This document shows, piece after piece, positions 1 to 64,000 of a stretch of 64,000 nt of DNA. The position numbers were made by a program, and so were the translations under genes. The DNA is from Tridacna crocea. Taxonomy: Eukaryota; Mollusca; Bivalvia; Cardiida; Cardiidae. The stretch lies in assembly GCA_943736015.1 (NCBI GenBank), contig OX031063.1, positions 42,610,672-42,674,671 on the forward strand, given 5' to 3'. The notes beneath the pieces are model-generated. The model searched no databases. It saw only the letters and a list, made by a program, of their open reading frames with translations, and had not been told where the DNA came from. Each line of letters opens with the position of its first letter. Within the stretch, counting starts at the first letter, position 1.

Positions 1-111
1 GATTTTAATTTACTGGTATAATCATAAACATATAAATGATCTGAATAAAATGCTGACATTATCTAGCATTTTACACAACCAGCCACATCAACCTAGGTCC
101 ATGTCATTTCC

Positions 112-325
112 TGAACTCATTACCAAACGACAATATTATAGACTTGTCCAAATTGAAAGCATTTGCAGATGGTAAAATAAAAGTGACTGAAAATATGAAA
201 TTTGTTTTGTGAAGGGTAGAAAACATTGTGGGCAAAGGAGAAAATGCTGGATACCAGCATTTTCTCCTTTTACCACAATGTTTTCTAAAAGCTTCTTTCT
301 TAGGGGCGTCAAAAGTGGGGATTAA
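112..325 (-). mobile_element. TTAA-MITE family 1 copy (reverse)
   Basis: Starts with ACTCATTACCAAACGAC, has the central AAAATGCTGG..CCAGCATTTT hairpin and ends before TTAA at 322-325. Strand convention for all copies: '+' begins with the ACCA..CAATCCC end and finishes with the TTTGTCGTCTGCAAATGC side. Confidence 0.85.
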
Positions 326-540
326 TTACAGTCATTATGTTAAAATTTAGTTTACCTGGATTGACGAGGGTGATATGCAACAGACTAGAATAATTATGTC
401 TTTTGTATCAACCATGTACTTAGCATAGTTTTCCAGTGTTATGCATGTACATTGTGTGAAACTTTTATGTATTTATGTTTGTGTTTTTCTGTCAAACTCT
501 GAAAATGTGAGGCTCTCTGATTTCTTTTTTTGTTTTGCGG

Positions 541-552
541 GCGGGGGGGGGG
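541..552 (+). repeat. poly-G tract
   Basis: G-rich run (GCGGGCGGGGGGGGGGAGG) in the intron after the 842-982 exon. A similar run lies at 57761-57774. A simple-sequence feature with no coding sense. Confidence 0.8.
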
Positions 553-841
553 AGGAGAGAGAGATGTACAATCTGACACAAATTTCACACATGCAACTTG
601 ACCTGATACCACCAAACGTAAATGCAGCTGTAAATTTCCATTTTTTAGCCATATTCTAGTAAAAGAAACCTTGAAAGTGAAATAATTCCATCCACTTACC
701 TGACTGAAAGATTTACATATGTTTGTACAAGGTTTAATGTTTACATAAAACCATCGCACTGAAGGTGTTAACTGTTAATTTGGCATTGAATAGTAAAGAG
801 CGAAGAATCAAAATTTTCAGTTTTGTACAGACTTAATTTAC

Positions 842-982
842 CTTCAGGAGTCCTTGAATGCAAGCATCCACATAGGAAGTGTAACCATGGTTACCATCAC
901 TGATATCGTCTCCACTGAGCTGATCTAGGGTGACTGGATCACTGTGTCGAATTCTACATTTCACGAGGGTTGCTGCAGGTAT
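842..982 (-). CDS. DLC1: DLC-family exon: linker leading to START domain
   Basis: A 141-base, phase 0 exon, codons 827-873. It reads IPAATLVKCRIRHSDPVTLD, QLSGDDISDGNHGYTSYVDA, then CIQGLLK. The last part corresponds to the helix Y--Y---V--LLKE at the N-terminal edge of the START domain. The acceptor is AATTTTCTACAG (AG at 983-984) and the donor GTAAAT starts at 841. The START domain itself must be encoded left of the window. In the 841 bases to the left edge I see only one MITE copy and low-complexity DNA, and no further exon. Confidence 0.9.
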
Positions 983-1282
983 CTGTAGAAAATTAAATTT
1001 CTAATATCATAGAATCTTATCATGTTATATGTAAAATTTATGTCAGGGACAAATTATAATATCAAATCCACAGAGAGTTTATCAACCCCCCACCCCCACC
1101 CCCAAAAAAAATCAATTTGACTGGATCAGATGATTCAGGACAATTTGCACTCCCTAAGACTTAAAATACATGAATCAATAATCTGTGTATCAAAGGACGA
1201 TTCTACAATATGATTCCATCGCCTGGCAATTAGACATATGGATTTTATAGATCAATAATTATATAATGATAACTTGCATAGT

Positions 1283-1735
1283 TAAATGTATCACAGAGAT
1301 GGATTAACACATTACCACACAGTCCTGACTTATGATAACCCTGAGGAAGAAAGCTTTTGAAAACATGATAGGAAAAGGAGACAATGCTGGTGACTAGAAT
1401 GTATCACAGACTTATGATGACCCTGAGAAAGAAAGCTTTTGAAAACATGATAGGAAAAGGAGACAATGCTGGTGACTAGAATGTATCACAGAGATGCATT
1501 AACCCATTACCACACAGTCCCGACTTATGATGACCCTGAGGAAGAAAGCTTTTGAAAGCATAATAGGAAAAGGAGAAAATGTTGGTGACCAGCTTTTTCT
1601 TCTTTTCCCACAATGTCTGCTACCCTTCCAAAATCAAATTTCAATTTTTGATTCACATAATTTATATTTTGTTTTCTGCAAGTTCAATGAATTTGGACTA
1701 GTCCAAAATTCTGTCTTTGGTAGACATAAAATCCC
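1283..1735 (+). mobile_element. TTAA-MITE family 1 copy with internally repeated left half
   Basis: The left arm (ACTTATGATGACCCTGAG..AAAGCTTTTGAAA) occurs three times, starting near 1328, 1410 and 1524, and the flank TGTATCACAGAGATG occurs near 1287 and 1483. Only the last unit continues through the hairpin into the right arm. Confidence 0.75.
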
Positions 1736-1857
1736 CTTTCCCACAGCAGGGCTTAATTACAGAGAATCACATGATTCTTTCTCTAAAATGTGGTCCAAGG
1801 CTTGTCGTATGCAAATTCATACAGTAGTATCTATACAAGGTACAGATTGGTACTCAC

Positions 1858-2055
1858 TGTAAAAATCCTTTTGCATTCTTGAATCATAACTGTCAGACAT
1901 TCATGGGCGGCCTTCTGCTCCATTAGTTCTCTGGCATCTGGTACCCCAATATTCTTTCTGGTTCTCCTTGGGCTGGGAGTTAAATTGGGATGGCGGGTAC
2001 CACACATATTGAAGAGGGATGGGGCAAAACATACTGCTAAGTTACTGGCTGTCAT
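1858..2055 (-). CDS. DLC1: DLC-family exon: C-terminal RhoGAP
   Basis: A 198-base, phase 0 exon, codons 761-826. It opens MTASNLAVCFAPSLFNMCGT, the conserved RhoGAP M-x-x-NLAVCFAPSL motif carrying the catalytic-pocket Asn. It continues through a variable PSPRRTRKNIGVPDARELME loop and ends AHECLTVMIQECKRIFT, like vertebrate AHMI-ECK-LF. The acceptor is AAATTTCAG (AG at 2056-2057) and the donor GTGAGT starts at 1857. This exon completes the GAP domain. Confidence 0.95.
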
Positions 2056-2358
2056 CTGAAATTTTCAAAGGTGAAAGAAATGTGATTTTTGACTAGGATG
2101 CTAAGAAACAGTACCTGAATCTTTAAAGCACTTTCCACAACTCTTGTTGCCTTTACAGCCAGTGCAGATCAGTTCTAGATTGCACAAATCATGCAGTCTG
2201 GTCTTTGATCTTCATAGTTCTTTATCGCCGAGATATTCTAGGCAAGAACAACCTTGAAAGTGCAATTTACCCTTTCCCACATAAAAAGTTTTGACCCATC
2301 TAAACTGAAAGTAATTGCAAACAAAAATGTTGCAGTAGCTCAATGATAGGATTTTTGT

Positions 2359-2587
2359 TTAACCCTTTACCCCATAAGGCATTTACATAGCATCTCTAAT
2401 TGACCCTAAATAACAGCAAGGATGAGGCCGTTTCTTATGTGCAAATGACACCTTTTGATAGCATAGAAAACATTGTGACAAAAGGTGAAATTGCTCGTCA
2501 CGAGCAATTTCACCTTTTGCCACAATTTTTTCCAAAGGCTCCTACAAGCAATGTGTTGAAATGAGTATCTATGGAGTAAACGGTTAA
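2359..2587 (+). mobile_element. TTAA-MITE family 3 copy
   Basis: Bounded by TTAA. The ends are CCCTTTACCCCATAAGGC and its partner near GGAGTAAACGG. The central hairpin is GTGAAATTGCTCGTCACGAG then CAATTTCAC. This core replaces the family 1 core while the layout and TTAA flanks stay the same. Confidence 0.88.
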
Positions 2588-2717
2588 TACGGTATAAAAC
2601 ATTGTGGGAAAAGGAGAAAATGCTGGTTGCCAGCATTTTCTCCTTTCCCTATAATGTTTTCAAAAGGTTTTTTAATTCAGGGTTGTTAAAAGTTGGGCTT
2701 GTGTGGTAAAGGGTTAA
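2584..2717 (-). mobile_element. TTAA-MITE family 1 fragment
   Basis: Shares its left TTAA with the preceding family 3 copy. It contains a full hairpin and the GTGTGGTAAAGGGTTAA end but lacks the opposite arm. Confidence 0.75.
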
Positions 2718-2938
2718 TAGGAGGTCTTACTTTTTTTTAATTGAAGTCTGCTTGGTTTATCTGGTTAATTCTTTACCAAAAAGACATATATTTTAGACTC
2801 AATCATTTTAAAGGCACTTGGAGACATCAAATTAAAAATGGCTCCAATAATGAGATTTGTCTCTGATACAGTAACAAACATGGCGGGAAAAAAAAGGACA
2901 AAATGCTAGTAAAAACATATATGATGCTTTAAAATACT

Positions 2939-3167
2939 TTAACCCTTTCCCAAACAATCCCTGGTTTTTACGGGTCTGGAATAGTAGTCTTTTGAAAACA
3001 TTGTGGGAAAAGGAAAAAATGCTGGTAACCAGCATTTTCTCCTTTTCCCACAATGTTTTCTACCCTATCATGGACAGAAATCATCTTTTCAGCAAGAGTT
3101 GAATTGCCGTCTGCAAATGCTTTCAATTTGGTCTAGTCCAAAAGTTTGTCATATGGGAAAGGGTTAA
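2939..3167 (+). mobile_element. TTAA-MITE family 1 full copy
   Basis: 221 bp between TTAA sites; ends CCCTTTCCCAAACAATCCC and ATATGGGAAAGGG. Confidence 0.92.
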
Positions 3168-3221
3168 ATCATTTAACTATTTGCTACACCTAACCATGGG
3201 CTTTTATAGAGAAGACATGTT

Positions 3222-3447
3222 TTAACTCATTACCAAATAACAAAATTTTAGGTTTGTCCAAATCGAAAGCATTTGCAAACAACAAAATAAAAGCAAATGA
3301 AAAGTGAAATTTGTTTTGTGAGGAGTAGAAAACATTCTGGGAAAAGGAGAAATGCTGGTTACCACCATTTTCTCCATTTCCCACAATGATTTCAAAAGGC
3401 TTCTTTCACAGGGGTGTTAAAAGTCGCAATTGTGTGTTAAAGGGTTA
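3222..3447 (-). mobile_element. TTAA-MITE family 1 copy
   Basis: TTAA at the left; TTAC replaces TTAA at the right. The hairpin is intact except for one arm mismatch. Confidence 0.85.
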
Positions 3448-3618
3448 CCTACTTACCAAAATGACAAAATTATTAGCTAGTCCCATTTGATAACATTTAC
3501 AAGACAGCAGGATAGGTAAGGCTCAAAGGTTAAAATTGTGGGAAAAGGAGAAAAAGCATCTTCCCAAGGGTCATTAGGATTGTTAGAAGTGGTGATTGTA
3601 CAGTGAAGGCTTAACTCT

Positions 3619-3846
3619 TTAACCCTTTCCCAAACAAGCCCTTGTTTTCATGTGTCTTCAGTTCAAGTCTTTTGAAAACACTGTGGGAAAAGGAGAAATT
3701 GCTCGTAAGGAGCAATTTCTCCTTTTCCCCCAGTGTTTTCTACCCATTTGGAGAACTTTCTGCCATTTTTATCAAATTTGAAATTGTCGTCTGCAAACTC
3801 TTTGAGTTTGGAAAAATCTAAAATTTATCATTTGGGAAAGGGTTAA
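3619..3846 (+). mobile_element. TTAA-MITE, family 1/3 intermediate
   Basis: Family 1 flanks and TTAA ends, but the hairpin tip is GAAATTGCTCGTAAGGAGC then AATTTC, the family 3 type core. Inner length 220 bp. Confidence 0.85.
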
Positions 3847-4282
3847 CATAAAATTCTGACTTTTATCAACCCTGAGAAAGAAGCCCATAGAAAAACATTG
3901 CAGTAAACAGCATTTTCTCCTTTTCCCAATATATTTTCCACCCTTTCAAAGTCAGAAATCATCATATTAAAAAGATTTAATTTGTTGTCTGCAGATTCTT
4001 TGAATTTGGTCCAGTCCAAAAATTTAAAGAGTTAAAGTATGACTGTGCAATATGCAAACAAGATGTATAAATACAGGGGAGGTAATTCTTCAAAGCTTAA
4101 CACAGAAATCCCAAATAATTTTGTCCTTGTTTTTCATGCTCTTATACATGATCTGCCAGAGGTTATCTTACCATCTGTGGTCTGAAGCATACTTTGAGGT
4201 GAGTATAGAGCAAGATCAGCCTCATGTTATGTGTTGTCATGTCTGCATACTCATCTCTTTTAGAAGGAATTGCTTTAAGATA

Positions 4283-4649
4283 TTAACTCTTTACCACACG
4301 AGAAAATTTTAGACTGGTCCAAATTGAAAGCATTTGCAGACGACAAAACAAAGGTAACTGAAAGTTTGAAACTTGTTTCGTGAAGGATAGAAAACACAGT
4401 GGGAAAAGGAGAAAATGCTGGTTACCAGCATTTTCTCCTTTTCCCACAGTGTTTTCAAAAGGCTTCTTTCTCAGGGGCGTCAAAAGTAGGGATTGTGTGG
4501 TAATGGGTTAACTCTTTACCATACAACAAAAATCAAGACTTGCACTACTCCAAAATATTTACAGACAGCAATTTGAACTTTGCTCAAATCATGCAATTTG
4601 TCTTCAGTAGGGTAGAAAACACTGTGGTTTTTTGCAGTAATGGGTTAAG
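4283..4649 (-). mobile_element. TTAA-MITE family 1 full copy plus abutting degenerate copy
   Basis: 4283-4511 is a 221-bp copy between TTAA sites. 4508-4649 is a decayed reverse copy sharing the TTAA at 4508-4511 and ending AATGGGTTAA. Confidence 0.88.
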
Positions 4650-4729
4650 AAGGGCGCTTTTATTAGAAGAATTATGGTATGTAGATTTTATGGCTGAAAC
4701 TGTTATCTAAAACTTGTCATATTTCTGAC

Positions 4730-4860
4730 CTGATGTTTATTATGATGTTTGGCTATATCTCCTAGAAAAAGCAGCAACGACAGTAATACATCTCTGTTCT
4801 CATCAGCCATCAGAATTATAGCCGCTTGTAGAGCTTCCAGTCTCAAGTCTTCAGGCACAT
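4730..4860 (-). CDS. DLC1: DLC-family exon: RhoGAP helices
   Basis: A 131-base exon, codons 718-760. It reads VPEDLRLEALQAAIILMADE then NRDVLLSLLLFLGDIAKHHN and KHQ, matching the vertebrate block VPK-QRL-A--AAI-LL-DENREVLQTLL-FL-DV. The acceptor is TTTTACCTCTAG (AG at 4861-4862) and the donor GTCAGA starts at 4729. It ends in phase 0, so the next exon opens on MTASNLAVC. Confidence 0.95.
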
Positions 4861-4916
4861 CTAGAGGTAAAACATCACAAGAAGATGAATTAAATTCTAG
4901 GCTATAGATACATCAG

Positions 4917-5133
4917 TTAACCAATTACCACCCAATCCCTTCTTTTGATGACCCTGAGCGAAAACATATTGGGAAAAGGAGAAAATGCTGGTAAGCAGCA
5001 TTTTCTCCTTTTACCACAATGTTTTCTGCTCTTCACAAAACAAGTTCCAAATTTTCAGTCACTTTTATTTTGTCGTCTGCAAATGCTTTCAATTTGGACA
5101 AACCTAAAATATTGTCGTTTGGTAATGATTTAA
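4917..5133 (+). mobile_element. TTAA-MITE family 1 copy
   Basis: Starts TTAACCAATTACCACCCAA, has the perfect hairpin and ends TTTGGTAATGATTTAA. It lies 57 bases upstream of the acceptor side of the 4730-4860 exon. Confidence 0.88.
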
Positions 5134-5286
5134 AACTGAGCATGTTGAACTGTCACACTCCTTGTATTTCCTTTTCATTGGAAAGCCTTCACATGTTAAG
5201 TACAAAACTAGCAAAATTCTGTTACACAATATTCCTGAGCCTTACCAGACATAAGAAATAAAAGTCATATTGGAATATTGACCCCA

Positions 5287-5473
5287 AGGCTCCAGATGAG
5301 AGAGTGATGGTAATCTATTACATATACTTCTCATCCAAACCCTATTTTGTAGGTACTCATTAGAATCGTCACAATGATAAAATTTTAATGTGTACCCATA
5401 ACATAAGGCTTATTGGAGGGTTATTAGTATTTTCAGTTTTGGTAACTCCCTCTATCTGGAGCTCTGGACCCTC
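5287..5473 (+). mobile_element. MITE family 2 copy (GAGCTCCAGAT ends)
   Basis: The ends CTCCAGATGAGAGAGTGAT and AACTCCCTCTATCTGGAG are inverted. The centre holds the family's inverted core around GTACTCATTAGAATCGTC. Other copies are at 11170, 41265, 43643 and 50432. Confidence 0.75.
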
Positions 5474-5622
5474 TCTTTTCCTGAACCTTTCTGATTGCAT
5501 CCTTTGTGCAGTTTGATCTTAGTTAGGCCTGTCTTCAAACTGAATTATAGATATAACTGATGTCCTACAGGTTCATTTGTATCCCATAAAATCAACAACA
5601 TTTCTGTTTTCTGAATCTATGA

Positions 5623-5835
5623 TTAACCCATTACCACCCAATCCAGACTTTTAATTACCCTCAGAGAGAAGCCTCCTGAAAACATTGTGGGAAAAGGAGA
5701 AAATGCTGGTGGTCAGCATTTTCTCCTTTTCTCACAATGTTTTCTTCCCTTCCCAACAGAAGTTTCAAATTTCCAGTCACTTTTATTTTGTCAATCTGGA
5801 GCAGTCTAAAATTTTGTTGTTTGGTAAAGAGTTCA
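5623..5835 (+). mobile_element. TTAA-MITE family 1 copy next to a splice donor
   Basis: TTAA at 5623-5626; the right boundary is TTCA, a decayed TTAA. It ends about 17 bases from the GTAAGT donor of the 5853-5978 exon. Confidence 0.88.
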
Positions 5836-5852
5836 ACACTACCAGCACTTAC

Positions 5853-5978
5853 AGGTAAATATACTTATAAAGATGTCCGAGAGTTTATTCGTCAAAAGGC
5901 ACTCTGGAAGTTCACGGAAAAACTGCTTCACTAAATCAGCCAAATCATAAGCTTGCTGTTCTTCATAATCAATAATTT
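5853..5978 (-). CDS. DLC1: DLC-family exon: central RhoGAP
   Basis: A 126-base exon, codons 676-716. It reads IIDYEEQQAYDLADLVKQFF then RELPECLLTNKLSDIFISIF, matching vertebrate YE-QSAYDVAD-KQ-FRDLPEPL-TNKL. It holds the Lys and the FRELP segment typical of RhoGAP domains; the usual LPEPL is LPECL here. The acceptor is TTTTTGTTTCAG (AG at 5979-5980) and the donor GTAAGT starts at 5852. A family 1 MITE ends about 17 bases from the donor. Confidence 0.95.
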
Positions 5979-6059
5979 CTGAAACAAAAACAAGTGTGAT
6001 GATTATAAGGCAACAAAATGTTAGACTATGCTGAGAGAAACATTGTGCACAAATCAAAA

Positions 6060-6470
6060 TCAGCTCAAAGGATAATGTCTTACAGAGGATAAAACAATCT
6101 TATGGAAAAACAGATGAGCTGGTAATCATTTTGTAAATCGAGACGCTTTTAATTTGTCATCTGCAAATGCTTTCATTTTAGACCAGTCAAGCATTTTATT
6201 GTTGGGGAAAGAGTTAAATCAGAATTTTTGTCATCTGGAAAAGAGTTAACCCATTACTGCACAATTAATTTTTATGATCTTGATTGAATTGGCTTTTGAA
6301 AACATTTGGGAAAGAGAAAAATGGTGATAACCAGCATTTTTCACCTTTTCCCCCAATTTCTAGCCTGTATCAGTCTCTGTGGTATTAGCAAACTATGTCA
6401 CTTGTATGCACGAAAACTGAGAACTTGGTGAAGTAGGCTACAACATTTTTGTCTTTGGTTAAGAGTTCAG
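6060..6470 (+). mobile_element. Two decayed TTAA-MITE family 1 copies
   Basis: 6060-6217 keeps only the right arm (TTTGTCATCTGCAAATGC..AGAGTTAA). 6246-6470 has a diverged hairpin (AAAAATGGTGATAACCAGCATTTTT, shown in part) and a right end TTTGGTTAAGAGTTCA. Confidence 0.65.
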
Positions 6471-6506
6471 TGAAAATAAAATTATTCTAAATGATCTGAA
6501 CACCTC

Positions 6507-6743
6507 TTAACCCTTTACCCCATAAGGCATTTCTATGGTATCTCTAATTGACCCTAAATAACAGCAAGGATGAAGCCATTTCTTGTGTGTATACGAGTAT
6601 AATGACACCTTTTGATAACATAGAAAACATTGTGACAAAGGTGAAAATGCTCGCCACGAGCAATTTCACCTTTTGCCACAATGTTTTCCAAAGGCTCCTA
6701 CCAGCAATGCATACAAATGAGTATCTATGGAGTAAAGGGTTAA
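6507..6743 (+). mobile_element. TTAA-MITE family 3 copy at a splice donor
   Basis: TTAA-bounded, ends CCCTTTACCCCATAAGGC and ATGGAGTAAAGGG. Its right TTAA (6740-6743) begins at intron base 9 after the 6752-7170 exon. Confidence 0.9.
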
Positions 6744-6751
6744 GTAATTAC

Positions 6752-7170
6752 CTGGATTAGCCTCTATATCACTCCGAAGTTTCTGTATTCGTGAACGGAC
6801 ACCAGATTTCCGAAATAATCCAACAGCATCACCTGATGTCCTTCGTAAAAATCTCATGGCATGTAAAATACACTGAGGTAAAGCCTGTCCAGTTCTCTGA
6901 ATCATCACAGTAAACGGTATTCCAAACACATGTTTATCCTTATAGTCTGGCATCTTGTGCCGCTTCATAAAGCGCGGAACACTTAAAGACCAGCCCGAGC
7001 GATTCGGTGAATAGGTTTCTATCAACGCTGTCAACTTGAGGAGTGAAAGTTTACGAAGCACCATGATCTGACCAGCAGACACACAATTTAGCTGTAAGTT
7101 ATGATTCTCCAACGATGGTCGATGTGTTTTCTGGAAACTATGCCATCGAATTCTGTACTTTCTACGATCA
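6752..7170 (-). CDS. DLC1: DLC-family exon: pre-GAP segment and N-terminal RhoGAP with arginine finger
   Basis: A 419-base exon, codons 536-674. It contains RIRWHSFQKTHRPSL (the family's R-RW-SFQ-HRPSL block), a LLKLTALIETYSPNRSGW segment, VPRFMKRHKMPDYKDKHVFG, and the RhoGAP start VFGIPFTVMIQRTGQALPQ. The catalytic arginine finger lies in GLFRKSGVRSRI; its Arg codon is at 6810-6812 (residue 655), so the GAP is predicted to be catalytically competent. The acceptor is TTTTCCATAG (AG at 7171-7172). The donor GTAATTAC starts at 6751, and a family 3 MITE begins at the ninth intron base. Confidence 0.96.
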
Positions 7171-7301
7171 CTATGGAAAAAAAATATAATATTGATCAGT
7201 TACTGAACAAATAAAAAGTTTTTAGACAGCTAAATTAAGCAGCTTTGAAAACATTGAATGAAACACTGTAATTCAAATATTCATCATCACTGTCTTTTTT
7301 A

Positions 7302-7575
7302 ACAGGTTAAAGTAGCTCTTTCACAACTGACAAAATTTTGGACCAATCCAAATTTAGATCATTTGCAGAGACAAAATAAATATATCTAAAAGACCAGAAT
7401 TTTCACTGAATTGTTAGAAAATATTGAACATACAGATACTGAGAACCAGCCTTTTCTCCTTTTCCCACAACCCTGTCTCCTCTGCAGAAACTAAATAACG
7501 GTACCATCTTATTTTATTTGTTGTGTATACACGTTTTAATTGGGACATATCTGAAACTTTGTTAACTGGTTAAGA
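7302..7575 (+). repeat. Decayed TTAA-MITE family 1 sequence
   Basis: Recognisable pieces are ACAAAATTTTGGACC, CCAGCCTTTTCTCCTTTTCC and the end GTTAACTGGTTAAGAG. The hairpin has been lost. Confidence 0.55.
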
Positions 7576-7587
7576 GGCACCACTTTC

Positions 7588-9270
7588 TAACAAGAGGGCC
7601 AAGATGGCCCTGGATCGCTCACCTGAATTTTTGAGATGACCATAGCCTATTTCTTTTTTGAGGTATTAAACATTGGAACCATATTTATAATTTTGCTAAG
7701 CAATTTTCAAAAGGTCAGTTTCAAAAAGAAGAATTTTTAAGAATTCTTCATTTCTGTATAAGAGCAAGTATCCCCCATCCACTGGAATCATGTTTCTTGA
7801 CAGATCAAAATTTACGAACAAGTTTTCAAAAAGGTCACCCAAGGAACATTTCGAAAATTTTTTTTTTAAATCTGACCAGGGGTTTCAGAGAAAGAGAATT
7901 TTCAAGAATTTCATCATGTCCATATAGTGCAACTAGCTCCCATTCACAAGAGCAAGGATCACCCAAGGAACATCCCTGTCAAATTATTTTAAAATCCGAC
8001 TAGGGGTTTCAGAGAAGAATTTTCAAGAATTTCTTCATTTCCTTATAGTGTAAGTAGCCCCAATTCACCAGAGCCATGTTTCTTGACAGATCAAAATTTT
8101 GTGAACAAGTTTTGAAAAGGGTCACCCAAGGATCATCTCTGTGAAATCATTTCAAAATCTGTCCCGCCGTTTCAGAGAAGAAGAATTTCTAAGAATTTCT
8201 TCATTTCCCTATAGTGCAAGTAGCCTCCATTCACCAAAGCCATGTTTCTTGACCAATCAAACTTTCGCAAAAACTGTTTGAAAAGGTTCACCCAAGGAAC
8301 ATCCCTGAGAAATTAATTCAAAATCTGACCATCGGTTTCAGAGAAGAAAAATTTTTAAGTATTTCCTCATTTCCCTATAGTGCAAGTAGCCCCCATTCAC
8401 CAGAGCCACAATTTTTGATGGATCAAAATTTCACAAACACTTTTTGAAAAGGGTCATCCAAGGAACATTTCTGTGAAATTATTTTAAAATCTGGCCAGCG
8501 GTTTCAGAGGAGAAGATTTTTAAAGAATTCCTTGATTTCTGTATAGCGCAAGTAGCCCCCATTCACCAGAGCCACATTTTTTGACGGATCAAAATTTCGC
8601 GAACAATTTTTGAAAAGGGTCACCCAAGGAACATATCTGTGAAATAATTTCAAAATCCGACCAGCGCTTTCAGAGGAGAAGATTTTTAAAGAATTCCTTG
8701 ATTTCTGTATAGTGCAAGTAGCCCCCATTCACCAGAGCCACAATTTTTGACAGATCAAAATTTCACGAACAAATTTTGAAAAGGGTCACCCAAGGAACAT
8801 ATCTGTGAAATAATTTCAAAATCCGACCAGCGCTTTCAGAGGAGAAGATTTTTAAAGAATTCCTTCATTTCTGTATAGTGCAAGAAGCTCCCATTCACCA
8901 GAGCCATAATTTTTGACGGATCAAAATTTTACGAAAAACTTTTGAAAAGGGTCACCCAAGGAACATATCTGAAATAATTTCAAAATCGGACCAGCGGTTT
9001 CATAGGAGAAGATTTTTAAAGAATTTGCTAAAAAATTCCATTTGGTTGCCATGGCAACCAGAGTTTTTGACGGAATCAAATTCTGCAAACAATTTTTAAA
9101 GAGGACCTCCCAAGGATCATTCCTGCCAAGTTTGGTCCGAATTGGCCCAGCGGTTTAGGAGGAGTTGATGTTTAAAGAATTGTTGACGACACACGACGGA
9201 AGATGCACGACGGACAGCCAGTGACCCTAAAAGCTACCCTTGAGCACGTTGTGCTCAGGTGAGCTAAAAA
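7588..9270 (+). mobile_element. Pearl-like tandem-core element, complete
   Basis: The left end AAGAGGGCCAAGATGGCCCT is followed by GGATCGCTCACCTGA. The right end is GTGCTCAGGTGAGC then TAAAAA; TCACCTGA and TCAGGTGA form subterminal inverted repeats. Between them lie about eight tandem monomers of roughly 167 bp, anchored by AAGTAGCCCCCATTCACCAG near 7760, 7928, 8048, 8218, 8384, 8550, 8718 and 8884, plus a divergent last unit containing GGTTGCCATGGCAACC. A GACGACACACGACGGA segment links the array to the right end. Bivalve 'pearl' elements have this layout and are often placed near Helentron-type non-autonomous elements; that class assignment is inference. No coding capacity. Confidence 0.8.
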
Positions 9271-9365
9271 AAGTTCTTTTTGTGAAAAGCAATTGCCATT
9301 GACACAAAGTTTTCAAGAGTGTGCGATAGAAACAGGAAAATTATTTCAAAGAAAACACAATTTAC

Positions 9366-9633
9366 CTGTTAGTTCTTGTGAGGGATGACCCAACACCTGA
9401 ATCCCGCCGCTCTCCTTTTTCTATTAGTTCCAGTGACTCATCGTTTGACAAGCCCTCTGTTTGCTCATGATCACTAGTATCCGGAGATGACAGGGCTCCA
9501 GTGATCATTTTGTTACCTTCATGTTCACTCGTAAAATCACTTGAAAGGTTTCCTGCGGGTTCGTTTGAAAGGGCTGATGAATCTACACTTACATTGTCGT
9601 CGAATCGTGAAAAAGTTGGCAGTTCCAATAATT
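9366..9633 (-). CDS. DLC1: DLC-family exon: distal linker, RRDSGVG motif
   Basis: A 268-base exon, codons 447-534. It begins LLELPTFSRFDDNVSVDSSA, is acidic and Ser-rich, and ends GERRDSGVGSSLTRTN. The RRDSGVG-SLTR signature is diagnostic of DLC1/STARD13/STARD8 just before the GAP region. The acceptor is TTTGTAG (AG at 9634-9635); the donor GTAAAT starts at 9365. Its two leading bases complete a Glu begun by the previous exon, and it ends in phase 2. Confidence 0.93.
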
Positions 9634-9877
9634 CTACAAAATGGATAAAAGAATTCTGTTTGAATAATGTTAAACATGCCTATAAACAGCATTTCAGTAA
9701 ATCATACTTAAAACTCCCTTCATTTATGTTTTTTCCTGGACAGTTTTCACAATCAACTCCAAAGATCTTTCTTAGTTCAATTCTAAATTTACAAAGTAAT
9801 AGAAATCTGATTGGCTACATCATTCACTATATCAAATCAGAAATAATAAAGGCTATCACAAATTGAATAAGTCTGAA

Positions 9878-10060
9878 TTAACCCTTTATCAATCGCCTGC
9901 TTTTATGACCGTGACAGAGAGGGCTTCTGAAAACATTGTGAGAAAAGGAGAAAATGTTCCTTTTCCCACAATGTTTTCTACCTTACCCGCCAGCCATCTT
10001 CAACTAAACTAAGACAAAGATAAAAATGTAGTCTGCGAATGTTCTCAGTTGAGTATGGTA
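9878..10060 (+). mobile_element. TTAA-MITE family 1, partial
   Basis: The left end TTAACCCTTTATCAATCGCC and half of the hairpin are present; one hairpin arm is shortened (AAAATGTTCCTTTTCCCAC). The right arm is decayed. Confidence 0.7.
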
Positions 10061-10349
10061 AAGAAAATTGTTTTTTGAAAAAAAAAAGTTGATATGAAAA
10101 TGTAATCCATAAAGTATCTGGTAAATTCATTTTTACAAAAATTGAATGAATTATAAGATAAAATGGTCCTTTTGGACAAGCAGAAGGCTGATCAACAGCA
10201 GAAAGTTTGACCAAAGTCAGTGCATCTGCACAGGCTGACCTGCATCTAAAGTCTTTACAGTTGCATTTCCCATGGATCATTTATACAATATTAATGTGAA
10301 AAAAGATATTTTTTCTTACTATATTTTGTAATTCAGATAATAATATTTT

Positions 10350-10536
10350 TTATTTCATGCTTTCCGGTAGGATATCGAGAAATAGCAGTGAAAATATTTT
10401 TCGATCTTACACTGGTACCATTAGTGAAAATACCGATTTTCTTGTTGCCTAGGTTAATTGTGTGTGCCTCAGGACCAGATGGAAATACGTCATTAACCTT
10501 ACATTCTCGCGCTTAACATAATATTGTAATGTGTTG

Positions 10537-10572
<36 letters not shown>

Positions 10573-10835
10573 GGGGGAGGTCTATGCCACGGGGAATAAC
10601 GGAAGTCTGTGCTGGATTTTGATAAAGCTCTTCCCAGAAGGGGTTAAAAACATGAAATAAATAGATTTTTTTTTCTTCGGTGAAAGATCGAAAATTTATT
10701 TCATCTTGTGAACACTATCGGTAATATTTTCACTTGTGGCTGTATCACTCATTAAAAAAAAAAACTGATGGTGTCCACTCAATGAAATAAATTTCGACCT
10801 TTCACCAAAAAAAAAAAACACCCAAATATCCTCTA
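10350..10835 (+). repeat. Dispersed repeat 'TTTCATGCTTTCC', copy 1, with GT microsatellite
   Basis: Shares long stretches with 47570-47910: GATATCGAGAAA.AGCAGTG, TTTTTCGATCTTACACTGGT, TTTTGATAAAGCTC.TCCCAG and GGTGTCCACTC.ATGAAATAA. A (GT)n run of about 30 bp sits at 10541-10570. The internal AAAGATCGAAAATTTATTTC and GAAATAAATTTCGACCTTTC are inverted to each other. Class unknown. Confidence 0.7.
10541..10570 (+). repeat. (GT)n microsatellite
   Basis: About 15 uninterrupted GT units inside dispersed-repeat copy 1; absent from the second copy at 47570-47910. Confidence 0.95.
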
Positions 10836-10966
10836 TATCTTGTATTTATAGTAGCTCAAATATTCTAAGACATTATTCTGTAGGCATTTTTTCCAGATTT
10901 GATGGTTCATAAGAAAACAGTTGATTAGCTATGACATTGTACAGGAAAACTTCAGAACTAGCTTTA

Positions 10967-11166
10967 CTTAACCTTTTACAACACTATCCAGAGCATGTAC
11001 AACCCTGAAAGAGAAGGCTTTTGAAAACATTGCAGGAAAAAAAGTAACTGCTGGGAACTGGCATTTTCAGTCAATCTCCATTCCAAAAGTGTTTTTTATC
11101 ATGTCATCTGAAGAAGCTTTCGATTTGAAAGGGTAAAAAAATTTGTTGTTTCGTAAAAGGTTAAAT
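10967..11166 (+). mobile_element. Degenerate TTAA-MITE family 1 copy
   Basis: The left end TTAACCTTTTACAACAC and the right end CGTAAAAGGTTAA remain; the centre is diverged. Confidence 0.65.
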
Positions 11167-11169
11167 ATC

Positions 11170-11350
11170 AGAGCTCCAGACAGAGGGAGTGATTTTGATT
11201 TCAAAATTGAAGATATTCATTATTCTAGACTAAACCATATGTTACTGGTACTCATTAGAAGAGTCTCATCAAGACCATTCTAAAGAGTACCCACAACATA
11301 GGGCTAAGAAGAGAAATAATAGATTTAGAATACCATCTGGAGCTCTCTTA
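11170..11350 (+). mobile_element. MITE family 2 copy
   Basis: Ends AGAGCTCCAGACAGAGGGAG and CATCTGGAGCTCT, with central inverted GTACTCATTAGAAGAGTC and GACCATTCTAAAGAGTACC. Confidence 0.8.
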
Positions 11351-11451
11351 ATCATCAAAAGGATTTCTGACCAGGAATGTATACCAGTCTCATAACTTAC
11401 TATATGGCTGCAATAAACCAACACATTCTTATTCTGATGAACTTTTCCTGG

Positions 11452-11885
11452 TTTAGTTTAACCCATTACCACTCAATCCCTCCTTTTGACGATCCTGAGA
11501 AAGAAGCCTTAAGAAAACATTGTGGAAAAAGGAGAAAATGCTGGTTACCAGCATTTTCTCCTTTTCCCATGATGTTTTCTACCCTTCACAAAACAAATTT
11601 TCAGTCACTTTTATTTTGTATTCTGCAAATGCTTACAATTTGGACAAGCCTAAAATAATGTCCTTTGGTAACAAGTTAAACATATTCATTTTACAGCAAT
11701 TGAGAAAAAAGTTCTAACAACTTATATGAATCTCTCTCTATTCTGCTTCCTGGGAACTACACCAGTGCTTGTGCTGAACATGTGGGCCAATGAAAAATTC
11801 CAAAGTTGACACCCGCTCCTGGGTATCAAACTCAGAACCCTATGATTATGAGGCTGACGCTCTACCTCGCAGCTACGGACAACAC
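11452..11885 (-). mobile_element. SINE-A copy split by a TTAA-MITE
   Basis: The minus strand carries a tRNA-like head (GAGGTAGAGCGTCAGCCTCA as the A-box region, then a B-box GAGTTTGATACCC) followed by a body ending in GTTTAAACTAAA. A MITE (11458-11679) sits in the terminal TTTAAA. Not a functional tRNA gene. Confidence 0.8.
11458..11679 (+). mobile_element. TTAA-MITE family 1 copy inside SINE-A
   Basis: Flanked by TTAA at 11458-11461 and 11676-11679; inner length 214 bp. Removing it restores the SINE tail sequence seen at 17885 and 25655. Confidence 0.9.
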
Positions 11886-11999
11886 TTTTCCTGATTGGCT
11901 AAAGGGAGAACAATGGAAAACCAACTTGCTAAATACAATAGCAATGAAAACTTTGGTATTCAAAGATAGATATGTTACAATATGACTTGCAACACACTA

Positions 12000-12225
12000 A
12001 AAGGGGCATTCAGACATTTGAGAAAAGTGTTGTCTCCGATCAGTCTGCACAGGCTAATCCGAGACTACACTTTCTGTTATTATGTAATTTTCTGTTTTGT
12101 ACAAGTCTACTGTACAACAAAATCTAATGTGGTGTAAAGTGCCATCTTGGATTAGACTGTGTGGACTGCACAGGCTGATCCGAGGCAACAATTTATGCAA
12201 ATGTCCGAATGCCACTTTCATGTTT
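12000..12225 (+). mobile_element. Hairpin MITE with GGGGCATTCAGACATTT ends
   Basis: The left arm GGGCATTCAGACATTTGAG..GTCTGCACAGGCTAATCCGA is inverted relative to the right arm CTGCACAGGCTGATCCGA..AATGTCCGAATGCCACTTTC. It ends about 35 bases from the donor of the 12261-13383 exon. Related GCACAGGCTGA fragments occur near 10220 and 38040. Confidence 0.7.
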
Positions 12226-12260
12226 TACAAGCTATATCTGACAATTATGTTGATACAAAC

Positions 12261-13383
12261 CTGCACTTTCCCCATAGATTGCTTTATTCATTCCATTTAT
12301 ATTCTGGAAAAGTTCTGAGAGAATGATGTCAAGCTCTTTCTGTGCTGTTTGTAAATCCTCCTCTATTGGAACATTGTCATAAATGCTAACTCTATTGTGT
12401 CTCTTTTTAGGGTCATTTGACCCTCGTCCTGAATGTCGACTAACAGGTAATTGGTCACTTTCAGCACAATAACTTAAACTTCTAGCACAAACACTTCTAT
12501 CTTTTCTAAACAAGGAATCATCTAAAATAGTTGGAAATTTCCCAGGTCTATGGTCTGAGGTAAGAAATACAGTGTCCTCAGAAGAATTAGTTGTTTCACT
12601 ACTATTGCTGTGCTTACTGACTGGAGATAAATCATGTCCTGAAAAACCATTTGTAGATATAGACAGATCTAACATGGTATCTGATACACTTGGTGTAGCC
12701 GACGTGGAGCTACTACTGGAATTATCATCCTTATTTACATATAAAGGTTCCCTTACTAATCCATTACCACTGACATGTCTGGCGTTTACGTCTGTCTCCA
12801 GTCCATGTAATACAAAGTCATCACTTGTGTCAGGTAACTTGCTAGCGGAAGAGCTAGAAACAAGCATAGAATGTGAATTTTTATCAGGGGCAGATTTAAT
12901 TTCTTTACAATTCAAATGCTTAATCTTGGCCTGCATATCTACTCTGTTCGCAGGCACTGGGTCACTAATTTCTGTGATAGTTTTGTGTTTTCTACTCTTT
13001 CTTGATTTCAAACTTTCCATTCGTTTAAGAAAGCCTTTAGCACCTTTAATTTTTTCACTTGCAGTTCTTTGAATGACCTTCGACCCAAAATGTCTTGTAG
13101 CATTAGCGTTGGTATCAAATGGTGTTGAATTACTCAAGATCAGTGTTCCATTGTCAATGTGATGCATCTTGTTATCCAGAACTGGGCTGTCTCCTGTCTC
13201 ACTACTACTGTTCTGATCAGCTAATAAGCTATCATGGCTTGATGTAGACCGTAAGATGTGCAGGTTGTGCCTGTTTTCAATGTCTGGTGGTTCTAGGTCC
13301 TTTCTAGACCAGCGCCGACAACTACGTTGGTATTTCCATTTGTCACTGAGAGCACACTGTTCTTCTTCATCTGAATCTTCTGC
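12261..13383 (-). CDS. DLC1: DLC-family large exon: serine-rich linker with LD-type motif
   Basis: An 1123-base exon, codons 72-445. It opens with AEDSDEEEQCALSDKWKYQR and then SCRRWSRKD, the conserved acidic and KW-x-QR-RRWSRKD block just after the SAM domain in this family. The rest is low-complexity, Ser/Thr/Asn-rich and basic (for example a KRMESLKSRKSRKHK cluster), as expected for the disordered, phosphorylated linker. Near the end it reads KELDIILSELFQNINGMN (420-437). This aligns with the vertebrate ELDDIL-HVNG segment, an LD motif that binds talin and FAK. The acceptor AG is at 13384-13385 and the donor GTTTGT starts at 12260. The Met at 13167 is internal, not a start. Confidence 0.93.
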
Positions 13384-13480
13384 CTTTTAACAATAAAGAA
13401 AAAAAGTTTCCATTTATAGAAATTATCTTAAACCAAATGTAACTTGCAGCTAACAACATTAACCCAACAAAGATGGCTTC

Positions 13481-13860
13481 TAGGTCTTTACCAAATGGCA
13501 AAATTTTAGACTTGCCCAAATTCAAAGTTGTTCCAGACGACAAAAAAAGTGTGGTTGAAATGATGAAATTGTCTTGATGAGAATAGAAAAACATTTTGGG
13601 AAAAAGAGTTACCAGCATTTTCTCCTTTTCCCACAATATTTCCAAAAGGCCTCTTCCTCAGGGACTTTGAAACATGGGATTTTTGGTAAAGGGTTAAATA
13701 CATGTACAAGAGTAGAAACGAAAACCAGCATTTTCTCACTATCAAGCCATGTTTTCTAATCTTTTCAAAGTAATCCAATCATTTGAGTTGCAACTAATTC
13801 TTCTGCAAATGTCTTTAAAAAGGACTACTTTGAAATTTTGTTGTCTGGAAGAGTTTTTGT
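13481..13860 (-). mobile_element. TTAA-MITE family 1 copy plus degenerate neighbour
   Basis: 13481-13697 is a reverse copy with a shortened hairpin arm, ending GGTAAAGGGTTAA. 13698-13860 is a decayed copy with CCAGCATTTTCTCACTATC. Confidence 0.7.
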
Positions 13861-14063
13861 AAAATCAAATACTTCATACAAGATACAGGCAAATATAAAA
13901 ATATCTCAGTGACTAGTAACCAGATATTCTTCAAGTAATATCGTTGACATAAAAGTTTATTTTTGCATTCTTTTTTATTTGGTTTAAAATGACAATGATA
14001 TCACATCATTTACACTATTGAAAAAAATATCTAGAAAAAGTGACAGACTCTTTTATTTCCCTC

Positions 14064-14292
14064 TTAACCAATTACCAAATGACAAAATTTTAGGTCTGTC
14101 AAAATTGAAAGGAATTGCAGACGACAAAATAAAAGTGACTGAAAATTTGAAATTTGTTTTGTAAAGGGTAGAAAACATTGTGGGAAAAGGAGAAAATGCT
14201 TGTTACCAGCATTTTCTCCTTTTCCCACAATGTTTTCTAAAGGCTTCTTTCTTAGGGGCGTCAAAAGTAGGGATTGTTTGGTAATGGGTTAA
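14064..14292 (-). mobile_element. TTAA-MITE family 1 full copy
   Basis: 221 bp between TTAA sites, with a near-perfect hairpin. Confidence 0.92.
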
Positions 14293-14685
14293 TGAGAGTG
14301 AAAAACAATTGCAGGCAACAAAAATGGTTCAAATATTCTGTCATTGGAATGGCAAACAACTCTATTGAAAATGGAGAACAAAGTCAGTTACCGGGAATTT
14401 CTCCTTTTCCCAAATGTTTTCAAAAGCCACTCTCTTCAGAGTCAATTAGGATCAAAATCCTTACTCTTTACGAAACAAAAAAGTTTAAGCCTTCTTGTTT
14501 AAATTGGGAGCATTTGCAGATGACAAATGTAATGTACAAATGAAATTTGTCTGTCATAGAGAAGAAAACATGGTGGGAAAAGGAGAAAATGCTGGTTACC
14601 AGCATTTTCTCCTTTTCTCACAATGTTTTCAAAAGGCTTATTTCTCAAAGTCAATGAAAATTGGAACTGTGTTGTAAAGAATTAA
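14293..14685 (-). mobile_element. Degenerate copy and TTAA-MITE family 1 copy
   Basis: 14300-14458 is decayed. 14459-14685 is a reverse copy with an intact hairpin, ending GTAAAGAATTAA. Confidence 0.75.
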
Positions 14686-14997
14686 GTAATTGGATAACCA
14701 AACATAAAAGAAGCATGGGTTCCCACTTAAAATTGGACCCAAAAATCCGTAAGCATCAAATATAATTATGACTGTGGAGTGAAGTTACAAAGTTATTATT
14801 CAGCTACATATTTCTATGATCCACTGAATAACATGTACATAATGCTATTAATTTTACATACCAGTATCTTTAGTCCATCCTATTCATTAATAAATCACAC
14901 ACGCGTGAAGGAAACCATTTAACATTTCAGACATAAAATGTTGACAACATCTAAACAGTACCGGTATTTAAATAGAACTATTCCACAGGCAGGTAAT

Positions 14998-15647
14998 CTA
15001 CCCTTCACCAAATAATCCTATGTTTTGACAGCACTCTGAAAGAAGCCTTTTAAAAATGTTGTGCGAAAAGGAGCACATAGCCGTCGTCTTATCGTTTTTC
15101 CCATCATGGTTTGCATCCTTACAAAGACAATTCTCTTCATCCGAGCTACATCCATTTTATCCTCAGGAAATGCTTTCAATTCCAGAAAGACTAACAATTG
15201 GTCATCTGGTAAAAACTCTTATCAGATTGTGCCAAATTGAAAACATTTGCAGACGACAAATTACTGGTGGGTTAGAAAATGAAATTTGCCTTCAGAAGGA
15301 CAGAAAGCATTTCGGAAAAGGGAGAAAATGCTGGTTACTGAAATTTTCTTTTCTTTCCTCATTTTTTTCAAAGGCCTGTTTCTTCAAGGTCATTTAAACT
15401 CTGGATTGTGTGGTAAATGGTTAATCCTTTACCGCACAGTACAAGCTTTTCATGACCCTGGGAAAGAAGCCTTTTGAAAATATTGTAGGAAAAGGGAGAA
15501 AATGCTGGTTACCAGCATTTTCTCCTTTTCCAAGTTCCAACAATCTTTCCTATCCCAGCAAAGGAGAGTAGAACCATTTGAGCTACACTTAAATTGTCGT
15601 CTGCAAATCTTTCAACTAGGACATTTTGTCGTCTGGTAAATGGTTGA
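14998..15647 (+). mobile_element. Three consecutive TTAA-MITE family 1 copies
   Basis: 14998-15215 is a decayed forward copy. 15215-15424 is a reverse copy ending GGTAAATGGTTAA. 15421-15647 is a forward copy sharing TTAA 15421-15424, with an intact hairpin, ending TGGTAAATGGTTGA. Confidence 0.8.
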
Positions 15648-15818
15648 AGAGCTGATCACCTCTTTCTGACCGATTTCAATCCTAAGCACCTCTTGACTTT
15701 AACACCTATTATACATTACTAATTACCCTATCCACTAAGTCTTTTATCATTACACTTTGTAAGCTTAATCCATTATAGCTTATGCAATTCATGGACTCTG
15801 AAATCACAAACATCAGAT

Positions 15819-16277
15819 TTAACACTTTACCAGATGACAAAAATAATCAAGTCTAAACTGAAAGCAGTTTCACATGGCAAATTAACCCATTACCACACAA
15901 TCCCTACTTTTGAAGCCCCTGAGAAAGAAGCCTTTTGAAAACATTGTAGGAAAAGAAGAAAATGCTGGTAACCAGCATTTTCTCCTTTTCCCACAGTGTT
16001 TTCTACCCTTCCCATAATAAATTTCAATTTTTCAGCCACCTTTATTTTGTTGTCTGCAAATGCTCTCAATTTGAACCAGTCTAAAATTTTGTCGTGTGGT
16101 AAAGAGCTAAGTGAAACTCAAACAATGAAGTTTGTCTTTGAAGGGAAAGACAACAATAAGAGATAGGGAGAAAATGGTAGTAGCCAGCATTTAATGATTT
16201 TCTCCTTTTCGCACAATGTGTTCTAAAGTCTTTTTCCACAGGTCATTAAATCACAGGATTGTTTGGTAAAGGCTTAA
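15819..16277 (-). mobile_element. Older TTAA-MITE copy interrupted by a younger one
   Basis: The outer reverse copy runs 15819-15885 and resumes at 16111 (GTGAAACTCAAACAATGAAG); it ends GGTAAAGGCTTAA. A forward copy (15882-16110) sits in its internal TTAA. Confidence 0.88.
15882..16110 (+). mobile_element. TTAA-MITE family 1 full copy, nested
   Basis: 221 bp; left site TTAA, right site CTAA (one substitution). Confidence 0.92.
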
Positions 16278-16394
16278 AATAAAGTTCAAAAACAAAATGA
16301 AATAATATGCATAATAAAAATGCAAGCATCGTTTAGTGAAGACAGAACTACACACACAAAAAAATCAGTAAAAGAAATTTCAATTTTAAAACCA

Positions 16395-16624
16395 ATTATT
16401 TCTTTACCACACGAGAAAATTTTAGACTGGTCCAAATTGACCGCATTTATAGACAACAAAATCAAGGTGACTCAAAAATAGAAATTTGTTATGGTAAGGG
16501 TAGAAAACACTGTGGGAAAAGTAGAAAATGCTGTTTACCAGCATTTTCTCCTTTTCCCACAGTGTTTTCTAAAGGCTTCTTTCTCAGGGGCATCAAAAGT
16601 AGGGATTGTGTGGTAATGGGTTAA
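16395..16624 (-). mobile_element. TTAA-MITE family 1 copy
   Basis: The left end is decayed (TTTCTTTACCACACGAG); the hairpin has one arm mismatch; ends GTGTGGTAATGGGTTAA. Confidence 0.87.
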
Positions 16625-17026
16625 AAGCAAAACATGTTAGATTTGATGAATTGTTACAAATCCCTTGCTTGCAATAGGTCATCATGATTGTGTGTTTTTA
16701 TGGAGGGAAGGGTATATCAAGCAAATCTGCAGACTGACTTTTTTCTTTGTCAAAATCTGATAGGGTATTATCCCTGAATTCACCTTTTCTCATCTCCACA
16801 ACAAACCAATTTGTCCAGAAGCCATACTGTTTGACCTTCTTTCACAACATTTTATTCAAAGCCAATTGCCAATTTTGTCTACATGCCCCCTATCTGATAT
16901 TATGCCAATTAAAAAAATTGCTTTGTAATCTTAATCCTTCACAATAGATCTTTTTTCCCTTCTGATCTTCATAACACTAAATGATAAAATCAATCAAGTC
17001 AATGTCAATTGCTGTAGCATGTTCTC

Positions 17027-17254
17027 TTAACTCTTTACCACACGAGAAAATTTTGGACTGGTCCAAATTGAAAGCATTTGCAGACGACAAAATAAATTGA
17101 CTGAAAAATTGAAATTTGTTCTGGGTAGGGTAGAAAACACAGTGGGAAAAGGAGAAAATGCTGGTTACCAGCATTTTCTCCTTTTCCCACTGTGTTTTCA
17201 AAAGGTTTCTTTATCAGGGGAGTCAAAAGCAGGGATTGTGTGGTTATGGGTTAA
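17027..17254 (-). mobile_element. TTAA-MITE family 1 full copy
   Basis: 220 bp between TTAA sites; hairpin AAAACACAGTGGGAAAAGG and partner. Confidence 0.9.
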
Positions 17255-17880
17255 TCCTTAATTCTTTACCATACGACAAAATTATCGACCATTCTAAATT
17301 AAAAGCACTTGCAGACGACAATTTACATGTAGCTCAAATGATGATTTCTGTCCTTGATAGGGAAGAAAACATTGTGGGAAAAGGAGAAAATGCTGATTAA
17401 AACATGGGATTGTGAGGTAAAGGGTGAACCAACCAATTCCATCGAAAAAGAAATGGGATTTTTAAAAAAATTGTGGGAAAAGGAGAGGGCTCTGTTAACC
17501 CTTTACCAAACAATTCCTGGCTTTTACGACCCTGAGATAGGAGCCTTTAGAAAACATTGTGCAAGATTTAGTATGTTGTCTGTTAATGATTTCAGTTTTG
17601 ACAAGTCTAAAACTTGAGTCATTTGGTTTAGGGTTTACAGGTGGTACTCACCAAACGACCAAATTTTGGACTGGATCAAACTGTAACCGTTTGATGAAGA
17701 CACATTATTAAAGCTCAAAGAATGATTCTATGATTTCTGTCCTTGACAGGACAGAAAACATGCTAGGACAATGGAGAAAATGCTGGTTAATCAGCACTGT
17801 GTCCTTCACCATCTACCTTTTCATCAGCATTCTCTTTCAGGGTCTTTAAAACTTGGGATTGTGGGATTGTTTCATAAAAG
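17255..17880 (-). repeat. Cluster of decayed TTAA-MITE family 1 copies
   Basis: 17258-17423 is a reverse copy lacking one hairpin arm. 17495-17640 is a forward left end joined directly to a right arm. 17640-17880 is a diverged reverse copy. Confidence 0.65.
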
Positions 17881-18104
17881 GTAGTTTAGTTTAAACATAT
17901 TTATTTTGCATAAATTGAGAAACAAGTTCTTACAACTTATACTAATCTCTCTCGATTCTGCTTCCTGGGAACTACACCAGTACTCGCGCCGAATGAGTGG
18001 GCCAATGAAAAATCCTAAAGTTGACACCCGCTCCCAGGCATCGAACTCAGGACCTTTATATTATGAGGCCAACGCTCTACCTCACGACCGCGGACACCAT
18101 AAAA
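17881..18104 (-). mobile_element. SINE-A copy, uninterrupted
   Basis: On the minus strand: the head GGTCGTGAGGTAGAGCGTTG then a B-box GAGTTCGATGCC; body with GGGTGTCAACTTTAGGATTT, TTCCCAGGAAGCAGAATCGA and GAGAGATTAGTATAAGTTG; tail ATGTTTAAACTAAAC. It appears to be a Pol III type SINE. Confidence 0.82.
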
Positions 18105-18106
18105 GG

Positions 18107-18569
18107 TAAACCCTTTATTACACAATGACGACTTTTAATGACCTGGGAAAGAGGCCTTTTAAAAACATTTTGGGAAAAATAGAAAATGCTGGTAACCAGC
18201 ATTTTCTCCTTTTTCCAAAATGTTTTCTACTCCATCAAAAAATGCTTGCACTGTTAGAGCCACACTGAAATTGTCGTCTGCAAATGCTTTTGATTTGGAC
18301 AAGGCTTAAAATTTGTCGTCTGGTCAAGGGTTAATTGATGTTTAACTCATTACCAAATGACAATATTTAAGGCTTGTCCGAATCCAAAGCATTTGCAGAC
18401 GGCAAAATAAAAGTAACTGAAAATTCGAAATTTGTTTTGTGAAGGGTAGGAAACATTGTGGGAAAAGGAGAAAATGCTCATTACCAGCATATTCTTCTTT
18501 TCCCACAATGTTTCTAAAGCCTTCTTTCTCAGGGTCGTCAAAAGTAGGGATTGTGTGGTAATGGGTAAA
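18107..18569 (+). mobile_element. Two TTAA-MITE family 1 copies in opposite orientation
   Basis: 18107-18334 is a forward copy (hairpin on AACATTTTGGGAAAAATAG); 18342-18569 is a reverse copy ending GGTAATGGGTAA. Confidence 0.83.
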
Positions 18570-18659
18570 AGAGGGAAATGTCTCTTAGTCTGATTACCAT
18601 CTCTACATCATGTTCAAAAGTTCAGTAACACCACATTATACCATGAATGACTTTGAATA

Positions 18660-19145
18660 AAAGAAGTGAAATCTATACCAGACAACAGCAGTAAGGACAT
18701 GTCCAAATTTAAAGTGTTTGCAGACGACAAATAAAAGGTGTCTGAAGTGATGAAAATTGTCAGGAAAAACAGCAGAAAATCTTTTGATAAAAGAAGAAAA
18801 TAATGATAACTTGTATTTTCTCCCTTTCCTACAATGTTTTAAAAAGCTTTCATCCCCAGGGTTTTGGACTAATTTAAAATTTTGTCATTTGGTAAAGAGT
18901 TAAATGAGGCTAAAAGCAAATAAAACACGGTGGTTACCATTATTTCCTTCTTTTTGAAGCTTTTGAAAACTTTCTGAGAAAAGGAGAAAATGCATGTAAC
19001 CAGCATTTTTTCCTTGGAGTTCCCTTATTGTTTTCTACCCTATCAAAGAAAAATTTCATCATTTTAGCCACACTTAATTTGTAGTACGCAAATGCTTTCA
19101 ATTTGGACAAGCCCATAATTTTGTCATATGGTAATGGGCTTAACA
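18660..19145 (+). repeat. Decayed TTAA-MITE family 1 copies
   Basis: Two diverged copies. Hairpin traces are at 18765-18845 and 18955-19035, and right-arm words such as GCAAATGCTTTCAATTTGG at 19085-19105. Confidence 0.6.
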
Positions 19146-19198
19146 CTGGACCTATGGTAAAGGGGTAAGACAAATTTAGAATATAGTCACCATCTTAC

Positions 19199-19259
19199 CT
19201 CCTTCTTAGCAGGAGTACCAATCTTCATTACAGCACATTTGTTTAGTGTGTTGAGTCTC
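19199..19259 (-). CDS. DLC1: DLC-family exon: C-terminal helix of SAM domain
   Basis: A 61-base exon encoding RLNTLNKCAVMKIGTPAKKE, codons 52-71. The RLNTLNKCAVMK block is nearly invariant across the DLC family and closes the SAM domain. The acceptor is CTACCTTCAG (AG at 19260-19261) and the donor GTAAGA starts at 19198. It ends in phase 0, matching the next exon. Confidence 0.94.
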
Positions 19260-19344
19260 CTGAAGGTAGAGAAAATACAAGATGATTAACTCTTAGGCTG
19301 ATAGTTCATGTCACTGACCTATTGAAAACAGTGTAGTTCAAGAC

Positions 19345-19542
19345 AAGGGCCTGATTCACAAACCATTCTTGAGAATATTCTCAGTCTTATTCTCCAAAGT
19401 TTTCTAAATTTGTAAGTAACACAAATTCTGACTGGCTAAACCATTCGGTTTAGCCAATCACAAGTTGTGTTACTAACAAATGTAGACAATTCTGGAGAAT
19501 AAGACAAAGAACGTTTTTAAGAATTGTTGGTGAATATGGGCC
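19345..19542 (+). mobile_element. Hairpin MITE with GGGCCTGATTCACAAACC ends
   Basis: Long imperfect palindrome. The left arm ..CTTATTCTCCAAAGTTTTCT..TTGTAAGTAACAC..TGGCTAAACC is inverted to GGTTTAGCCAATCAC..GTGTTACTAACAAATG..TCTGGAGAATAAGAC. It ends GGTGAATATGGGCCC. No coding capacity. Confidence 0.78.
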
Positions 19543-19678
19543 CAGACAGCACAGAGCATGCAGTCTGATCTTGGATCTAAACTGTCTGATAAGGAAATAA
19601 GTTTTCTCAAAAACAAAAAAAAATTTTGAAATAGCATTATTTAGAATTTTTGCTATTGCCTTGTAAGTTTCATTTAAG

Positions 19679-20181
19679 TTATTACCTCGTTACCAAACGA
19701 CAAAATTTCAGGTTTGTCCAAATCCAAACCATTTGCAGTCGACAAAATGGAAGGGACAGAAAATTTGAAATTTATTTTGTGAAGGGTAGAAAACATTGTG
19801 GGAAAAGGAGAAAATGCTGTTACCAGTATTTTCTCCTTTTACCACAATGTTTTCTAATAGTTTCTTTCTCAGGGTCGTCAAAAGTAGGGATTGTGTGGTA
19901 ATGGGTTAAGTAGATTTGTAACAAAACATAACAAAATACAGCCAGTATTTCTGCTTAACTCTTAACCAAACAACAAAATTTTGGACTGGTCCAAATTCAA
20001 AGCATTTGCATGTCAAAATAACTGTGAATCAAAAAATGAAACTTGATTTGGAAAGGGTAGAGAATATTGTGGGAAAAGGAGAAAATGCTGGTTACCAGCA
20101 TTTTCTCCTTCTCCCACAATGTTTTCAAAGGCTTTCTTTCCCAGGGTCGTTAAAAGTAGGGATTGTGTGGTAAAGAGTTAA
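19679..20181 (-). mobile_element. Two TTAA-MITE family 1 copies (reverse)
   Basis: 19679-19909, with one hairpin-arm substitution, and 19955-20181, TTAA on both sides. Confidence 0.88.
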
Positions 20182-20306
20182 GAATAATATTGTGACAAGT
20201 TACAATGTACCTATAGAAAGGGAGATAAGTCATAAAATAGAATTGGCCATAGATTTGCTACTTTAAGGTCTTAAGGTCATACAGACAGACCTAACTGGCA
20301 TTTCTA

Positions 20307-20535
20307 TTAACCCATTACCAAACAATCCCAACTTTTAACACCTCTGTGAAAGAAGCCTTTTGAAAACATTGTGGGAAAAGGAGAAAATGCTAGTAACCAG
20401 CATTTTCTCCTTTTCTCACACTGTTTTCTACCCTTCACAAAACAAATTTCAAATTTTCAGTCACTTATATTTTGTCGTCTGCAAATGCTTTCAATTCGGA
20501 CCAGTCTTTAATTTTGTTGTAAGGTAAAGAGTTAA
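20307..20535 (+). mobile_element. TTAA-MITE family 1 full copy
   Basis: 221 bp between TTAA sites. Confidence 0.92.
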
Positions 20536-20539
20536 GGTT

Positions 20540-21390
20540 GGGGTGTCCACTGACAGGAAATAAAGCTGTAAGCCTGTAAAAGTGACATCTAGCAAAATAA
20601 ATAAGCCAATTAACAAGTGGCTTCTTTAAAAAAGAAGCCAGGAGAGGTCGACATCATTTTTTTCTAATACTTTTTATGCTTTTAGGTTAAATATATCTAG
20701 GTACATGTAAAGAAACAAGCAAGACAATAAACGGGTAGTTGAAATCTGTTCAGTTGTAAATACACATTCATCAAAGTGGATGGCAAAAACAGGATTCCGT
20801 ATACATCCGTCCTTGTAATTTATGTAAGTCACATGACCTTCTTCCCGCGTTTTAAGGTCACATGCTTTTTTCCGCTGTGTTCGTTTTTAACGAAATTCTT
20901 TTTTCTTTTTTTTCTTTTTGTTTAGATTTAAGATTGTAATACAAAATTAAAATTGTTGGAAAGGGAATATGCAAATAAATCCTTACAATTTTGTTGAAAT
21001 TCGCGATATAGAAACAAACCACGTCTATTTCCTATTTCAGTTTTTAGACTTCGATTTCTTTATAAAATCATGACGAAACAGACTGTGTATAGGAACAATT
21101 CCCCTACAAAGATTGGATTTAGACAGCAATTTCTGAGGCAGTCTGCCTTTTAAACTCAACACTGTTGGAGAGGTCTGATGACCTCTCCAATGAAATGTTG
21201 CTGTAAACCAACAGAAATATTACCTTTAGGGGCATAAATGATAATTTACCAGAAGGACTGGTTATGTTTTTCCTGATAAGCATGTTTGATGTTTACCTCC
21301 ACAGGGCTGAATTAACCCTATGGGTATTTTCAGCCTAGAAATAAGAAGTAAGTTAATATAAATTCTGGTTGCTGTTGTCCAGAATGTCAA
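20540..21390. other. Intronic stretch without recognised features
   Basis: About 850 bases between MITE copies. It has a few CpG-bearing segments (CTTCCCGCGTTTTAAGGTCA near 20840) and a T-rich run. I see no splice-flanked open frame and no repeat known from elsewhere in the window. Confidence 0.5.
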
Positions 21391-21521
21391 ATGATTGGTT
21401 GATTGAATGTTTTTTACCCATACCAAATCAAATTTCAATTTTTCAGTCACATTTGTTTTGTCGTCTGCAAATGCTTCCAATCTGAACCAGTCTGTAATTT
21501 TGTTGTTTGGTAAAGAGTTAA
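21390..21521 (+). mobile_element. TTAA-MITE family 1, right half
   Basis: Only the right arm: CAAATTTCAATTTTTCAGTC, GTCGTCTGCAAATGC and GGTAAAGAGTTAA. Confidence 0.8.
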
Positions 21522-21930
21522 CGGGGCTCGCCCAAGAATGTCCAAGCAAAGCAAAGTGTAGATCAAAGATCAGACGGCGCATTTTGTGCAATCTGACTTT
21601 GTTGTACACTTGGCTCAAAGGTAATTATAAATGTGAAAGGAGGTTTAGAGGGTCAACACTGATTCCATCAAACAATATTTAATAACATGCATTTTGTGTG
21701 AGCAAACTTTGACCTTTACGTGAATAAAGAATTAAATGGAAGTAAGTATTCATAATTAGACATAAATTTCCATTAGCGTGATACCACTCATAATGAACAG
21801 TCAGATACCACTTGATGACCAGATAAGAGGACATGGATTTCAGTGAAGAATTAGTCATCTACCAAAGGTCATAGAGTGACAATTGTGACTATGGTTACAT
21901 ATACCTTAACTTCAGTACAATCTTGGTCAG

Positions 21931-22156
21931 TTAACACTTTACCAACGACAAAATTTTGGACAAGACCAAATTGAAAGCACTTGCAGACGACAAAATAAAA
22001 GTGACTGAAAATTTGAAATTGGTTTTCTGTAGGGTAGAAAACATTCTGGGAAAATGAGAAAATGCTGGTTACCAGCATTTTCTCCTTTTCCCAAAATGTT
22101 TCTATAGGCTTCTTTCTCAGGGGCGTCAAAAGTAGGGATTGAGTGGTAATGGGTTA
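21931..22156 (-). mobile_element. TTAA-MITE family 1 copy
   Basis: TTAA on both sides; the hairpin has two mismatches. Confidence 0.88.
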
Positions 22157-22388
22157 ACCCTTAACCTCACAGTCCCTACTTTTGATGACCCTAAGAAAGC
22201 ACCCTTTAGAAAACAATTTGGGAAAAGGAGAAAAGCAGTTGCAGACGACAAAATAAAAGTGACTGAAAATTTGAAATTTGTTTTGTGAAGGGTAAAAACG
22301 TGGGAAAAGGAGAAAATGCTGGATACCAGTAATTTTGCCTTTTCCCACAATATTTTCTAAAAGATTCTTTCTCAGGGTAATGGGTTAA
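22153..22388 (+). mobile_element. TTAA-MITE family 1 chimeric copy
   Basis: The forward left arm (TTAACCTCACAGTCCCTAC..GGGAAAAGGAGAAAA) joins directly to a reverse-orientation arm (GCAGACGACAAAATAAAAG..AAGGGTAAAAACGTGGG) and ends GGTAATGGGTTAA. Both termini are therefore of the ACCACACAATCCC type. Confidence 0.8.
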
Positions 22389-22424
22389 AAGATGGGCTAA
22401 AGCCGATTTCCTTGAACAACTCAC

Positions 22425-22506
22425 TTGAACAGAGACTGTATATCCTCCTTGTCGAGAAAATCATGATCCTTCTCTACTGACTCTATGTCCAAGGGAAACT
22501 GGCCAT
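22425..22506 (-). CDS. DLC1: DLC-family exon: second half of SAM domain
   Basis: Codons 25-50 plus split codons. The exon reads GQFPLDIESVEKDHDFLDKE and then DIQSLF, equivalent to the vertebrate FPIDI..V..EHDFLD...I..L stretch. The acceptor is TTTTTTGCAG; the donor GTGAGT starts at 22424. The first two bases complete an Asp codon opened by the previous exon, and the last two bases open the Lys that precedes RLNTLNK. A MITE ends 37 bases inside the following intron (TTAA at 22385-22388). Confidence 0.93.
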
Positions 22507-22816
22507 CTGCAAAAAACAAAATTATAGATGCATTTCATTATATTGTTGCTAGCCATAGACATAACAACTACAGTTTCCGGTTTAAACCCAAGACAAATCC
22601 CTGGCATCCCCGTATCAAATCGCTTTACATCAACTTGATTTATCTACATTTACACAGCTATCTATATTCTACACATTGTTAAGCTGTAACAGTGTTTGTT
22701 TACTCTCTTGCTGTAAGGGTGTATCTTTAATTCAGCGTTCTTTCTTGTCCCAAAACCTGTTATAAGATAAAAATACTTAAGAACTGTTAGTAATTGAGAT
22801 TTGTCTGTAATTTAGT

Positions 22817-23045
22817 TTAACCCATTACCAAACGACAATATTTTAGGCGTGTCCAAATCGAAAGCATTTGCAGATGACAAAATAAAAGTGACCGAAAACT
22901 TGAAGTTTGTTTTGTGAAGGGTAGAAAACATTGTGGGAAAAGGAGAAAATGCTGGTTACCAGCATTTTCTCCTTTTCCCACAATGTTTTCTAAAGGCTTC
23001 TTTCTCAGGGGCGTCAAAAGTAGGGATTGTGTGGTAATGGGTTAA
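22817..23045 (-). mobile_element. TTAA-MITE family 1 full copy in SINE tail
   Basis: 221 bp between TTAA sites; occupies the same TTTAAA of SINE-A as the copy at 11458. Confidence 0.93.
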
Positions 23046-23092
23046 ACATATTTATTTTACATTGATTGAGAAACAAGTTCTGACAACTTGCA

Positions 23093-23300
23093 TTAACCCA
23101 TTACCAAACGACAATATTTTAGACTGGTCCAAATTAAAAGCATTTGCAGACAACAAAATAAAAGTGACTGAAAATTGGAAATTTGTTTGTGAAGGGTAGA
23201 AAAACATTGTTACCAGCATTTTCTCCTTTTCCCACAATTTGTTTCCAAAGGGTCCTTTCTCAGGGGCGTCAAAAGTAGGGATTGTGTGGTAATGGGTTAA
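23093..23300 (-). mobile_element. TTAA-MITE family 1 copy in SINE body
   Basis: 200 bp between TTAA sites; it lacks most of one hairpin arm. The SINE reads through the junctions as CTTGCATTAATCTCTCTCG. Confidence 0.92.
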
Positions 23301-23459
23301 TCTCTCTCGATTCTGCTTCCTGGGAACTACACCAGTACTTGCGCCAAATGTGTAGGTCAATGAAAAATCCCAAAGTTGACACCCGCTCCCTGGAATCAAA
23401 CTCAGGACCTTTTGGTTACGAGGCCGACGCTCTACCTCACGACCACGGACACCACAAAA

Positions 23460-24245
23460 TCTGTTATTTACTGAAGGCATTTGCAGACCACCACTTGTCA
23501 AGACTTACGGTGGTATGTCTCGAATACATGTACAAGTAATTGGATTTTACTTTGAAAGGTGGAAAATATTGTTGAAAAAGTAGAAAAATCTTGTTTACAA
23601 TATTTTCCCCTTTATCTACAATGTTTTCAAATGTCTTTATCCTAAGTGTTGGCTAGGATTTAATGCATTACTACACAATCCCTGATTTTTATGACCCTGA
23701 GAAAGAAGCCTTTGGAAAACATTGTGGGAAAAGGAGAAAATTTCGGTTACCAGCATTTTCTCCTTTTCTCATACTGTTTTCTACCCTTCCCGATACAAAT
23801 TTCAAATTTTCAGTCACTTTTATTTTGACGTCTGCAAATGCTTTGGATTTTGACCAGTTTCAAATTTTGTCATTTGGTAAAGCGTTAAACTCTGACATAA
23901 AATGAAATGAATAATTTTAGTCCACCACAAAAATTTGATACTTTCAATTTTAAGACTTCTTTTCCCTTACCAAACAAATCCCAAGTTTAAACATGTCTTT
24001 TGGAAATATTGTGAGTAAAAGAGAAAATCTGAGTGACCAGCATATTTTCCTTTCCAAAACATATTTTATCATAATGAAAGTTGAATAACCTGATTTGAAA
24101 GACTGTATTTGTGTACTACAAAATGCTATTTGGACCAGTCTTGGTTAAGCACCCTTGGAAATAAGAGTTATGAAAACATTGTGGAAAAAGGAGAAAATGC
24201 TGGTTTATCGGCTTTATGGTTAGTATAAAATTAATTTGGAGATAA
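23460..24245 (+). mobile_element. TTAA-MITE family 1 copy among decayed copies
   Basis: 23660-23888 is a forward copy with TTAA on both sides. 23466-23659 and 23950-24220 hold decayed copies recognisable only by hairpin and arm words. Confidence 0.75.
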
Positions 24246-24251
24246 GCATAC

Positions 24252-24323
24252 CTTCATAGAGCTGAGCATACTGGGGAAAACCTGTTTCTCGTAGCCATCT
24301 ACATGCTTCTATAGCTTCAATCT
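24252..24323 (-). CDS. DLC1: DLC-family exon: first half of SAM domain
   Basis: Codons 1-23 plus a split codon at each end. It reads IEAIEACRWLRETGFPQYAQ, then LYE, which closely matches the opening helices of the DLC1/STARD13 SAM2-like domain (IEA-EACDWLR-GFPQYAQLYED in vertebrates). The acceptor is TTTTTCAG (AG at 24324-24325) and the donor GTATGC starts at 24251. It starts with two bases of a codon and ends in phase 1, so at least one further 5' exon with the start codon must exist. In vertebrates the short isoform starts only a few residues before this point. Confidence 0.93.
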
Positions 24324-24394
24324 CTGAAAAAGATAGTAAAACAATAGTTTATTAACATGTTTTGTATCAAAAAGACAGTGGTACATGTACATGT

Positions 24395-25390
24395 ATCTAC
24401 TCTTTACCTCATGACAAAACTTTACACTTGCCCAAAACTGAAAGCATGATTGTGTAGAAGATGAATAAACAATGTTTCAAATTATAGGTTTATGTCTTTA
24501 AAAGAGTACAAAACATTGTGAGAAAAGGGCAGCTAAAAGAGTTACAGTTGATCATTGAATTTAGAAAGGCCATAGATTGTTGGGAAAAGATTAGAAACCT
24601 TGACCTTTCAATTGGACGAGAGATTAACTCTTAACCAGACGACAAAGTTTTAAACTCATCAATTTCGAAACCATTATCAGAAAAGAGATTAAAAACAGCT
24701 AAAACAATTTGCTCTTCTCTTTAGTAAGGCAGTAAACATAGTAAGAAAAATATAGAAGCTACTGGTTACCAGCATTTTATACATTTCCTATGATGCTTTG
24801 AACAACTGTTTCCCTTATGGTCCTAAAAAGGGATTGTTTTACAAAAGATTTATTCTTTACCAAACGTAAAAATTTGAGACTGCTCAAAACTGAAAACATT
24901 TGCAGATGACAAAATAAACATAACTGAAAAACCAAAATTTGTTTCCATCAGCATAGAAAACATTGTGGGAAAAGGAGACAATGCTAGTTACCAGCATTTT
25001 CTCCTTTTCCCAAAAAGTTTTCAAAAGGCTTCTATCTCGGGGTCATAAAAACCAGGGATTGTTTGACCAAAGATTAAAATTTGTTCAAATATCTTTGTTG
25101 TAAAGCTGTCCAGCACACTATCCCACCTATCTTTGTACAGAATGACAAACAAATAGGGCAAAACTGGACTTTAGTATCAGTTCAACTTGACCACTCCGTC
25201 CTCTTTACAACACGACAAAATATTAGACTTCAGTAAATTAAAGTGTTAGCAGCTGACAATTCAAAATTTGGTCTGAAAGATGGAATTGTCTTCGAAAGGG
25301 AAGAAACATCTGTGGGTGAAGGGGAAAATACTGATCACCAGCATTTTATCCTTTACCCACAATGTTTTCAAATGGAGCTTTTGCCTATAA
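24395..25390 (-). mobile_element. Cluster of reverse TTAA-MITE family 1 copies, mostly decayed
   Basis: 24398-24620 and 24625-24850 are diverged. 24850-25077 keeps a good hairpin (GGGAAAAGGAGACAATGC). 25200-25390 is diverged. Confidence 0.7.
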
Positions 25391-25439
25391 CAAGCAATTC
25401 ATTACCAGTACAGTAGTGAGTATTCCTTTCTTAACAATG

Positions 25440-25666
25440 TGGTGTCAGTGGTTGTGAGATAGAGCGTCAGCCTCATAACCACAAGGTCCTGAGTTCAATA
25501 CCTGGGAGCTGGTGTCAACTTTGGGATTTTTCATTGGCCCTTACACTCGGCGTGTGTACCCATGTAATTCCCAGGAAGCAGAATCGAGAGAGATTAGTAT
25601 AAGTTGCAAAAAGTTGTTTCTCAATTGATGTAAAATGAATATGTTTAAACTAAATTGACCATGTTA
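25440..25666 (+). mobile_element. SINE-A copy, uninterrupted, plus strand
   Basis: Head GGTTGTGAGATAGAGCGTCA, B-box GAGTTCAATACC, body GTGTCAACTTTGGGATTTTT, then the CCAGGAAGCAGAATCGAGAG block and tail ATGTTTAAACTAAA. Confidence 0.82.
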
Positions 25667-25677
25667 ACATTGATTGA

Positions 25678-25908
25678 TTAACCCATTACCACACAATCCT
25701 TAATTTTGACGTCCCTGAGAAAGAAGCCTTTAGAAAACATTGTGGGACAAGGAGAAAATGCTGGTAACCAGCATCTTCTCCTTTTCTCACAATGTTTTCT
25801 GCCCTTCTCAAAACAAATTTTAATTTTCGAGTCATGTTTTTTTTTTGCCGTCTGCTAATGCTTTCAATTTGGAAAAGTCAAAAATTTTGTTGTCTGGTAA
25901 AGAGTTAA
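25678..25908 (+). mobile_element. TTAA-MITE family 1 copy
   Basis: TTAA on both sides, 223 bp between them. Confidence 0.9.
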
Positions 25909-26115
25909 ATGATGTCCAATGCTGCTTTCAGCATCAATTCGCATCATAGTACACTTCCTTGGTGCCACCAATAAACTAGGGTTCTGAGATGTCTTGCCAG
26001 TGCCACAAAATGCCCAGCTTGTCCACTAAGGTTCAACCATTGGGACTCAAGGTTTCCTGTCTTACACCCTGAACCACCTATATCATCTGGATCCACCAAA
26101 ATAGTTTTCCAAGAT

Positions 26116-26505
26116 TAATCCTTTACCAAACAATCCCATCTTTTAACTCTTTACCAAACAATTCCAACGTTTAACTACCCCGAGATAGAAGCTTCTTGAA
26201 AACATTGTGGAAATAAGAGAAAATGCTGGTAACCAGCATTTTCTCCTTTTCCCAAAATGTTTTCTACTCATCCCAAATCAAATATCAATTTTTCAGTCAC
26301 TCTTTTTTTGTCATTTGTAAATCCTTTCAATTTGGACCACTCTATAAAATTGTTGTTTCGTAAAGGGTTAACAACCTTAGCTTCAGGGCTTTTGAAAACA
26401 GTAAGGAAGAGGGAGAAAATGTTGCCACCCAGCATTTTCTCCTTTTCCCTCAATATTTCCCACCCTTTCAATGGTCATTCCTTTCAATAGAGCGACATTC
26501 ATCAT
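26116..26505 (+). mobile_element. Older TTAA-MITE copy interrupted by a younger one
   Basis: The left remnant TTAATCCTTTACCAAACAAT..CTTTTAA is at 26116-26146. It continues after 26372 with CCTTAGCTTCAGGGCTTTTG and a hairpin; the right arm is lost. The inner copy is 26143-26371. Confidence 0.82.
26143..26371 (+). mobile_element. TTAA-MITE family 1 full copy, nested
   Basis: 221 bp between TTAA sites. Confidence 0.92.
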
Positions 26506-26506
26506 C

Positions 26507-26728
26507 TTAACCGTTTACCCCATAAGGCATTTCTATGGTATCTCTAATTAACCCTAAATAACAGCAAGGATGAAGCCATTTCTTATGTGTATATGACACC
26601 TTTTGATAACATAGAAAACACTGTGACAAAAGGTGAAATTGCTCGTCACGAGCAATTTCAGCTTTTGCCACAATGTTTTCCAAAGGCTCCTACAAGCAAT
26701 GCGTAGAAATTAGTATCTTTGGAGTTAA
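26507..26728 (+). mobile_element. TTAA-MITE family 3 copy
   Basis: Starts TTAACCGTTTACCCCATAAG; the right terminus has lost its AAAGGG and shares TTAA with the next copy. Confidence 0.88.
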
Positions 26729-26953
26729 CCCATTACCACATAATCCCTACTTTTAACGACCCTGAGAAAGAAGCCTTTTGAAAACACTGTGGGAAAAGGA
26801 GAAAATGCTGGTAACCAGCATTTTCTCCTTTTCCCACAGTGCTTTCTACCATTCCCAGAACGAATTTCAATTTTTCAGTAACCTTTATTTTGTCGTCTGC
26901 AAATGCTTTCAATTTGAACCAGTCTAAAATTTTCTCGTTTGGTAAAGAGTTAA
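26725..26953 (+). mobile_element. TTAA-MITE family 1 full copy
   Basis: 221 bp between TTAA sites. Confidence 0.92.
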
Positions 26954-27084
26954 GGGTTAAAATGCTTTTCAAAAGGAGAAGTCTAGAATTTTGTTGTGTG
27001 TTACAGGGATAATTAAGAAATAAATTGCCTGTATACACCCATATAAAAATGTCCATTTACCGCCAGAAAATATGCAAACTCATC

Positions 27085-27835
27085 CTTCTATACATTTTAC
27101 TCTTTACTAAATCCTGTGTTTCAAGCAGCCTTGTGGAAAACAAACACCATGGGAGAAAGAAAAAAAAGCTGGTAACTGGCATTTTCTCTTTATCCCCAAA
27201 GGTTTTCTACCTGATCATTGAACAATTATTCCAAGATTTGAGAGACATTTAATTAGTTGTCAACAAATGCATTAAATTTTGTCAAGTCCAACATTTTGTT
27301 GACTGACATAGAGTTAGTTCAGCCTCCTCCCCAACAATTTATTAGTCATAGCTAAAACAATTAGGGAAAAATGCTATATAGGTCAAAATGAGAAATGACT
27401 GCATTAATATAGCATTTCGCCCTACATTTCCAACATTTCATGATCCTAAACTTATTACAAAACAACAATGTTTTAGGCTTGTCCAAATAAAAAGCATTTG
27501 CAGACGACAAAATAAAATTGACTGAAAATTTGAAATTTGTTTTGTGAAGGGGACAAAACTTTTGGGAAAACTTGTGGTTACCAGCATTTTCTCCTTTCCC
27601 ACAATGTTTTCTAAAGGCTTCTTTTTTCAGGGTCGTCAAAAGTTGGGATTTGGTGGTAATGGGTTAACTTTTTACCACATCTTCGGATCAGTCCACATTG
27701 AGAGCATTTGCGGATGACAAAATGTTGCTCAAATGATGGACATTGTCTAAGAAAGGGTTGAAAAATTGTTGGAAATGACGAATTCATAGTGACTAGAATG
27801 TTGTCCTTGTCCATTGATGTTTTTCATCCCTTTAC
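27085..27835 (-). mobile_element. TTAA-MITE family 1 copies, mixed preservation
   Basis: 27090-27320 is a decayed forward copy. 27448-27667 is a reverse copy with one hairpin arm shortened. 27664-27835 is a decayed reverse copy. Confidence 0.7.
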
Positions 27836-28214
27836 AACACAATCCTAAATTCTAACCCCTATACTGATAAATAAGTTACTGGATATGTGGATACATATTA
27901 TAGGCATGTCAAAATTTTTGCGAAATTTATCAATTACAGACATTTCGCGCAAGATATGTTTGCGAATTCAAGACACTTGTTATTGGTTGCATTGGTTCAC
28001 ATACTTGTAGTAAATTGAGCGAAGAGAAAAATTAGCAAATATTTCAATTTCACAAAAATTTCTATGGTGCAAAAAGTTCAACTAATACAGTATACAGAAT
28101 GTTCAAGCGCATGATAAAAATCTAAATAATGTTTTTTTTAAAACTTATTTTTGAAAGAAAAATATCCGCTTATCAGACAATGAAGATTAAAGATCAGACT
28201 GTAACTAATCAAAT

Positions 28215-28440
28215 GGATGGTTACCATACGACAAAATTTTGTACTAGACCAAACTGACAGCTTCTGCAGATGACAAATCATATGTAGCTTAATGAATGTT
28301 TTTTGTCATAATTAGAATAGAAAACATTGTGAGAAAAGGAAAAAATGCTAGGTACCAGCATTTTTTCCTTTCTCACAATGTTTCCAAATGGCTTCTATCT
28401 CAGAGTCATTAAAAGTCTGGATTGTGTGGTCAAGGGTCAA
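28215..28440 (-). mobile_element. TTAA-MITE family 1 copy
   Basis: Hairpin GTGAGAAAAGGAAAAAATGC and partner; ends GTGTGGTCAAGGGTCAAG, a decayed end. Confidence 0.8.
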
Positions 28441-28540
28441 GTGTCCCACACCTTACCTCTGAACCACACCTGATTATGAAAAAGTAACCACATATCATTA
28501 TCCTAATCACATTGTGCCATGATGATAGTGGTTCACTACC

Positions 28541-28801
28541 TTAACCCTTTTCCCCATAAGTGGTTCACTACCTTTAACCCTTTTCCCCCCATAAGGCATT
28601 TCTATGGTATCTCTAATGGACCCTAAATAACAGCAAGGATGAAGCTGTTTCTTACATGTATATGACACCTTTTGGTAGCATAGAAAATATTGTGACAAAA
28701 GGTGAAATTGCTCGTCACGAGCAATTTCACCTTTTGCCACAATGTTTTCCAAAGGCTCCAACAGGCAATGTGTAATGAGTATCTGGGGAGTAAAGGGTTA
28801 A
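28541..28801 (+). mobile_element. TTAA-MITE family 3 copy with duplicated left end
   Basis: The left end with its flank (GTGGTTCACTACCTTAACCC and following bases) occurs twice in tandem, offset 33 bases. The hairpin GTGAAATTGCTCGTCACGAG is perfect. Right TTAA at 28798-28801. Confidence 0.87.
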
Positions 28802-29287
28802 AACATCAAGATAATTAATTATTTCTATGGCATTTTCCTCTTGAGTAACAATTTATCATGTACATGTACTTGTTTCGGTTCTATGGGCTGAAATCTAAGT
28901 CTCTTTGTCCCAGGAGATCCTATCATGAATCATGGCTGGGTTTGATAGTATCTGGTTACTGTTAATCCTGAACATAACTCTCTCTTATAACCACAAAGCA
29001 AGAAGGATGGTGTAAAAGAAAATGCTAATAACATTATCATGTTTCTATAAAAGTAAAGCTTTTTATGCTCCTGCAGAGGATAAAACTCAAATATCAAAAG
29101 TAACTAGAACATTTTATCAGAAAACAATATTTAAAATTGTCAATATTAATTGGTTGTGTTGAGGTTTAACACCACTTTAACAGCTAAGGTCATATCATGG
29201 CAATCGATGACACACATGTGTTTCCAGGCTTTCTCATACCAGTAGTAACACTACTTTCTTTCCAAAGCCACCGACTACTTTTGTCAC

Positions 29288-29412
29288 ATGCTTCAGCAGA
29301 GGTGAGAGGCGAAAATACGCCGTAAAGAAAGTTTGCCTCAACTGGGTATCGAACTCACAACCACCAGGTCATGAGTCCAACATGCTCACCACTGAGCCAT
29401 CCGGGCGGGCTG
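29288..29412 (-). mobile_element. SINE-B, tRNA-derived head
   Basis: On the minus strand: GCCCGGATGGCTCAGTGGTG, then AGCATGTTGGACTCATGACC, then a B-box GTGAGTTCGATACCC, with the body GAGGCAAACTTTCTTTACGG. It looks like a tRNA but has a SINE tail, and a second copy is at 39001-39116. Confidence 0.75.
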
Positions 29413-29584
29413 TCAATATTAAATTTATATCATCAATTCTTTCAGTGCCATAGGCAAACATACAAGTATTGGACATGAGTATTAGTGTTACAATAAGATC
29501 AAGATCAGACTGCAGAGAACATGCAGATCTTAGATCTAATTACGGTCCTCTTGTGATCTTAAGCCTATGTATAAAACCTGACAA

Positions 29585-29813
29585 TTAACCTTTTACCACA
29601 CAATCCAGACTTTTAACAAACCTGAGAAGGAAGCCTTCTGAAAACATCATGGGAAAAGGAGAAAATGCTGGTAACCAGCATTTTCTCCTTTTCCCACAAT
29701 GTTTTCTTCCCTTCCCACAGAAAATTTCAAATTTTCAGTGACTTATATTTTGTCATCTGCAAATGCTTTCAACTTAGCCCAGTCTAAAATTTTGTCGTTT
29801 GCTAATGAGTTAA
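29585..29813 (+). mobile_element. TTAA-MITE family 1 full copy
   Basis: 221 bp between TTAA sites. Confidence 0.92.
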
Positions 29814-29906
29814 ATGTATCTCTAATATTAGAATGTGTCTTTGAAAGTGTTGAAAACATTTTTAGAACAGGAGGAAATACTATTTCCCCCATTTACCAAA
29901 CTATCT

Positions 29907-30148
29907 TTAACTCTCTACCATAAAAACCCAAAATTTTAGACTTGTCCAAATTAAAACATATGCAGACAACAAAAAAAATAAATGTAGCTTACATAATGAT
30001 TTCTGTCTTTGACAGGGTAAAACACATATTTCTGGGATAAAAAGAAAATGCTGGATACCAGTATTTTTCTCCTTTTCCCACAATATTTTCAAAAGGCCTC
30101 TTCCTTATACGGTTGTTAAACGTCAGGATTTTGTGGTAAAGAAATAAA
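29907..30148 (-). mobile_element. TTAA-MITE family 1 copy
   Basis: Diverged reverse copy with TTAA at the left and a hairpin near 30040-30090. Confidence 0.78.
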
Positions 30149-30244
30149 AATCTTCCTCTATAAAAAACCATTGCATTACACAATAGAGGGTCGCAGACCA
30201 TCCTTTCAACAGACTTATTAATAACACTATGTGCAAAACAGTAG

Positions 30245-30400
30245 TTTAAACCTGTGCTAGAGACCAACTGTATTAAGAGACCACTATTCTGATATAACCT
30301 TTATATTAACCTGATAACCTGTATTTAAAGACCACCTGCAGTAAGAGACCAATTTCAGTACTTCCCTTGAGTGGTCTCTGAATACAGGCTGTACTGTATT
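30245..30400. repeat. Imperfect inverted repeat with AGAGACCAC words
   Basis: AAGAGACCACTATTC, AAAGACCACCTGCAGTAAGA and GACCAATTTC on one side face GAGTGGTCTCTGAATACAGG on the other. Probably a decayed MITE. Confidence 0.5.
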
Positions 30401-30559
30401 TTCATGAACTTTTTAATTATTTGAGGGCAGTTATAATTTTGGAAACTATTTTATCAACAACACAGCAAGGAGTGGTGTCATGGCCAAGCCCCATCAAAAG
30501 GGACCATTAATGAATAGTAATAATTAGCTGATATTACACGAAACACACAGGGGACCTTG

Positions 30560-31098
30560 CGGTTAACTCTAACAAACGACAGTACTTTTGACTCGCCTTA
30601 ATTCAAAGCATTTACAAAAGACATCTTGATCATGGTTTAAATTTTTACCTTTGAAATGGTAGATGCACTGTGAGAAAAGCAGGAACTGCTGGTTACCTGC
30701 ATTTTTGTCCTTTTCCAATAATGGTTTCAAAAGCTGTCTACATCAGGGTTGTTTAATCACAGGTTTGTTAAGTATAGGGTGAACAAAATGTTGGATTGAA
30801 CAGAAATCAACCTGTTTGGAATTGCCAACTTCTAACCCTTAGAGAACTGAATTAATGGAACAGAACTTTTTAACCCCTTATCAAACAATCCCTGGTTTTT
30901 ACGACCCTGAGACAGAAGCCTTTTGAAAACATTGTGGGAAAAGGAGAAAATGCTGGTAACCAGCATTTTCTCCCTTTCCCACGATGTTTTCTACCCTGCT
31001 GGAAACAAATGTCAATTTTTGAGCTACACTTGTTTTGTCGTCTGCAAGTGCTTTCAATTTTTACCAGTCTGAAATTTTGTCGTTTGGTAAAGGATTAA
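30560..31098 (+). mobile_element. Decayed reverse copy, then TTAA-MITE family 1 full copy
   Basis: 30560-30785 is decayed. 30870-31098 is a forward copy with 221 bp between TTAA sites. Confidence 0.85.
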
Positions 31099-31299
31099 TC
31101 ATGAAAAACCACTTAAGAATTGATTTTTCAAAATTGTGTTTAGGCCAGAAAATAATATAAGCAAGGTCTGGGAAAAGGAGATTTTTATGCATCAGGTTGT
31201 AATGCATGATATCAAGCAGGTTGTTACATTATTATGGATCCATAAAGCTCTGATGATTATGTCTCACAGCTCATTGTATCATAAGGTACATAGGTCCTT

Positions 31300-31616
31300 T
31301 GACTCATTACCAAACAATAAAATTTTAGACTGTTCCAAGTTGAAAGCATTTGCAGACGACAAAATAAATAAGAATAAAAAAAATGAAAATTGATTTGTCC
31401 AGGTTCAGACCGTATATCCATGTTCTGCCAAGAATTTTGAAAAGTAGAGACAAATGTCTCATGTAACTCATTACCAAACGCCAACATTTTAGGTTTGTCC
31501 AAATTGAAAGTATTTGGAGACGACAAAATGTCAAAGCAACTGAAAATTTGAAATTTGTTTTGTGAAGGGTCTTTCTCAGGTTTGTGAAAAGTAGGGATTG
31601 TGTGGTAATGGGTAAT
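31300..31616 (-). mobile_element. TTAA-MITE family 1 fragments lacking the hairpin
   Basis: 31300-31390 is a left arm only. 31466-31616 has both arms but the hairpin is cleanly missing: GTGAAGGGT joins directly to CTTTCTCAGG. Confidence 0.78.
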
Positions 31617-32415
31617 CCAGAAAAGTTATGAGAAATTATGAAAAATGGGGACAAGATTTTGTGGGCATAGAACTGGTTTAAAACTAACAAATTGAAATTA
31701 GTTCCCCCATAATCATACTTGTTAATTGCTATGTTCTTTTCACTACCTGAAATATGGATTAAAATGCAACTAACGCAGCAGAGTCTTTTCCATTTGGACC
31801 TGATGACAGTTTTCTTAAAATCCCCTGTTAAAGATTCCATCTGTGATAGATGTTTTCTACATGTTGTAATATGCCTTTTTTAAATCACAGTTTACAACTC
31901 ATAAAGTTGTCATCGCGATCATATTTCTGATATCTGGCTTTCTTTAAATGGCAACAAAACCATTTTCAAACTAAGAATGAAGAACACACTACATCATGAC
32001 AGTAAAGTACACAATAAATACTTGGCTGACTGAATTTTATTTTCCACAAAAGCACCTTTGGCACTTAGTTCAACCCTGTAAAAACAGTCCTAAGATTCAG
32101 TAACTTTGAAGAATTGGGCCTTTGAAAACATTGTAGGAAGAATACCAACAATGGCTACTCGAAGTCAGTAACCAGTTCAGTCCTAGCAAACCATGTTTCA
32201 TACAGTAACACACTGAAACAGAAGGTTTGACTATGCGGAGACTGACGGTAATTCAATTTGACAAGTGTCCTACATGACCGGCCACAAAATGGTTCCAGTT
32301 GACCACACTGTAACAACAACTAGGAGAGGCTCCAATGTTACACCTTCTCCTCATAATGACATCTTTTGACACATACCTGGTTGACAACTTGCGCAAACTA
32401 TCAATAAACAAGTAC

Positions 32416-32644
32416 TTAACCCATTACCACTCAATCCCTACTTTTGACGCCCCTGAGAAAGAAGCCTTTTGAAAACCCTGTGGGAAAAGGAGAAAATGCT
32501 GGTAACCAGCATTTTCTCCTTTTCCCACAGTGTTTTCTACCCTTCCCAAAACAAATTTCAATTTTTCAGTCACATTTATTTTGTCGTCTGCAAATGCTTT
32601 GAATTTAAAACAGTCTAAATATTTCTCGTGTGGTAATGGGTTAA
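32416..32644 (+). mobile_element. TTAA-MITE family 1 full copy
   Basis: 221 bp between TTAA sites. Confidence 0.92.
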
Positions 32645-34038
32645 ACAGTGTATGAAAAGTAAATTATCTATTCGCCATTATGTGATCCTGAATGTCCTTG
32701 TAATATTTTTTCATTCTTTTATTTTTTTTTCTTTTTAGCTGACCAAAACTTGGCATTATGGAGAAATAGGTTTGGCCTTTGGCTTTCCACTATCCTAACT
32801 GACCTAATTTGGTAATTCATTACAAAAACATAAAAGAGAATTGACCTTCAATATAGGTCAAAATGTGCCGGATTTATCTTTTGATCATATAATAATTTTG
32901 ACCTCAGGTCTATTATAGTAATTATGCATTAACTGATGTCAATGTGTGGCAAAAATCTTGCAATGAAACACTGATGTGTGACATTGATATTGAAAAACAA
33001 TTAAATTTATTGCTATAACTTAAGCCTTCATCAAACAGTCATAAATTTTCATCATCCTGGGTAGGATAGCTACAGAAAACAATGTTGGAAAGGGAGAAAA
33101 TGCTGGTATCCAGCATTTTCTCCCTGTCCAACGTTGTTTTCCCAAGTCTTTAAGCCCAAGTTGAACATGTGAGCCATATCTGGTTGGTTAATCTACATGT
33201 TCTTAGTATGAACCAGTCTAAAATCATGATCTGCAGACATTGGACTAATAATACCTAAGACATGTATACCTGGGACATACATGTAATTTATAATGAAACC
33301 CCTGTGAAAGAATGTTCTTAAAAATATTGTGACAAAAAAGGAATCAAAGAGAGCGCTTTTGAAAAAAAAAAAAAGATTACCGAGTATCACTGTTTCACAT
33401 TTAACTTTCACAATCTTGTTACATCTAAAAGATTGTTTGTCTGTTTCTTCGGTTTAAGAAGTATACTAATTAGCTGTCTGTTTGTTTGGGGTCATTATTC
33501 CACAATTTTGATTTTTTCGCAGCAGCTATCCATGATTTCCCCCCGGAGGTTATCACCATGTGGCCACAGAATGTCCAGTAGTTCTGACATAGAAATGAAT
33601 CCTGTTGCAATGATTGACTGTCATCAGTCCTCGGACAGAGTTTGGTCAAGTTCAATCAAAATCAAACCTGCAACCTCCTACTCTCCATACTAAGTCTTAT
33701 TTTTGTGTGAAAGGTGCATCTCAGGCTCAAAGTTATGTTTGTACATGTATATTACTCTAGATGCTAGAATCAACTACTATACATCACAGCGTGAGCTGAA
33801 AACATGGACATGATGTAAGTGACATTTTGACAGAAATGTCAGTAGCATATTATTTCCATATCATTCAGCTTATCTGCTCTTATGCTGCAACCCTTAGAAT
33901 ACTCAGTGCAGCATGTATGAATTGATTTTTGCTTTCAGAGCTGATTACAGTCTGCCGAATTGGATTTAAGATCTACGATTTCCATCACAGTGAGATAACA
34001 TAACTCAGTCAAAAAGCCTTGGAGTTGCAGTATCTCTT
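32645..34038. other. Non-coding stretch with one decayed MITE hairpin
   Basis: A hairpin at about 33085-33140 (AGGGAGAAAATGCTGGTATC, partner CCAGCATTTTCTCCCTGTCC) is a family 1 remnant. The rest has no recognised exon or repeat. Confidence 0.55.
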
Positions 34039-34491
34039 TTAACCCATTACCACACAATTCCTACTTTTGACGCCCCTAAGAAAGAAGCCTTTAGAAAACA
34101 TTGTGGGAAAAGGAGAAAATGCTGGTAACCAGCATTTTCTCCTTTTCCCACAATGTTTTCTGCCCTTCACAAAACAAATTTCAAATTTTCAGTCACTTTT
34201 ATTTTGTCGTCTGCAAATGCTTTTAACCCTTTCCCAAACAATCCCTGGTTTTTACGGGTATGGAATAGTAGCCTTTTGAAAAGATTATGGGAAAAGGAGA
34301 AAATGCTGGTAACCAGCATTTTCTCCTTTTCCAACAATGTTTTCTACCCTATCATAGACAGAAATCATCTTTTCAGCAAGATTTGAATTGTCGTCTGCAA
34401 ATGCTTTCAATTTGGTCTAGTCCAAAAGTTTGTCGTTTGGGAAAGGGTTAATTTGGGCAAACCTAAAATTTTGTTGTCTGGTAATGAGATA
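34039..34491 (+). mobile_element. Older TTAA-MITE copy interrupted by a younger one
   Basis: The outer forward copy runs 34039-34226 and resumes at 34452 with TTTGGGCAAACCTAAAATTT, ending GTAATGAGATAA. Confidence 0.92.
34223..34451 (+). mobile_element. TTAA-MITE family 1 full copy, nested
   Basis: Exactly 221 bp (34227-34447) with ends CCCTTTCCCAAAC and GTTTGGGAAAGGG, perfect 13-bp inverted termini. Confidence 0.95.
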
Positions 34492-34499
34492 AAGTAGCA

Positions 34500-34992
34500 G
34501 ACAAGGAGTAGATGTAGATAATTGCAAATTTAACTCCTCAGCAGAAGACACGTTTAGAATGATCCAAATCACAATAATAGCAGATCAGATGGCAGAATTA
34601 ACTTGGCTGAATTAACTGGATGCGTTTCTGCAAGGAGTCAGAACAAACTGTGTGGAAAAAAATTGTGGTTTAAATACCAGCAAATGCTCCTTTTTCCCAC
34701 AGTGTTTTCAAAAGCCATGTCTCTTGGTCAGTATAAAGCACAGAGATGATTGGTAAAGGATTAACTCTTTACTACACAATCCCGACTTTAAATAGCAACC
34801 CTTAGAAGCAGGCCTTTTGAAAACATTGCGGAAAAAGGAGAAAATGCTGGTAACCAGCATTTTCTCCTTTTCCCACAATGTTTTCTACCCTTTCTAAAGC
34901 AAGTTTCCATTTTTGAGTTGAAGTATTTGTGTCATCTGCAAATGCTTTCAATTTGGACCAGTCTAAAATTTTGTAGTCTGGTAAAGGGTTAA
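34500..34992 (+). mobile_element. Decayed reverse copy, then TTAA-MITE family 1 copy
   Basis: 34500-34764 is diverged; 34761-34992 is a forward copy with TTAA on both sides (224 bp). Confidence 0.82.
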
Positions 34993-35394
34993 TACACAAC
35001 TACATGAATCATACCAGTCACAATGAATCATTTATTAGAGATTCATGGTAGAACAGAATGATGGTTTCAGTAAGCTACCAGCATAATGAATGAAGGACCA
35101 ATCAACACAAAACTAATATCGATCAAATAGGTTTAAAACCAAACTCAAAAACTTCCCACAAAACAGAACAGCACAGAATTTCATTGCAATAAGTAATTGA
35201 CAAAATACTTTCAGTAAGCATAACGAAAAAATAAAGTTATGACAAACACCCACGTCCTTAACGAGAAGAGGGTAACCCCTGGGCATCTTTCTTTCGGCAC
35301 TTAAGGATGTATTTCATGGCCATACCTTTTTCAAACAGAAACATGCCCATATGGTGGCAGAAAAAAAAAACACTCTCAAAAAAACTTTATGATT

Positions 35395-35600
35395 GAACTC
35401 TTTATACCAAACAACATAATTTGAGACAATGCAAAATTAGAACCATTACACAATTAAAAATTAGAACTATTTCAGACAACAATCAGTAGTGGCCAAGATG
35501 TGTCTTTGATGGAAAGAAAACTTTCGGAAAAGGAGAAAATGCCGGTTACCAGCATATTCTCCTTTTTTTCTCACAATGTTTTCATAAGCTTTCCATCCTC
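35395..35600 (-). mobile_element. Decayed TTAA-MITE family 1 copy
   Basis: Hairpin GGAGAAAATGCCGGTTACCA and partner; both ends are lost. Confidence 0.65.
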
Positions 35601-36775
35601 CGGTATTTATCACTCAGGACTGTGTGCTTCACTAAGAGTTATATTTACCAATCCATCTCCAATGTTACAATCACTACGCGGAATTTACCTTGGCAGATTG
35701 AGCCCGATTTCGATATTTCAGTGATAATTGCCCCCTATTGGATGCTGGTTATTATCCCCCTTTACATAGTATTTCTTATAGCCAATGGAATATCATTTTA
35801 CAAACCCCTGACGAATACATTAATTCAACATGAACCAATAACTACAGACATACTTTGACATTCCATGGTCAGGTGCTGGGATATAGCCTAAAACCTCTGA
35901 TAATTTATTGGTCACACTGAAACTTTCTATAAATATTGTTCGTCTATGTTTTTTCGATAATAAATCATTACAGATCCTGCACACATACACTGAGATATCC
36001 GTGCTTACTTCCTCTTTTTATCCGAAAGGTCAGGACCTTGTTCTGTTCTTATCAAAGATTAAATGCTACAAACGGTTTGATACAGTGCAGTTAGAGCTAG
36101 CTGCAACCAATGAAAATGCGTATCTGGGGAATGTCGAAATCAAGCTCCATCCGTCAAGGGTAGAGTAGCATAGTGGATCGTCACCCTTGCCTTGGGAAGA
36201 TGTTACCAATCATGATTGTGTGCTTCACTCGGAGTTATACCATCAGTTACATTTCGATTACAGTTTTGAGCTGTTCATAATTATGATTCTGAAGTTGCAT
36301 GACAGAAGTAAGAAGAAATAATCCTTGTACAACACAGGAAGAAAACACTTATTGCTCACCATGAAATTACAATCCCCAGGTGAGCTAAAAACAACAGGAG
36401 AGTCTACAAACCAAACTTTGTTATTGCAATGTGAGTCACATTGAAAGAATCTGAAACTGAGAGGTTGGAGTATCAATTACACTGAAAGTGTAACCAAAAT
36501 GGCTCATATTATGGCTTACATGTACCCATTCAGGGTGGGAGTATATTAGTAATGAGGTTTTAATGGTTTTTATTTGACCACCAAGTGAATTTCACTGATG
36601 TGTCACCTTACAAAGCAATTAATGTTGGGTGTATCGAAACAATACTTAGGAACTCAAAGAGAATTTGCCTGTCTCCTAAAATGATTCTTCATTGTGTCTT
36701 TCAGCCTAAAATTCTATAGCACACTTTCTTTTCTATGCTGATACCTATATTGTGAACATAACATAGTCGGAGCCC
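35601..36775. other. Stretch without recognised features
   Basis: Two related segments (GTGTGCTTCACTAAGAGTTA near 35625, GTGTGCTTCACTCGGAGTTA near 36219) suggest an unrecognised repeat. Short open frames lie here but carry no family motif and no convincing splice sites. Confidence 0.45.
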
Positions 36776-36779
36776 CAAA

Positions 36780-36970
36780 GTGGAAAACATTGTGGGTAAA
36801 GTAGAAAATCCTGGTTACCAACATTTTGTTTTTTTCCTACAATGTTTTTTTAAGCTCACTCTTTTTTTCAGGGTCATTAAAACTGATTATATGGTAAAGG
36901 GTTAAATTGAAAGCATCTGCAGACTAGAAACAAGGTGTATGACTAAAATGTTAGAGCATAAGGTTGCTGG
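36780..36970 (-). repeat. Decayed TTAA-MITE family 1 copies
   Basis: Hairpin trace GAAAACATTGTGGGTAAAG; ends GGTAAAGGGTTAA at 36894-36905, followed by a further fragment. Confidence 0.6.
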
Positions 36971-36988
36971 CAAAGGGTTAATACATAG

Positions 36989-37144
36989 AGAATAATCAAC
37001 TGGTTATTTTTGATATGAAAAATATCTCACGAGGATGCGTTGTTAGGCGTTGAAAAAACGAGTGCGCAGCACGAGTTTTTTTAACGCCTTACGACGCGTC
37101 CGAGTGAGATATTTTTCATATCAAAAATAACCAGTTGATTATTC
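36989..37144. repeat. Near-perfect palindrome (hairpin MITE)
   Basis: AATAATCAACTGGTTATTTT and TGATATGAAAAATATCTCAC on the left mirror GTGAGATATTTTTCATATCA and AAAATAACCAGTTGATTATT on the right. The loop region contains GAGTGCGCAGCACGAG. The arms extend over about 75 bp. Outside it, ATTTATTATATACCTTA (37145) faces AGGTATATAATAAATGA (37319), so the whole unit may be a larger element to about 37335. Confidence 0.8.
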
Positions 37145-37526
37145 TATTTATTATATACCTTATTAACATCATTATTTGTAATTTTGCGTTTGAAAGTCGA
37201 AAAAAATGTAGTCGAAAAAAAGGTAGTTCTCAAATGACGTCAGGAAGTGAAAGTTGATAACGTCACTAGTGATGATATCAAAATTTATTACACTGAGAAA
37301 TTCCAGGATTTCACTGCTAGGTATATAATAAATGAATTTATACAACATAAGGTGCAAACACAGTGGCAATAGGAGTAATATCTACTTTTGTCACAATATT
37401 TTTCAAAAGTCTACAGATACAGTCACTGTGGTCTTCAGGTGGCTTAGTCACTGTGCAGTGTGTTCAATTGTACTTGTTTTCAATTGCCACATTACCTTCA
37501 ATTCTTCCGAAAAAGATAACAGAACT

Positions 37527-38005
37527 TTAACTCATTATCAAATGGCAATATTTTAGGCTTGTCCAAATCGAAAGCATTTGCAGATGACAATATAAAAAGT
37601 GACTGAAAATTTGAAATTTGTTCAGTGAAGGATAGAAAACATTGTGGGAAAAGGAGAAGATGCTGGTTACCAGCATTTTCCAGAATGTTTTCAAAAGGTT
37701 TCTTCCTCAGGGGCATCAAAAGTAGGGATTGTGTGGTAATGGGTTAAGATATGTAAATCTGAGTCATGCTCTGTGAAAAGAGGGTTTAACTCTTCACCAA
37801 ACAACTGAATTTTAGACTGTTTCAAACTGAAAGCATACGCAGACAACAAAATTAAAGTGATTCAAAAATTGAAATTTGTATTGGGAAGGATAGAAAACAT
37901 TGTGGGAAAAGGGGAAAATGCTGGTTTTCTCCTTTTCCCACTATGTTTTCAAAAGGTTTCATTCTCAGGGTCGTCAAAGGTCGGTATTGCATGGTAAAGA
38001 ATTAA
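37527..38005 (-). mobile_element. Two reverse TTAA-MITE family 1 copies
   Basis: 37527-37747 (213 bp between TTAA sites, one shortened hairpin arm) and 37786-38005 (short hairpin arm). Confidence 0.85.
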
Positions 38006-38560
38006 TGGATCTGCAAAAAGCATCAACCAAGGTCGGCCTTCGCAATCTGTGCAGACTGACCTGGATAGAAAATTCAATTTACTGCACCACAAAGGGCCAG
38101 AATACACCATGATTCAATTACATGTAGTTGTTAGACAAAACAATTATTTTTTCCATTGATCAAGAACTGGTGATGACTTGCTTGGTATATTGAATCAGAG
38201 ATGTACTAGACACCCTTTTGCCAAAGTGCTGCCCGCATTAATTAAAATATGCTGAGAAAAAAAAAATTACATATAAATTACTTTCAAAAGCAGCTTACTT
38301 TCCATCCATAAATCCACACGACACTACTCACAATGTTAATCAAGCAGATGTTCAAAGAAACACAGAAAACCAATAATCAATATTCACAATTCACAAAATC
38401 ATATCCCAATATTCCAAACAAAATATTCTAAAGTCACTGCCAGTCACCTGCGTCGTTGACGTCATTGATTTATTTACCTATAATATCACGATGAACACTG
38501 ATTGAACAAACATATCACCATCAAATGAATCTTTCGCCCTATATATTGGGATTCGATTTA

Positions 38561-38651
38561 ATCCTTTACCAAACAATCCCTGGTTTTGACGACCCTAAAA
38601 CAGAAGCCTTTTGAAAACATTGTGAGAAAAGGAGAAAATGCCGGCGACCAG
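38561..38651 (+). mobile_element. TTAA-MITE family 1, left half
   Basis: Reads TTTAATCCTTTACCAAACAA to AAAATGCCGGCGACCAG, then stops at the start of a different tandem repeat. Confidence 0.7.
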
Positions 38652-38944
38652 AATATTGAATATGCAAGCAATAGGACATGAATAGGTATGTTTAAATCCT
38701 AGTTTTGTGCTCTATTAGCGAAATTATGGGAGTTAAAACTTGCGCATAAAATCTGTGCGGAACTTTCAACTGATTTTGTCAGGATTGTCTCTGTACCCAA
38801 AAAGGAATATTGAATACGCAAGTAACAGGTATGTTTAAATCCTAGTTTTGTGCTCTATTTGCGAAATTATGGGAGTATAAACTTGCGCACAAAATCTGTG
38901 CGGAACTTTCAACTGATTTTGTCCGGATTGTCTCTGTACCCAGA
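38652..38944 (+). repeat. Tandem dimer, about 154-bp period
   Basis: Two copies starting AATATTGAATATGCAAG (38652) and AATATTGAATACGCAAG (38806). They share TATGTTTAAATCCTAGTTTT, CTTGCGCA.AAAATCTGTGCG and GATTGTCTCTGTACCC. GGCGACCAG lies immediately left (38643) and right (38945). Confidence 0.75.
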
Positions 38945-39000
38945 GGCGACCAGTCAAAAAGTAACATCGCCTTTGGGGAGTTATCTGTACTACTGATTAC

Positions 39001-39116
39001 ACATGCTTCAGCAGCGGTGAGAGGCGAAAATATGCTGGAAAGAAAGTTTGCCTCAACCAGGTATCAAACTCACAACCACCAGGTCATGAGCCTGACACGC
39101 CAACCGGGCCAGCCAC
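39001..39116 (-). mobile_element. SINE-B copy
   Basis: Same sequence as 29288-29412 on the minus strand, including the GTGAGTTTGATACC B-box; the 5' head is more diverged. Confidence 0.72.
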
Positions 39117-40230
39117 TACTTCTAGTGGAGAAACAATCACAATAATAATACTGGATTTTACCTTTGAATCCAAGCAATGTGAAATGATAGTTCAAGATCA
39201 AACTGAAAATTTGGCATTTATAGCTTTTCCTACTATGTGGAGATGTCCTTATTTGGCATTCTTAGAATTAACCCAATGTGCACCTTTAACAGGTAAATAT
39301 ATTATGCCTTTGAAGCCACTGTAGATCAAGATCAGAAAAAAGGTTCAATCTGTCAATTGGAAGACATTCTTGACAAGAGCAGCCTTAATTTAACAATCAT
39401 TTGGATCTACCTTCAGTCTGAAGGTATCTGCTCCGATGCTATTTTTGTGACTGGTCTTCGCTAATGTTAGCGAAGACCAGTCACAAAAACAGCATCGGAG
39501 CAGACACCTTCAGACTGAAGGTAATTTGGATCCTGTTCCCAAACTGAAAATATATGCACAAGGATTTTTTGGCACAATGAGGCTGATGAACAATTTGGAA
39601 TATGAACGTGGGCTGTTTTCAGTCAAAGAAAAATAGATCCAAGCAATATATGATATCACTTCTGCTTCAGTTGGAATGCTTCACAAAAAAAAAAAACATA
39701 TAATACCAAGAACATTTTCATTTCACAAAATCTAAAGACACACAAACAATATTTAAGTTCTCCAAAGAATACTTCAAGTAAAACTATAATACCACTGACA
39801 ATCCTCCAACACTCACCCTGCATGAATTTCATTAATCCTACATTTTGTCCTGGTGAAATAAGATAATGGGTTCAGCCTGTCACACAATGGTCTCCTTTCC
39901 ATTTGTCAACTAATTATTTACATCTTACCGCCAGATTGCCAAAAATATGAAAGCAAAATTAATGTCACAAATATCTCAATGTGACCAATCCCTAACACTT
40001 CTGCTTCTTTGAAAGTTTTTCTAAACTTAAATTTGTCTCTACATTTAAAACAACTTAATTTCCAAGGCATTCATAGAACAGTCACAAACAGTTATGGTGG
40101 AGGAAGGTAACTGACCACCTGGTACATCAGTACAACACAGTTTCAGGGGTCATTAACTTGAGGGTTGAAGGTCATTGGACAGATAGCATCTTATCTGCCT
40201 TGATAGTGTGTGAACTTACACAGACATTAT
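39117..40230. other. Stretch with one palindrome, otherwise featureless
   Basis: Only the palindrome at 39408-39523 stands out. No exon or MITE is recognised. Confidence 0.5.
39408..39523. repeat. Near-perfect 116-bp palindrome with 9-bp flanking direct repeat
   Basis: Arms of 57 bases around a 2-base spacer (CTAATGTTAG) differ at only two positions, both A versus G. ATTTGGATC is repeated on both sides (39399-39407, 39524-39532). The termini TACCTTCAGTCTGAAGGTA are themselves palindromic. Confidence 0.88.
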
Positions 40231-40294
40231 CATTTCCTGTCACGCTGCACATAAATATTGTGGAGCAAGTTACTTGAAAAAGAAAAGGTTCTCT

Positions 40295-40526
40295 TTAACC
40301 CTTTCCCAAACGACAAATAAATTTTAGACTCTTCGAAACTGAAAGAGTTTGCAGATGACAATTTCAAATTTGATAAAAATGGCAGAAAGTTTTCAAAATG
40401 GGTAGAAAACACTGTGGGAAAAGGAGAAAATGCTCGTTACGAGCAATTTCTCCTTTTCCCACATTGTTTTTAAAGGATGTGTACTGCAGACATGTAAAAA
40501 CAAGGGCTTGTTTGGTAAGGGGTTAA
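40295..40526 (-). mobile_element. TTAA-MITE, family 1/3 intermediate
   Basis: Family 1 flanks and TTAA ends with the core AAAATGCTCGTTACGAGC then AATTTC. Confidence 0.85.
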
Positions 40527-40546
40527 ATTTCTCCATGTAAGCCCCT

Positions 40547-40945
40547 TAACATTTTACCATACAACAAAACTGTTGGCTAGTCCAAATTGAAAGCATTTGC
40601 AGATATTACATAATGAAAGTGATTTTGTCGTCTGCAAATGCAAATACATTCGATTTAGAAAACCTAAGATTTTGTCGTTTGGTATAAATGAGTTCGTTAA
40701 CTCATTACCAACAACAATATTTTAGGCTTGTCCAAAATCAAAAGCATTAATTTTGTAGATGTTAAAAAATTAAAGAGACTGAAAATTTGCGATTTGTTTT
40801 GTGAAGAGTAGAAAATATTGTGGGAATAGGAGAAAATGCTGGTGTCCAGCATGCTGGTGTCCAGCATTTTCTCCTTTTCCCACAATGTTTTCTACAGCCC
40901 TCTTTCTCAGGGTCATTAAAAGTTGGGACCGTGGTAAAGAGTTAA
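40547..40945 (-). mobile_element. TTAA-MITE family 1 fragment and full-length copy
   Basis: 40547-40690 is a pair of arm fragments. 40697-40945 is a reverse copy with TTAA both sides; the hairpin tip GCTGGTGTCCAGCAT is duplicated. Confidence 0.8.
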
Positions 40946-41264
40946 TGCATTCAATTTGCATATGTAAAAAATTGTGCTGTTTGTTAAAGAAGGGTTACAG
41001 TAAATATGGACAAGTGAAAGATTTTCTTGTCTGGGGTGGGCGACAAAACAAATATTCAAGTGCATCTACATAATAATGTCTAATGAACCAATAATCAAGT
41101 GCAAGCTTCAATATACAGGGTACCACTGGACATAAAAGACTGTTCAAATACCAGAACAATGTGATGTTTGGATACTAGCTGGACAAATAGTCCCTGGGTA
41201 CAAAGATTGCTCAACAGTAAGAGAACTCTTACCCTGATCAAATATAGCTTCGGGTAAGAACGAG

Positions 41265-41437
41265 TGACCAGGTATCCCACATCCATTATTTCTCTTCCAA
41301 ACCTTATGTTGTGTGTACTCATTAGAATCATCTCATCCAGACGATTCTAATGAGTATCCACAACAAAGGGTTTAGTGGAGAACCATTAAAATTTTCGATT
41401 TTGAAATCAAAATCACTCCCTCTATTTGGATCTCTCA
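41265..41437 (+). mobile_element. MITE family 2 copy
   Basis: Core GTACTCATTAGAATCATCTC and CGATTCTAATGAGTATCC; right end AATCACTCCCTCTATTTGGA. Confidence 0.72.
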
Positions 41438-41894
41438 TGGGTAACAAAATTTATTGATTAAAATTATGAATTACAACATCCTGTTCATTTTCTGGAAAGA
41501 AATCAAAGTTTAGCTGAACTATTCTGACAAACCATATTTCATGAAAATAAGTTTTAAACTTCATTTCAAGGACTTGCAATATGCAAACTTGAAAAAAAAG
41601 TACATAAAAAGTATCTTCTTCTGGTAGATTTGATGAGGCCACTTCGTTTGTGTCTTCAGATAAACTCACTGATTATCAATGCTAATGCAAGAACTTACAT
41701 GTATTTGGTGCATCATGCACATCCTTTCCGGACAATTTTCCCCGATAACTGGATCACAAGGAAAAGTTTCAAGAACCATAACTCCTGCAAGAAGCCTCCT
41801 ATTCAAATGTCAGCCAAGATGGTAGAAAATTTATGCGACACATTTATTTTATCATCTGTAGATGCTTTGGACTGGTCAACAATTTTGTCCTTTG

Positions 41895-42348
41895 TTAACT
41901 CTTTACCACACGAGCAAATAACAGACTTGTCCAAATTGAAAGTATTTGCAGATGACATTTTAAACATAGCTCAAAGGATAGATTTTGACTTTGATAGAGT
42001 AGAAAACAGTGAGTGAAATGGAGAAAATGATGGTTACCAGCATTTTCTCTGTTTCCCACAATGTTTTCAAAAGGCCTCTTTCTATGGGTCGTTCAAAGTC
42101 AGAGTTGTGTGGTAATGAGTTAACTCATTACCACACAATCCCTACTTTTGACGACCCTTAGAAAGATACCTTCAGAAAATATTGTGGGAAAAGGAGAAAA
42201 TGCTGGTAACCAGCATTTCCTCCTTTTCCTATAATGATTTCTACCCTTCACAAAACAAATTTCAAATTTTCAGTCACTTTTATTTTGTCGTCTGCAAATG
42301 CTTTCGATTTGGACAAGCCTAAAATTTTGTCGTTTGATAATGAGTTAA
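41895..42348. mobile_element. Two TTAA-MITE family 1 full copies sharing one TTAA
   Basis: 41895-42123 (reverse) and 42120-42348 (forward) each have exactly 221 bp between TTAA sites and share the TTAA at 42120-42123. Confidence 0.93.
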
Positions 42349-42651
42349 AGGGTTACAGAGGGGGAAAGAGGAAATTGAGGACAGAAGGACACAAAAGTGC
42401 ATCTTCAGGCGGACACAGAAAAAGACAACCTGATTCAGCTAAGTTTGGAGAATAGCACAAAGTCATCTATAAGAGATGCAAATAATGAAAGGATGCATTT
42501 TTTGCAACTAGCAAAGCATTTTCATAACAAATCCAGGGTTAGTTTTTGGACATCATCCATGTTACAAAAACCACCCATGAAAATTTCGGACTTCAAGAAG
42601 TGTGGGAGTTTTATGGCCTTATAAAATGGATTATCAGACTCTAATCCTTTG

Positions 42652-42880
42652 TTAACCCATTACCACACAATCCCTAGTTTTGGCGCCCCTGAGAAAAAAG
42701 CCTTTTGAAAACACTGTAGGAAAAGGAGAAAATGCTGGTAACCAGCATTTTCTCCTTTTCCAACAGTGTTTTATACCCTTCCCACAACAAATTTCAATTT
42801 CTCAGTCACCTTTATTTTGTCGTCTGCAAATGCTTTCAATTTGAACCAGTCTAAAATTTTGTTGTGTGGTAAAGAGTTAG
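42652..42880 (+). mobile_element. TTAA-MITE family 1 full copy
   Basis: 221 bp; right site TTAG. Confidence 0.92.
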
Positions 42881-43171
42881 GGTAAGTTGTGTTGCTTCTT
42901 TGATGACTCCCAGTTCTTTGATTTACACAATCTTTTAACCTTTTAACACACAAAGATTTGCATGGAGACCCAAGAGATCTAATGCATTTTCAATTGAGGC
43001 AAACAGAGAAAATAACCCAATCTCCCAATGACACATTAACATTTTTGGCCATTAATCATTGTCTTAATGGCTATCTTCTGATCTTTCTGCCAAGTTTTGT
43101 CAAAGCCCACACACTGAACAACCATCTTTTTGCGATCATAAATAACCATGCAGTTAAGCTTGTCTTTTTGC

Positions 43172-43400
43172 TTAACTCTTTAGCACACAATCCCGACTTT
43201 TAACACCCCTGAGAAAGAAGCCTTTACAAAACACTATGGGAAAAAGAGAAAATGCTGGTAACCAGCATTTTCTCCTTTTCCCACAGTGTTTTCTACCCTT
43301 TCTAGACCAAATTTCAATTTTTCAGTCACCTTTATTTTGTCGTCTGCAAATGCTTTCACTTTGGACCAGTCTAAAATTTTCTTGCGTGGTAAAGAGTTAA
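43172..43400 (+). mobile_element. TTAA-MITE family 1 full copy
   Basis: 221 bp between TTAA sites; followed by a reverse left-arm fragment (ACACTTTACCAGGTGACAG). Confidence 0.92.
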
Positions 43401-43642
43401 CACTTTACCAGGTGACAGATTTTGAATTGTCCACATTCACAGCATAATGATGTAGAAATCAAATTCTATGTGGCTAATTATCAAATTTATTTGAAAGAGA
43501 AAAAAAAACAGATTACTGTAAGTTACAAGGTGAAAATAAGAGCACTGCATGTAGATGCCAGCGCTTGGCTACAGGTACCCCGATTTTCTGTGAAAATTCG
43601 GAGTCAAGAAGGGGCATAACTTTGTCAAAATAACTTTTATCA

Positions 43643-43787
43643 GGGCTCCAGATATGAAGGAGTGATGGTATTCTAAATCCTTTATTTCTCTTTCAAACCC
43701 TACATTGTGGGTACTCATTAGAATGGTCTCGATGAGACAATTCTAATGAGTACCCATAACATAGGGTTTGAAATTTGGTGCTCTGTT
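43643..43787 (+). mobile_element. MITE family 2 copy, right-truncated
   Basis: Left end GGGCTCCAGATATGAAGGAG; central palindrome AAACCCTACATTGTGGGTAC / GTACCCATAACATAGGGTTT. Confidence 0.78.
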
Positions 43788-44049
43788 GGATGGTTACCTG
43801 CCCGTCTTGTTTACATTTCCCTTTCTTGCTAACAACTTGTCCAAGTCTGAAGCAAAGATCTTTAGTAATAACAGAGATAATAAGAAATGTCAAAGTTTTT
43901 GAACCTCAGTACAGATGCTGGTGCCAAGACAGTATTTGGATGTTTTCCTCAAAAACAACTCAAGCTAGAATGTATGCTTTCAAAGCCTCCTACAGTAGTG
44001 TAATTTCTTTCTAAATGTATGAAAAGGAAGAAAAGCTGAATACAAACTT

Positions 44050-44165
44050 TTATTTCATGCTTTCCCATGGGTTGTCAAGTAATATCGATGAAATATTTTT
44101 CAATATTCCATGGTCACAACCATTGAAAATAATCTTTCATCGTAAGAAAACAAAATATTCTCTAT
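44050..44165 (+). repeat. Dispersed repeat 'TTTCATGCTTTCC', diverged fragment
   Basis: Begins ACTTTTATTTCATGCTTTCC with ATATCGATGAAATATTTTTC, like the starts of the copies at 10350 and 47570. Confidence 0.55.
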
Positions 44166-44358
44166 ATTAACTTTTTTTCCAAAGCCCAAAATTTATACAA
44201 ACACTTAAAGTTTTTCAAAGTTGGTAAAGGCTTAAAGAAGAAGCCATTTATCAAAGGCCATTTCTCCTTTTCCTACATGTTTTAAATCTGCCTGATGGAA
44301 TGGTGGGTCAATTCATATTTGTTCTAGTATTTTTTTTATAAAATTATGAAGTTTTTCC

Positions 44359-44910
44359 TTAACTCTTTACCACACAATCCCGACTTTTACCGACCCTGAG
44401 AAAAAAGTCTTTTGAAAACATTGTGGGAAAAGGTGAAAATGCTGGTAACCAGAATGTTTTCTACCCTCCCCAAACCAAATTTCAGTTATTCAGTCAATTT
44501 TATTTTGCCGTCTGCACAACTTGGACCAGTCTTAAATTTTCTTGTGTGGTAAAGGGTTAAATATTCCTTCGAATGAATAAAAAACACAACTTTTTAAATT
44601 TTGGGGGATATTTAGAACATTTTGTGCCAAAATTTCAGAGAAACACGGATAAGAGAACCGTGAAATATTACAAGATATAAAACTCTTTACCCAAACCACA
44701 AAATTTCAGGCCGGTCCAAATTCAAAGCATTTGCAGACGACAAAATAAGCATTGCTCAAAAAATGAAATTTGTTTTGGGAAGGGCACAAAACATTGTGGG
44801 AAAAGGAGAAAATGCTGGTTACCAGCATTTTCTCCTTTTCCTACAATGTTTTAAAAGGCTTTTTCTTCAAGGATGTCAAAATTCTGGATTGTCTGGTAAA
44901 GAGTAAGGAT
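44359..44910 (+). mobile_element. TTAA-MITE family 1 copies, forward then reverse
   Basis: 44359-44560 lacks one hairpin arm; 44684-44910 is a reverse copy with an intact hairpin. Confidence 0.83.
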
Positions 44911-45353
44911 TGAAAAGTGACACCACAGGTTATATTATATTTTCACATATTTTTTTCCCCTCTTTTTTTTCATCCAAGGTTAAATTACACACATGAAACT
45001 GAAAGAGACATCTAAGTTTTCATCATGAATAATACCATATCAGAATTCTTACTTGAAAAGACATTCATATGCAAATCATATGTAAATCTTACTTCAACAT
45101 GTTGACCTCCATTAAACACAAATATAAAATATGCGACTGTAAAGATCTGCTGCTATGTGTTCACCAGAAATTTTCTACTTCTCCTCAACTTTCATTAAAA
45201 GACTTCTCCCATAAGGACTGACTGTATTGAAAGTCAGGTTCGTGTTGTAAAAAGTTAATGAACAGGTTGTAATAAGTTCATGTAATGACCTCATATCATT
45301 CATGCACATGATCATTACCATCTGCACAAAACTGTTGGATTATGACCATTCAT

Positions 45354-46050
45354 GACTTTACCAAACAATGCCTGGTTTTTACTACCCTGAGATAGAAGGC
45401 TTTAGAAAACATTGTGAGAAAAGGAGAAAATGCTGGTAACCAGCATTTTCTCCTTTTCCCACAATGTTTTCTACCCTGCTGGAAACAAATTTCAATTTTT
45501 GAGTCACATTTATTTTGTTATCTGCATATGCTTTCAATTTGGACCAGTCTAAAATTTTGTCATATGTGTACTAAAGGGTCTGAAAACAGTCACAGTCACT
45601 TCCAGTTATTTAGTGCATCCTGGTCATGTTCATGTGGGTGACTGAGATTATGAGCAATCAATAATAACTGATAAGCCATTTCACAGTTTTACCCTTTACC
45701 ACACAATCTTGAGTATCAACAAATCTGAGAAGGAAGCCTGTTGAAAACATTGTCAGAAAAGGAGTCACATTTAAACTATCGCCTGCAAATATTTTCAAAT
45801 TGGATGAGTCTATGCTTCTGTAGTGAAGTAAAGGGTTAAGTCTGTACCAAACGACAAACTTCAAGACTTGTCAATGTCTTGACTAAAAAGTTTCCAGTCA
45901 ACAAATTAAAGTAGAACACATCATGATTTTTATCATTCAATAGGGTAAAAATCATTGTAGGAAAAACATACTGGTTGTGACTTGCGTTTTTTCGCATTTC
46001 CACAATGTTTTCAAGGTTTATGATTCGGAACTGTGTTGTAAGAGTTTAAG
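45354..46050 (+). mobile_element. Three TTAA-MITE family 1 copies, decaying
   Basis: 45354-45580 is a forward copy with an intact hairpin; 45690-45840 is internally deleted; 45836-46050 is a diverged reverse copy. Confidence 0.75.
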
Positions 46051-46579
46051 TTGGTACCATTCTAATGGAAAACAGCTAATTCCACTATAATATTACCCTA
46101 AAAAAGTTGAAGTTGCTATGATTGAAAAGGAGTATTGTACTACTTTGACCGAGCTACTTTTTTCCATTTTTTCCTTCTAAGAATTATCATTTATAAATCT
46201 AGGGCCACTCTACTTTCATTACAAAGGGAGATTGAATAATTACCTCCCTTTCCTGAAAAAAATAAAAAAAATATCAACAAATAATTTCAAAATGGACAGC
46301 AAATGAATTTCTGGTTGATTAGAAATGTGCAAAAATATTATATCAGTATAAAACCTTATTTATCATCTGATAAGATATTTCATTCTATGTTGCACTAAAA
46401 GTGTTAGGATGGTAATACCTTAACAGGATCTTTGTACATGTAAATACTGACGCAAATTCAGAAACTCAAGATCCATTATATAAGGAAGGAAAAGCGGATG
46501 ACTTTGCAGCCCTTACCTTATTTACCCACAGCTTCAACAACCTGTCTTCTTCCAAGGGTTATTCAAAGAAAACACAACT

Positions 46580-47425
46580 GTCCTATTATCCCTTTCCCAC
46601 ACAATGATGCCTCTTACAACCCTAAGGAACTGGCCTTTTGAAAACATTGTTGGAAAAGGAGAAAATGCTGGTAACCAGCATTTTCTCCTTTTCCAACAAA
46701 GTTTTCTACCCTATCTAAGAAAAATTGCGTCATTTTAGCCACTATGAATATGTCATCTGCAAATGCTTTCAATTTGGATAGGTCTAAAATTTTGTCATAA
46801 AGGGTTAAGTCTAGAAAGTATGACAAACTTTCAAACTGGGAGACAGGTTGCTGGCTTCAAACTAACAGAAATAGGAAACTTTTCAGTATGAATCCCAATT
46901 TTTGTGCTGGTCTTCGAAAAGAAATAATAGAAATTAAGCTATAATATATGAATGTTTTACCATGCAATCCTGAGTTTCAACAACCCGAAGGACGACTTTT
47001 GAAAACATTGTGGTGAAAGGAGAAATGCTGGTAACCAACATTTCCTCCTTTTCCCAAGATTTTCTAACCCTTTCTGATACAAACCCAATCAGCTGCATAT
47101 CATTTTAATTATTGTCTATTGATTTTGGACCAGTCTAGGATTCAGTTGTTTGGTAAAGAGTTAAAACTTGATTCATTATTTCCTTCTATTGTTTACTTCT
47201 CAACTCTTTACCAAAATTTTGAACATGTGAAAGCTAATGAAGATGACAAATTAAACTCGGCTCATGTGATATAAAATTTCCTTCAATAGGCAGAAAATAT
47301 TGTGGGAAAAGGAGAAAATATTACATACCATCAATTTCTGTTTTTCCCAAAATGTTTTCAAAACACTTACATAATTATCAGGGTTATTAAAACTTGGCAG
47401 TAAGTGGTAAAGGATTTATTAATTC
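46580..47425 (+). mobile_element. Three TTAA-MITE family 1 copies
   Basis: 46580-46807 has a good hairpin. 46950-47165 and 47200-47425 are diverged. Confidence 0.75.
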
Positions 47426-47569
47426 TTTAACAACAACACTCCTACAACAATTCAATTTTAATTTCCTTTCATAGTTTAGTTTCGAAATCTTGACAATTAC
47501 ATTTGGATACTACTGGGAAAGATGAGAAAGGAGAAAAGACCAGGAAACCAGCATTAGTTTTTGTCCTTT

Positions 47570-47910
47570 ATTTCATGCTTTCCAGTAGGATATCGAGAAA
47601 CAGCAGTGAAAATATTTTTCGATCTTACACTGGTACCACCAGTGAAAACACCAATTTTCACGTTCTTGTTGCCTAGGTAAATTGCGCATGTCCAACATCC
47701 AGATGGGAAATATGACATCACGATACCTTACATTTCTCGGGCTTGACGTAACGTTGCTATGCAGGAGGGGTACGCCACCGGGAATAAGGGAAAAGAACTG
47801 TACTGAATTTTGATAAAGCTCCTCCCAGAAAGGGTTAAAATATTACCAATGGTGTCCACTCGATGAAATAAATTTCGATCTTTCACCGAAAAAAACAAAT
47901 ATCCTCTATT
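47570..47910 (+). repeat. Dispersed repeat 'TTTCATGCTTTCC', copy 2
   Basis: Parallel to 10350-10835 but without the GT microsatellite; ends GATGAAATAAATTTCGATCT / TTCACCG. Confidence 0.72.
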
Positions 47911-48034
47911 TCTTACCAATATTTCTTACTTTTATTTTTCCGATAAGTACAATCATTTGAGTCATATTTTATTCATCTACAGCGGTTATCAATTTCAAAG
48001 TCGAAAATATTTTCACAACTATTAGCAACTATTT

Positions 48035-48530
48035 TCATCTGGAAAAGGTTTGGTCTATTATATTAGTATGTTGACAGTCACAGTGACCTTGACCTTTGAC
48101 CGATTGACCTCAAAATCAAAAGGGATGTCTACACCACAGGCGTTCGTTTTGTGACAAACTTTGCCAACTATATGATGTAATATATAAGTCTTACATATTA
48201 CATCATATAGTTGGCAAAGTTCGTCACAAAACGAACGCCTGTGGTCTACACTCCAAAATGCATGCCTGTACCAAATTGGAAGATCCCTAGGTCATTTCTG
48301 TGTCTAGTTATCATCCGGACAAGGTTTGTCTGTATATCAACATGTTGATGGTCACTGTGACCTTGACCTTTGACCGATTGACCTCAAAATCGATAGGGAT
48401 CATCTAATCTCCCAGACGCAATTCTGTCCCAAATTTGACGAACCTTGGTCAATTCTGTGTCTAGTTATCATCCAGACAAGGTAAGGTCTACCGACAGACT
48501 GAGTGAACAATCGAAGGACCGTCCAACATT
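48035..48530 (+). repeat. Two-unit repeat with GTGACCTTGACCTTTGACCG core
   Basis: The units start near 48035 and 48300. Each holds GTGACCTTGACCTTTGACCG followed by ATTGACCTCAAAATC. They end GTCTAGTTATCATCCGGACA and GTCTAGTTATCATCCAGACA, with a tail GGTCTACCGACAGACTGAGT. The first unit is interrupted by the palindrome at 48134-48244. Confidence 0.72.
48134..48244. repeat. Near-perfect 111-bp palindrome with 6-bp flanking direct repeat
   Basis: CCACAGGCGTTCGTTTTGTG on the left mirrors CACAAAACGAACGCCTGTGG on the right. The arms differ at two visible positions. TCTACA flanks both sides (48128-48133, 48245-48250). Confidence 0.87.
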
Positions 48531-48556
48531 AGCAAAGTAATATATCCCCACTTCAT

Positions 48557-48785
48557 TTAACCCATTACCACACAATCCCTACTTTTGACATCCCCGAGAA
48601 AAAAGCCTTCAGAAAACATTGTGGGAAAAGGAGAAAATGCTGGTAACCAGCATTTTCTCCTTTTCCAAAATTGTTTTCTACTCTTCACAAAACAAATTTC
48701 AAATTTTCAGTCACTTTTATCTTGTCGTCTGCAAATGCTTTCAATTTGGACCAGTCTAAAATTTTGTCGTTTGGTAAAGAGTTAA
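48557..48785 (+). mobile_element. TTAA-MITE family 1 full copy
   Basis: 221 bp between TTAA sites. Confidence 0.93.
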
Positions 48786-49751
48786 AGGGGGGCATAATGA
48801 TCTTAATCAACCAACGATCAGGCTGCCTTTTTAGGACAGAGTCATTTAGAAACAGAAAACAAAGATCAGATAGTTATTGCTGTTTGATCCTGGCTCCAAA
48901 TTGTCAGTCATTTCATGAATTTATCTGGCAGAAACTCTACATTGCCCATCTCCTCACAACAAAATTCTGTAAACTCTTTACAACACCATCCATTTTACTC
49001 TTTCATTATAAAATAAATAAACTGCATTTTCTCTAAGAATAAAAATACAGATTCACTGCAAGATCAAGGGAAAGTCCAGTCATGACACAGAATAAAGCAG
49101 TGGACATTCTGTGCAGTCTGATCTTGATCTTCTCTGTGCACAAAAGCTTCTGGTATCATCTATGGTAATTCGAGGGTTAACCAACTTAACAAGACAAACC
49201 TTTAAACCTAGAGCACCTGCAAAAAAACAAATCCAACAAACTCAAATTGGACAAAAACATGTCCAAAAACTTTGAAACTTCCAAGACTGTTTCACAGTAG
49301 GAATGTCTCGGCACAAAAGACAATGCTCATCTTGACTAGTATTATAGCCTCTGTTCTCAACAAGGTGTGGTATAGCTACCTAACCGTATCTACAAACCTT
49401 AGTTTGAATCTATAAATCATAAAATATCATAGATCTGGAGTGGATTAGATTTACCAAGGCAGGGGTTCTGAAACAGTGTCCTCATGAGTTAGATGACTAT
49501 GAAGACCACAGTCCACACACAGGTGGGAATTTTTCCATTCAACGTTTTCAACATGAAATAAATACAAATATTCTTACAAGTGCTGCAAATACAGTTCTGG
49601 GCATAATATCGAAAATTGCCCCTCCACTATGTCACGAAAAAACATGAAAATTTAACTTGTGTGTCAAAAGAATTTCATATGGATTTATTCCATACACATT
49701 AATACAATATTGGGCTACAGAATAAAGCACAGAATTTCATTAATTTATCTT
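48786..49751. other. Stretch without strong features
   Basis: A TTCTGTGCAGTCTGATCTTG word (49107-49126) belongs to a short dispersed motif also seen near 19565, 29500, 50100 and 58840. No exon seen. Confidence 0.45.
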
Positions 49752-49982
49752 TTAACCCTTCACCACACAATCCTGAATTTTAACGACCCTGAGCATTAGA
49801 GACCTTTTGAAAACATTGAGGGAAGAGGAGAAAATGCCGGTAACCAACATTTTCTCCTTTTTCCACAATATTTTCTAACCTGTCAGAGACAAATTTCAGC
49901 ATTTGAGCCAAATTCAATTAGTGGTCTGCAAATGCTTTCATTTTGAACCAGTCCAAAACTTCGATGTTTGGTAAAGGGTTAA
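49752..49982 (+). mobile_element. TTAA-MITE family 1 copy
   Basis: TTAA on both sides; the hairpin has scattered mismatches, so it is an older copy. Confidence 0.85.
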
Positions 49983-50180
49983 TTCGTAACAAAATATCAC
50001 ATGTATACATAGGGCTGTATAGTGGAGGGGCATGCTGCAAGATGAAACATTGTTTGGTCATAGTCTAGAATACAGTAGTAGACGGTGAAGATCGTAGATC
50101 AGACTGCACTTTCCGTGCTTTCTGATCTTGATCTACAATGTCCACAACAGCTCCTTAACTTGCCAGTTGTACGAGAAGAG

Positions 50181-50380
50181 TTAAACCTCTACCACACAAT
50201 CCAGACTTTTAACTATCCTGATATAGAAGCCTTTAGAAAACATTGTGGGAAAAGGAGAAAATGCTGGTAACCAGCATTTTTTCCTTTAACCACAAAGTTT
50301 TCTACCACTATAAAATTGTCATCTGCAAATGATGTCAATTTTGGATAGATAAAAAAAATAGTCATGTTGTAAAGGGTTAG
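50181..50380 (+). mobile_element. TTAA-MITE family 1 copy, right arm shortened
   Basis: TTAA at 50181-50184, intact hairpin, ends GTAAAGGGTTAG. Confidence 0.82.
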
Positions 50381-50431
50381 AATGAGTTTTGGCATGAGTA
50401 TATTAGTTTTATGTCCCCTATTTTGGAAATA

Positions 50432-50638
50432 TACCAGAGCTCCAGATAAGAGGGAGTGATGATTGTATTCTAGATCCATTATTTCTCTCTGAAACCCTAT
50501 GTTGTGGGTACTCATTAGAATCGTCTTGATGAGACGATTCTAATGAATTTCCTCAACATAGGGTTTAGACGAGAGAATGATTAATATTTTTCATTTTGAA
50601 AACAAAATCCCTCCCTCTATCTGCAGCTCTGTATACCC
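50432..50638 (+). mobile_element. MITE family 2 copy, best preserved
   Basis: Ends AGAGCTCCAGATAAGAGGGA and CCTCCCTCTATCTGCAGCTC; central palindrome TACTCATTAGAATCGTCTTG / GAGACGATTCTAATGA. Confidence 0.83.
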
Positions 50639-50639
50639 T

Positions 50640-51406
50640 ATTTCTACAAGTTGGGTCAATATTTCCTTCACAAAATAATCCTTGGCAGAGCACAGAATAA
50701 CAGAAACATGCAAACCTTTAATGAGACAATATTATTTTCCAATGGAGTTCACAGAAAACAAACATGGATAGTCAAACTGGGTAAAAACAGCAAACCAGCT
50801 GTGACATAGCATGCATAATAAGTCCACACAAAGCTATGCAAAAGCATATTGATCCTGAATTTTATTAGCCATTGTATACATGTGACCCTTTCACCACAAT
50901 GATGGCAAAGGTAGCTTTTTAGGGGTGGTATGGATCAAGACCAAACTGCAGTGCTCAAAATCATTCAGCCTTATAGATCTACTTGATCTTTGTGGTTTAC
51001 ATGTATTCATTTTAATCACTAAACAAGATCAATACTTAGTGAAGCATTTTGTATGCAACGCATTTTCATTTCTTGAAAAGATCTATACCACTGGCTTGAC
51101 AGCAAAAGAATTAGCCCTTCCTCCTCACTTGTATTGGATTTGGAAAATAGAACAAAACATTAGAACAACTAACAAAACCTCAAGCAGCTGTAAGATGGCA
51201 CTCCTACAAACAAGTATCGAAAAAACTAATGTCCGTGTCCGTTTGATTTGAGACTGCTTGAGCAAAATGTCTTGAAATCGTATGGTGCCCAGACAATGTC
51301 TCAAATCTTTGAATCGGCAAAGTTGGAAGAAATCCTCCGGCACCCGTTTTATTTGTAATCTAGGCATTAATTATAGATATAGCTTACTTTAGAAATGGAC
51401 AATATC
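50640..51406. other. Stretch without recognised features
   Basis: Short open frames on both strands at 50925-51367 overlap each other and carry no family motif; no splice-flanked exon is convincing. Confidence 0.45.
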
Positions 51407-52300
51407 TTAACTCTTTACCAAACAACAAAATCTTATGTTTGTCCAAATCAAAAGCATTTGCAGACGACAAATTAAAAGTGACTGAAAATTTGAAATTTGT
51501 TCTGTGAAGGGTAGAAAACAATATGGGAAACGGAGAAAATGCCACTTACCAGCATTTTCTCCTTTTCCATAATGTTTTTTTAAAGGCTTCTAACCTCATC
51601 CCTATCAAGGAAATTTCTGTTTTGAAATGAGAATCATGTGATCCTATATATAGCGCACTACCAACAGTTGTTTGGCAACGACATAAATAACCCCAATGAA
51701 GTTATTCACATCTGTCTATTTGTCGGTGAAAACCTAAATCGGAATTGATAAACCATGTTAAAAAATGAATGTACAAACTGTTTGTCAACTGAAATATCAT
51801 TAGAAAGATTTTTATAGAGAATTGAAACTCAAGTTTTCTTTTGTAAGAGGAGCCTTACAATTTTCAAAACGGTAAACCGGCATATGTCTGAGCGATGATT
51901 TTGCATCGATCTGACGCATATCATTTCACCAGTTACAGCTGAGGGATATGATGGCTCCCATCACCCAAGGTATGCCAAATGCTGCCTGAGTATGTTCATT
52001 TCATCCTGACAACAGATGATCACACAAAATTGGACCAAATAACTGTTGCATCATATAACAGGTGATCACACAAAGTTGTCTATCTCTAAAACAAACAATA
52101 AACATTTTGGCATGTCATAGTTTACTGAAAAGTGTTTATAGACAACAAATCAAATGTGGAATGAGGAACCTGAATGAGGGGATTTGCTTTTGAAATTGAA
52201 AAGAATGATTTCAGAGCTTAATTTCTCTCCTTTTCTTAAAATATTCTCAAAATCTTTTTTCTCAGGGTGTTAAAATTCAGGTTAATTTGGTAATACTCAA
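51407..52300 (-). repeat. TTAA-MITE family 1 copy and remnants
   Basis: 51407-51600 is a reverse copy with the right end lost. 52080-52300 is a decayed reverse copy. 51600-52080 has nothing recognised. Confidence 0.65.
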
Positions 52301-52404
52301 ATAAGCTTAAGTTTGATTTTGAATCATAACGGTTGATATAATCTTACTAGAGGCTTACCAAATGTGGGTATTATTGGCCATCTTAGGAGATATGCTAATC
52401 CTAA

Positions 52405-52850
52405 GTAACTCTTTACCAAACTGAGTCCTATGTTTATGTCCCTCAACGAGGTTTTTGAATATAGTAAGAACAGGAACTGACAATGTCCTTTTTCTCAAGC
52501 AATACTGTCTATCTTTTCAAAGACAAATTCTATTTTCTGAGCAACATTTAACCCATTACCAAACGACAATATTTTTGACTGGTCCAAATTGAAAGCATTT
52601 GCAGACGACAAAACAAAAGTGACTGAAAATTTGAAATTTGTTTTGTGAAGGGAAGAAAACATTGTGGGAAAAGGAGAAAATGCTGGTTACCAGCATTTTC
52701 TCCTTTTCCCACAATGTTTTCTAAAGGTGTCTTTGTCAGGGGCGTCAAAACTAGGGATTGTGTGGTAATGGGTTAACTTGTTGTTTGCAAATGCTTCCAG
52801 CTAAGAGAGGTCTGCCATGTGTTGTCTGGTAAAGTGTTTGATAATCTCTT
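52405..52850 (+). mobile_element. Older TTAA-MITE copy interrupted by a younger one
   Basis: The outer forward copy runs 52405-52551 and resumes at 52777 (CTTGTTGTTTGCAAATGC), ending GTCTGGTAAAGTG. The inner copy is 52548-52776. Confidence 0.87.
52548..52776 (-). mobile_element. TTAA-MITE family 1 full copy, nested
   Basis: 221 bp between TTAA sites, perfect hairpin. Confidence 0.94.
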
Positions 52851-53121
52851 TTCTCCAAAACTGAGGAGGCTATGCTCAAACACCTACATAGAGACTTTGA
52901 TAATTTCAGAAATTTTGTTTGAAACCCAAACAAAAAGGTAATCCTTGGGTTTGATGACAAGATGAGCTGAAATGATAGCCAATACATCACAAGATCATAA
53001 CTTGAAGAGAAGCACTGATTTTTCTTCAAACTTTTCACAGGTAGACCATCCAAAAACAAGAGCACCACATGCAGGAACCAACACCCCATAGCAGTTGCTG
53101 TATTTTCAGTGAAATATCTTT

Positions 53122-53348
53122 GAACCCTTTACCAAACAATCCCTGGTTTTTACAACCTTGAGATAGAAGCCTTTTGAAAACATTGTTGGAAAAGGAGAAA
53201 ATGCTGGTAACCATCATTTCCTCCTTTTCCCACAATGCTTTTTACCCTGCTGGAAACAAATTTCAATTTTTGGATTACATTTATTTTGTCATCTGCAAGT
53301 GCTTTCAATTTGGACCAGTCTAACATTTTGTCATTTGGTAAAGGGTTA
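53122..53348 (+). mobile_element. TTAA-MITE family 1 copy
   Basis: Left site decayed (TTTGAACCCTTTACC), right site TTAA. Confidence 0.87.
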
Positions 53349-54245
53349 AGTCAAAAATGGGGCATAACTTTGTCAAAAATAGTAACAGTTAAGTGCCCTT
53401 GTTATAAGGGTTCCTCTTTTGATTCTTATTAATTTGTCCAAATTTGAAGAAAAAGATCTTCAATATTGACACAGATACTATAAAATGCAAAAGTTTTTGC
53501 ACAACAAAGGTACAGATGACAGTAAGTCAATGTTTTTTTTAAAAGATAACGAAGGTAAAAATTATTCATGTATATATATTCATTCTTATGGTATCTTCAA
53601 ATCAGAATAAACCTCAATGCCAAACCATGTGCTATTGCTTTCGTTTACCAGCATTTTCTCCTTCTGTAATGTGTGTGAGTAACATTCAATACAGTGTCAT
53701 CTACAAATGCTTTCAATGTGGGCAAGTCAAATTTTTTTACCTCTGGTACACAGAATTAAAACCATTCAAAAGTTTAACCCTCCATTATTTCAGGAGCCTT
53801 TTGCAGCCTGTGTAGATTAGGACAAGAATACAAAAAGTATTCTTCTGATCCTTCATCTACACTGCCTGCTTTGCTGAGATATTCTGTAAAAGGGTAACTT
53901 TAAAATTGCAATTATATTGGTCTTGTTTCTAGATTGAAAATGTTGTAAGGGCTTATGTGGCATTCCAGCGGTTAAACAAAGCCACTGGTGCCCAGCTCAA
54001 GGTTATCAAATCATACTTTACCATTCAATGCATCATTTGTGATCTCTATACTTATATCCACAGCATTATCCATTATAGCTTAGCTGATCATTGTTCTAGG
54101 GTTTACAACACCATTCACATATTAAAACCAAGTAGTTTTATCCTTGTATTTCTATAGGGATGTACATTTCAAGTGTCTTATTCCTTTATGTCCCTCAGCT
54201 AACCTAGATAAGAAGATTACATCCTATAAAATTTATACCTTATAC

Positions 54246-54474
54246 ACCCTTAACCACATAATTCCCGCATTTTATTGACCACCAAAGAATAAGGATTATA
54301 GAACAATGAATGGAAAAGAGGAAAATGCTGGTAACCAGCATTTTCATTTTTACCCGTCATGTTTTCTACCCTTTTAAAGACTAATATCAATGTTTGAGCT
54401 TCATTTAATCTATAAACTGCAAATAAGTTTAATATGGACAACTCTAAATTTTGTCGACTGGTAAGAAGTTAACA
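54246..54474 (+). mobile_element. Decayed TTAA-MITE family 1 copy
   Basis: Left end CCCTTAACCACATAATTCCC; hairpin tip GAAAATGCTGGTAACCAGC then ATTTTC; right end GGTAAGAAGTTAA. Confidence 0.75.
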
Positions 54475-55019
54475 ACCAATATGAGTGTGTATAATATGTC
54501 ACATACACAATATATCCCCAAGTGCCACTGATCACATGACTTTTTATTTATTCATTTCAGCAACTCTGTTTACCACACAGAGGTGTAAAGTGAATAGTAC
54601 ACAGCATAACTTTTGAATGGGGTGGGTCTTTTGTAAAGGTGTTAAATGGGTAATCTCTTAACCTGTCATTTCCAAATACATGAACCTCCATCTAGTTTCG
54701 GTTTTCAGCCTGGTTAGTGACATTTATATCAGAAGTCACAGCCAAAGACAAGTTCATAAAGAGTTTCTGCACCTATCAAATTACTGTTCCAGTAACTCAA
54801 CAGTATTGTTTCTATTATTTTCAGCTAGAACAGAAGCCAAAGAAATCTTTCAACAAAGGTAAAGTTGTTTTTAACCCTATATGGATCACCTGCCTTCCAA
54901 ACCACAGTCAAAGATTGGGTCACTAGATATTAATATACTGTTTAAAAACCATGTGGGCCTATTACAAACAGAAGGAAGACATTGAGGTTAAGGCAACATT
55001 TATCGCTTGAATAGCATTG

Positions 55020-55225
55020 ACTCTTCACCAGACGACATATTTGCAGACCACAAAATTTTAATAGATGTTTCTAAAATTATGGGACTTGTTTTTCAAGGAT
55101 AGAAAACATTGTGGGGAAAAAGGAGATGGTTTCCAGCATTTTCTCTTTTTTCCCCCACAATCTTTTCGAAGGCCTTTTACCTTAAGTTTGTTACAAAACG
55201 TAATAATTTGATAAAGGGATAAGTC
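55020..55225 (-). mobile_element. Decayed TTAA-MITE family 1 copy
   Basis: Left end ACTCTTCACCAGACGACA; hairpin arms shortened and mismatched. Confidence 0.68.
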
Positions 55226-56100
55226 CCATCGTAAACTTTAACTGACTTTTTCATGGTCTAAAGTAGTTTACAATATTTCACCCTTGTTCTCTTTTATGTA
55301 CCTCTTTGCAAACATGAAATACTTCATTCATACTTGTAAACAAGGTATAAAACTGACATTGGCCTATCACGGTAAAATTGTCACTTCATGCATACACCAT
55401 GTCTTTTTATTGTTCTAATCCATTTCTCTGTACGTGTGTTCTCAGTATGGCTGCAATACATGGCAAGTGAAACAAGAAACATGGTAAAAGAAGACAGACA
55501 ATGTAAGAGACACTGGTTCAATACAAGGTAAAATAACTAAAAAGTAACTCCACATGCAGTTGCCTCTTTTTCCTGTTTTTCATTTTGTTGAAAAGTAGTA
55601 TTAGGTTATTAAGTAACTCTTATCAAAACAATAAATTTCTAAACAGCTCATGAAAAGACACCTTCTCTTCAACATATGTTTGCTATGGTATGAACCAATG
55701 CTCTCAGGTATCAATAAGCAACAACAGTGGTTGCTAATAGTGGTTCCATTTTTAGGATGTAACTTTAAATGCCCCGCAGAATAAACATGTACACATTTTT
55801 TACCAATCACGTACAACCATCTATTCATTCTATCAGTACAAAGAAGTAGGGTCAAAGGAAGCCCAGTCAGCGAGGCCAAAAATCTTTGTAATAAATATGG
55901 AGTTCTAATTAGATCTATTCAAAACAATTCATCCACCAATTTGTCTTGTCACTTTTTATGGTCGCTCTCAACATCAAAATTCATTTGTAAAATTGTTTCA
56001 TCATCTTTACTTGAAGTTTTGGAAATAAAAGGATCAAAAGTTGCTTATGCAGTGAGCTAATGGTCTTGATGCATATCCAGACTAGGTGCTTGATGAAAGT
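55226..56100. other. Stretch without recognised features
   Basis: A 92-codon open frame on the minus strand (55601-55879) has no motif I recognise and no clear splice context; coding status unknown. Confidence 0.4.
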
Positions 56101-56315
56101 CACTACATATTTGACTGGTTATCAAAATCATCAAAATTTTGGACCCCCAAAAATGAAAGCAATTTTGCAGACAACATAAGAGATGTGACTTTAAAGCTAA
56201 AATTTATTTTTGAAGGGTAGAAAATACTATGAAAAAGAAAATGCTCATTTTTAGCAATGTCCCCTTTTTCAGAATGTTTTCCAGTCTTCTTGGTTAAGGT
56301 CATTCAAACTTGAGT

Positions 56316-56544
56316 TTAACTCCTTACCAAGCAACATAATTTTAGACTTGTCCAAATTGAAAGCATCTGTAGACAACAAAATAGACATGACTCAAAAATT
56401 GAAACCTGACTTTAGAAGAGTAGAAAACATTGTGGGAAAGGGAGAAAATGCTGGTTACCAGCATTTTCTCCTTTTCCCACAATTTTTTCAGAAGGCTTCT
56501 TCCTTTTGGTCGTAAAAACCAGGGTTTGTTTGGTAAAGGGTTAA
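56316..56544 (-). mobile_element. TTAA-MITE family 1 full copy
   Basis: 221 bp between TTAA sites. A decayed copy precedes it at 56110-56310. Confidence 0.92.
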
Positions 56545-57077
56545 GGTTTTGCAAAAAAATTCAGATTCAGTGATAAAAGAATCTAAACATTTTCTCCCAA
56601 AACAATGTTTTACTTTCAAGCAAGCATACAACCATACAAAACAAGCCAGGGACCCTTAGGGGATTCTACTTTGTTTCAATGAAATAGGATTCAGGATCTT
56701 CTATTTATGGCAAAGGTGCTATCTCATGAAGATCTATATTACTTTATTATTCTATCATTTACTCAGCCAAGGGTTATTTTATGGTACAGTGAACTACTGA
56801 CAAGACAAGACACTTCAAAAGGTGACAACTCGGAGCAATTTCTTACTTTCTCCTCTCTTTTCTTTTGTGTCTATGAGGGACCAAAAATGTATACCAATAA
56901 TTGGCCCAGACAAAAATTTGAACACAGGTAAACATGATCCACAACTGCATATGCATGATTTATTAGAATTATCTCAATAAAAATTTTGAGGTTATGATGA
57001 CATTATCATGTGCAGATGACTGCTGCTGCTGATGATGACAATGACTTTGAAGGATTAAGGCCTCTCTGTGCTCTAGG

Positions 57078-57306
57078 CGCAAGAATATCTGGGTTCAAGT
57101 CCCCAGTTCTTCTTTATATATAGCTCCTTGGTTCTTTTATGTACCGAGCATAAAGCACCAATATACCCAAGACTACCACTGGGTTTCACCTCTAGTTAGG
57201 TGGGAAACATTAAGTGTCTCATAAAGGTCCTGGCAGGGTTGGGTATCAAACCTCAGACCCCAGAACTGATAGTCCAGTGTCTACTACTGTACCAGCTCCA
57301 CCCTTG
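57078..57306 (-). mobile_element. SINE-like repeat with tRNA-derived head
   Basis: The minus strand begins GGTGGAGCTGGTACAGTAGT with a B-box like GAGGTTTGATACCCAACCC, then a body through GGTGGTAGTCTTGGGTATA-type sequence. Single copy in the window, so the class is uncertain. Confidence 0.55.
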
Positions 57307-57482
57307 CAGATGACTGCTGTCATCTTACTGTTGACCTAGGCAAATACTGTGGCAAAAAGAAATTGCTTGTAATAGGCAATTTGTCTTTTTTCCATGTTTT
57401 CATGTTTAACAAGCACATGTTTTCAAAAATTAGCAATTATAAAATATATTTGACCCTGTTCATAAAATTTATGAAATGAGCT

Positions 57483-57712
57483 TTAACTCTTTAATAGACC
57501 ACAAAATTGTAGTCTGGCCAAAATTTAAAGCATTTGCAGATGACAAAATAAATGTGACTGAAAAAAAATAAACTTGGTTTGGGAAGAGTAGAAAGCATTG
57601 TGGGAAAAGGAGAAAATGCTGGTTACCAGCATTTTCTCCTTTTCCCACAATGTTTTCAAAAGGCTTCTTTCTCAGGGTTGTCAAAAGTTGGGATTGTGTG
57701 GTAAGTGGTTAA
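57483..57712 (-). mobile_element. TTAA-MITE family 1 copy
   Basis: TTAA on both sides; hairpin perfect apart from one arm base. Confidence 0.9.
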
Positions 57713-58085
57713 CAGGTAGAGAGTTGAAAATTAAGAAAACAGTGACAAAGCATTTGTGAAAGGGGGGGGGGGGGATTTGTAAAGTTGAAAAGGGATGTAA
57801 CTGTCAATTTCATAGCATATACATTGGTTATGTCCCTTTCAAAATATTAATTTGTTAAAGATAAGCTGACTTATATCTTAAATCAAATACCTATATTGTA
57901 AGTTTATAGTTCTATTTTGGACAGAATTGAGAACGGACGACAAGACAGGAATTTACTTCTGCTGACAATGTAGATCTAGATCAGACTGAAGTCATACTCT
58001 GATGTATACACTGTCATTTAATTTCTGAAATACAGCCTGTTGAGATATTCAGGCTTTCTTCCCCTTTTGGAAACTGTCAACTCTA

Positions 58086-58314
58086 TTAACCCTTTACTCC
58101 ATAGATACTCATTTCTACGCATTGCTTGTAGGAGCCTTTTGAAAATATTGTGGCAAAAGGTGAAATTGCTCGTGATGAGCAATGTCACCTTTTGTCACAA
58201 TGTTTTCTATGCTATCAAAAGGTTTCATATACACGTAGGAAATGGCTTCATCCTTGCTCTTATTTTGGGTCAATTTGAGATATCCTAGAAATGCCTTGTG
58301 GGGTAAAGGGTTAA
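58086..58314 (-). mobile_element. TTAA-MITE family 3 copy (reverse)
   Basis: Starts CCCTTTACTCCATAGATACT and ends GGGGTAAAGGG; hairpin GTGAAATTGCTCGTGATGAG has two mismatches. Confidence 0.88.
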
Positions 58315-58332
58315 TTTAGCACTCTAAGCCTA

Positions 58333-58745
58333 AACTCGTTACCAGATGACAAATCTTTAGACTCTTCCACATTGAAAGCATTGGCAGATGACAAAATTAA
58401 AGTGATTTAAACATTGAAATTTGTTTTGGGAAGGGTAGAAAATATTGAGGGAAAAGGAGAAAATGCTGGTTACTGGCATTGTCTCCGTTTCCCACAATGT
58501 TTTCAAAAGGCTTATTTCACAATCGTGAAAAGCAGGACCAAAAACTGGACCAAATTCAAAGCATTTGCAGACAACAAATTAAATCTTAATCTAATATGAT
58601 GATTTCTGACTTTGACAGGGTAGAAAATATTGTAGGAAGAGGAGAAAATACTGGTTACCAGCATTTTCTCCTTTTTTCACAATATTTTCTATAGCCTTCT
58701 TTCTCAAGGTCGCTAATAGTCGGGATTGTGTGGTAACGAGCTAAA
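58333..58745 (-). mobile_element. Two fused reverse TTAA-MITE family 1 copies
   Basis: The first copy lacks its right terminus and the second its left terminus; the join is near 58545. Confidence 0.72.
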
Positions 58746-59247
58746 CCACCATATAAATTAAATTGACCTTGCAAACTAGAGGCAATAAATCTGAGTACAT
58801 CAGCCAACTTAAATCCAAGATCACACAGCACATTTTGTGCAGTCTAATCTTGATCTACATAATCCCTAATTTTACGATCTAATGTTTTTTTCCAGCAGTT
58901 TTCTAGTTAACAGTAGAATGCCTATAAACCTATTAGAAGCCACTGGTAGGGAAAGGAGTTGATAGAGAGACAGTAGGAGACAAATGACAGATGGATGCTG
59001 CTCCTGATGAATTATGATCCTAATAACTAGTTAGTTTTTGAAAACTTTAGAAGTCTGTTCAATTTTTCCCTCAGAAAATCTTTATCTGTCATCTTAATTA
59101 TCTGCAAAAGCAAACTGGGTCACCTTTTAGTAACTTATCAGTTAAGGGGTTAAAAAAAGGAATATTCCTGTGAAGAATAGAAAGTAAAAAGAAAGTCAAA
59201 TTGTTAAAGGTATAGTATAGATAGGACAAATTCTAATTTTCTTTTTT

Positions 59248-59470
59248 AACCCTTCACCAGATGACAGAATTTTGGACTTCTCTTAATTCAAAGCAATTCC
59301 AGATGAAAAAATACAAGGCAACCCCACAACATTAATTTTTCTTTGAACGGTCAGAAAACATTGTGGGAAAAGGAAGAAATGCTGGTTACCAGCATTTCTC
59401 CCTTTTCCCACCATGTTTTCAAAAGCCTTTTTCCTTAAGGTCACTGAAACTCGGTATTGTGCAATTAAGG
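59248..59470 (-). mobile_element. TTAA-MITE family 1 copy
   Basis: TTAACCCTTCACCAGATGAC start; intact hairpin (GGAAGAAATGCTGGTTACCA and partner); right end decayed. Confidence 0.8.
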
Positions 59471-60012
59471 ACAAATCATAACATTACAACAGTTTGGACA
59501 AAAACACATACATACTTAGCTGATCTTTATCACCTGAAATGCACCACATTTCCCATCATCTTTCCATCAAACCTAAACACATTGAAATTATTTCCATGAA
59601 TCAAAGCAATTCCATCGATATTACAAACACTAAACTGTTGGGCACACTTCACTAGGTGTACTGATTGTCTTAATATTCATATTTTATACTCCTATCACGT
59701 TTAATATATCCATGTTTGTATCCTTGAAAGCCTATGAACCTAATGTGATCTAATTCAGTTTTCTAAAGAGACAGAAAAATCCCATTTGAATAATTAACCC
59801 ACTGCAACGAAAACACAGGTTTTTATTTGCCGTTGCGAAAAAACAAGCTGTGGGGAAATAGTGTGGTTGCTTGAAAAAAGCAATTGCTCCTGTTCTCACA
59901 GTGTACTCCATACAATGAGCAAACAGTATTTCTTTTCCTTTAAATGTTTCTCTTTTTGTGTCACTTTCAATAATTTTCATTTCAGCTCAAAACTAGTCCG
60001 TGAGGTATTGGG

Positions 60013-60475
60013 TTAACCCTTCACCACACATTATCCCAAGTTTAACCCTTTCCCACATGATGACGACTTTTGACGACCCATGGAAAGAAGCCTTTTGAAA
60101 ACATTGTGGGAAAAGGAGAAAATGCTGGTAACCAGCATTTTCTCCTTTTCCCAGAATGTATTCTACCCTAACAATAAACAATTGTGACATTTGAGCCACA
60201 TAGAAATTGTTGTCTGCAAATGCTTTCTGTATGGAGAGGGTTAAGATATTTATGTCTGGTAAACGGTTAACCACCCTAAGAGGGTGTTTAAACACATCAT
60301 GTTAAAAGGAGAAGATGCTTTCAGCCAGCACTTTCTCCTTTTCCCACAATGTTTTCTGCTTTTGAAGAAAAATACTTTGACTCTACCAACATTTAAGTTG
60401 TTGTCTGCATATTCCTCAAGTCTGACAAGTGTGTGAATCTTTTTTTGTGTAGAAAAGAGTTAAAACAGAAAGTAT
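60013..60475 (+). mobile_element. TTAA-MITE family 1 copies, compound
   Basis: A left-end remnant (60013-60041) precedes a forward copy 60042-60243 with an intact hairpin; an end fragment GTCTGGTAAACGGTTAA follows. A further diverged forward copy is at 60265-60475. Confidence 0.75.
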
Positions 60476-60556
60476 GTAAATCAAGATATATACTTGTGGC
60501 TACAAATTTTTCCTTTTTCCCCATACACAATACATTTTCAAAAAACAAGCGTACTA

Positions 60557-61917
60557 CGAGGGGTGTTCGAAAAGTTTCGGGACGATTGCCGTCATTCTTT
60601 TATTTATTAAGATTTTTCAATGATTTTTTCGGTAGTAATAGCTACAACCGTATTCTATAGGTTAATTGAAACAAATATACAAATATATACACCACACGTC
60701 ATGAATGGTCACTATAGCAACGTCAAGTCGACGTGAGCGGGGCACCTTGACGTTACTTCACAAAATATCTTCTTTTTAATAGCAAGTATAGATCACAATA
60801 AGTACTCCTGTATGTTTTTTAATTGTGTGTGACAAAAGTATTCACCTGCAGGGTACCCCGTCTACTACCTGCAATCAAAAGCTTCAGTGAGTCGCCGGCA
60901 GTATGGCTTTCCTAAAACAGCACAGGGAAAGAGGGGCCAGGTTCTCGGTATTCATTATTACGACCGATTTAACTTGGATTGGTTTGTATGATCCACAGAC
61001 CAAGCAAGACAGTTCTGTGTGGAAAAAACCCTAATTCACCCTCACCTACAAAAGCAATGGTGAAACGTTTTATTTCATTAAAATGAGCGGAGTTATTGTC
61101 TGCCACACACTACCGATTGGGAAGACAGTCACAGCACAGTATTAGTCGGACGTAAAGTTTTTTTAACTAAATTGTACATAAAATGATATTCTAATTTTAT
61201 ATGATGACACAGAATTGGTTGGTGAAAGCAGTAATTTATAGACATCTGTTTTGCATGTATATAGATGCATAGGTTGAACCGTAAGCTCGTTTCAGGTGCA
61301 CTGACATGAGTTGATCAGGGCTGTATAGGAGAAACAAACAAACAAACAAAAAAAAAAAACCGGCGCATTTTACTTTCATCACAAAAACGCCACACCTTAT
61401 ACTTCATCAACTACCAAGAAAGTACCTGCTGATAGATAGAGTAACACTATTGAGCACCCACCATACTCCTCTGACTCGATCCCTGTAAATTTTGGCCATT
61501 CAGCACTATCAAGCGTTACTGACGCGGTCACTGTTTTGACGACGTCGATGATCTTCCCCGCGTAGTCGGGGAATGTATAAGGAACATTCCACCATCAAAC
61601 TTCAAAAACTGTTTTAATTCGTGCGTACATAGGCATCAGAGGTGCATTGAGCACACACTGGAGTATTTTGAATAACCATAACTATTCCAGACACTTGTAA
61701 AGACAAACCTTTTATTCGGTGCATCAAGGTGCCCCGCTCACGTCGACTTGACGTTGCTATGGTGACAATAAATCATGCGTTTCGTGTATCTTCCTTTATT
61801 TGTTTCAACCAACTTATAAAATATGGTTGTAACTATCATTATCGAAAAACTCATTAAAAAATATCAAAATATAGAAGAACGGCGGCACTTGTCCCGAAAC
61901 TTTTCGAACACCCCTCG
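60557..61917 (+). mobile_element. Mariner-type DNA transposon, decayed, with about 200-bp inverted ends
   Basis: Flanked by TA (60555-60556, 61918-61919). The outer termini CGAGGGGTGTTCGAAAAGTT and its complement are perfect for about 26 bp. Beyond these, inverted similarity continues for about 200 bp per side, ending in a nearly invariant inner block (60713-60750 and 61724-61762) containing AACGTCAAGTCGACGTGAGC. A broken mariner transposase lies between. Confidence 0.9.
60903..61675 (+). pseudogene. Mariner transposase remnant
   Basis: 60903-61165 is one frame with stops at 61032 and 61143. It contains LTWIGLYDPQTKQDSSVWKK and MSGVIVCHTLPIGKTVTAQY, which match the central mariner domain around the second catalytic Asp (usually GDETW, here TDLTW). 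Around 61452-61470 HPPYSSD appears, followed in another frame by PCKFWPFS, where the third catalytic Asp of PCDFW would lie. A stop at 61520 and then FDDVDDL..., FKNCFNSCVHRHQRCIEHTL and EYFE with a TAA at 61673 form the usual C-terminus. The N-terminal DNA-binding part was not recognised. With frameshifts, stops and lost acidic residues it cannot be active. Confidence 0.85.
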
Positions 61918-62593
61918 TACATTTGATACAAAAACTACAATTTTGGTCATTATCAAAAATATTACTAGACAAGATAATTATGAAATTCCCAAAATTTCAG
62001 AGGTTGATTTGACAATATAAATTATAAACTTGAGATAGTTATTATCAATGGTTTGAAAAGTCAATATGTGATAGTCCTTCATCAGAACTCAAAATTTAAG
62101 ACAAACCCAAAGTAAATTAAGCATCCATTTTGACAATATAAAAATATGTTGTGTACCAAATTAAAGAATTTATTTTTGAAACTGTAGAAAATATAGTGGA
62201 AAATAAATGGTGAAATAAGTTTAATAACCTGCATTTTTTTTCTTTTTCCTAAAATGTTTTAAAGACCTTACTATCTTGCGAGCTGTAAAAGTGTGGGATT
62301 GTTTGGCAAAGGCATAAAGTCATTACTCATTAGAAACAACTTTGTGCAACTCTGCATTTGATTTATCTTTAAAAACTTTGTCCCACCTACTTCCTAATGC
62401 AGGTGTTATAAAAATAGTAGAAAAAGGAGAAATTGCTCCATTATTGCCAGGCAAGTGAAAACTACTTTTTATATACAATGGAAAAGACTGAAATTATTAC
62501 CTTTTTGAGAGGCACGGACTAGACATACACTGGTCAGTATAGATCTACCCAAGATCAGATTCCAGATTATAATTCTGGGCAATCTGATTTTAA
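61918..62593. repeat. Decayed MITE DNA
   Basis: A hairpin trace near 62185-62265 and the end GTTTGGCAAAGGCATAAAG suggest an old family 1 copy; nothing else is recognised. Confidence 0.5.
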
Positions 62594-62710
62594 TCCTTTA
62601 CCAAACGATAAGATTTTAGACTTGTCTGAATTAAAAGCATTTGCAGACGACAAAATAAACGTTACTCAAGTATTAAAAATTGACTTTAGAAGAGTAGGAA
62701 ACATTGTGGG
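62594..62710 (-). mobile_element. TTAA-MITE family 1, left part, cut by the next element
   Basis: Reads TTAATCCTTTACCAAACGAT through GAAACATTGTGGGAAAAGTAG and stops inside the first hairpin arm where the tandem-core element begins. Confidence 0.8.
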
Positions 62711-64000
62711 AAAAGTAGACAAGAGGGCCATGATGGCCCTGAAATCGCTCACCTGAGTTTATTGACCAAACATGCACCATCTAGTTTCCCAGTGACCTAG
62801 TTTTTTATCAGACATTACCCATCATCAAACACTTTTGAGATATCAATAAGACAAACATTCTGGCCAAGTTTCATGAGTATTGGACTGAAAATGTGGCCTC
62901 TACAGTGTACAAAAGGTTTTTCTAAGATTTCATCAAGTGACCTAGTTTTGGACCCGACAATTACCCATTATCAAACTCTTTTGAGACATCACCAAAACAA
63001 ACATTCTGACCAAGTCTGAAGAATATCAGGCAGAAAATGTAGCCTCTAGAGTGTACACAAGGTTTTTCTAATATTTGACCCATTGACCTAGTTTTTGACT
63101 CCACATGACCCATTTTCAATCTCATTCAAGGTATCACCAGGACAAATATTATGAACAAGTTTTAGGAGTATCAGACTGAAAATGTGTCCTCCAGAGCATA
63201 CAAAAGGTGTTTATAACATTTGACCTATTGACCCAGTTTTTGACCCAACATGACCCATTTTCAAACTCATCCAAGATATTATAAAGGCAAACATTCTGAC
63301 TAATTTTCAAGAGTGTTGGACTGAAAATGTGGCATCCAGAGCATATACAAGGTTTTTCTAAGATTTGACCTGGTGACCTAGTTTTTAACCCCCAATGACC
63401 CATTTTCAAACCTGTCTGAGATATCATCAAGACAAACATTCTGACCAACTTACAAGAGTTTCGGACTGAAAATGTGGCCTTTAGAGCCTACAAAAGGTTT
63501 TTCTAACATTTGACCTAGTGACCTAGTTTTTGACCCCACATGACCCATTTTCGAACTCGTCCGAGATATCATCCAGACAAACATCCTGACCAACTTTCAT
63601 GAGTATCCATCTGGAAATGTGGCCTCTAGAGCGTACAAAAGGTTTTTCTAAGATTTGACCTGGTGACCTAGTTTTTGACCCCAAGTGACCCATTTTCGAA
63701 CTCGTCCGAGATATCATCCAGACAAACATCCTGACTAACTTTCATGAGTATCCGACTGAAAATGTGGCCTCTAGAGCGTACAGAAGGTTTTTCTAAGATT
63801 TGACCTGGTGACCTAGTTTTTGACCCCACGTGACCCATTTTCGAACTCGTCCGAGATATCATCCAGACAAACATCCTGACCAACTTTCATGAGTATCCGA
63901 CTGAAAATGTGGCCTCTAGAGCGTACAGAAGGTTTTTCTAAGATTTGACCTGGTGACCTAGTTTTTGACCCCACGTGACCCATTTTCGAACTCGTCCGAG
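62711..64000 (+). mobile_element. Pearl-like tandem-core element, left end and array (runs off window)
   Basis: Left end CAAGAGGGCCATGATGGCCC then TGAAATCGCTCACCTGA, as at 7588. It is followed by nine monomers of about 145 bp anchored by GTGACCTAGTTTTTGACCCC near 62797, 62938, 63082, 63228, 63374, 63519, 63664, 63809 and 63954. The monomers after about 63500 are nearly identical; earlier ones diverge. The right end lies beyond the window. Confidence 0.85.

Follow-up and report, generated by a model that had tools for sequence, protein, structure and literature searches.

A group of TTAA-flanked MITE families with a 67-bp central palindrome, estimated at about one million copies in the Tridacna crocea genome

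The window, by which we mean the whole 64,000-nucleotide stretch of Tridacna crocea DNA analysed here, carries between positions 114 and 62721 a group of MITEs represented by 140 copies or fragments, 72 on the minus and 68 on the plus strand, which occupy 25,360 of the 64,000 bases (39.6%). These were detected with an nhmmer profile built from 34 seed copies, followed by a single iteration over its 245 matches, which include palindromic-core matches on the opposite strand and were made non-redundant before counting. With a floor of 20 bits the window yields 133 copies and a coverage of 39.1%, and the same profile and floor returned 0 matches each in a Markov-shuffled and in the reversed window. 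A scan for end motifs, allowing at most 2 mismatches in 14, revealed 92 ends of the left type and 88 of the right type; ten Markov shuffles of the window gave 2 to 6 of the left type. The whole model is spanned by 47 of the 140, among which 42 have TTAA at both borders and 22 measure exactly 221 bp (21 of the 42 with both TTAAs). When all ends reached in the window are considered, including those of degraded copies, 73 of 99 on the left and 65 of 83 on the right carry TTAA, and eight TTAAs are common to two abutting copies. The elements are short (<500 bp), non-coding, of fixed length and high copy number, and possess short and imperfect terminal inverted repeats, the consensus being complementary at 12 of the outer 14 columns, TTAA included. 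Coding potential was considered and rejected, as the longest open frame, of 73 codons, lies within chance (matched by 123 of 500 Markov shuffles). A sequence-only reading of this DNA had counted more than 60 copies, which are real but understated, and at least 19 of exactly 221 bp, of which 22 are found here; the seven copies that it gave as examples (starting at 2943, 4287, 14068, 20311, 32420, 48561 and 56320) are each 221 bp long with TTAA on either side. The termini that it described as shared do recur, but among the 42 full copies the commonest left end is CCCATTACC (13/42) and the commonest right end CTCTTTACC (8/42), followed by CCCTTTACC (6/42).

At least three families, designated Fam1, Fam2 and Fam3, make up the group. 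The reference Fam1 copy, which also served as query for the genome, lies at 48561-48781 on the plus strand between TTAAs at 48557-48560 and 48782-48785; its left end is CCCATTACCA (48561-48570, plus strand), its right end reads CTCTTTACCA on the minus strand (48772-48781), and at 48612-48678 (plus strand; model columns 56-122) it contains a 67-bp palindromic core, of which all 33 of 33 consensus pairs are complementary. Further Fam1 copies of 221 bp are found on the plus strand at 2943-3163, 20311-20531, 23664-23884, 26147-26367, 26729-26949, 29589-29809, 30874-31094, 32420-32640, 34227-34447, 42124-42344, 43176-43396 and 60046-60266, and on the minus strand at 4287-4507 (with a TTAA at 4508 common to the next copy), 14068-14288, 22821-23041 (246 bits, the best profile match of the window), 41899-42119 (with a TTAA at 42120 common to the next copy), 52552-52772 and 56320-56540. 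Fam2 is represented by 2359-2587 (minus strand, TTAAs included, 221 bp between them), in which the flanks differ and the palindrome keeps its position, by 6507-6743 and 28574-28801 (both minus strand, TTAAs included), by 26507-26728 (minus strand), and by 58086-58314 (plus strand), where 58090-58310, again 221 bp, lies between the TTAAs. Fam3, whose consensus was built from 4 copies, is seen at 3620-3843 (plus strand; 220 bp between TTAAs, 3623-3842) and 40298-40525 (minus strand; 224 bp, 40299-40522), and a weak Fam3-like fragment (27 bits) lies at 57333-57401 on the plus strand. Of the earlier view that all copies share TTAA borders and one architecture, the borders hold in 42 of 47 full copies and the single architecture gives way to at least three families. 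Both these families and the central palindrome had been overlooked in that reading.

The near-perfect 67-bp central palindrome of this MITE group is new here. Fam1 and Fam2 are alike in length, end motif, palindrome and palindrome position, and their cores are identical at 57 of 67 positions (85%). Their ends agree at 11/14 and 12/14 positions with TTAA (7/10 and 8/10 without it), whereas the flanks are only 38-39% identical (13/33 and 32/85), slightly above chance according to shuffle fractions of 0.047 and 0.02. Fam3 is intermediate, sharing 59 of 85 right-flank columns with Fam1. A similar contrast is seen among copies of Fam1, since in 39 ungapped copies (2 of 41 having been dropped for identity below 75%) the core is 3.6% and the flanks 11% divergent. 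This is not explained by CpG/TpG/CpA columns, as without their effect the values are 3.2% versus 9.0 and 10.6%. Private changes amount to 2.7% in the core versus 7.5-8% in the flanks, and variability at the right end (12.8%) is on a par with that of the flanks. Across 135 aligned copies the core diverges by 5.4% versus 14.8-15.5% for the flanks (0 of 10,000 permutations). In the less diverged Fam2 the two hardly differ (4.1% versus 4.9-6.3%; 561 of 10,000 permutations). For the counts, matches below 20 bits were dropped from the non-redundant sets, as were duplicates (L001, L023, L026-L029, L034, L037 and L069) and copies with more than 3 core gaps, which reduced 244 copies to 198.

Paralogous empty sites show that these elements insert at TTAA and duplicate it. 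A Fam1 copy (L031:844-1070) sits inside a young piggyBac element, here called family A, of which eight siblings more than 95% alike (L013-L019 and L033; 96.3-97.6%, ungapped) all carry a single TTAA at the site (8/8), which indicates that TTAA is duplicated on insertion and that the MITEs were mobile fairly recently. Three other loci provided eight in-register empty copies, four reading TTAA, three CTAA, TGAA and CTAA, and one CTGA. Two window copies within other repeats are among the insertions examined: one at 23093-23300 (Fam1, minus strand, TTAAs included), for which repeat copies lacking the MITE at 17942, 11746 and 25597 read CTAA, TGAA and CTAA, and another at 37786-38005 (likewise Fam1, minus strand, TTAAs included), for which a single TTAA is seen in the empty copies of L010 and L046 and CTGA in that of L015. 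At a second family-A insertion (L033:3350-3578) the six siblings shown read TTTTATC rather than TTAA. The search queried 96 of 163 full copies, at least 679 rows from 23 queries crossed the junction, mostly since the flanking sequence itself consists of MITE copies, and sites were inspected at five loci, the out-of-register copies of L056 and L003 being left uncounted. The interpretation of the elements as non-autonomous, TTAA-inserting MITEs is therefore upheld by these sites, and TTAA target-site duplication, a trait of the piggyBac superfamily, is present.

The window has about twice the genome average of exact ends and of exact cores. In the 1.05-Gb genome the exact 23-bp left end occurs 89,240 times, with 0 occurrences of the reversed-pattern control, and 30 of 30 fetched left ends, all located within the initial 0.92 Mb of C1, run on into the MITE; exact 31-bp cores number 183,553 and exact 25-bp Fam2 ends 17,451. 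Ten unselected genome loci, 15 kb in total, contained 16 copies and a coverage of 16%. From the left ends, the cores and the sampled coverage it is therefore estimated that the genome carries about one million copies of the group, corresponding to approximately 16%, or a sixth, of its 1.05 Gb, so that the strong amplification suggested earlier is borne out genome-wide. The exact core was not found in viral contigs or in bacterial and archaeal genome contigs, where near records may be missing.

Changes at the palindrome pairs are frequently matched between the arms. Among the three family consensi six pairs differ, and in five of these both bases have changed (63/115, 69/109, 76/102, 81/97 and 86/92), the remaining pair (68/110, G-C to G-T) being altered on one side only. 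Twenty-five columns are polymorphic at 20% or more; flanks hold 20 of these and ends 3, and the only 2 in the core are the partners 63 and 115, associated with an odds ratio of 22 (computed after leaving out the 30 of 198 copies that did not fall in the four T/C-A/G cells). Genome-wide, against 183,553 unchanged cores, double changes gave odds ratios of 7.1 at 75/103 (3,054 double changes), 5.3 at 77/101 (481) and 2.7 at 83/95 (282), while the one non-partner combination tested gave 2.0 and 2.3 (190 and 230); pair 83/95 is thus barely above the control, and complementary double changes make up 22 of the 40 listed for it, by eye about what the single-change spectrum would give. Within Fam1, symmetric changes corrected for copy rate are weakly in excess (50 versus 40.2 expected). 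Uncorrected shuffle tests give 82 versus 32.8, and 48 versus 13.1 within the window, but overstate symmetry because non-complementary double changes are in excess too (67 versus 38.7). Resident copies lose pairing mostly on one arm at a time. Arm repair after insertion was considered as the chief means by which the palindrome is maintained and set aside because of the near-expected corrected value in Fam1.

No PF13843 match was found within the coordinates of the window, in agreement with the earlier view that an autonomous partner is absent from it. The genome has 118 scored matches, including near-identical families with open frames; 30 loci were read, then 2 wider re-fetches and 6 further loci. 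Element ends were sought by comparison of near-identical copies and by TTAA-anchored matching ends, a search that for further loci yields at least one pair by chance in 17 of 160 shuffles. Matching end pairs were recovered at 14 of the initial 30 loci and at 1 of the other 8, and the MITE end CCCATTACCACAC was found at none of them; a longer piggyBac-encoding element with MITE ends, which it had been proposed to look for, is thus not among the 15 recovered pairs. Ends were also looked for and not found at L024-L029, L034 and L037; L025-L029 and L034 are near-identical across the entire fetched 4.1 kb and L037 across about 3 kb, with MITE copies inside the stretch. One candidate, L085, in which a degenerate transposase lies between MITE-like ends (at 14 and 3978), was rejected as autonomous partner: the first of these ends is that of a full MITE (14-242) and the second that of a MITE fragment (3887-3978), and its other end pair, CCCATGTATGCC/CCCATTTATGCC, groups it with L011. 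The strict CC[C/T]T motif is present at both ends in 8 and at neither end in 26 of the 42 full window copies. The piggyBac ancestry proposed earlier is plausible. The intact piggyBac locus L011, with an open frame in the same genome, starts with CCCATTTATGCC at each end, and CCCA at both ends of a PF13843 locus makes such a start compatible with piggyBac, the motif not being strictly defining. In having CCC-starting, TTAA-flanked ends the MITEs are like several open-frame piggyBac loci of this genome, whose ends read CCCTTTATATAC, CCCTTTCAGTGC, CCCTAGTCATGC and CCCATTTATGCC.

We consider it somewhat probable (about 0.6) that the group comprises at least three related, non-autonomous, TTAA-inserting MITE families, moved by piggyBac, whose palindrome was preserved for mobilisation or amplification and which reached about one million copies. 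Between families the palindrome core and the terminal ~10 bp are kept, while the intervening flanks drift at nearly constant total length. The compensatory changes between families, together with the one-arm decay of resident copies, suggest that pairing, or the identity of two half-sites, is preserved in the lineages giving rise to new copies; the low number of private core changes fits this only if such source lineages are many and rare. The simplest cause of preservation would be that the palindrome aids mobilisation or amplification, and conservation of the hairpin suggests that it helps the elements to spread, most likely as a site bound by a dimeric transposase or host factor, or as a DNA hairpin or cruciform. 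In piggyBac and piggyBat, end palindromes are described as bound by paired C-terminal domains (PMC11707139), although these measure 14-19 bp and the MITE palindrome, at 67 bp, is far longer. A stronger version is only tentatively put forward, namely that the MITE group needs its long perfect palindrome in cis in order to amplify, that selection acting in source lineages on pairing or half-site identity has maintained it, and that it enabled elements with freely drifting flanks to reach about a million copies, a sixth of the genome.

Template-switch copying of one arm onto the other could yield the same compensatory pattern as selection, by a mechanism already in print (PMC8794818; PMC8604942), in which case the palindrome would be functionless, founders would keep perfect arms and the compensatory changes would be purely mutational. 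Pair 77/101 shows all three complementary types (A-T, T-A and C-G) and 35 of its 50 listed double changes are complementary, of 34 copies with a changed centre base 19 show A to T, compared with an A-to-T share of 0.36 at other A/T core columns, as expected from spacer inversion, and the smallest excess falls at 83/95, 6 bp from the centre. We nevertheless regard this explanation as unlikely, considering that double changes at 77/101 are few relative to single ones (481 versus 8,140), that rate-corrected symmetric change in Fam1 is near expectation, that at this rate arm copying alone would seem too slow to render five of six family differences symmetric, and that core-sequence conservation itself (57/67 versus 38-39% in flanks) is left unexplained. 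That the core acts as RNA, with hairpin transcripts processed to small RNAs and the element persisting through its product, appears very unlikely: the entire 221-bp reference copy folds strongly as RNA (z = -6.1), G-T at 68/110 would pair as G-U on one strand and human microRNA genes of MITE origin are known (PMC1784062), but an Rfam search gave no match at the gathering threshold, and a DNA palindrome folds either way, so that folding cannot separate RNA from DNA function. It is just as hard to credit that the core is a capturable cassette passed by recombination among otherwise unrelated TTAA MITEs, as the core-flank contrast between Fam1 and Fam2 (85% versus 38-39%) might suggest, because their equal length and core position, a flank identity slightly above chance and the intermediate Fam3 favour descent of entire elements from a common ancestor.

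As regards the enzyme, piggyBac-type transposases most likely moved the MITEs in trans, and attribution of the group to piggyBac is likely. Another TTAA-targeting transposase, such as Kolobok or an unrecognised group, would accommodate the lack of strict CC[C/T]T ends in most copies and of a match among the piggyBac loci with recovered ends, and Kolobok types have, among molluscs, been reported almost exclusively in bivalves (PMC10294476). This alternative is nonetheless judged quite improbable, given that Kolobok ends are described as opening with purines (RR; AG in Xenopus; PMC6004289) while the commonest MITE ends begin with C, and that CCC-starting, TTAA-flanked ends also occur at several open-frame piggyBac loci of the same genome. 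Kolobok and the T2-MITE of Xenopus do resemble the group in TTAA target and long-lived MITEs (PMC6004289). With the piggyBac superfamily it shares TTAA target and duplication, short CCC-starting ends and open-frame relatives in the same genome, and it differs from piggyBac elements in having no transposase, no matching autonomous element among those found and mostly no strict CC[C/T]T.

The closest precedent appears to be the CMITE families of Acropora corals, which are described as TTAA-flanked, with several families that differ in their ends and conserve an internal region of unknown origin, as occurring in tandem or abutting copies, and as proposed piggyBac affiliates (PMC2872659). The two groups are alike, on the level of description, in that an internal stretch is conserved from family to family and the remainder is not, the coral sequence being given only in a figure. 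CMITEs are about 100 bp long with an estimated ~1,600 copies, compared with 221 bp and about a million here; the MITE ends often read CCCA or CTC rather than CC[C/T]T, and are conserved (11/14 and 12/14 with TTAA) about as much as the core, unlike CMITE ends; and the stem "palindrom" is absent from the main text of that paper, whereas the internal region described here is a 67-bp palindrome with compensatory change (PMC2872659). Behind the enormous amplification of some MITEs the coral work already suspected the internal sequence (PMC2872659), and here the suspected module is the palindrome; if so, pairing or half-site identity should outweigh exact sequence. Hairpins maintained by template switching likewise show compensatory double changes in inverted repeats, but are those of RNA genes (PMC8794818), whereas the MITE palindrome belongs to a mobile element with some 183,553 exact core sites as baseline. 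The copies therefore offer a very large natural sample for telling selection from template-switch mutation and, if the copy number holds, represent a very large MITE load for a single animal genome.

The MITE group, that is, the 221-bp TTAA-flanked non-autonomous elements that crowd this Tridacna crocea window, is real, genome-wide, very abundant and flanked by TTAA, and while it is ordinary in kind, its conserved palindrome and its scale are unusual. Seeding a profile with 34 copies and iterating it once recovered 140 non-redundant copies or fragments occupying 25,360 of the 64,000 window bases (133 copies and 39.1% coverage with a 20-bit floor) and gave no matches in a Markov-shuffled or a reversed window. 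The full model of 229 columns, TTAA included, is spanned by 47 window copies, 42 of which carry TTAA at both borders and 22 of which are exactly 221 bp long; when every model end reached is counted, degraded copies among them, 73 of 99 left ends and 65 of 83 right ends have TTAA. The seven copies cited as examples in the sequence-only reading all have TTAA on either side and the 221-bp length, and its claims that this family makes up much of the window and has a fixed length are borne out by these counts. Eight window TTAAs are each common to two abutting copies.

The strong amplification that had been suspected from the window alone was supported by a search of the genome (1,048,827,098 bases in 31 contigs, the window included), in which exact matches number 89,240 for the 23-bp left end TTAACCCWTTACCAMACAATCCC (44,793 forward, 44,447 reverse; control 0) and 183,553 for the 31-bp palindromic core. 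All 30 fetched places with this left end, which lie within the first 0.92 Mb of a single contig, lead into a MITE body, some of them truncated. The window holds 12 exact ends and 23 exact cores against 133 copies, ratios that scale to genome totals of about 0.99 million (ends) and 1.06 million (cores), and an unselected sample of ten 1.5-kb loci, taken at round-number positions and picked blind to sequence, contained 16 copies over its 15 kb, which cover 16.3% of it (standard error 4.2 points) and touch seven of the ten loci; this is equivalent to about 1.1 million copies. Of the other flanks fetched, those of exact ends had 14.7% coverage, those of piggyBac loci 20.6% and those of the best matches, which are a biased set, 31.7%; judged by exact ends and cores, the genome average is about half of the window level.

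Clustering of 206 near-full copies from the window and the fetched loci yielded three families, Fam1 (n = 135), Fam2 (n = 14; 17,451 exact 25-bp left ends in the genome) and Fam3 (n = 4), the other 53 copies falling into clusters of fewer than four. In the Fam1 consensus the terminal repeats are short and imperfect (12 of the outer 14 columns, with TTAA counted), and the middle is taken up by a 67-bp palindrome at columns 56-122, in which 33 of 33 pairs are complementary around one centre base; end forms in the group include TTAA-CCC[A/T]TTACCACAC and TTAA-CTCTTTACCAAACG. Of the single architecture proposed earlier, the common length and palindrome position stand for Fam1 and Fam2, whose consensi, each from its own alignment, measure 229 columns, i.e. 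221 bp between TTAAs, but at least three related families are involved, and Fam1 and Fam2 flanks are identical at just 13/33 and 32/85 positions. The Fam3 consensus, from four copies, is 226 long in its own alignment, and its two window copies have 220 and 224 bp between TTAAs; this family was compared in the model register. A count of window palindromes that have 20-bp arms and no more than two mismatches gave 54, 51 of them in this group. An unrelated second long palindrome, with 58-bp arms and three mismatches, lies at 39408-39523 and is not part of the group.

Between Fam1 and Fam2 the palindromic core is identical at 57/67 positions and the ends at 11/14 and 12/14 with TTAA, or 7/10 and 8/10 without it. 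Within Fam1, 39 ungapped copies show 3.6% divergence in the core as against 10.9 and 11.2% in the two flanks, with 5.1 and 12.8% at the left and right ends, respectively; with CpG, TpG and CpA columns left out the core still stands at 3.2% against 9.0 and 10.6%; a wider set of 244 core-spanning copies gave 10% for core and ends and 20-21% for flanks. In the less diverged Fam2, core and flanks diverge about equally (permutation, 561/10,000). Such divergence is what would be expected if the core was constrained in the source lineages while their flanks changed more freely, and if resident copies then decayed uniformly, but changes below 20% frequency are also fewer in the Fam1 core (2.7% versus 7.5-8.0% in flanks), which counts against the simple form of this reading.

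The three family consensi disagree at six palindrome pairs, and in five of them (63/115, 69/109, 76/102, 81/97 and 86/92) both sides have changed with complementarity kept, the sixth (68/110) showing a one-sided change from G-C to G-T. Of 25 columns polymorphic at 20% or more in ungapped Fam1, 20 are in flanks, three in ends and two in the core, the latter being the partners 63 and 115; in the 168 of 198 copies with T or C at 63 and A or G at 115, the combinations are T-A 131, C-G 17, T-G 11 and C-A 9 (odds ratio 22). Genome-wide counts, for which left and right refer to the genome + strand and every other position of the 31-bp core had to match exactly (183,553 cores are unchanged), gave at 77/101, 12 bp from the centre, 481 double changes beside 4,020 and 4,120 single ones (odds ratio 5.3), at 75/103, 14 bp from it, 3,054 beside 8,888 and 8,843 (7.1), and at 83/95, 6 bp from it, 282 beside 4,449 and 4,291 (2.7). 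One non-partner combination gave 190 and 230 double changes, with odds ratios of 2.0 and 2.3 that are taken as the effect of copies differing in age; two of the three partner pairs are thus clearly higher than this control and one barely. Among the double changes listed, 35/50 at 77/101 and 22/40 at 83/95 were complementary, as counted by eye. In a column shuffle of 198 Fam1 copies, symmetric changes numbered 82 where 32.8 were expected, with non-complementary double changes also in excess (67 versus 38.7). When the per-copy rate was allowed for, symmetric changes at pairs that are not family-diagnostic fell to 50 versus 40.2, indicating that resident copies lose pairing mostly one arm at a time; coordinated change belongs mainly to the founders. 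The main mutational alternative for the palindrome is template switching (PMC8794818). A role as a putative binding site is also conceivable for the palindrome, because short palindromes in piggyBac and piggyBat ends are bound by paired C-terminal domains (PMC11707139), although at 67 bp it is much longer than those.

As to the mobilising enzyme, at least 118 matches to the piggyBac transposase domain PF13843 were scored in the genome and none lies within the window coordinates, in agreement with the earlier view that no autonomous partner is present here. The longer piggyBac element with MITE ends that was sought did not emerge: the ends recovered, at under half of the loci read, included CCCTTTATATAC (in copies as much as 99.9% identical), CCCTTTCAGTGC, CCCTAGTCATGC, CCCATTTATGCC and, with 2/12 mismatches, CCCTCTAGAGCC, and CCC[A/T]TTACCACAC was absent among them. 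The strict CC[C/T]T rule failed at both ends in 26 of 42 MITE copies; since the CCCATTTATGCC piggyBac locus also departs from it, the rule is not absolute in this genome. A second TTAA superfamily, Kolobok, was also considered; its ends start with a purine (PMC6004289). The proposed piggyBac type is accordingly retained as behaviour, in that the group works like a piggyBac-type MITE, and membership is held at candidate level. One piggyBac family (L013-L019 and L023 among the fetched loci; about 2.77 kb, ends CCCTTTATATAC, open frames, copies up to 99.9% identical) looks recently active, and its relatives L031 and L033 carry Fam1 insertions. A piggyBac-like gene also occurs in near-identical repeats at L025-L029, L034 and L037 (at least 4.1 kb in six of seven), which contain MITE copies as well and in which element ends were sought and not found.

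TTAA as the target was supported by empty sites, compared in paralogous and not orthologous copies. A Fam1 copy at L031:844-1070 sits within a piggyBac element of family A (L013-L019, L031 and L033 among its members), and its joined flanks match eight siblings at more than 95% (L013-L019 and L033; 96.3-97.6%, no gaps), all eight with a single TTAA at the site, indicating that this insertion is younger than the spread of family A. The second insertion in this family, at L033:3350-3578, is less clear, as the six siblings shown read TTTTATC and the joined site TTTTAATC. Three further loci provided eight in-register empty copies in total, with TTAA at four (L039, L083, L010 and L046), CTAA, TGAA and CTAA at window positions 17942, 11746 and 25597, respectively, and CTGA at L015.

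The closest published description is that of the Acropora coral CMITEs (PMC2872659), which have differing ends, a common internal region, TTAA, tandem arrays and a piggyBac affiliation; among the titles listed in a limited open-access literature search, none dealt with TTAA MITEs that share a long conserved palindrome.

Elsewhere in the window, tandem arrays occupy 7954-9026 (166-bp unit, 6.5 copies) and 62791-64000 (145-bp unit, 8.3 copies, reaching the window end), and a long open frame at 12235-13386 has no Pfam match. RhoGAP domain pieces on the minus strand within 1834-7199, at 5842-6099 (above the Pfam cut-off) and at 6669-7199 and 1834-2064 (below it), are probably exons of a single gene with MITE copies in between. 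An 82-bp tandem duplication at 1327-1492 includes a MITE fragment, and another dispersed repeat occurs in the window (11746, 17942, 23093-23300 and 25597), one copy of it with a MITE insertion.
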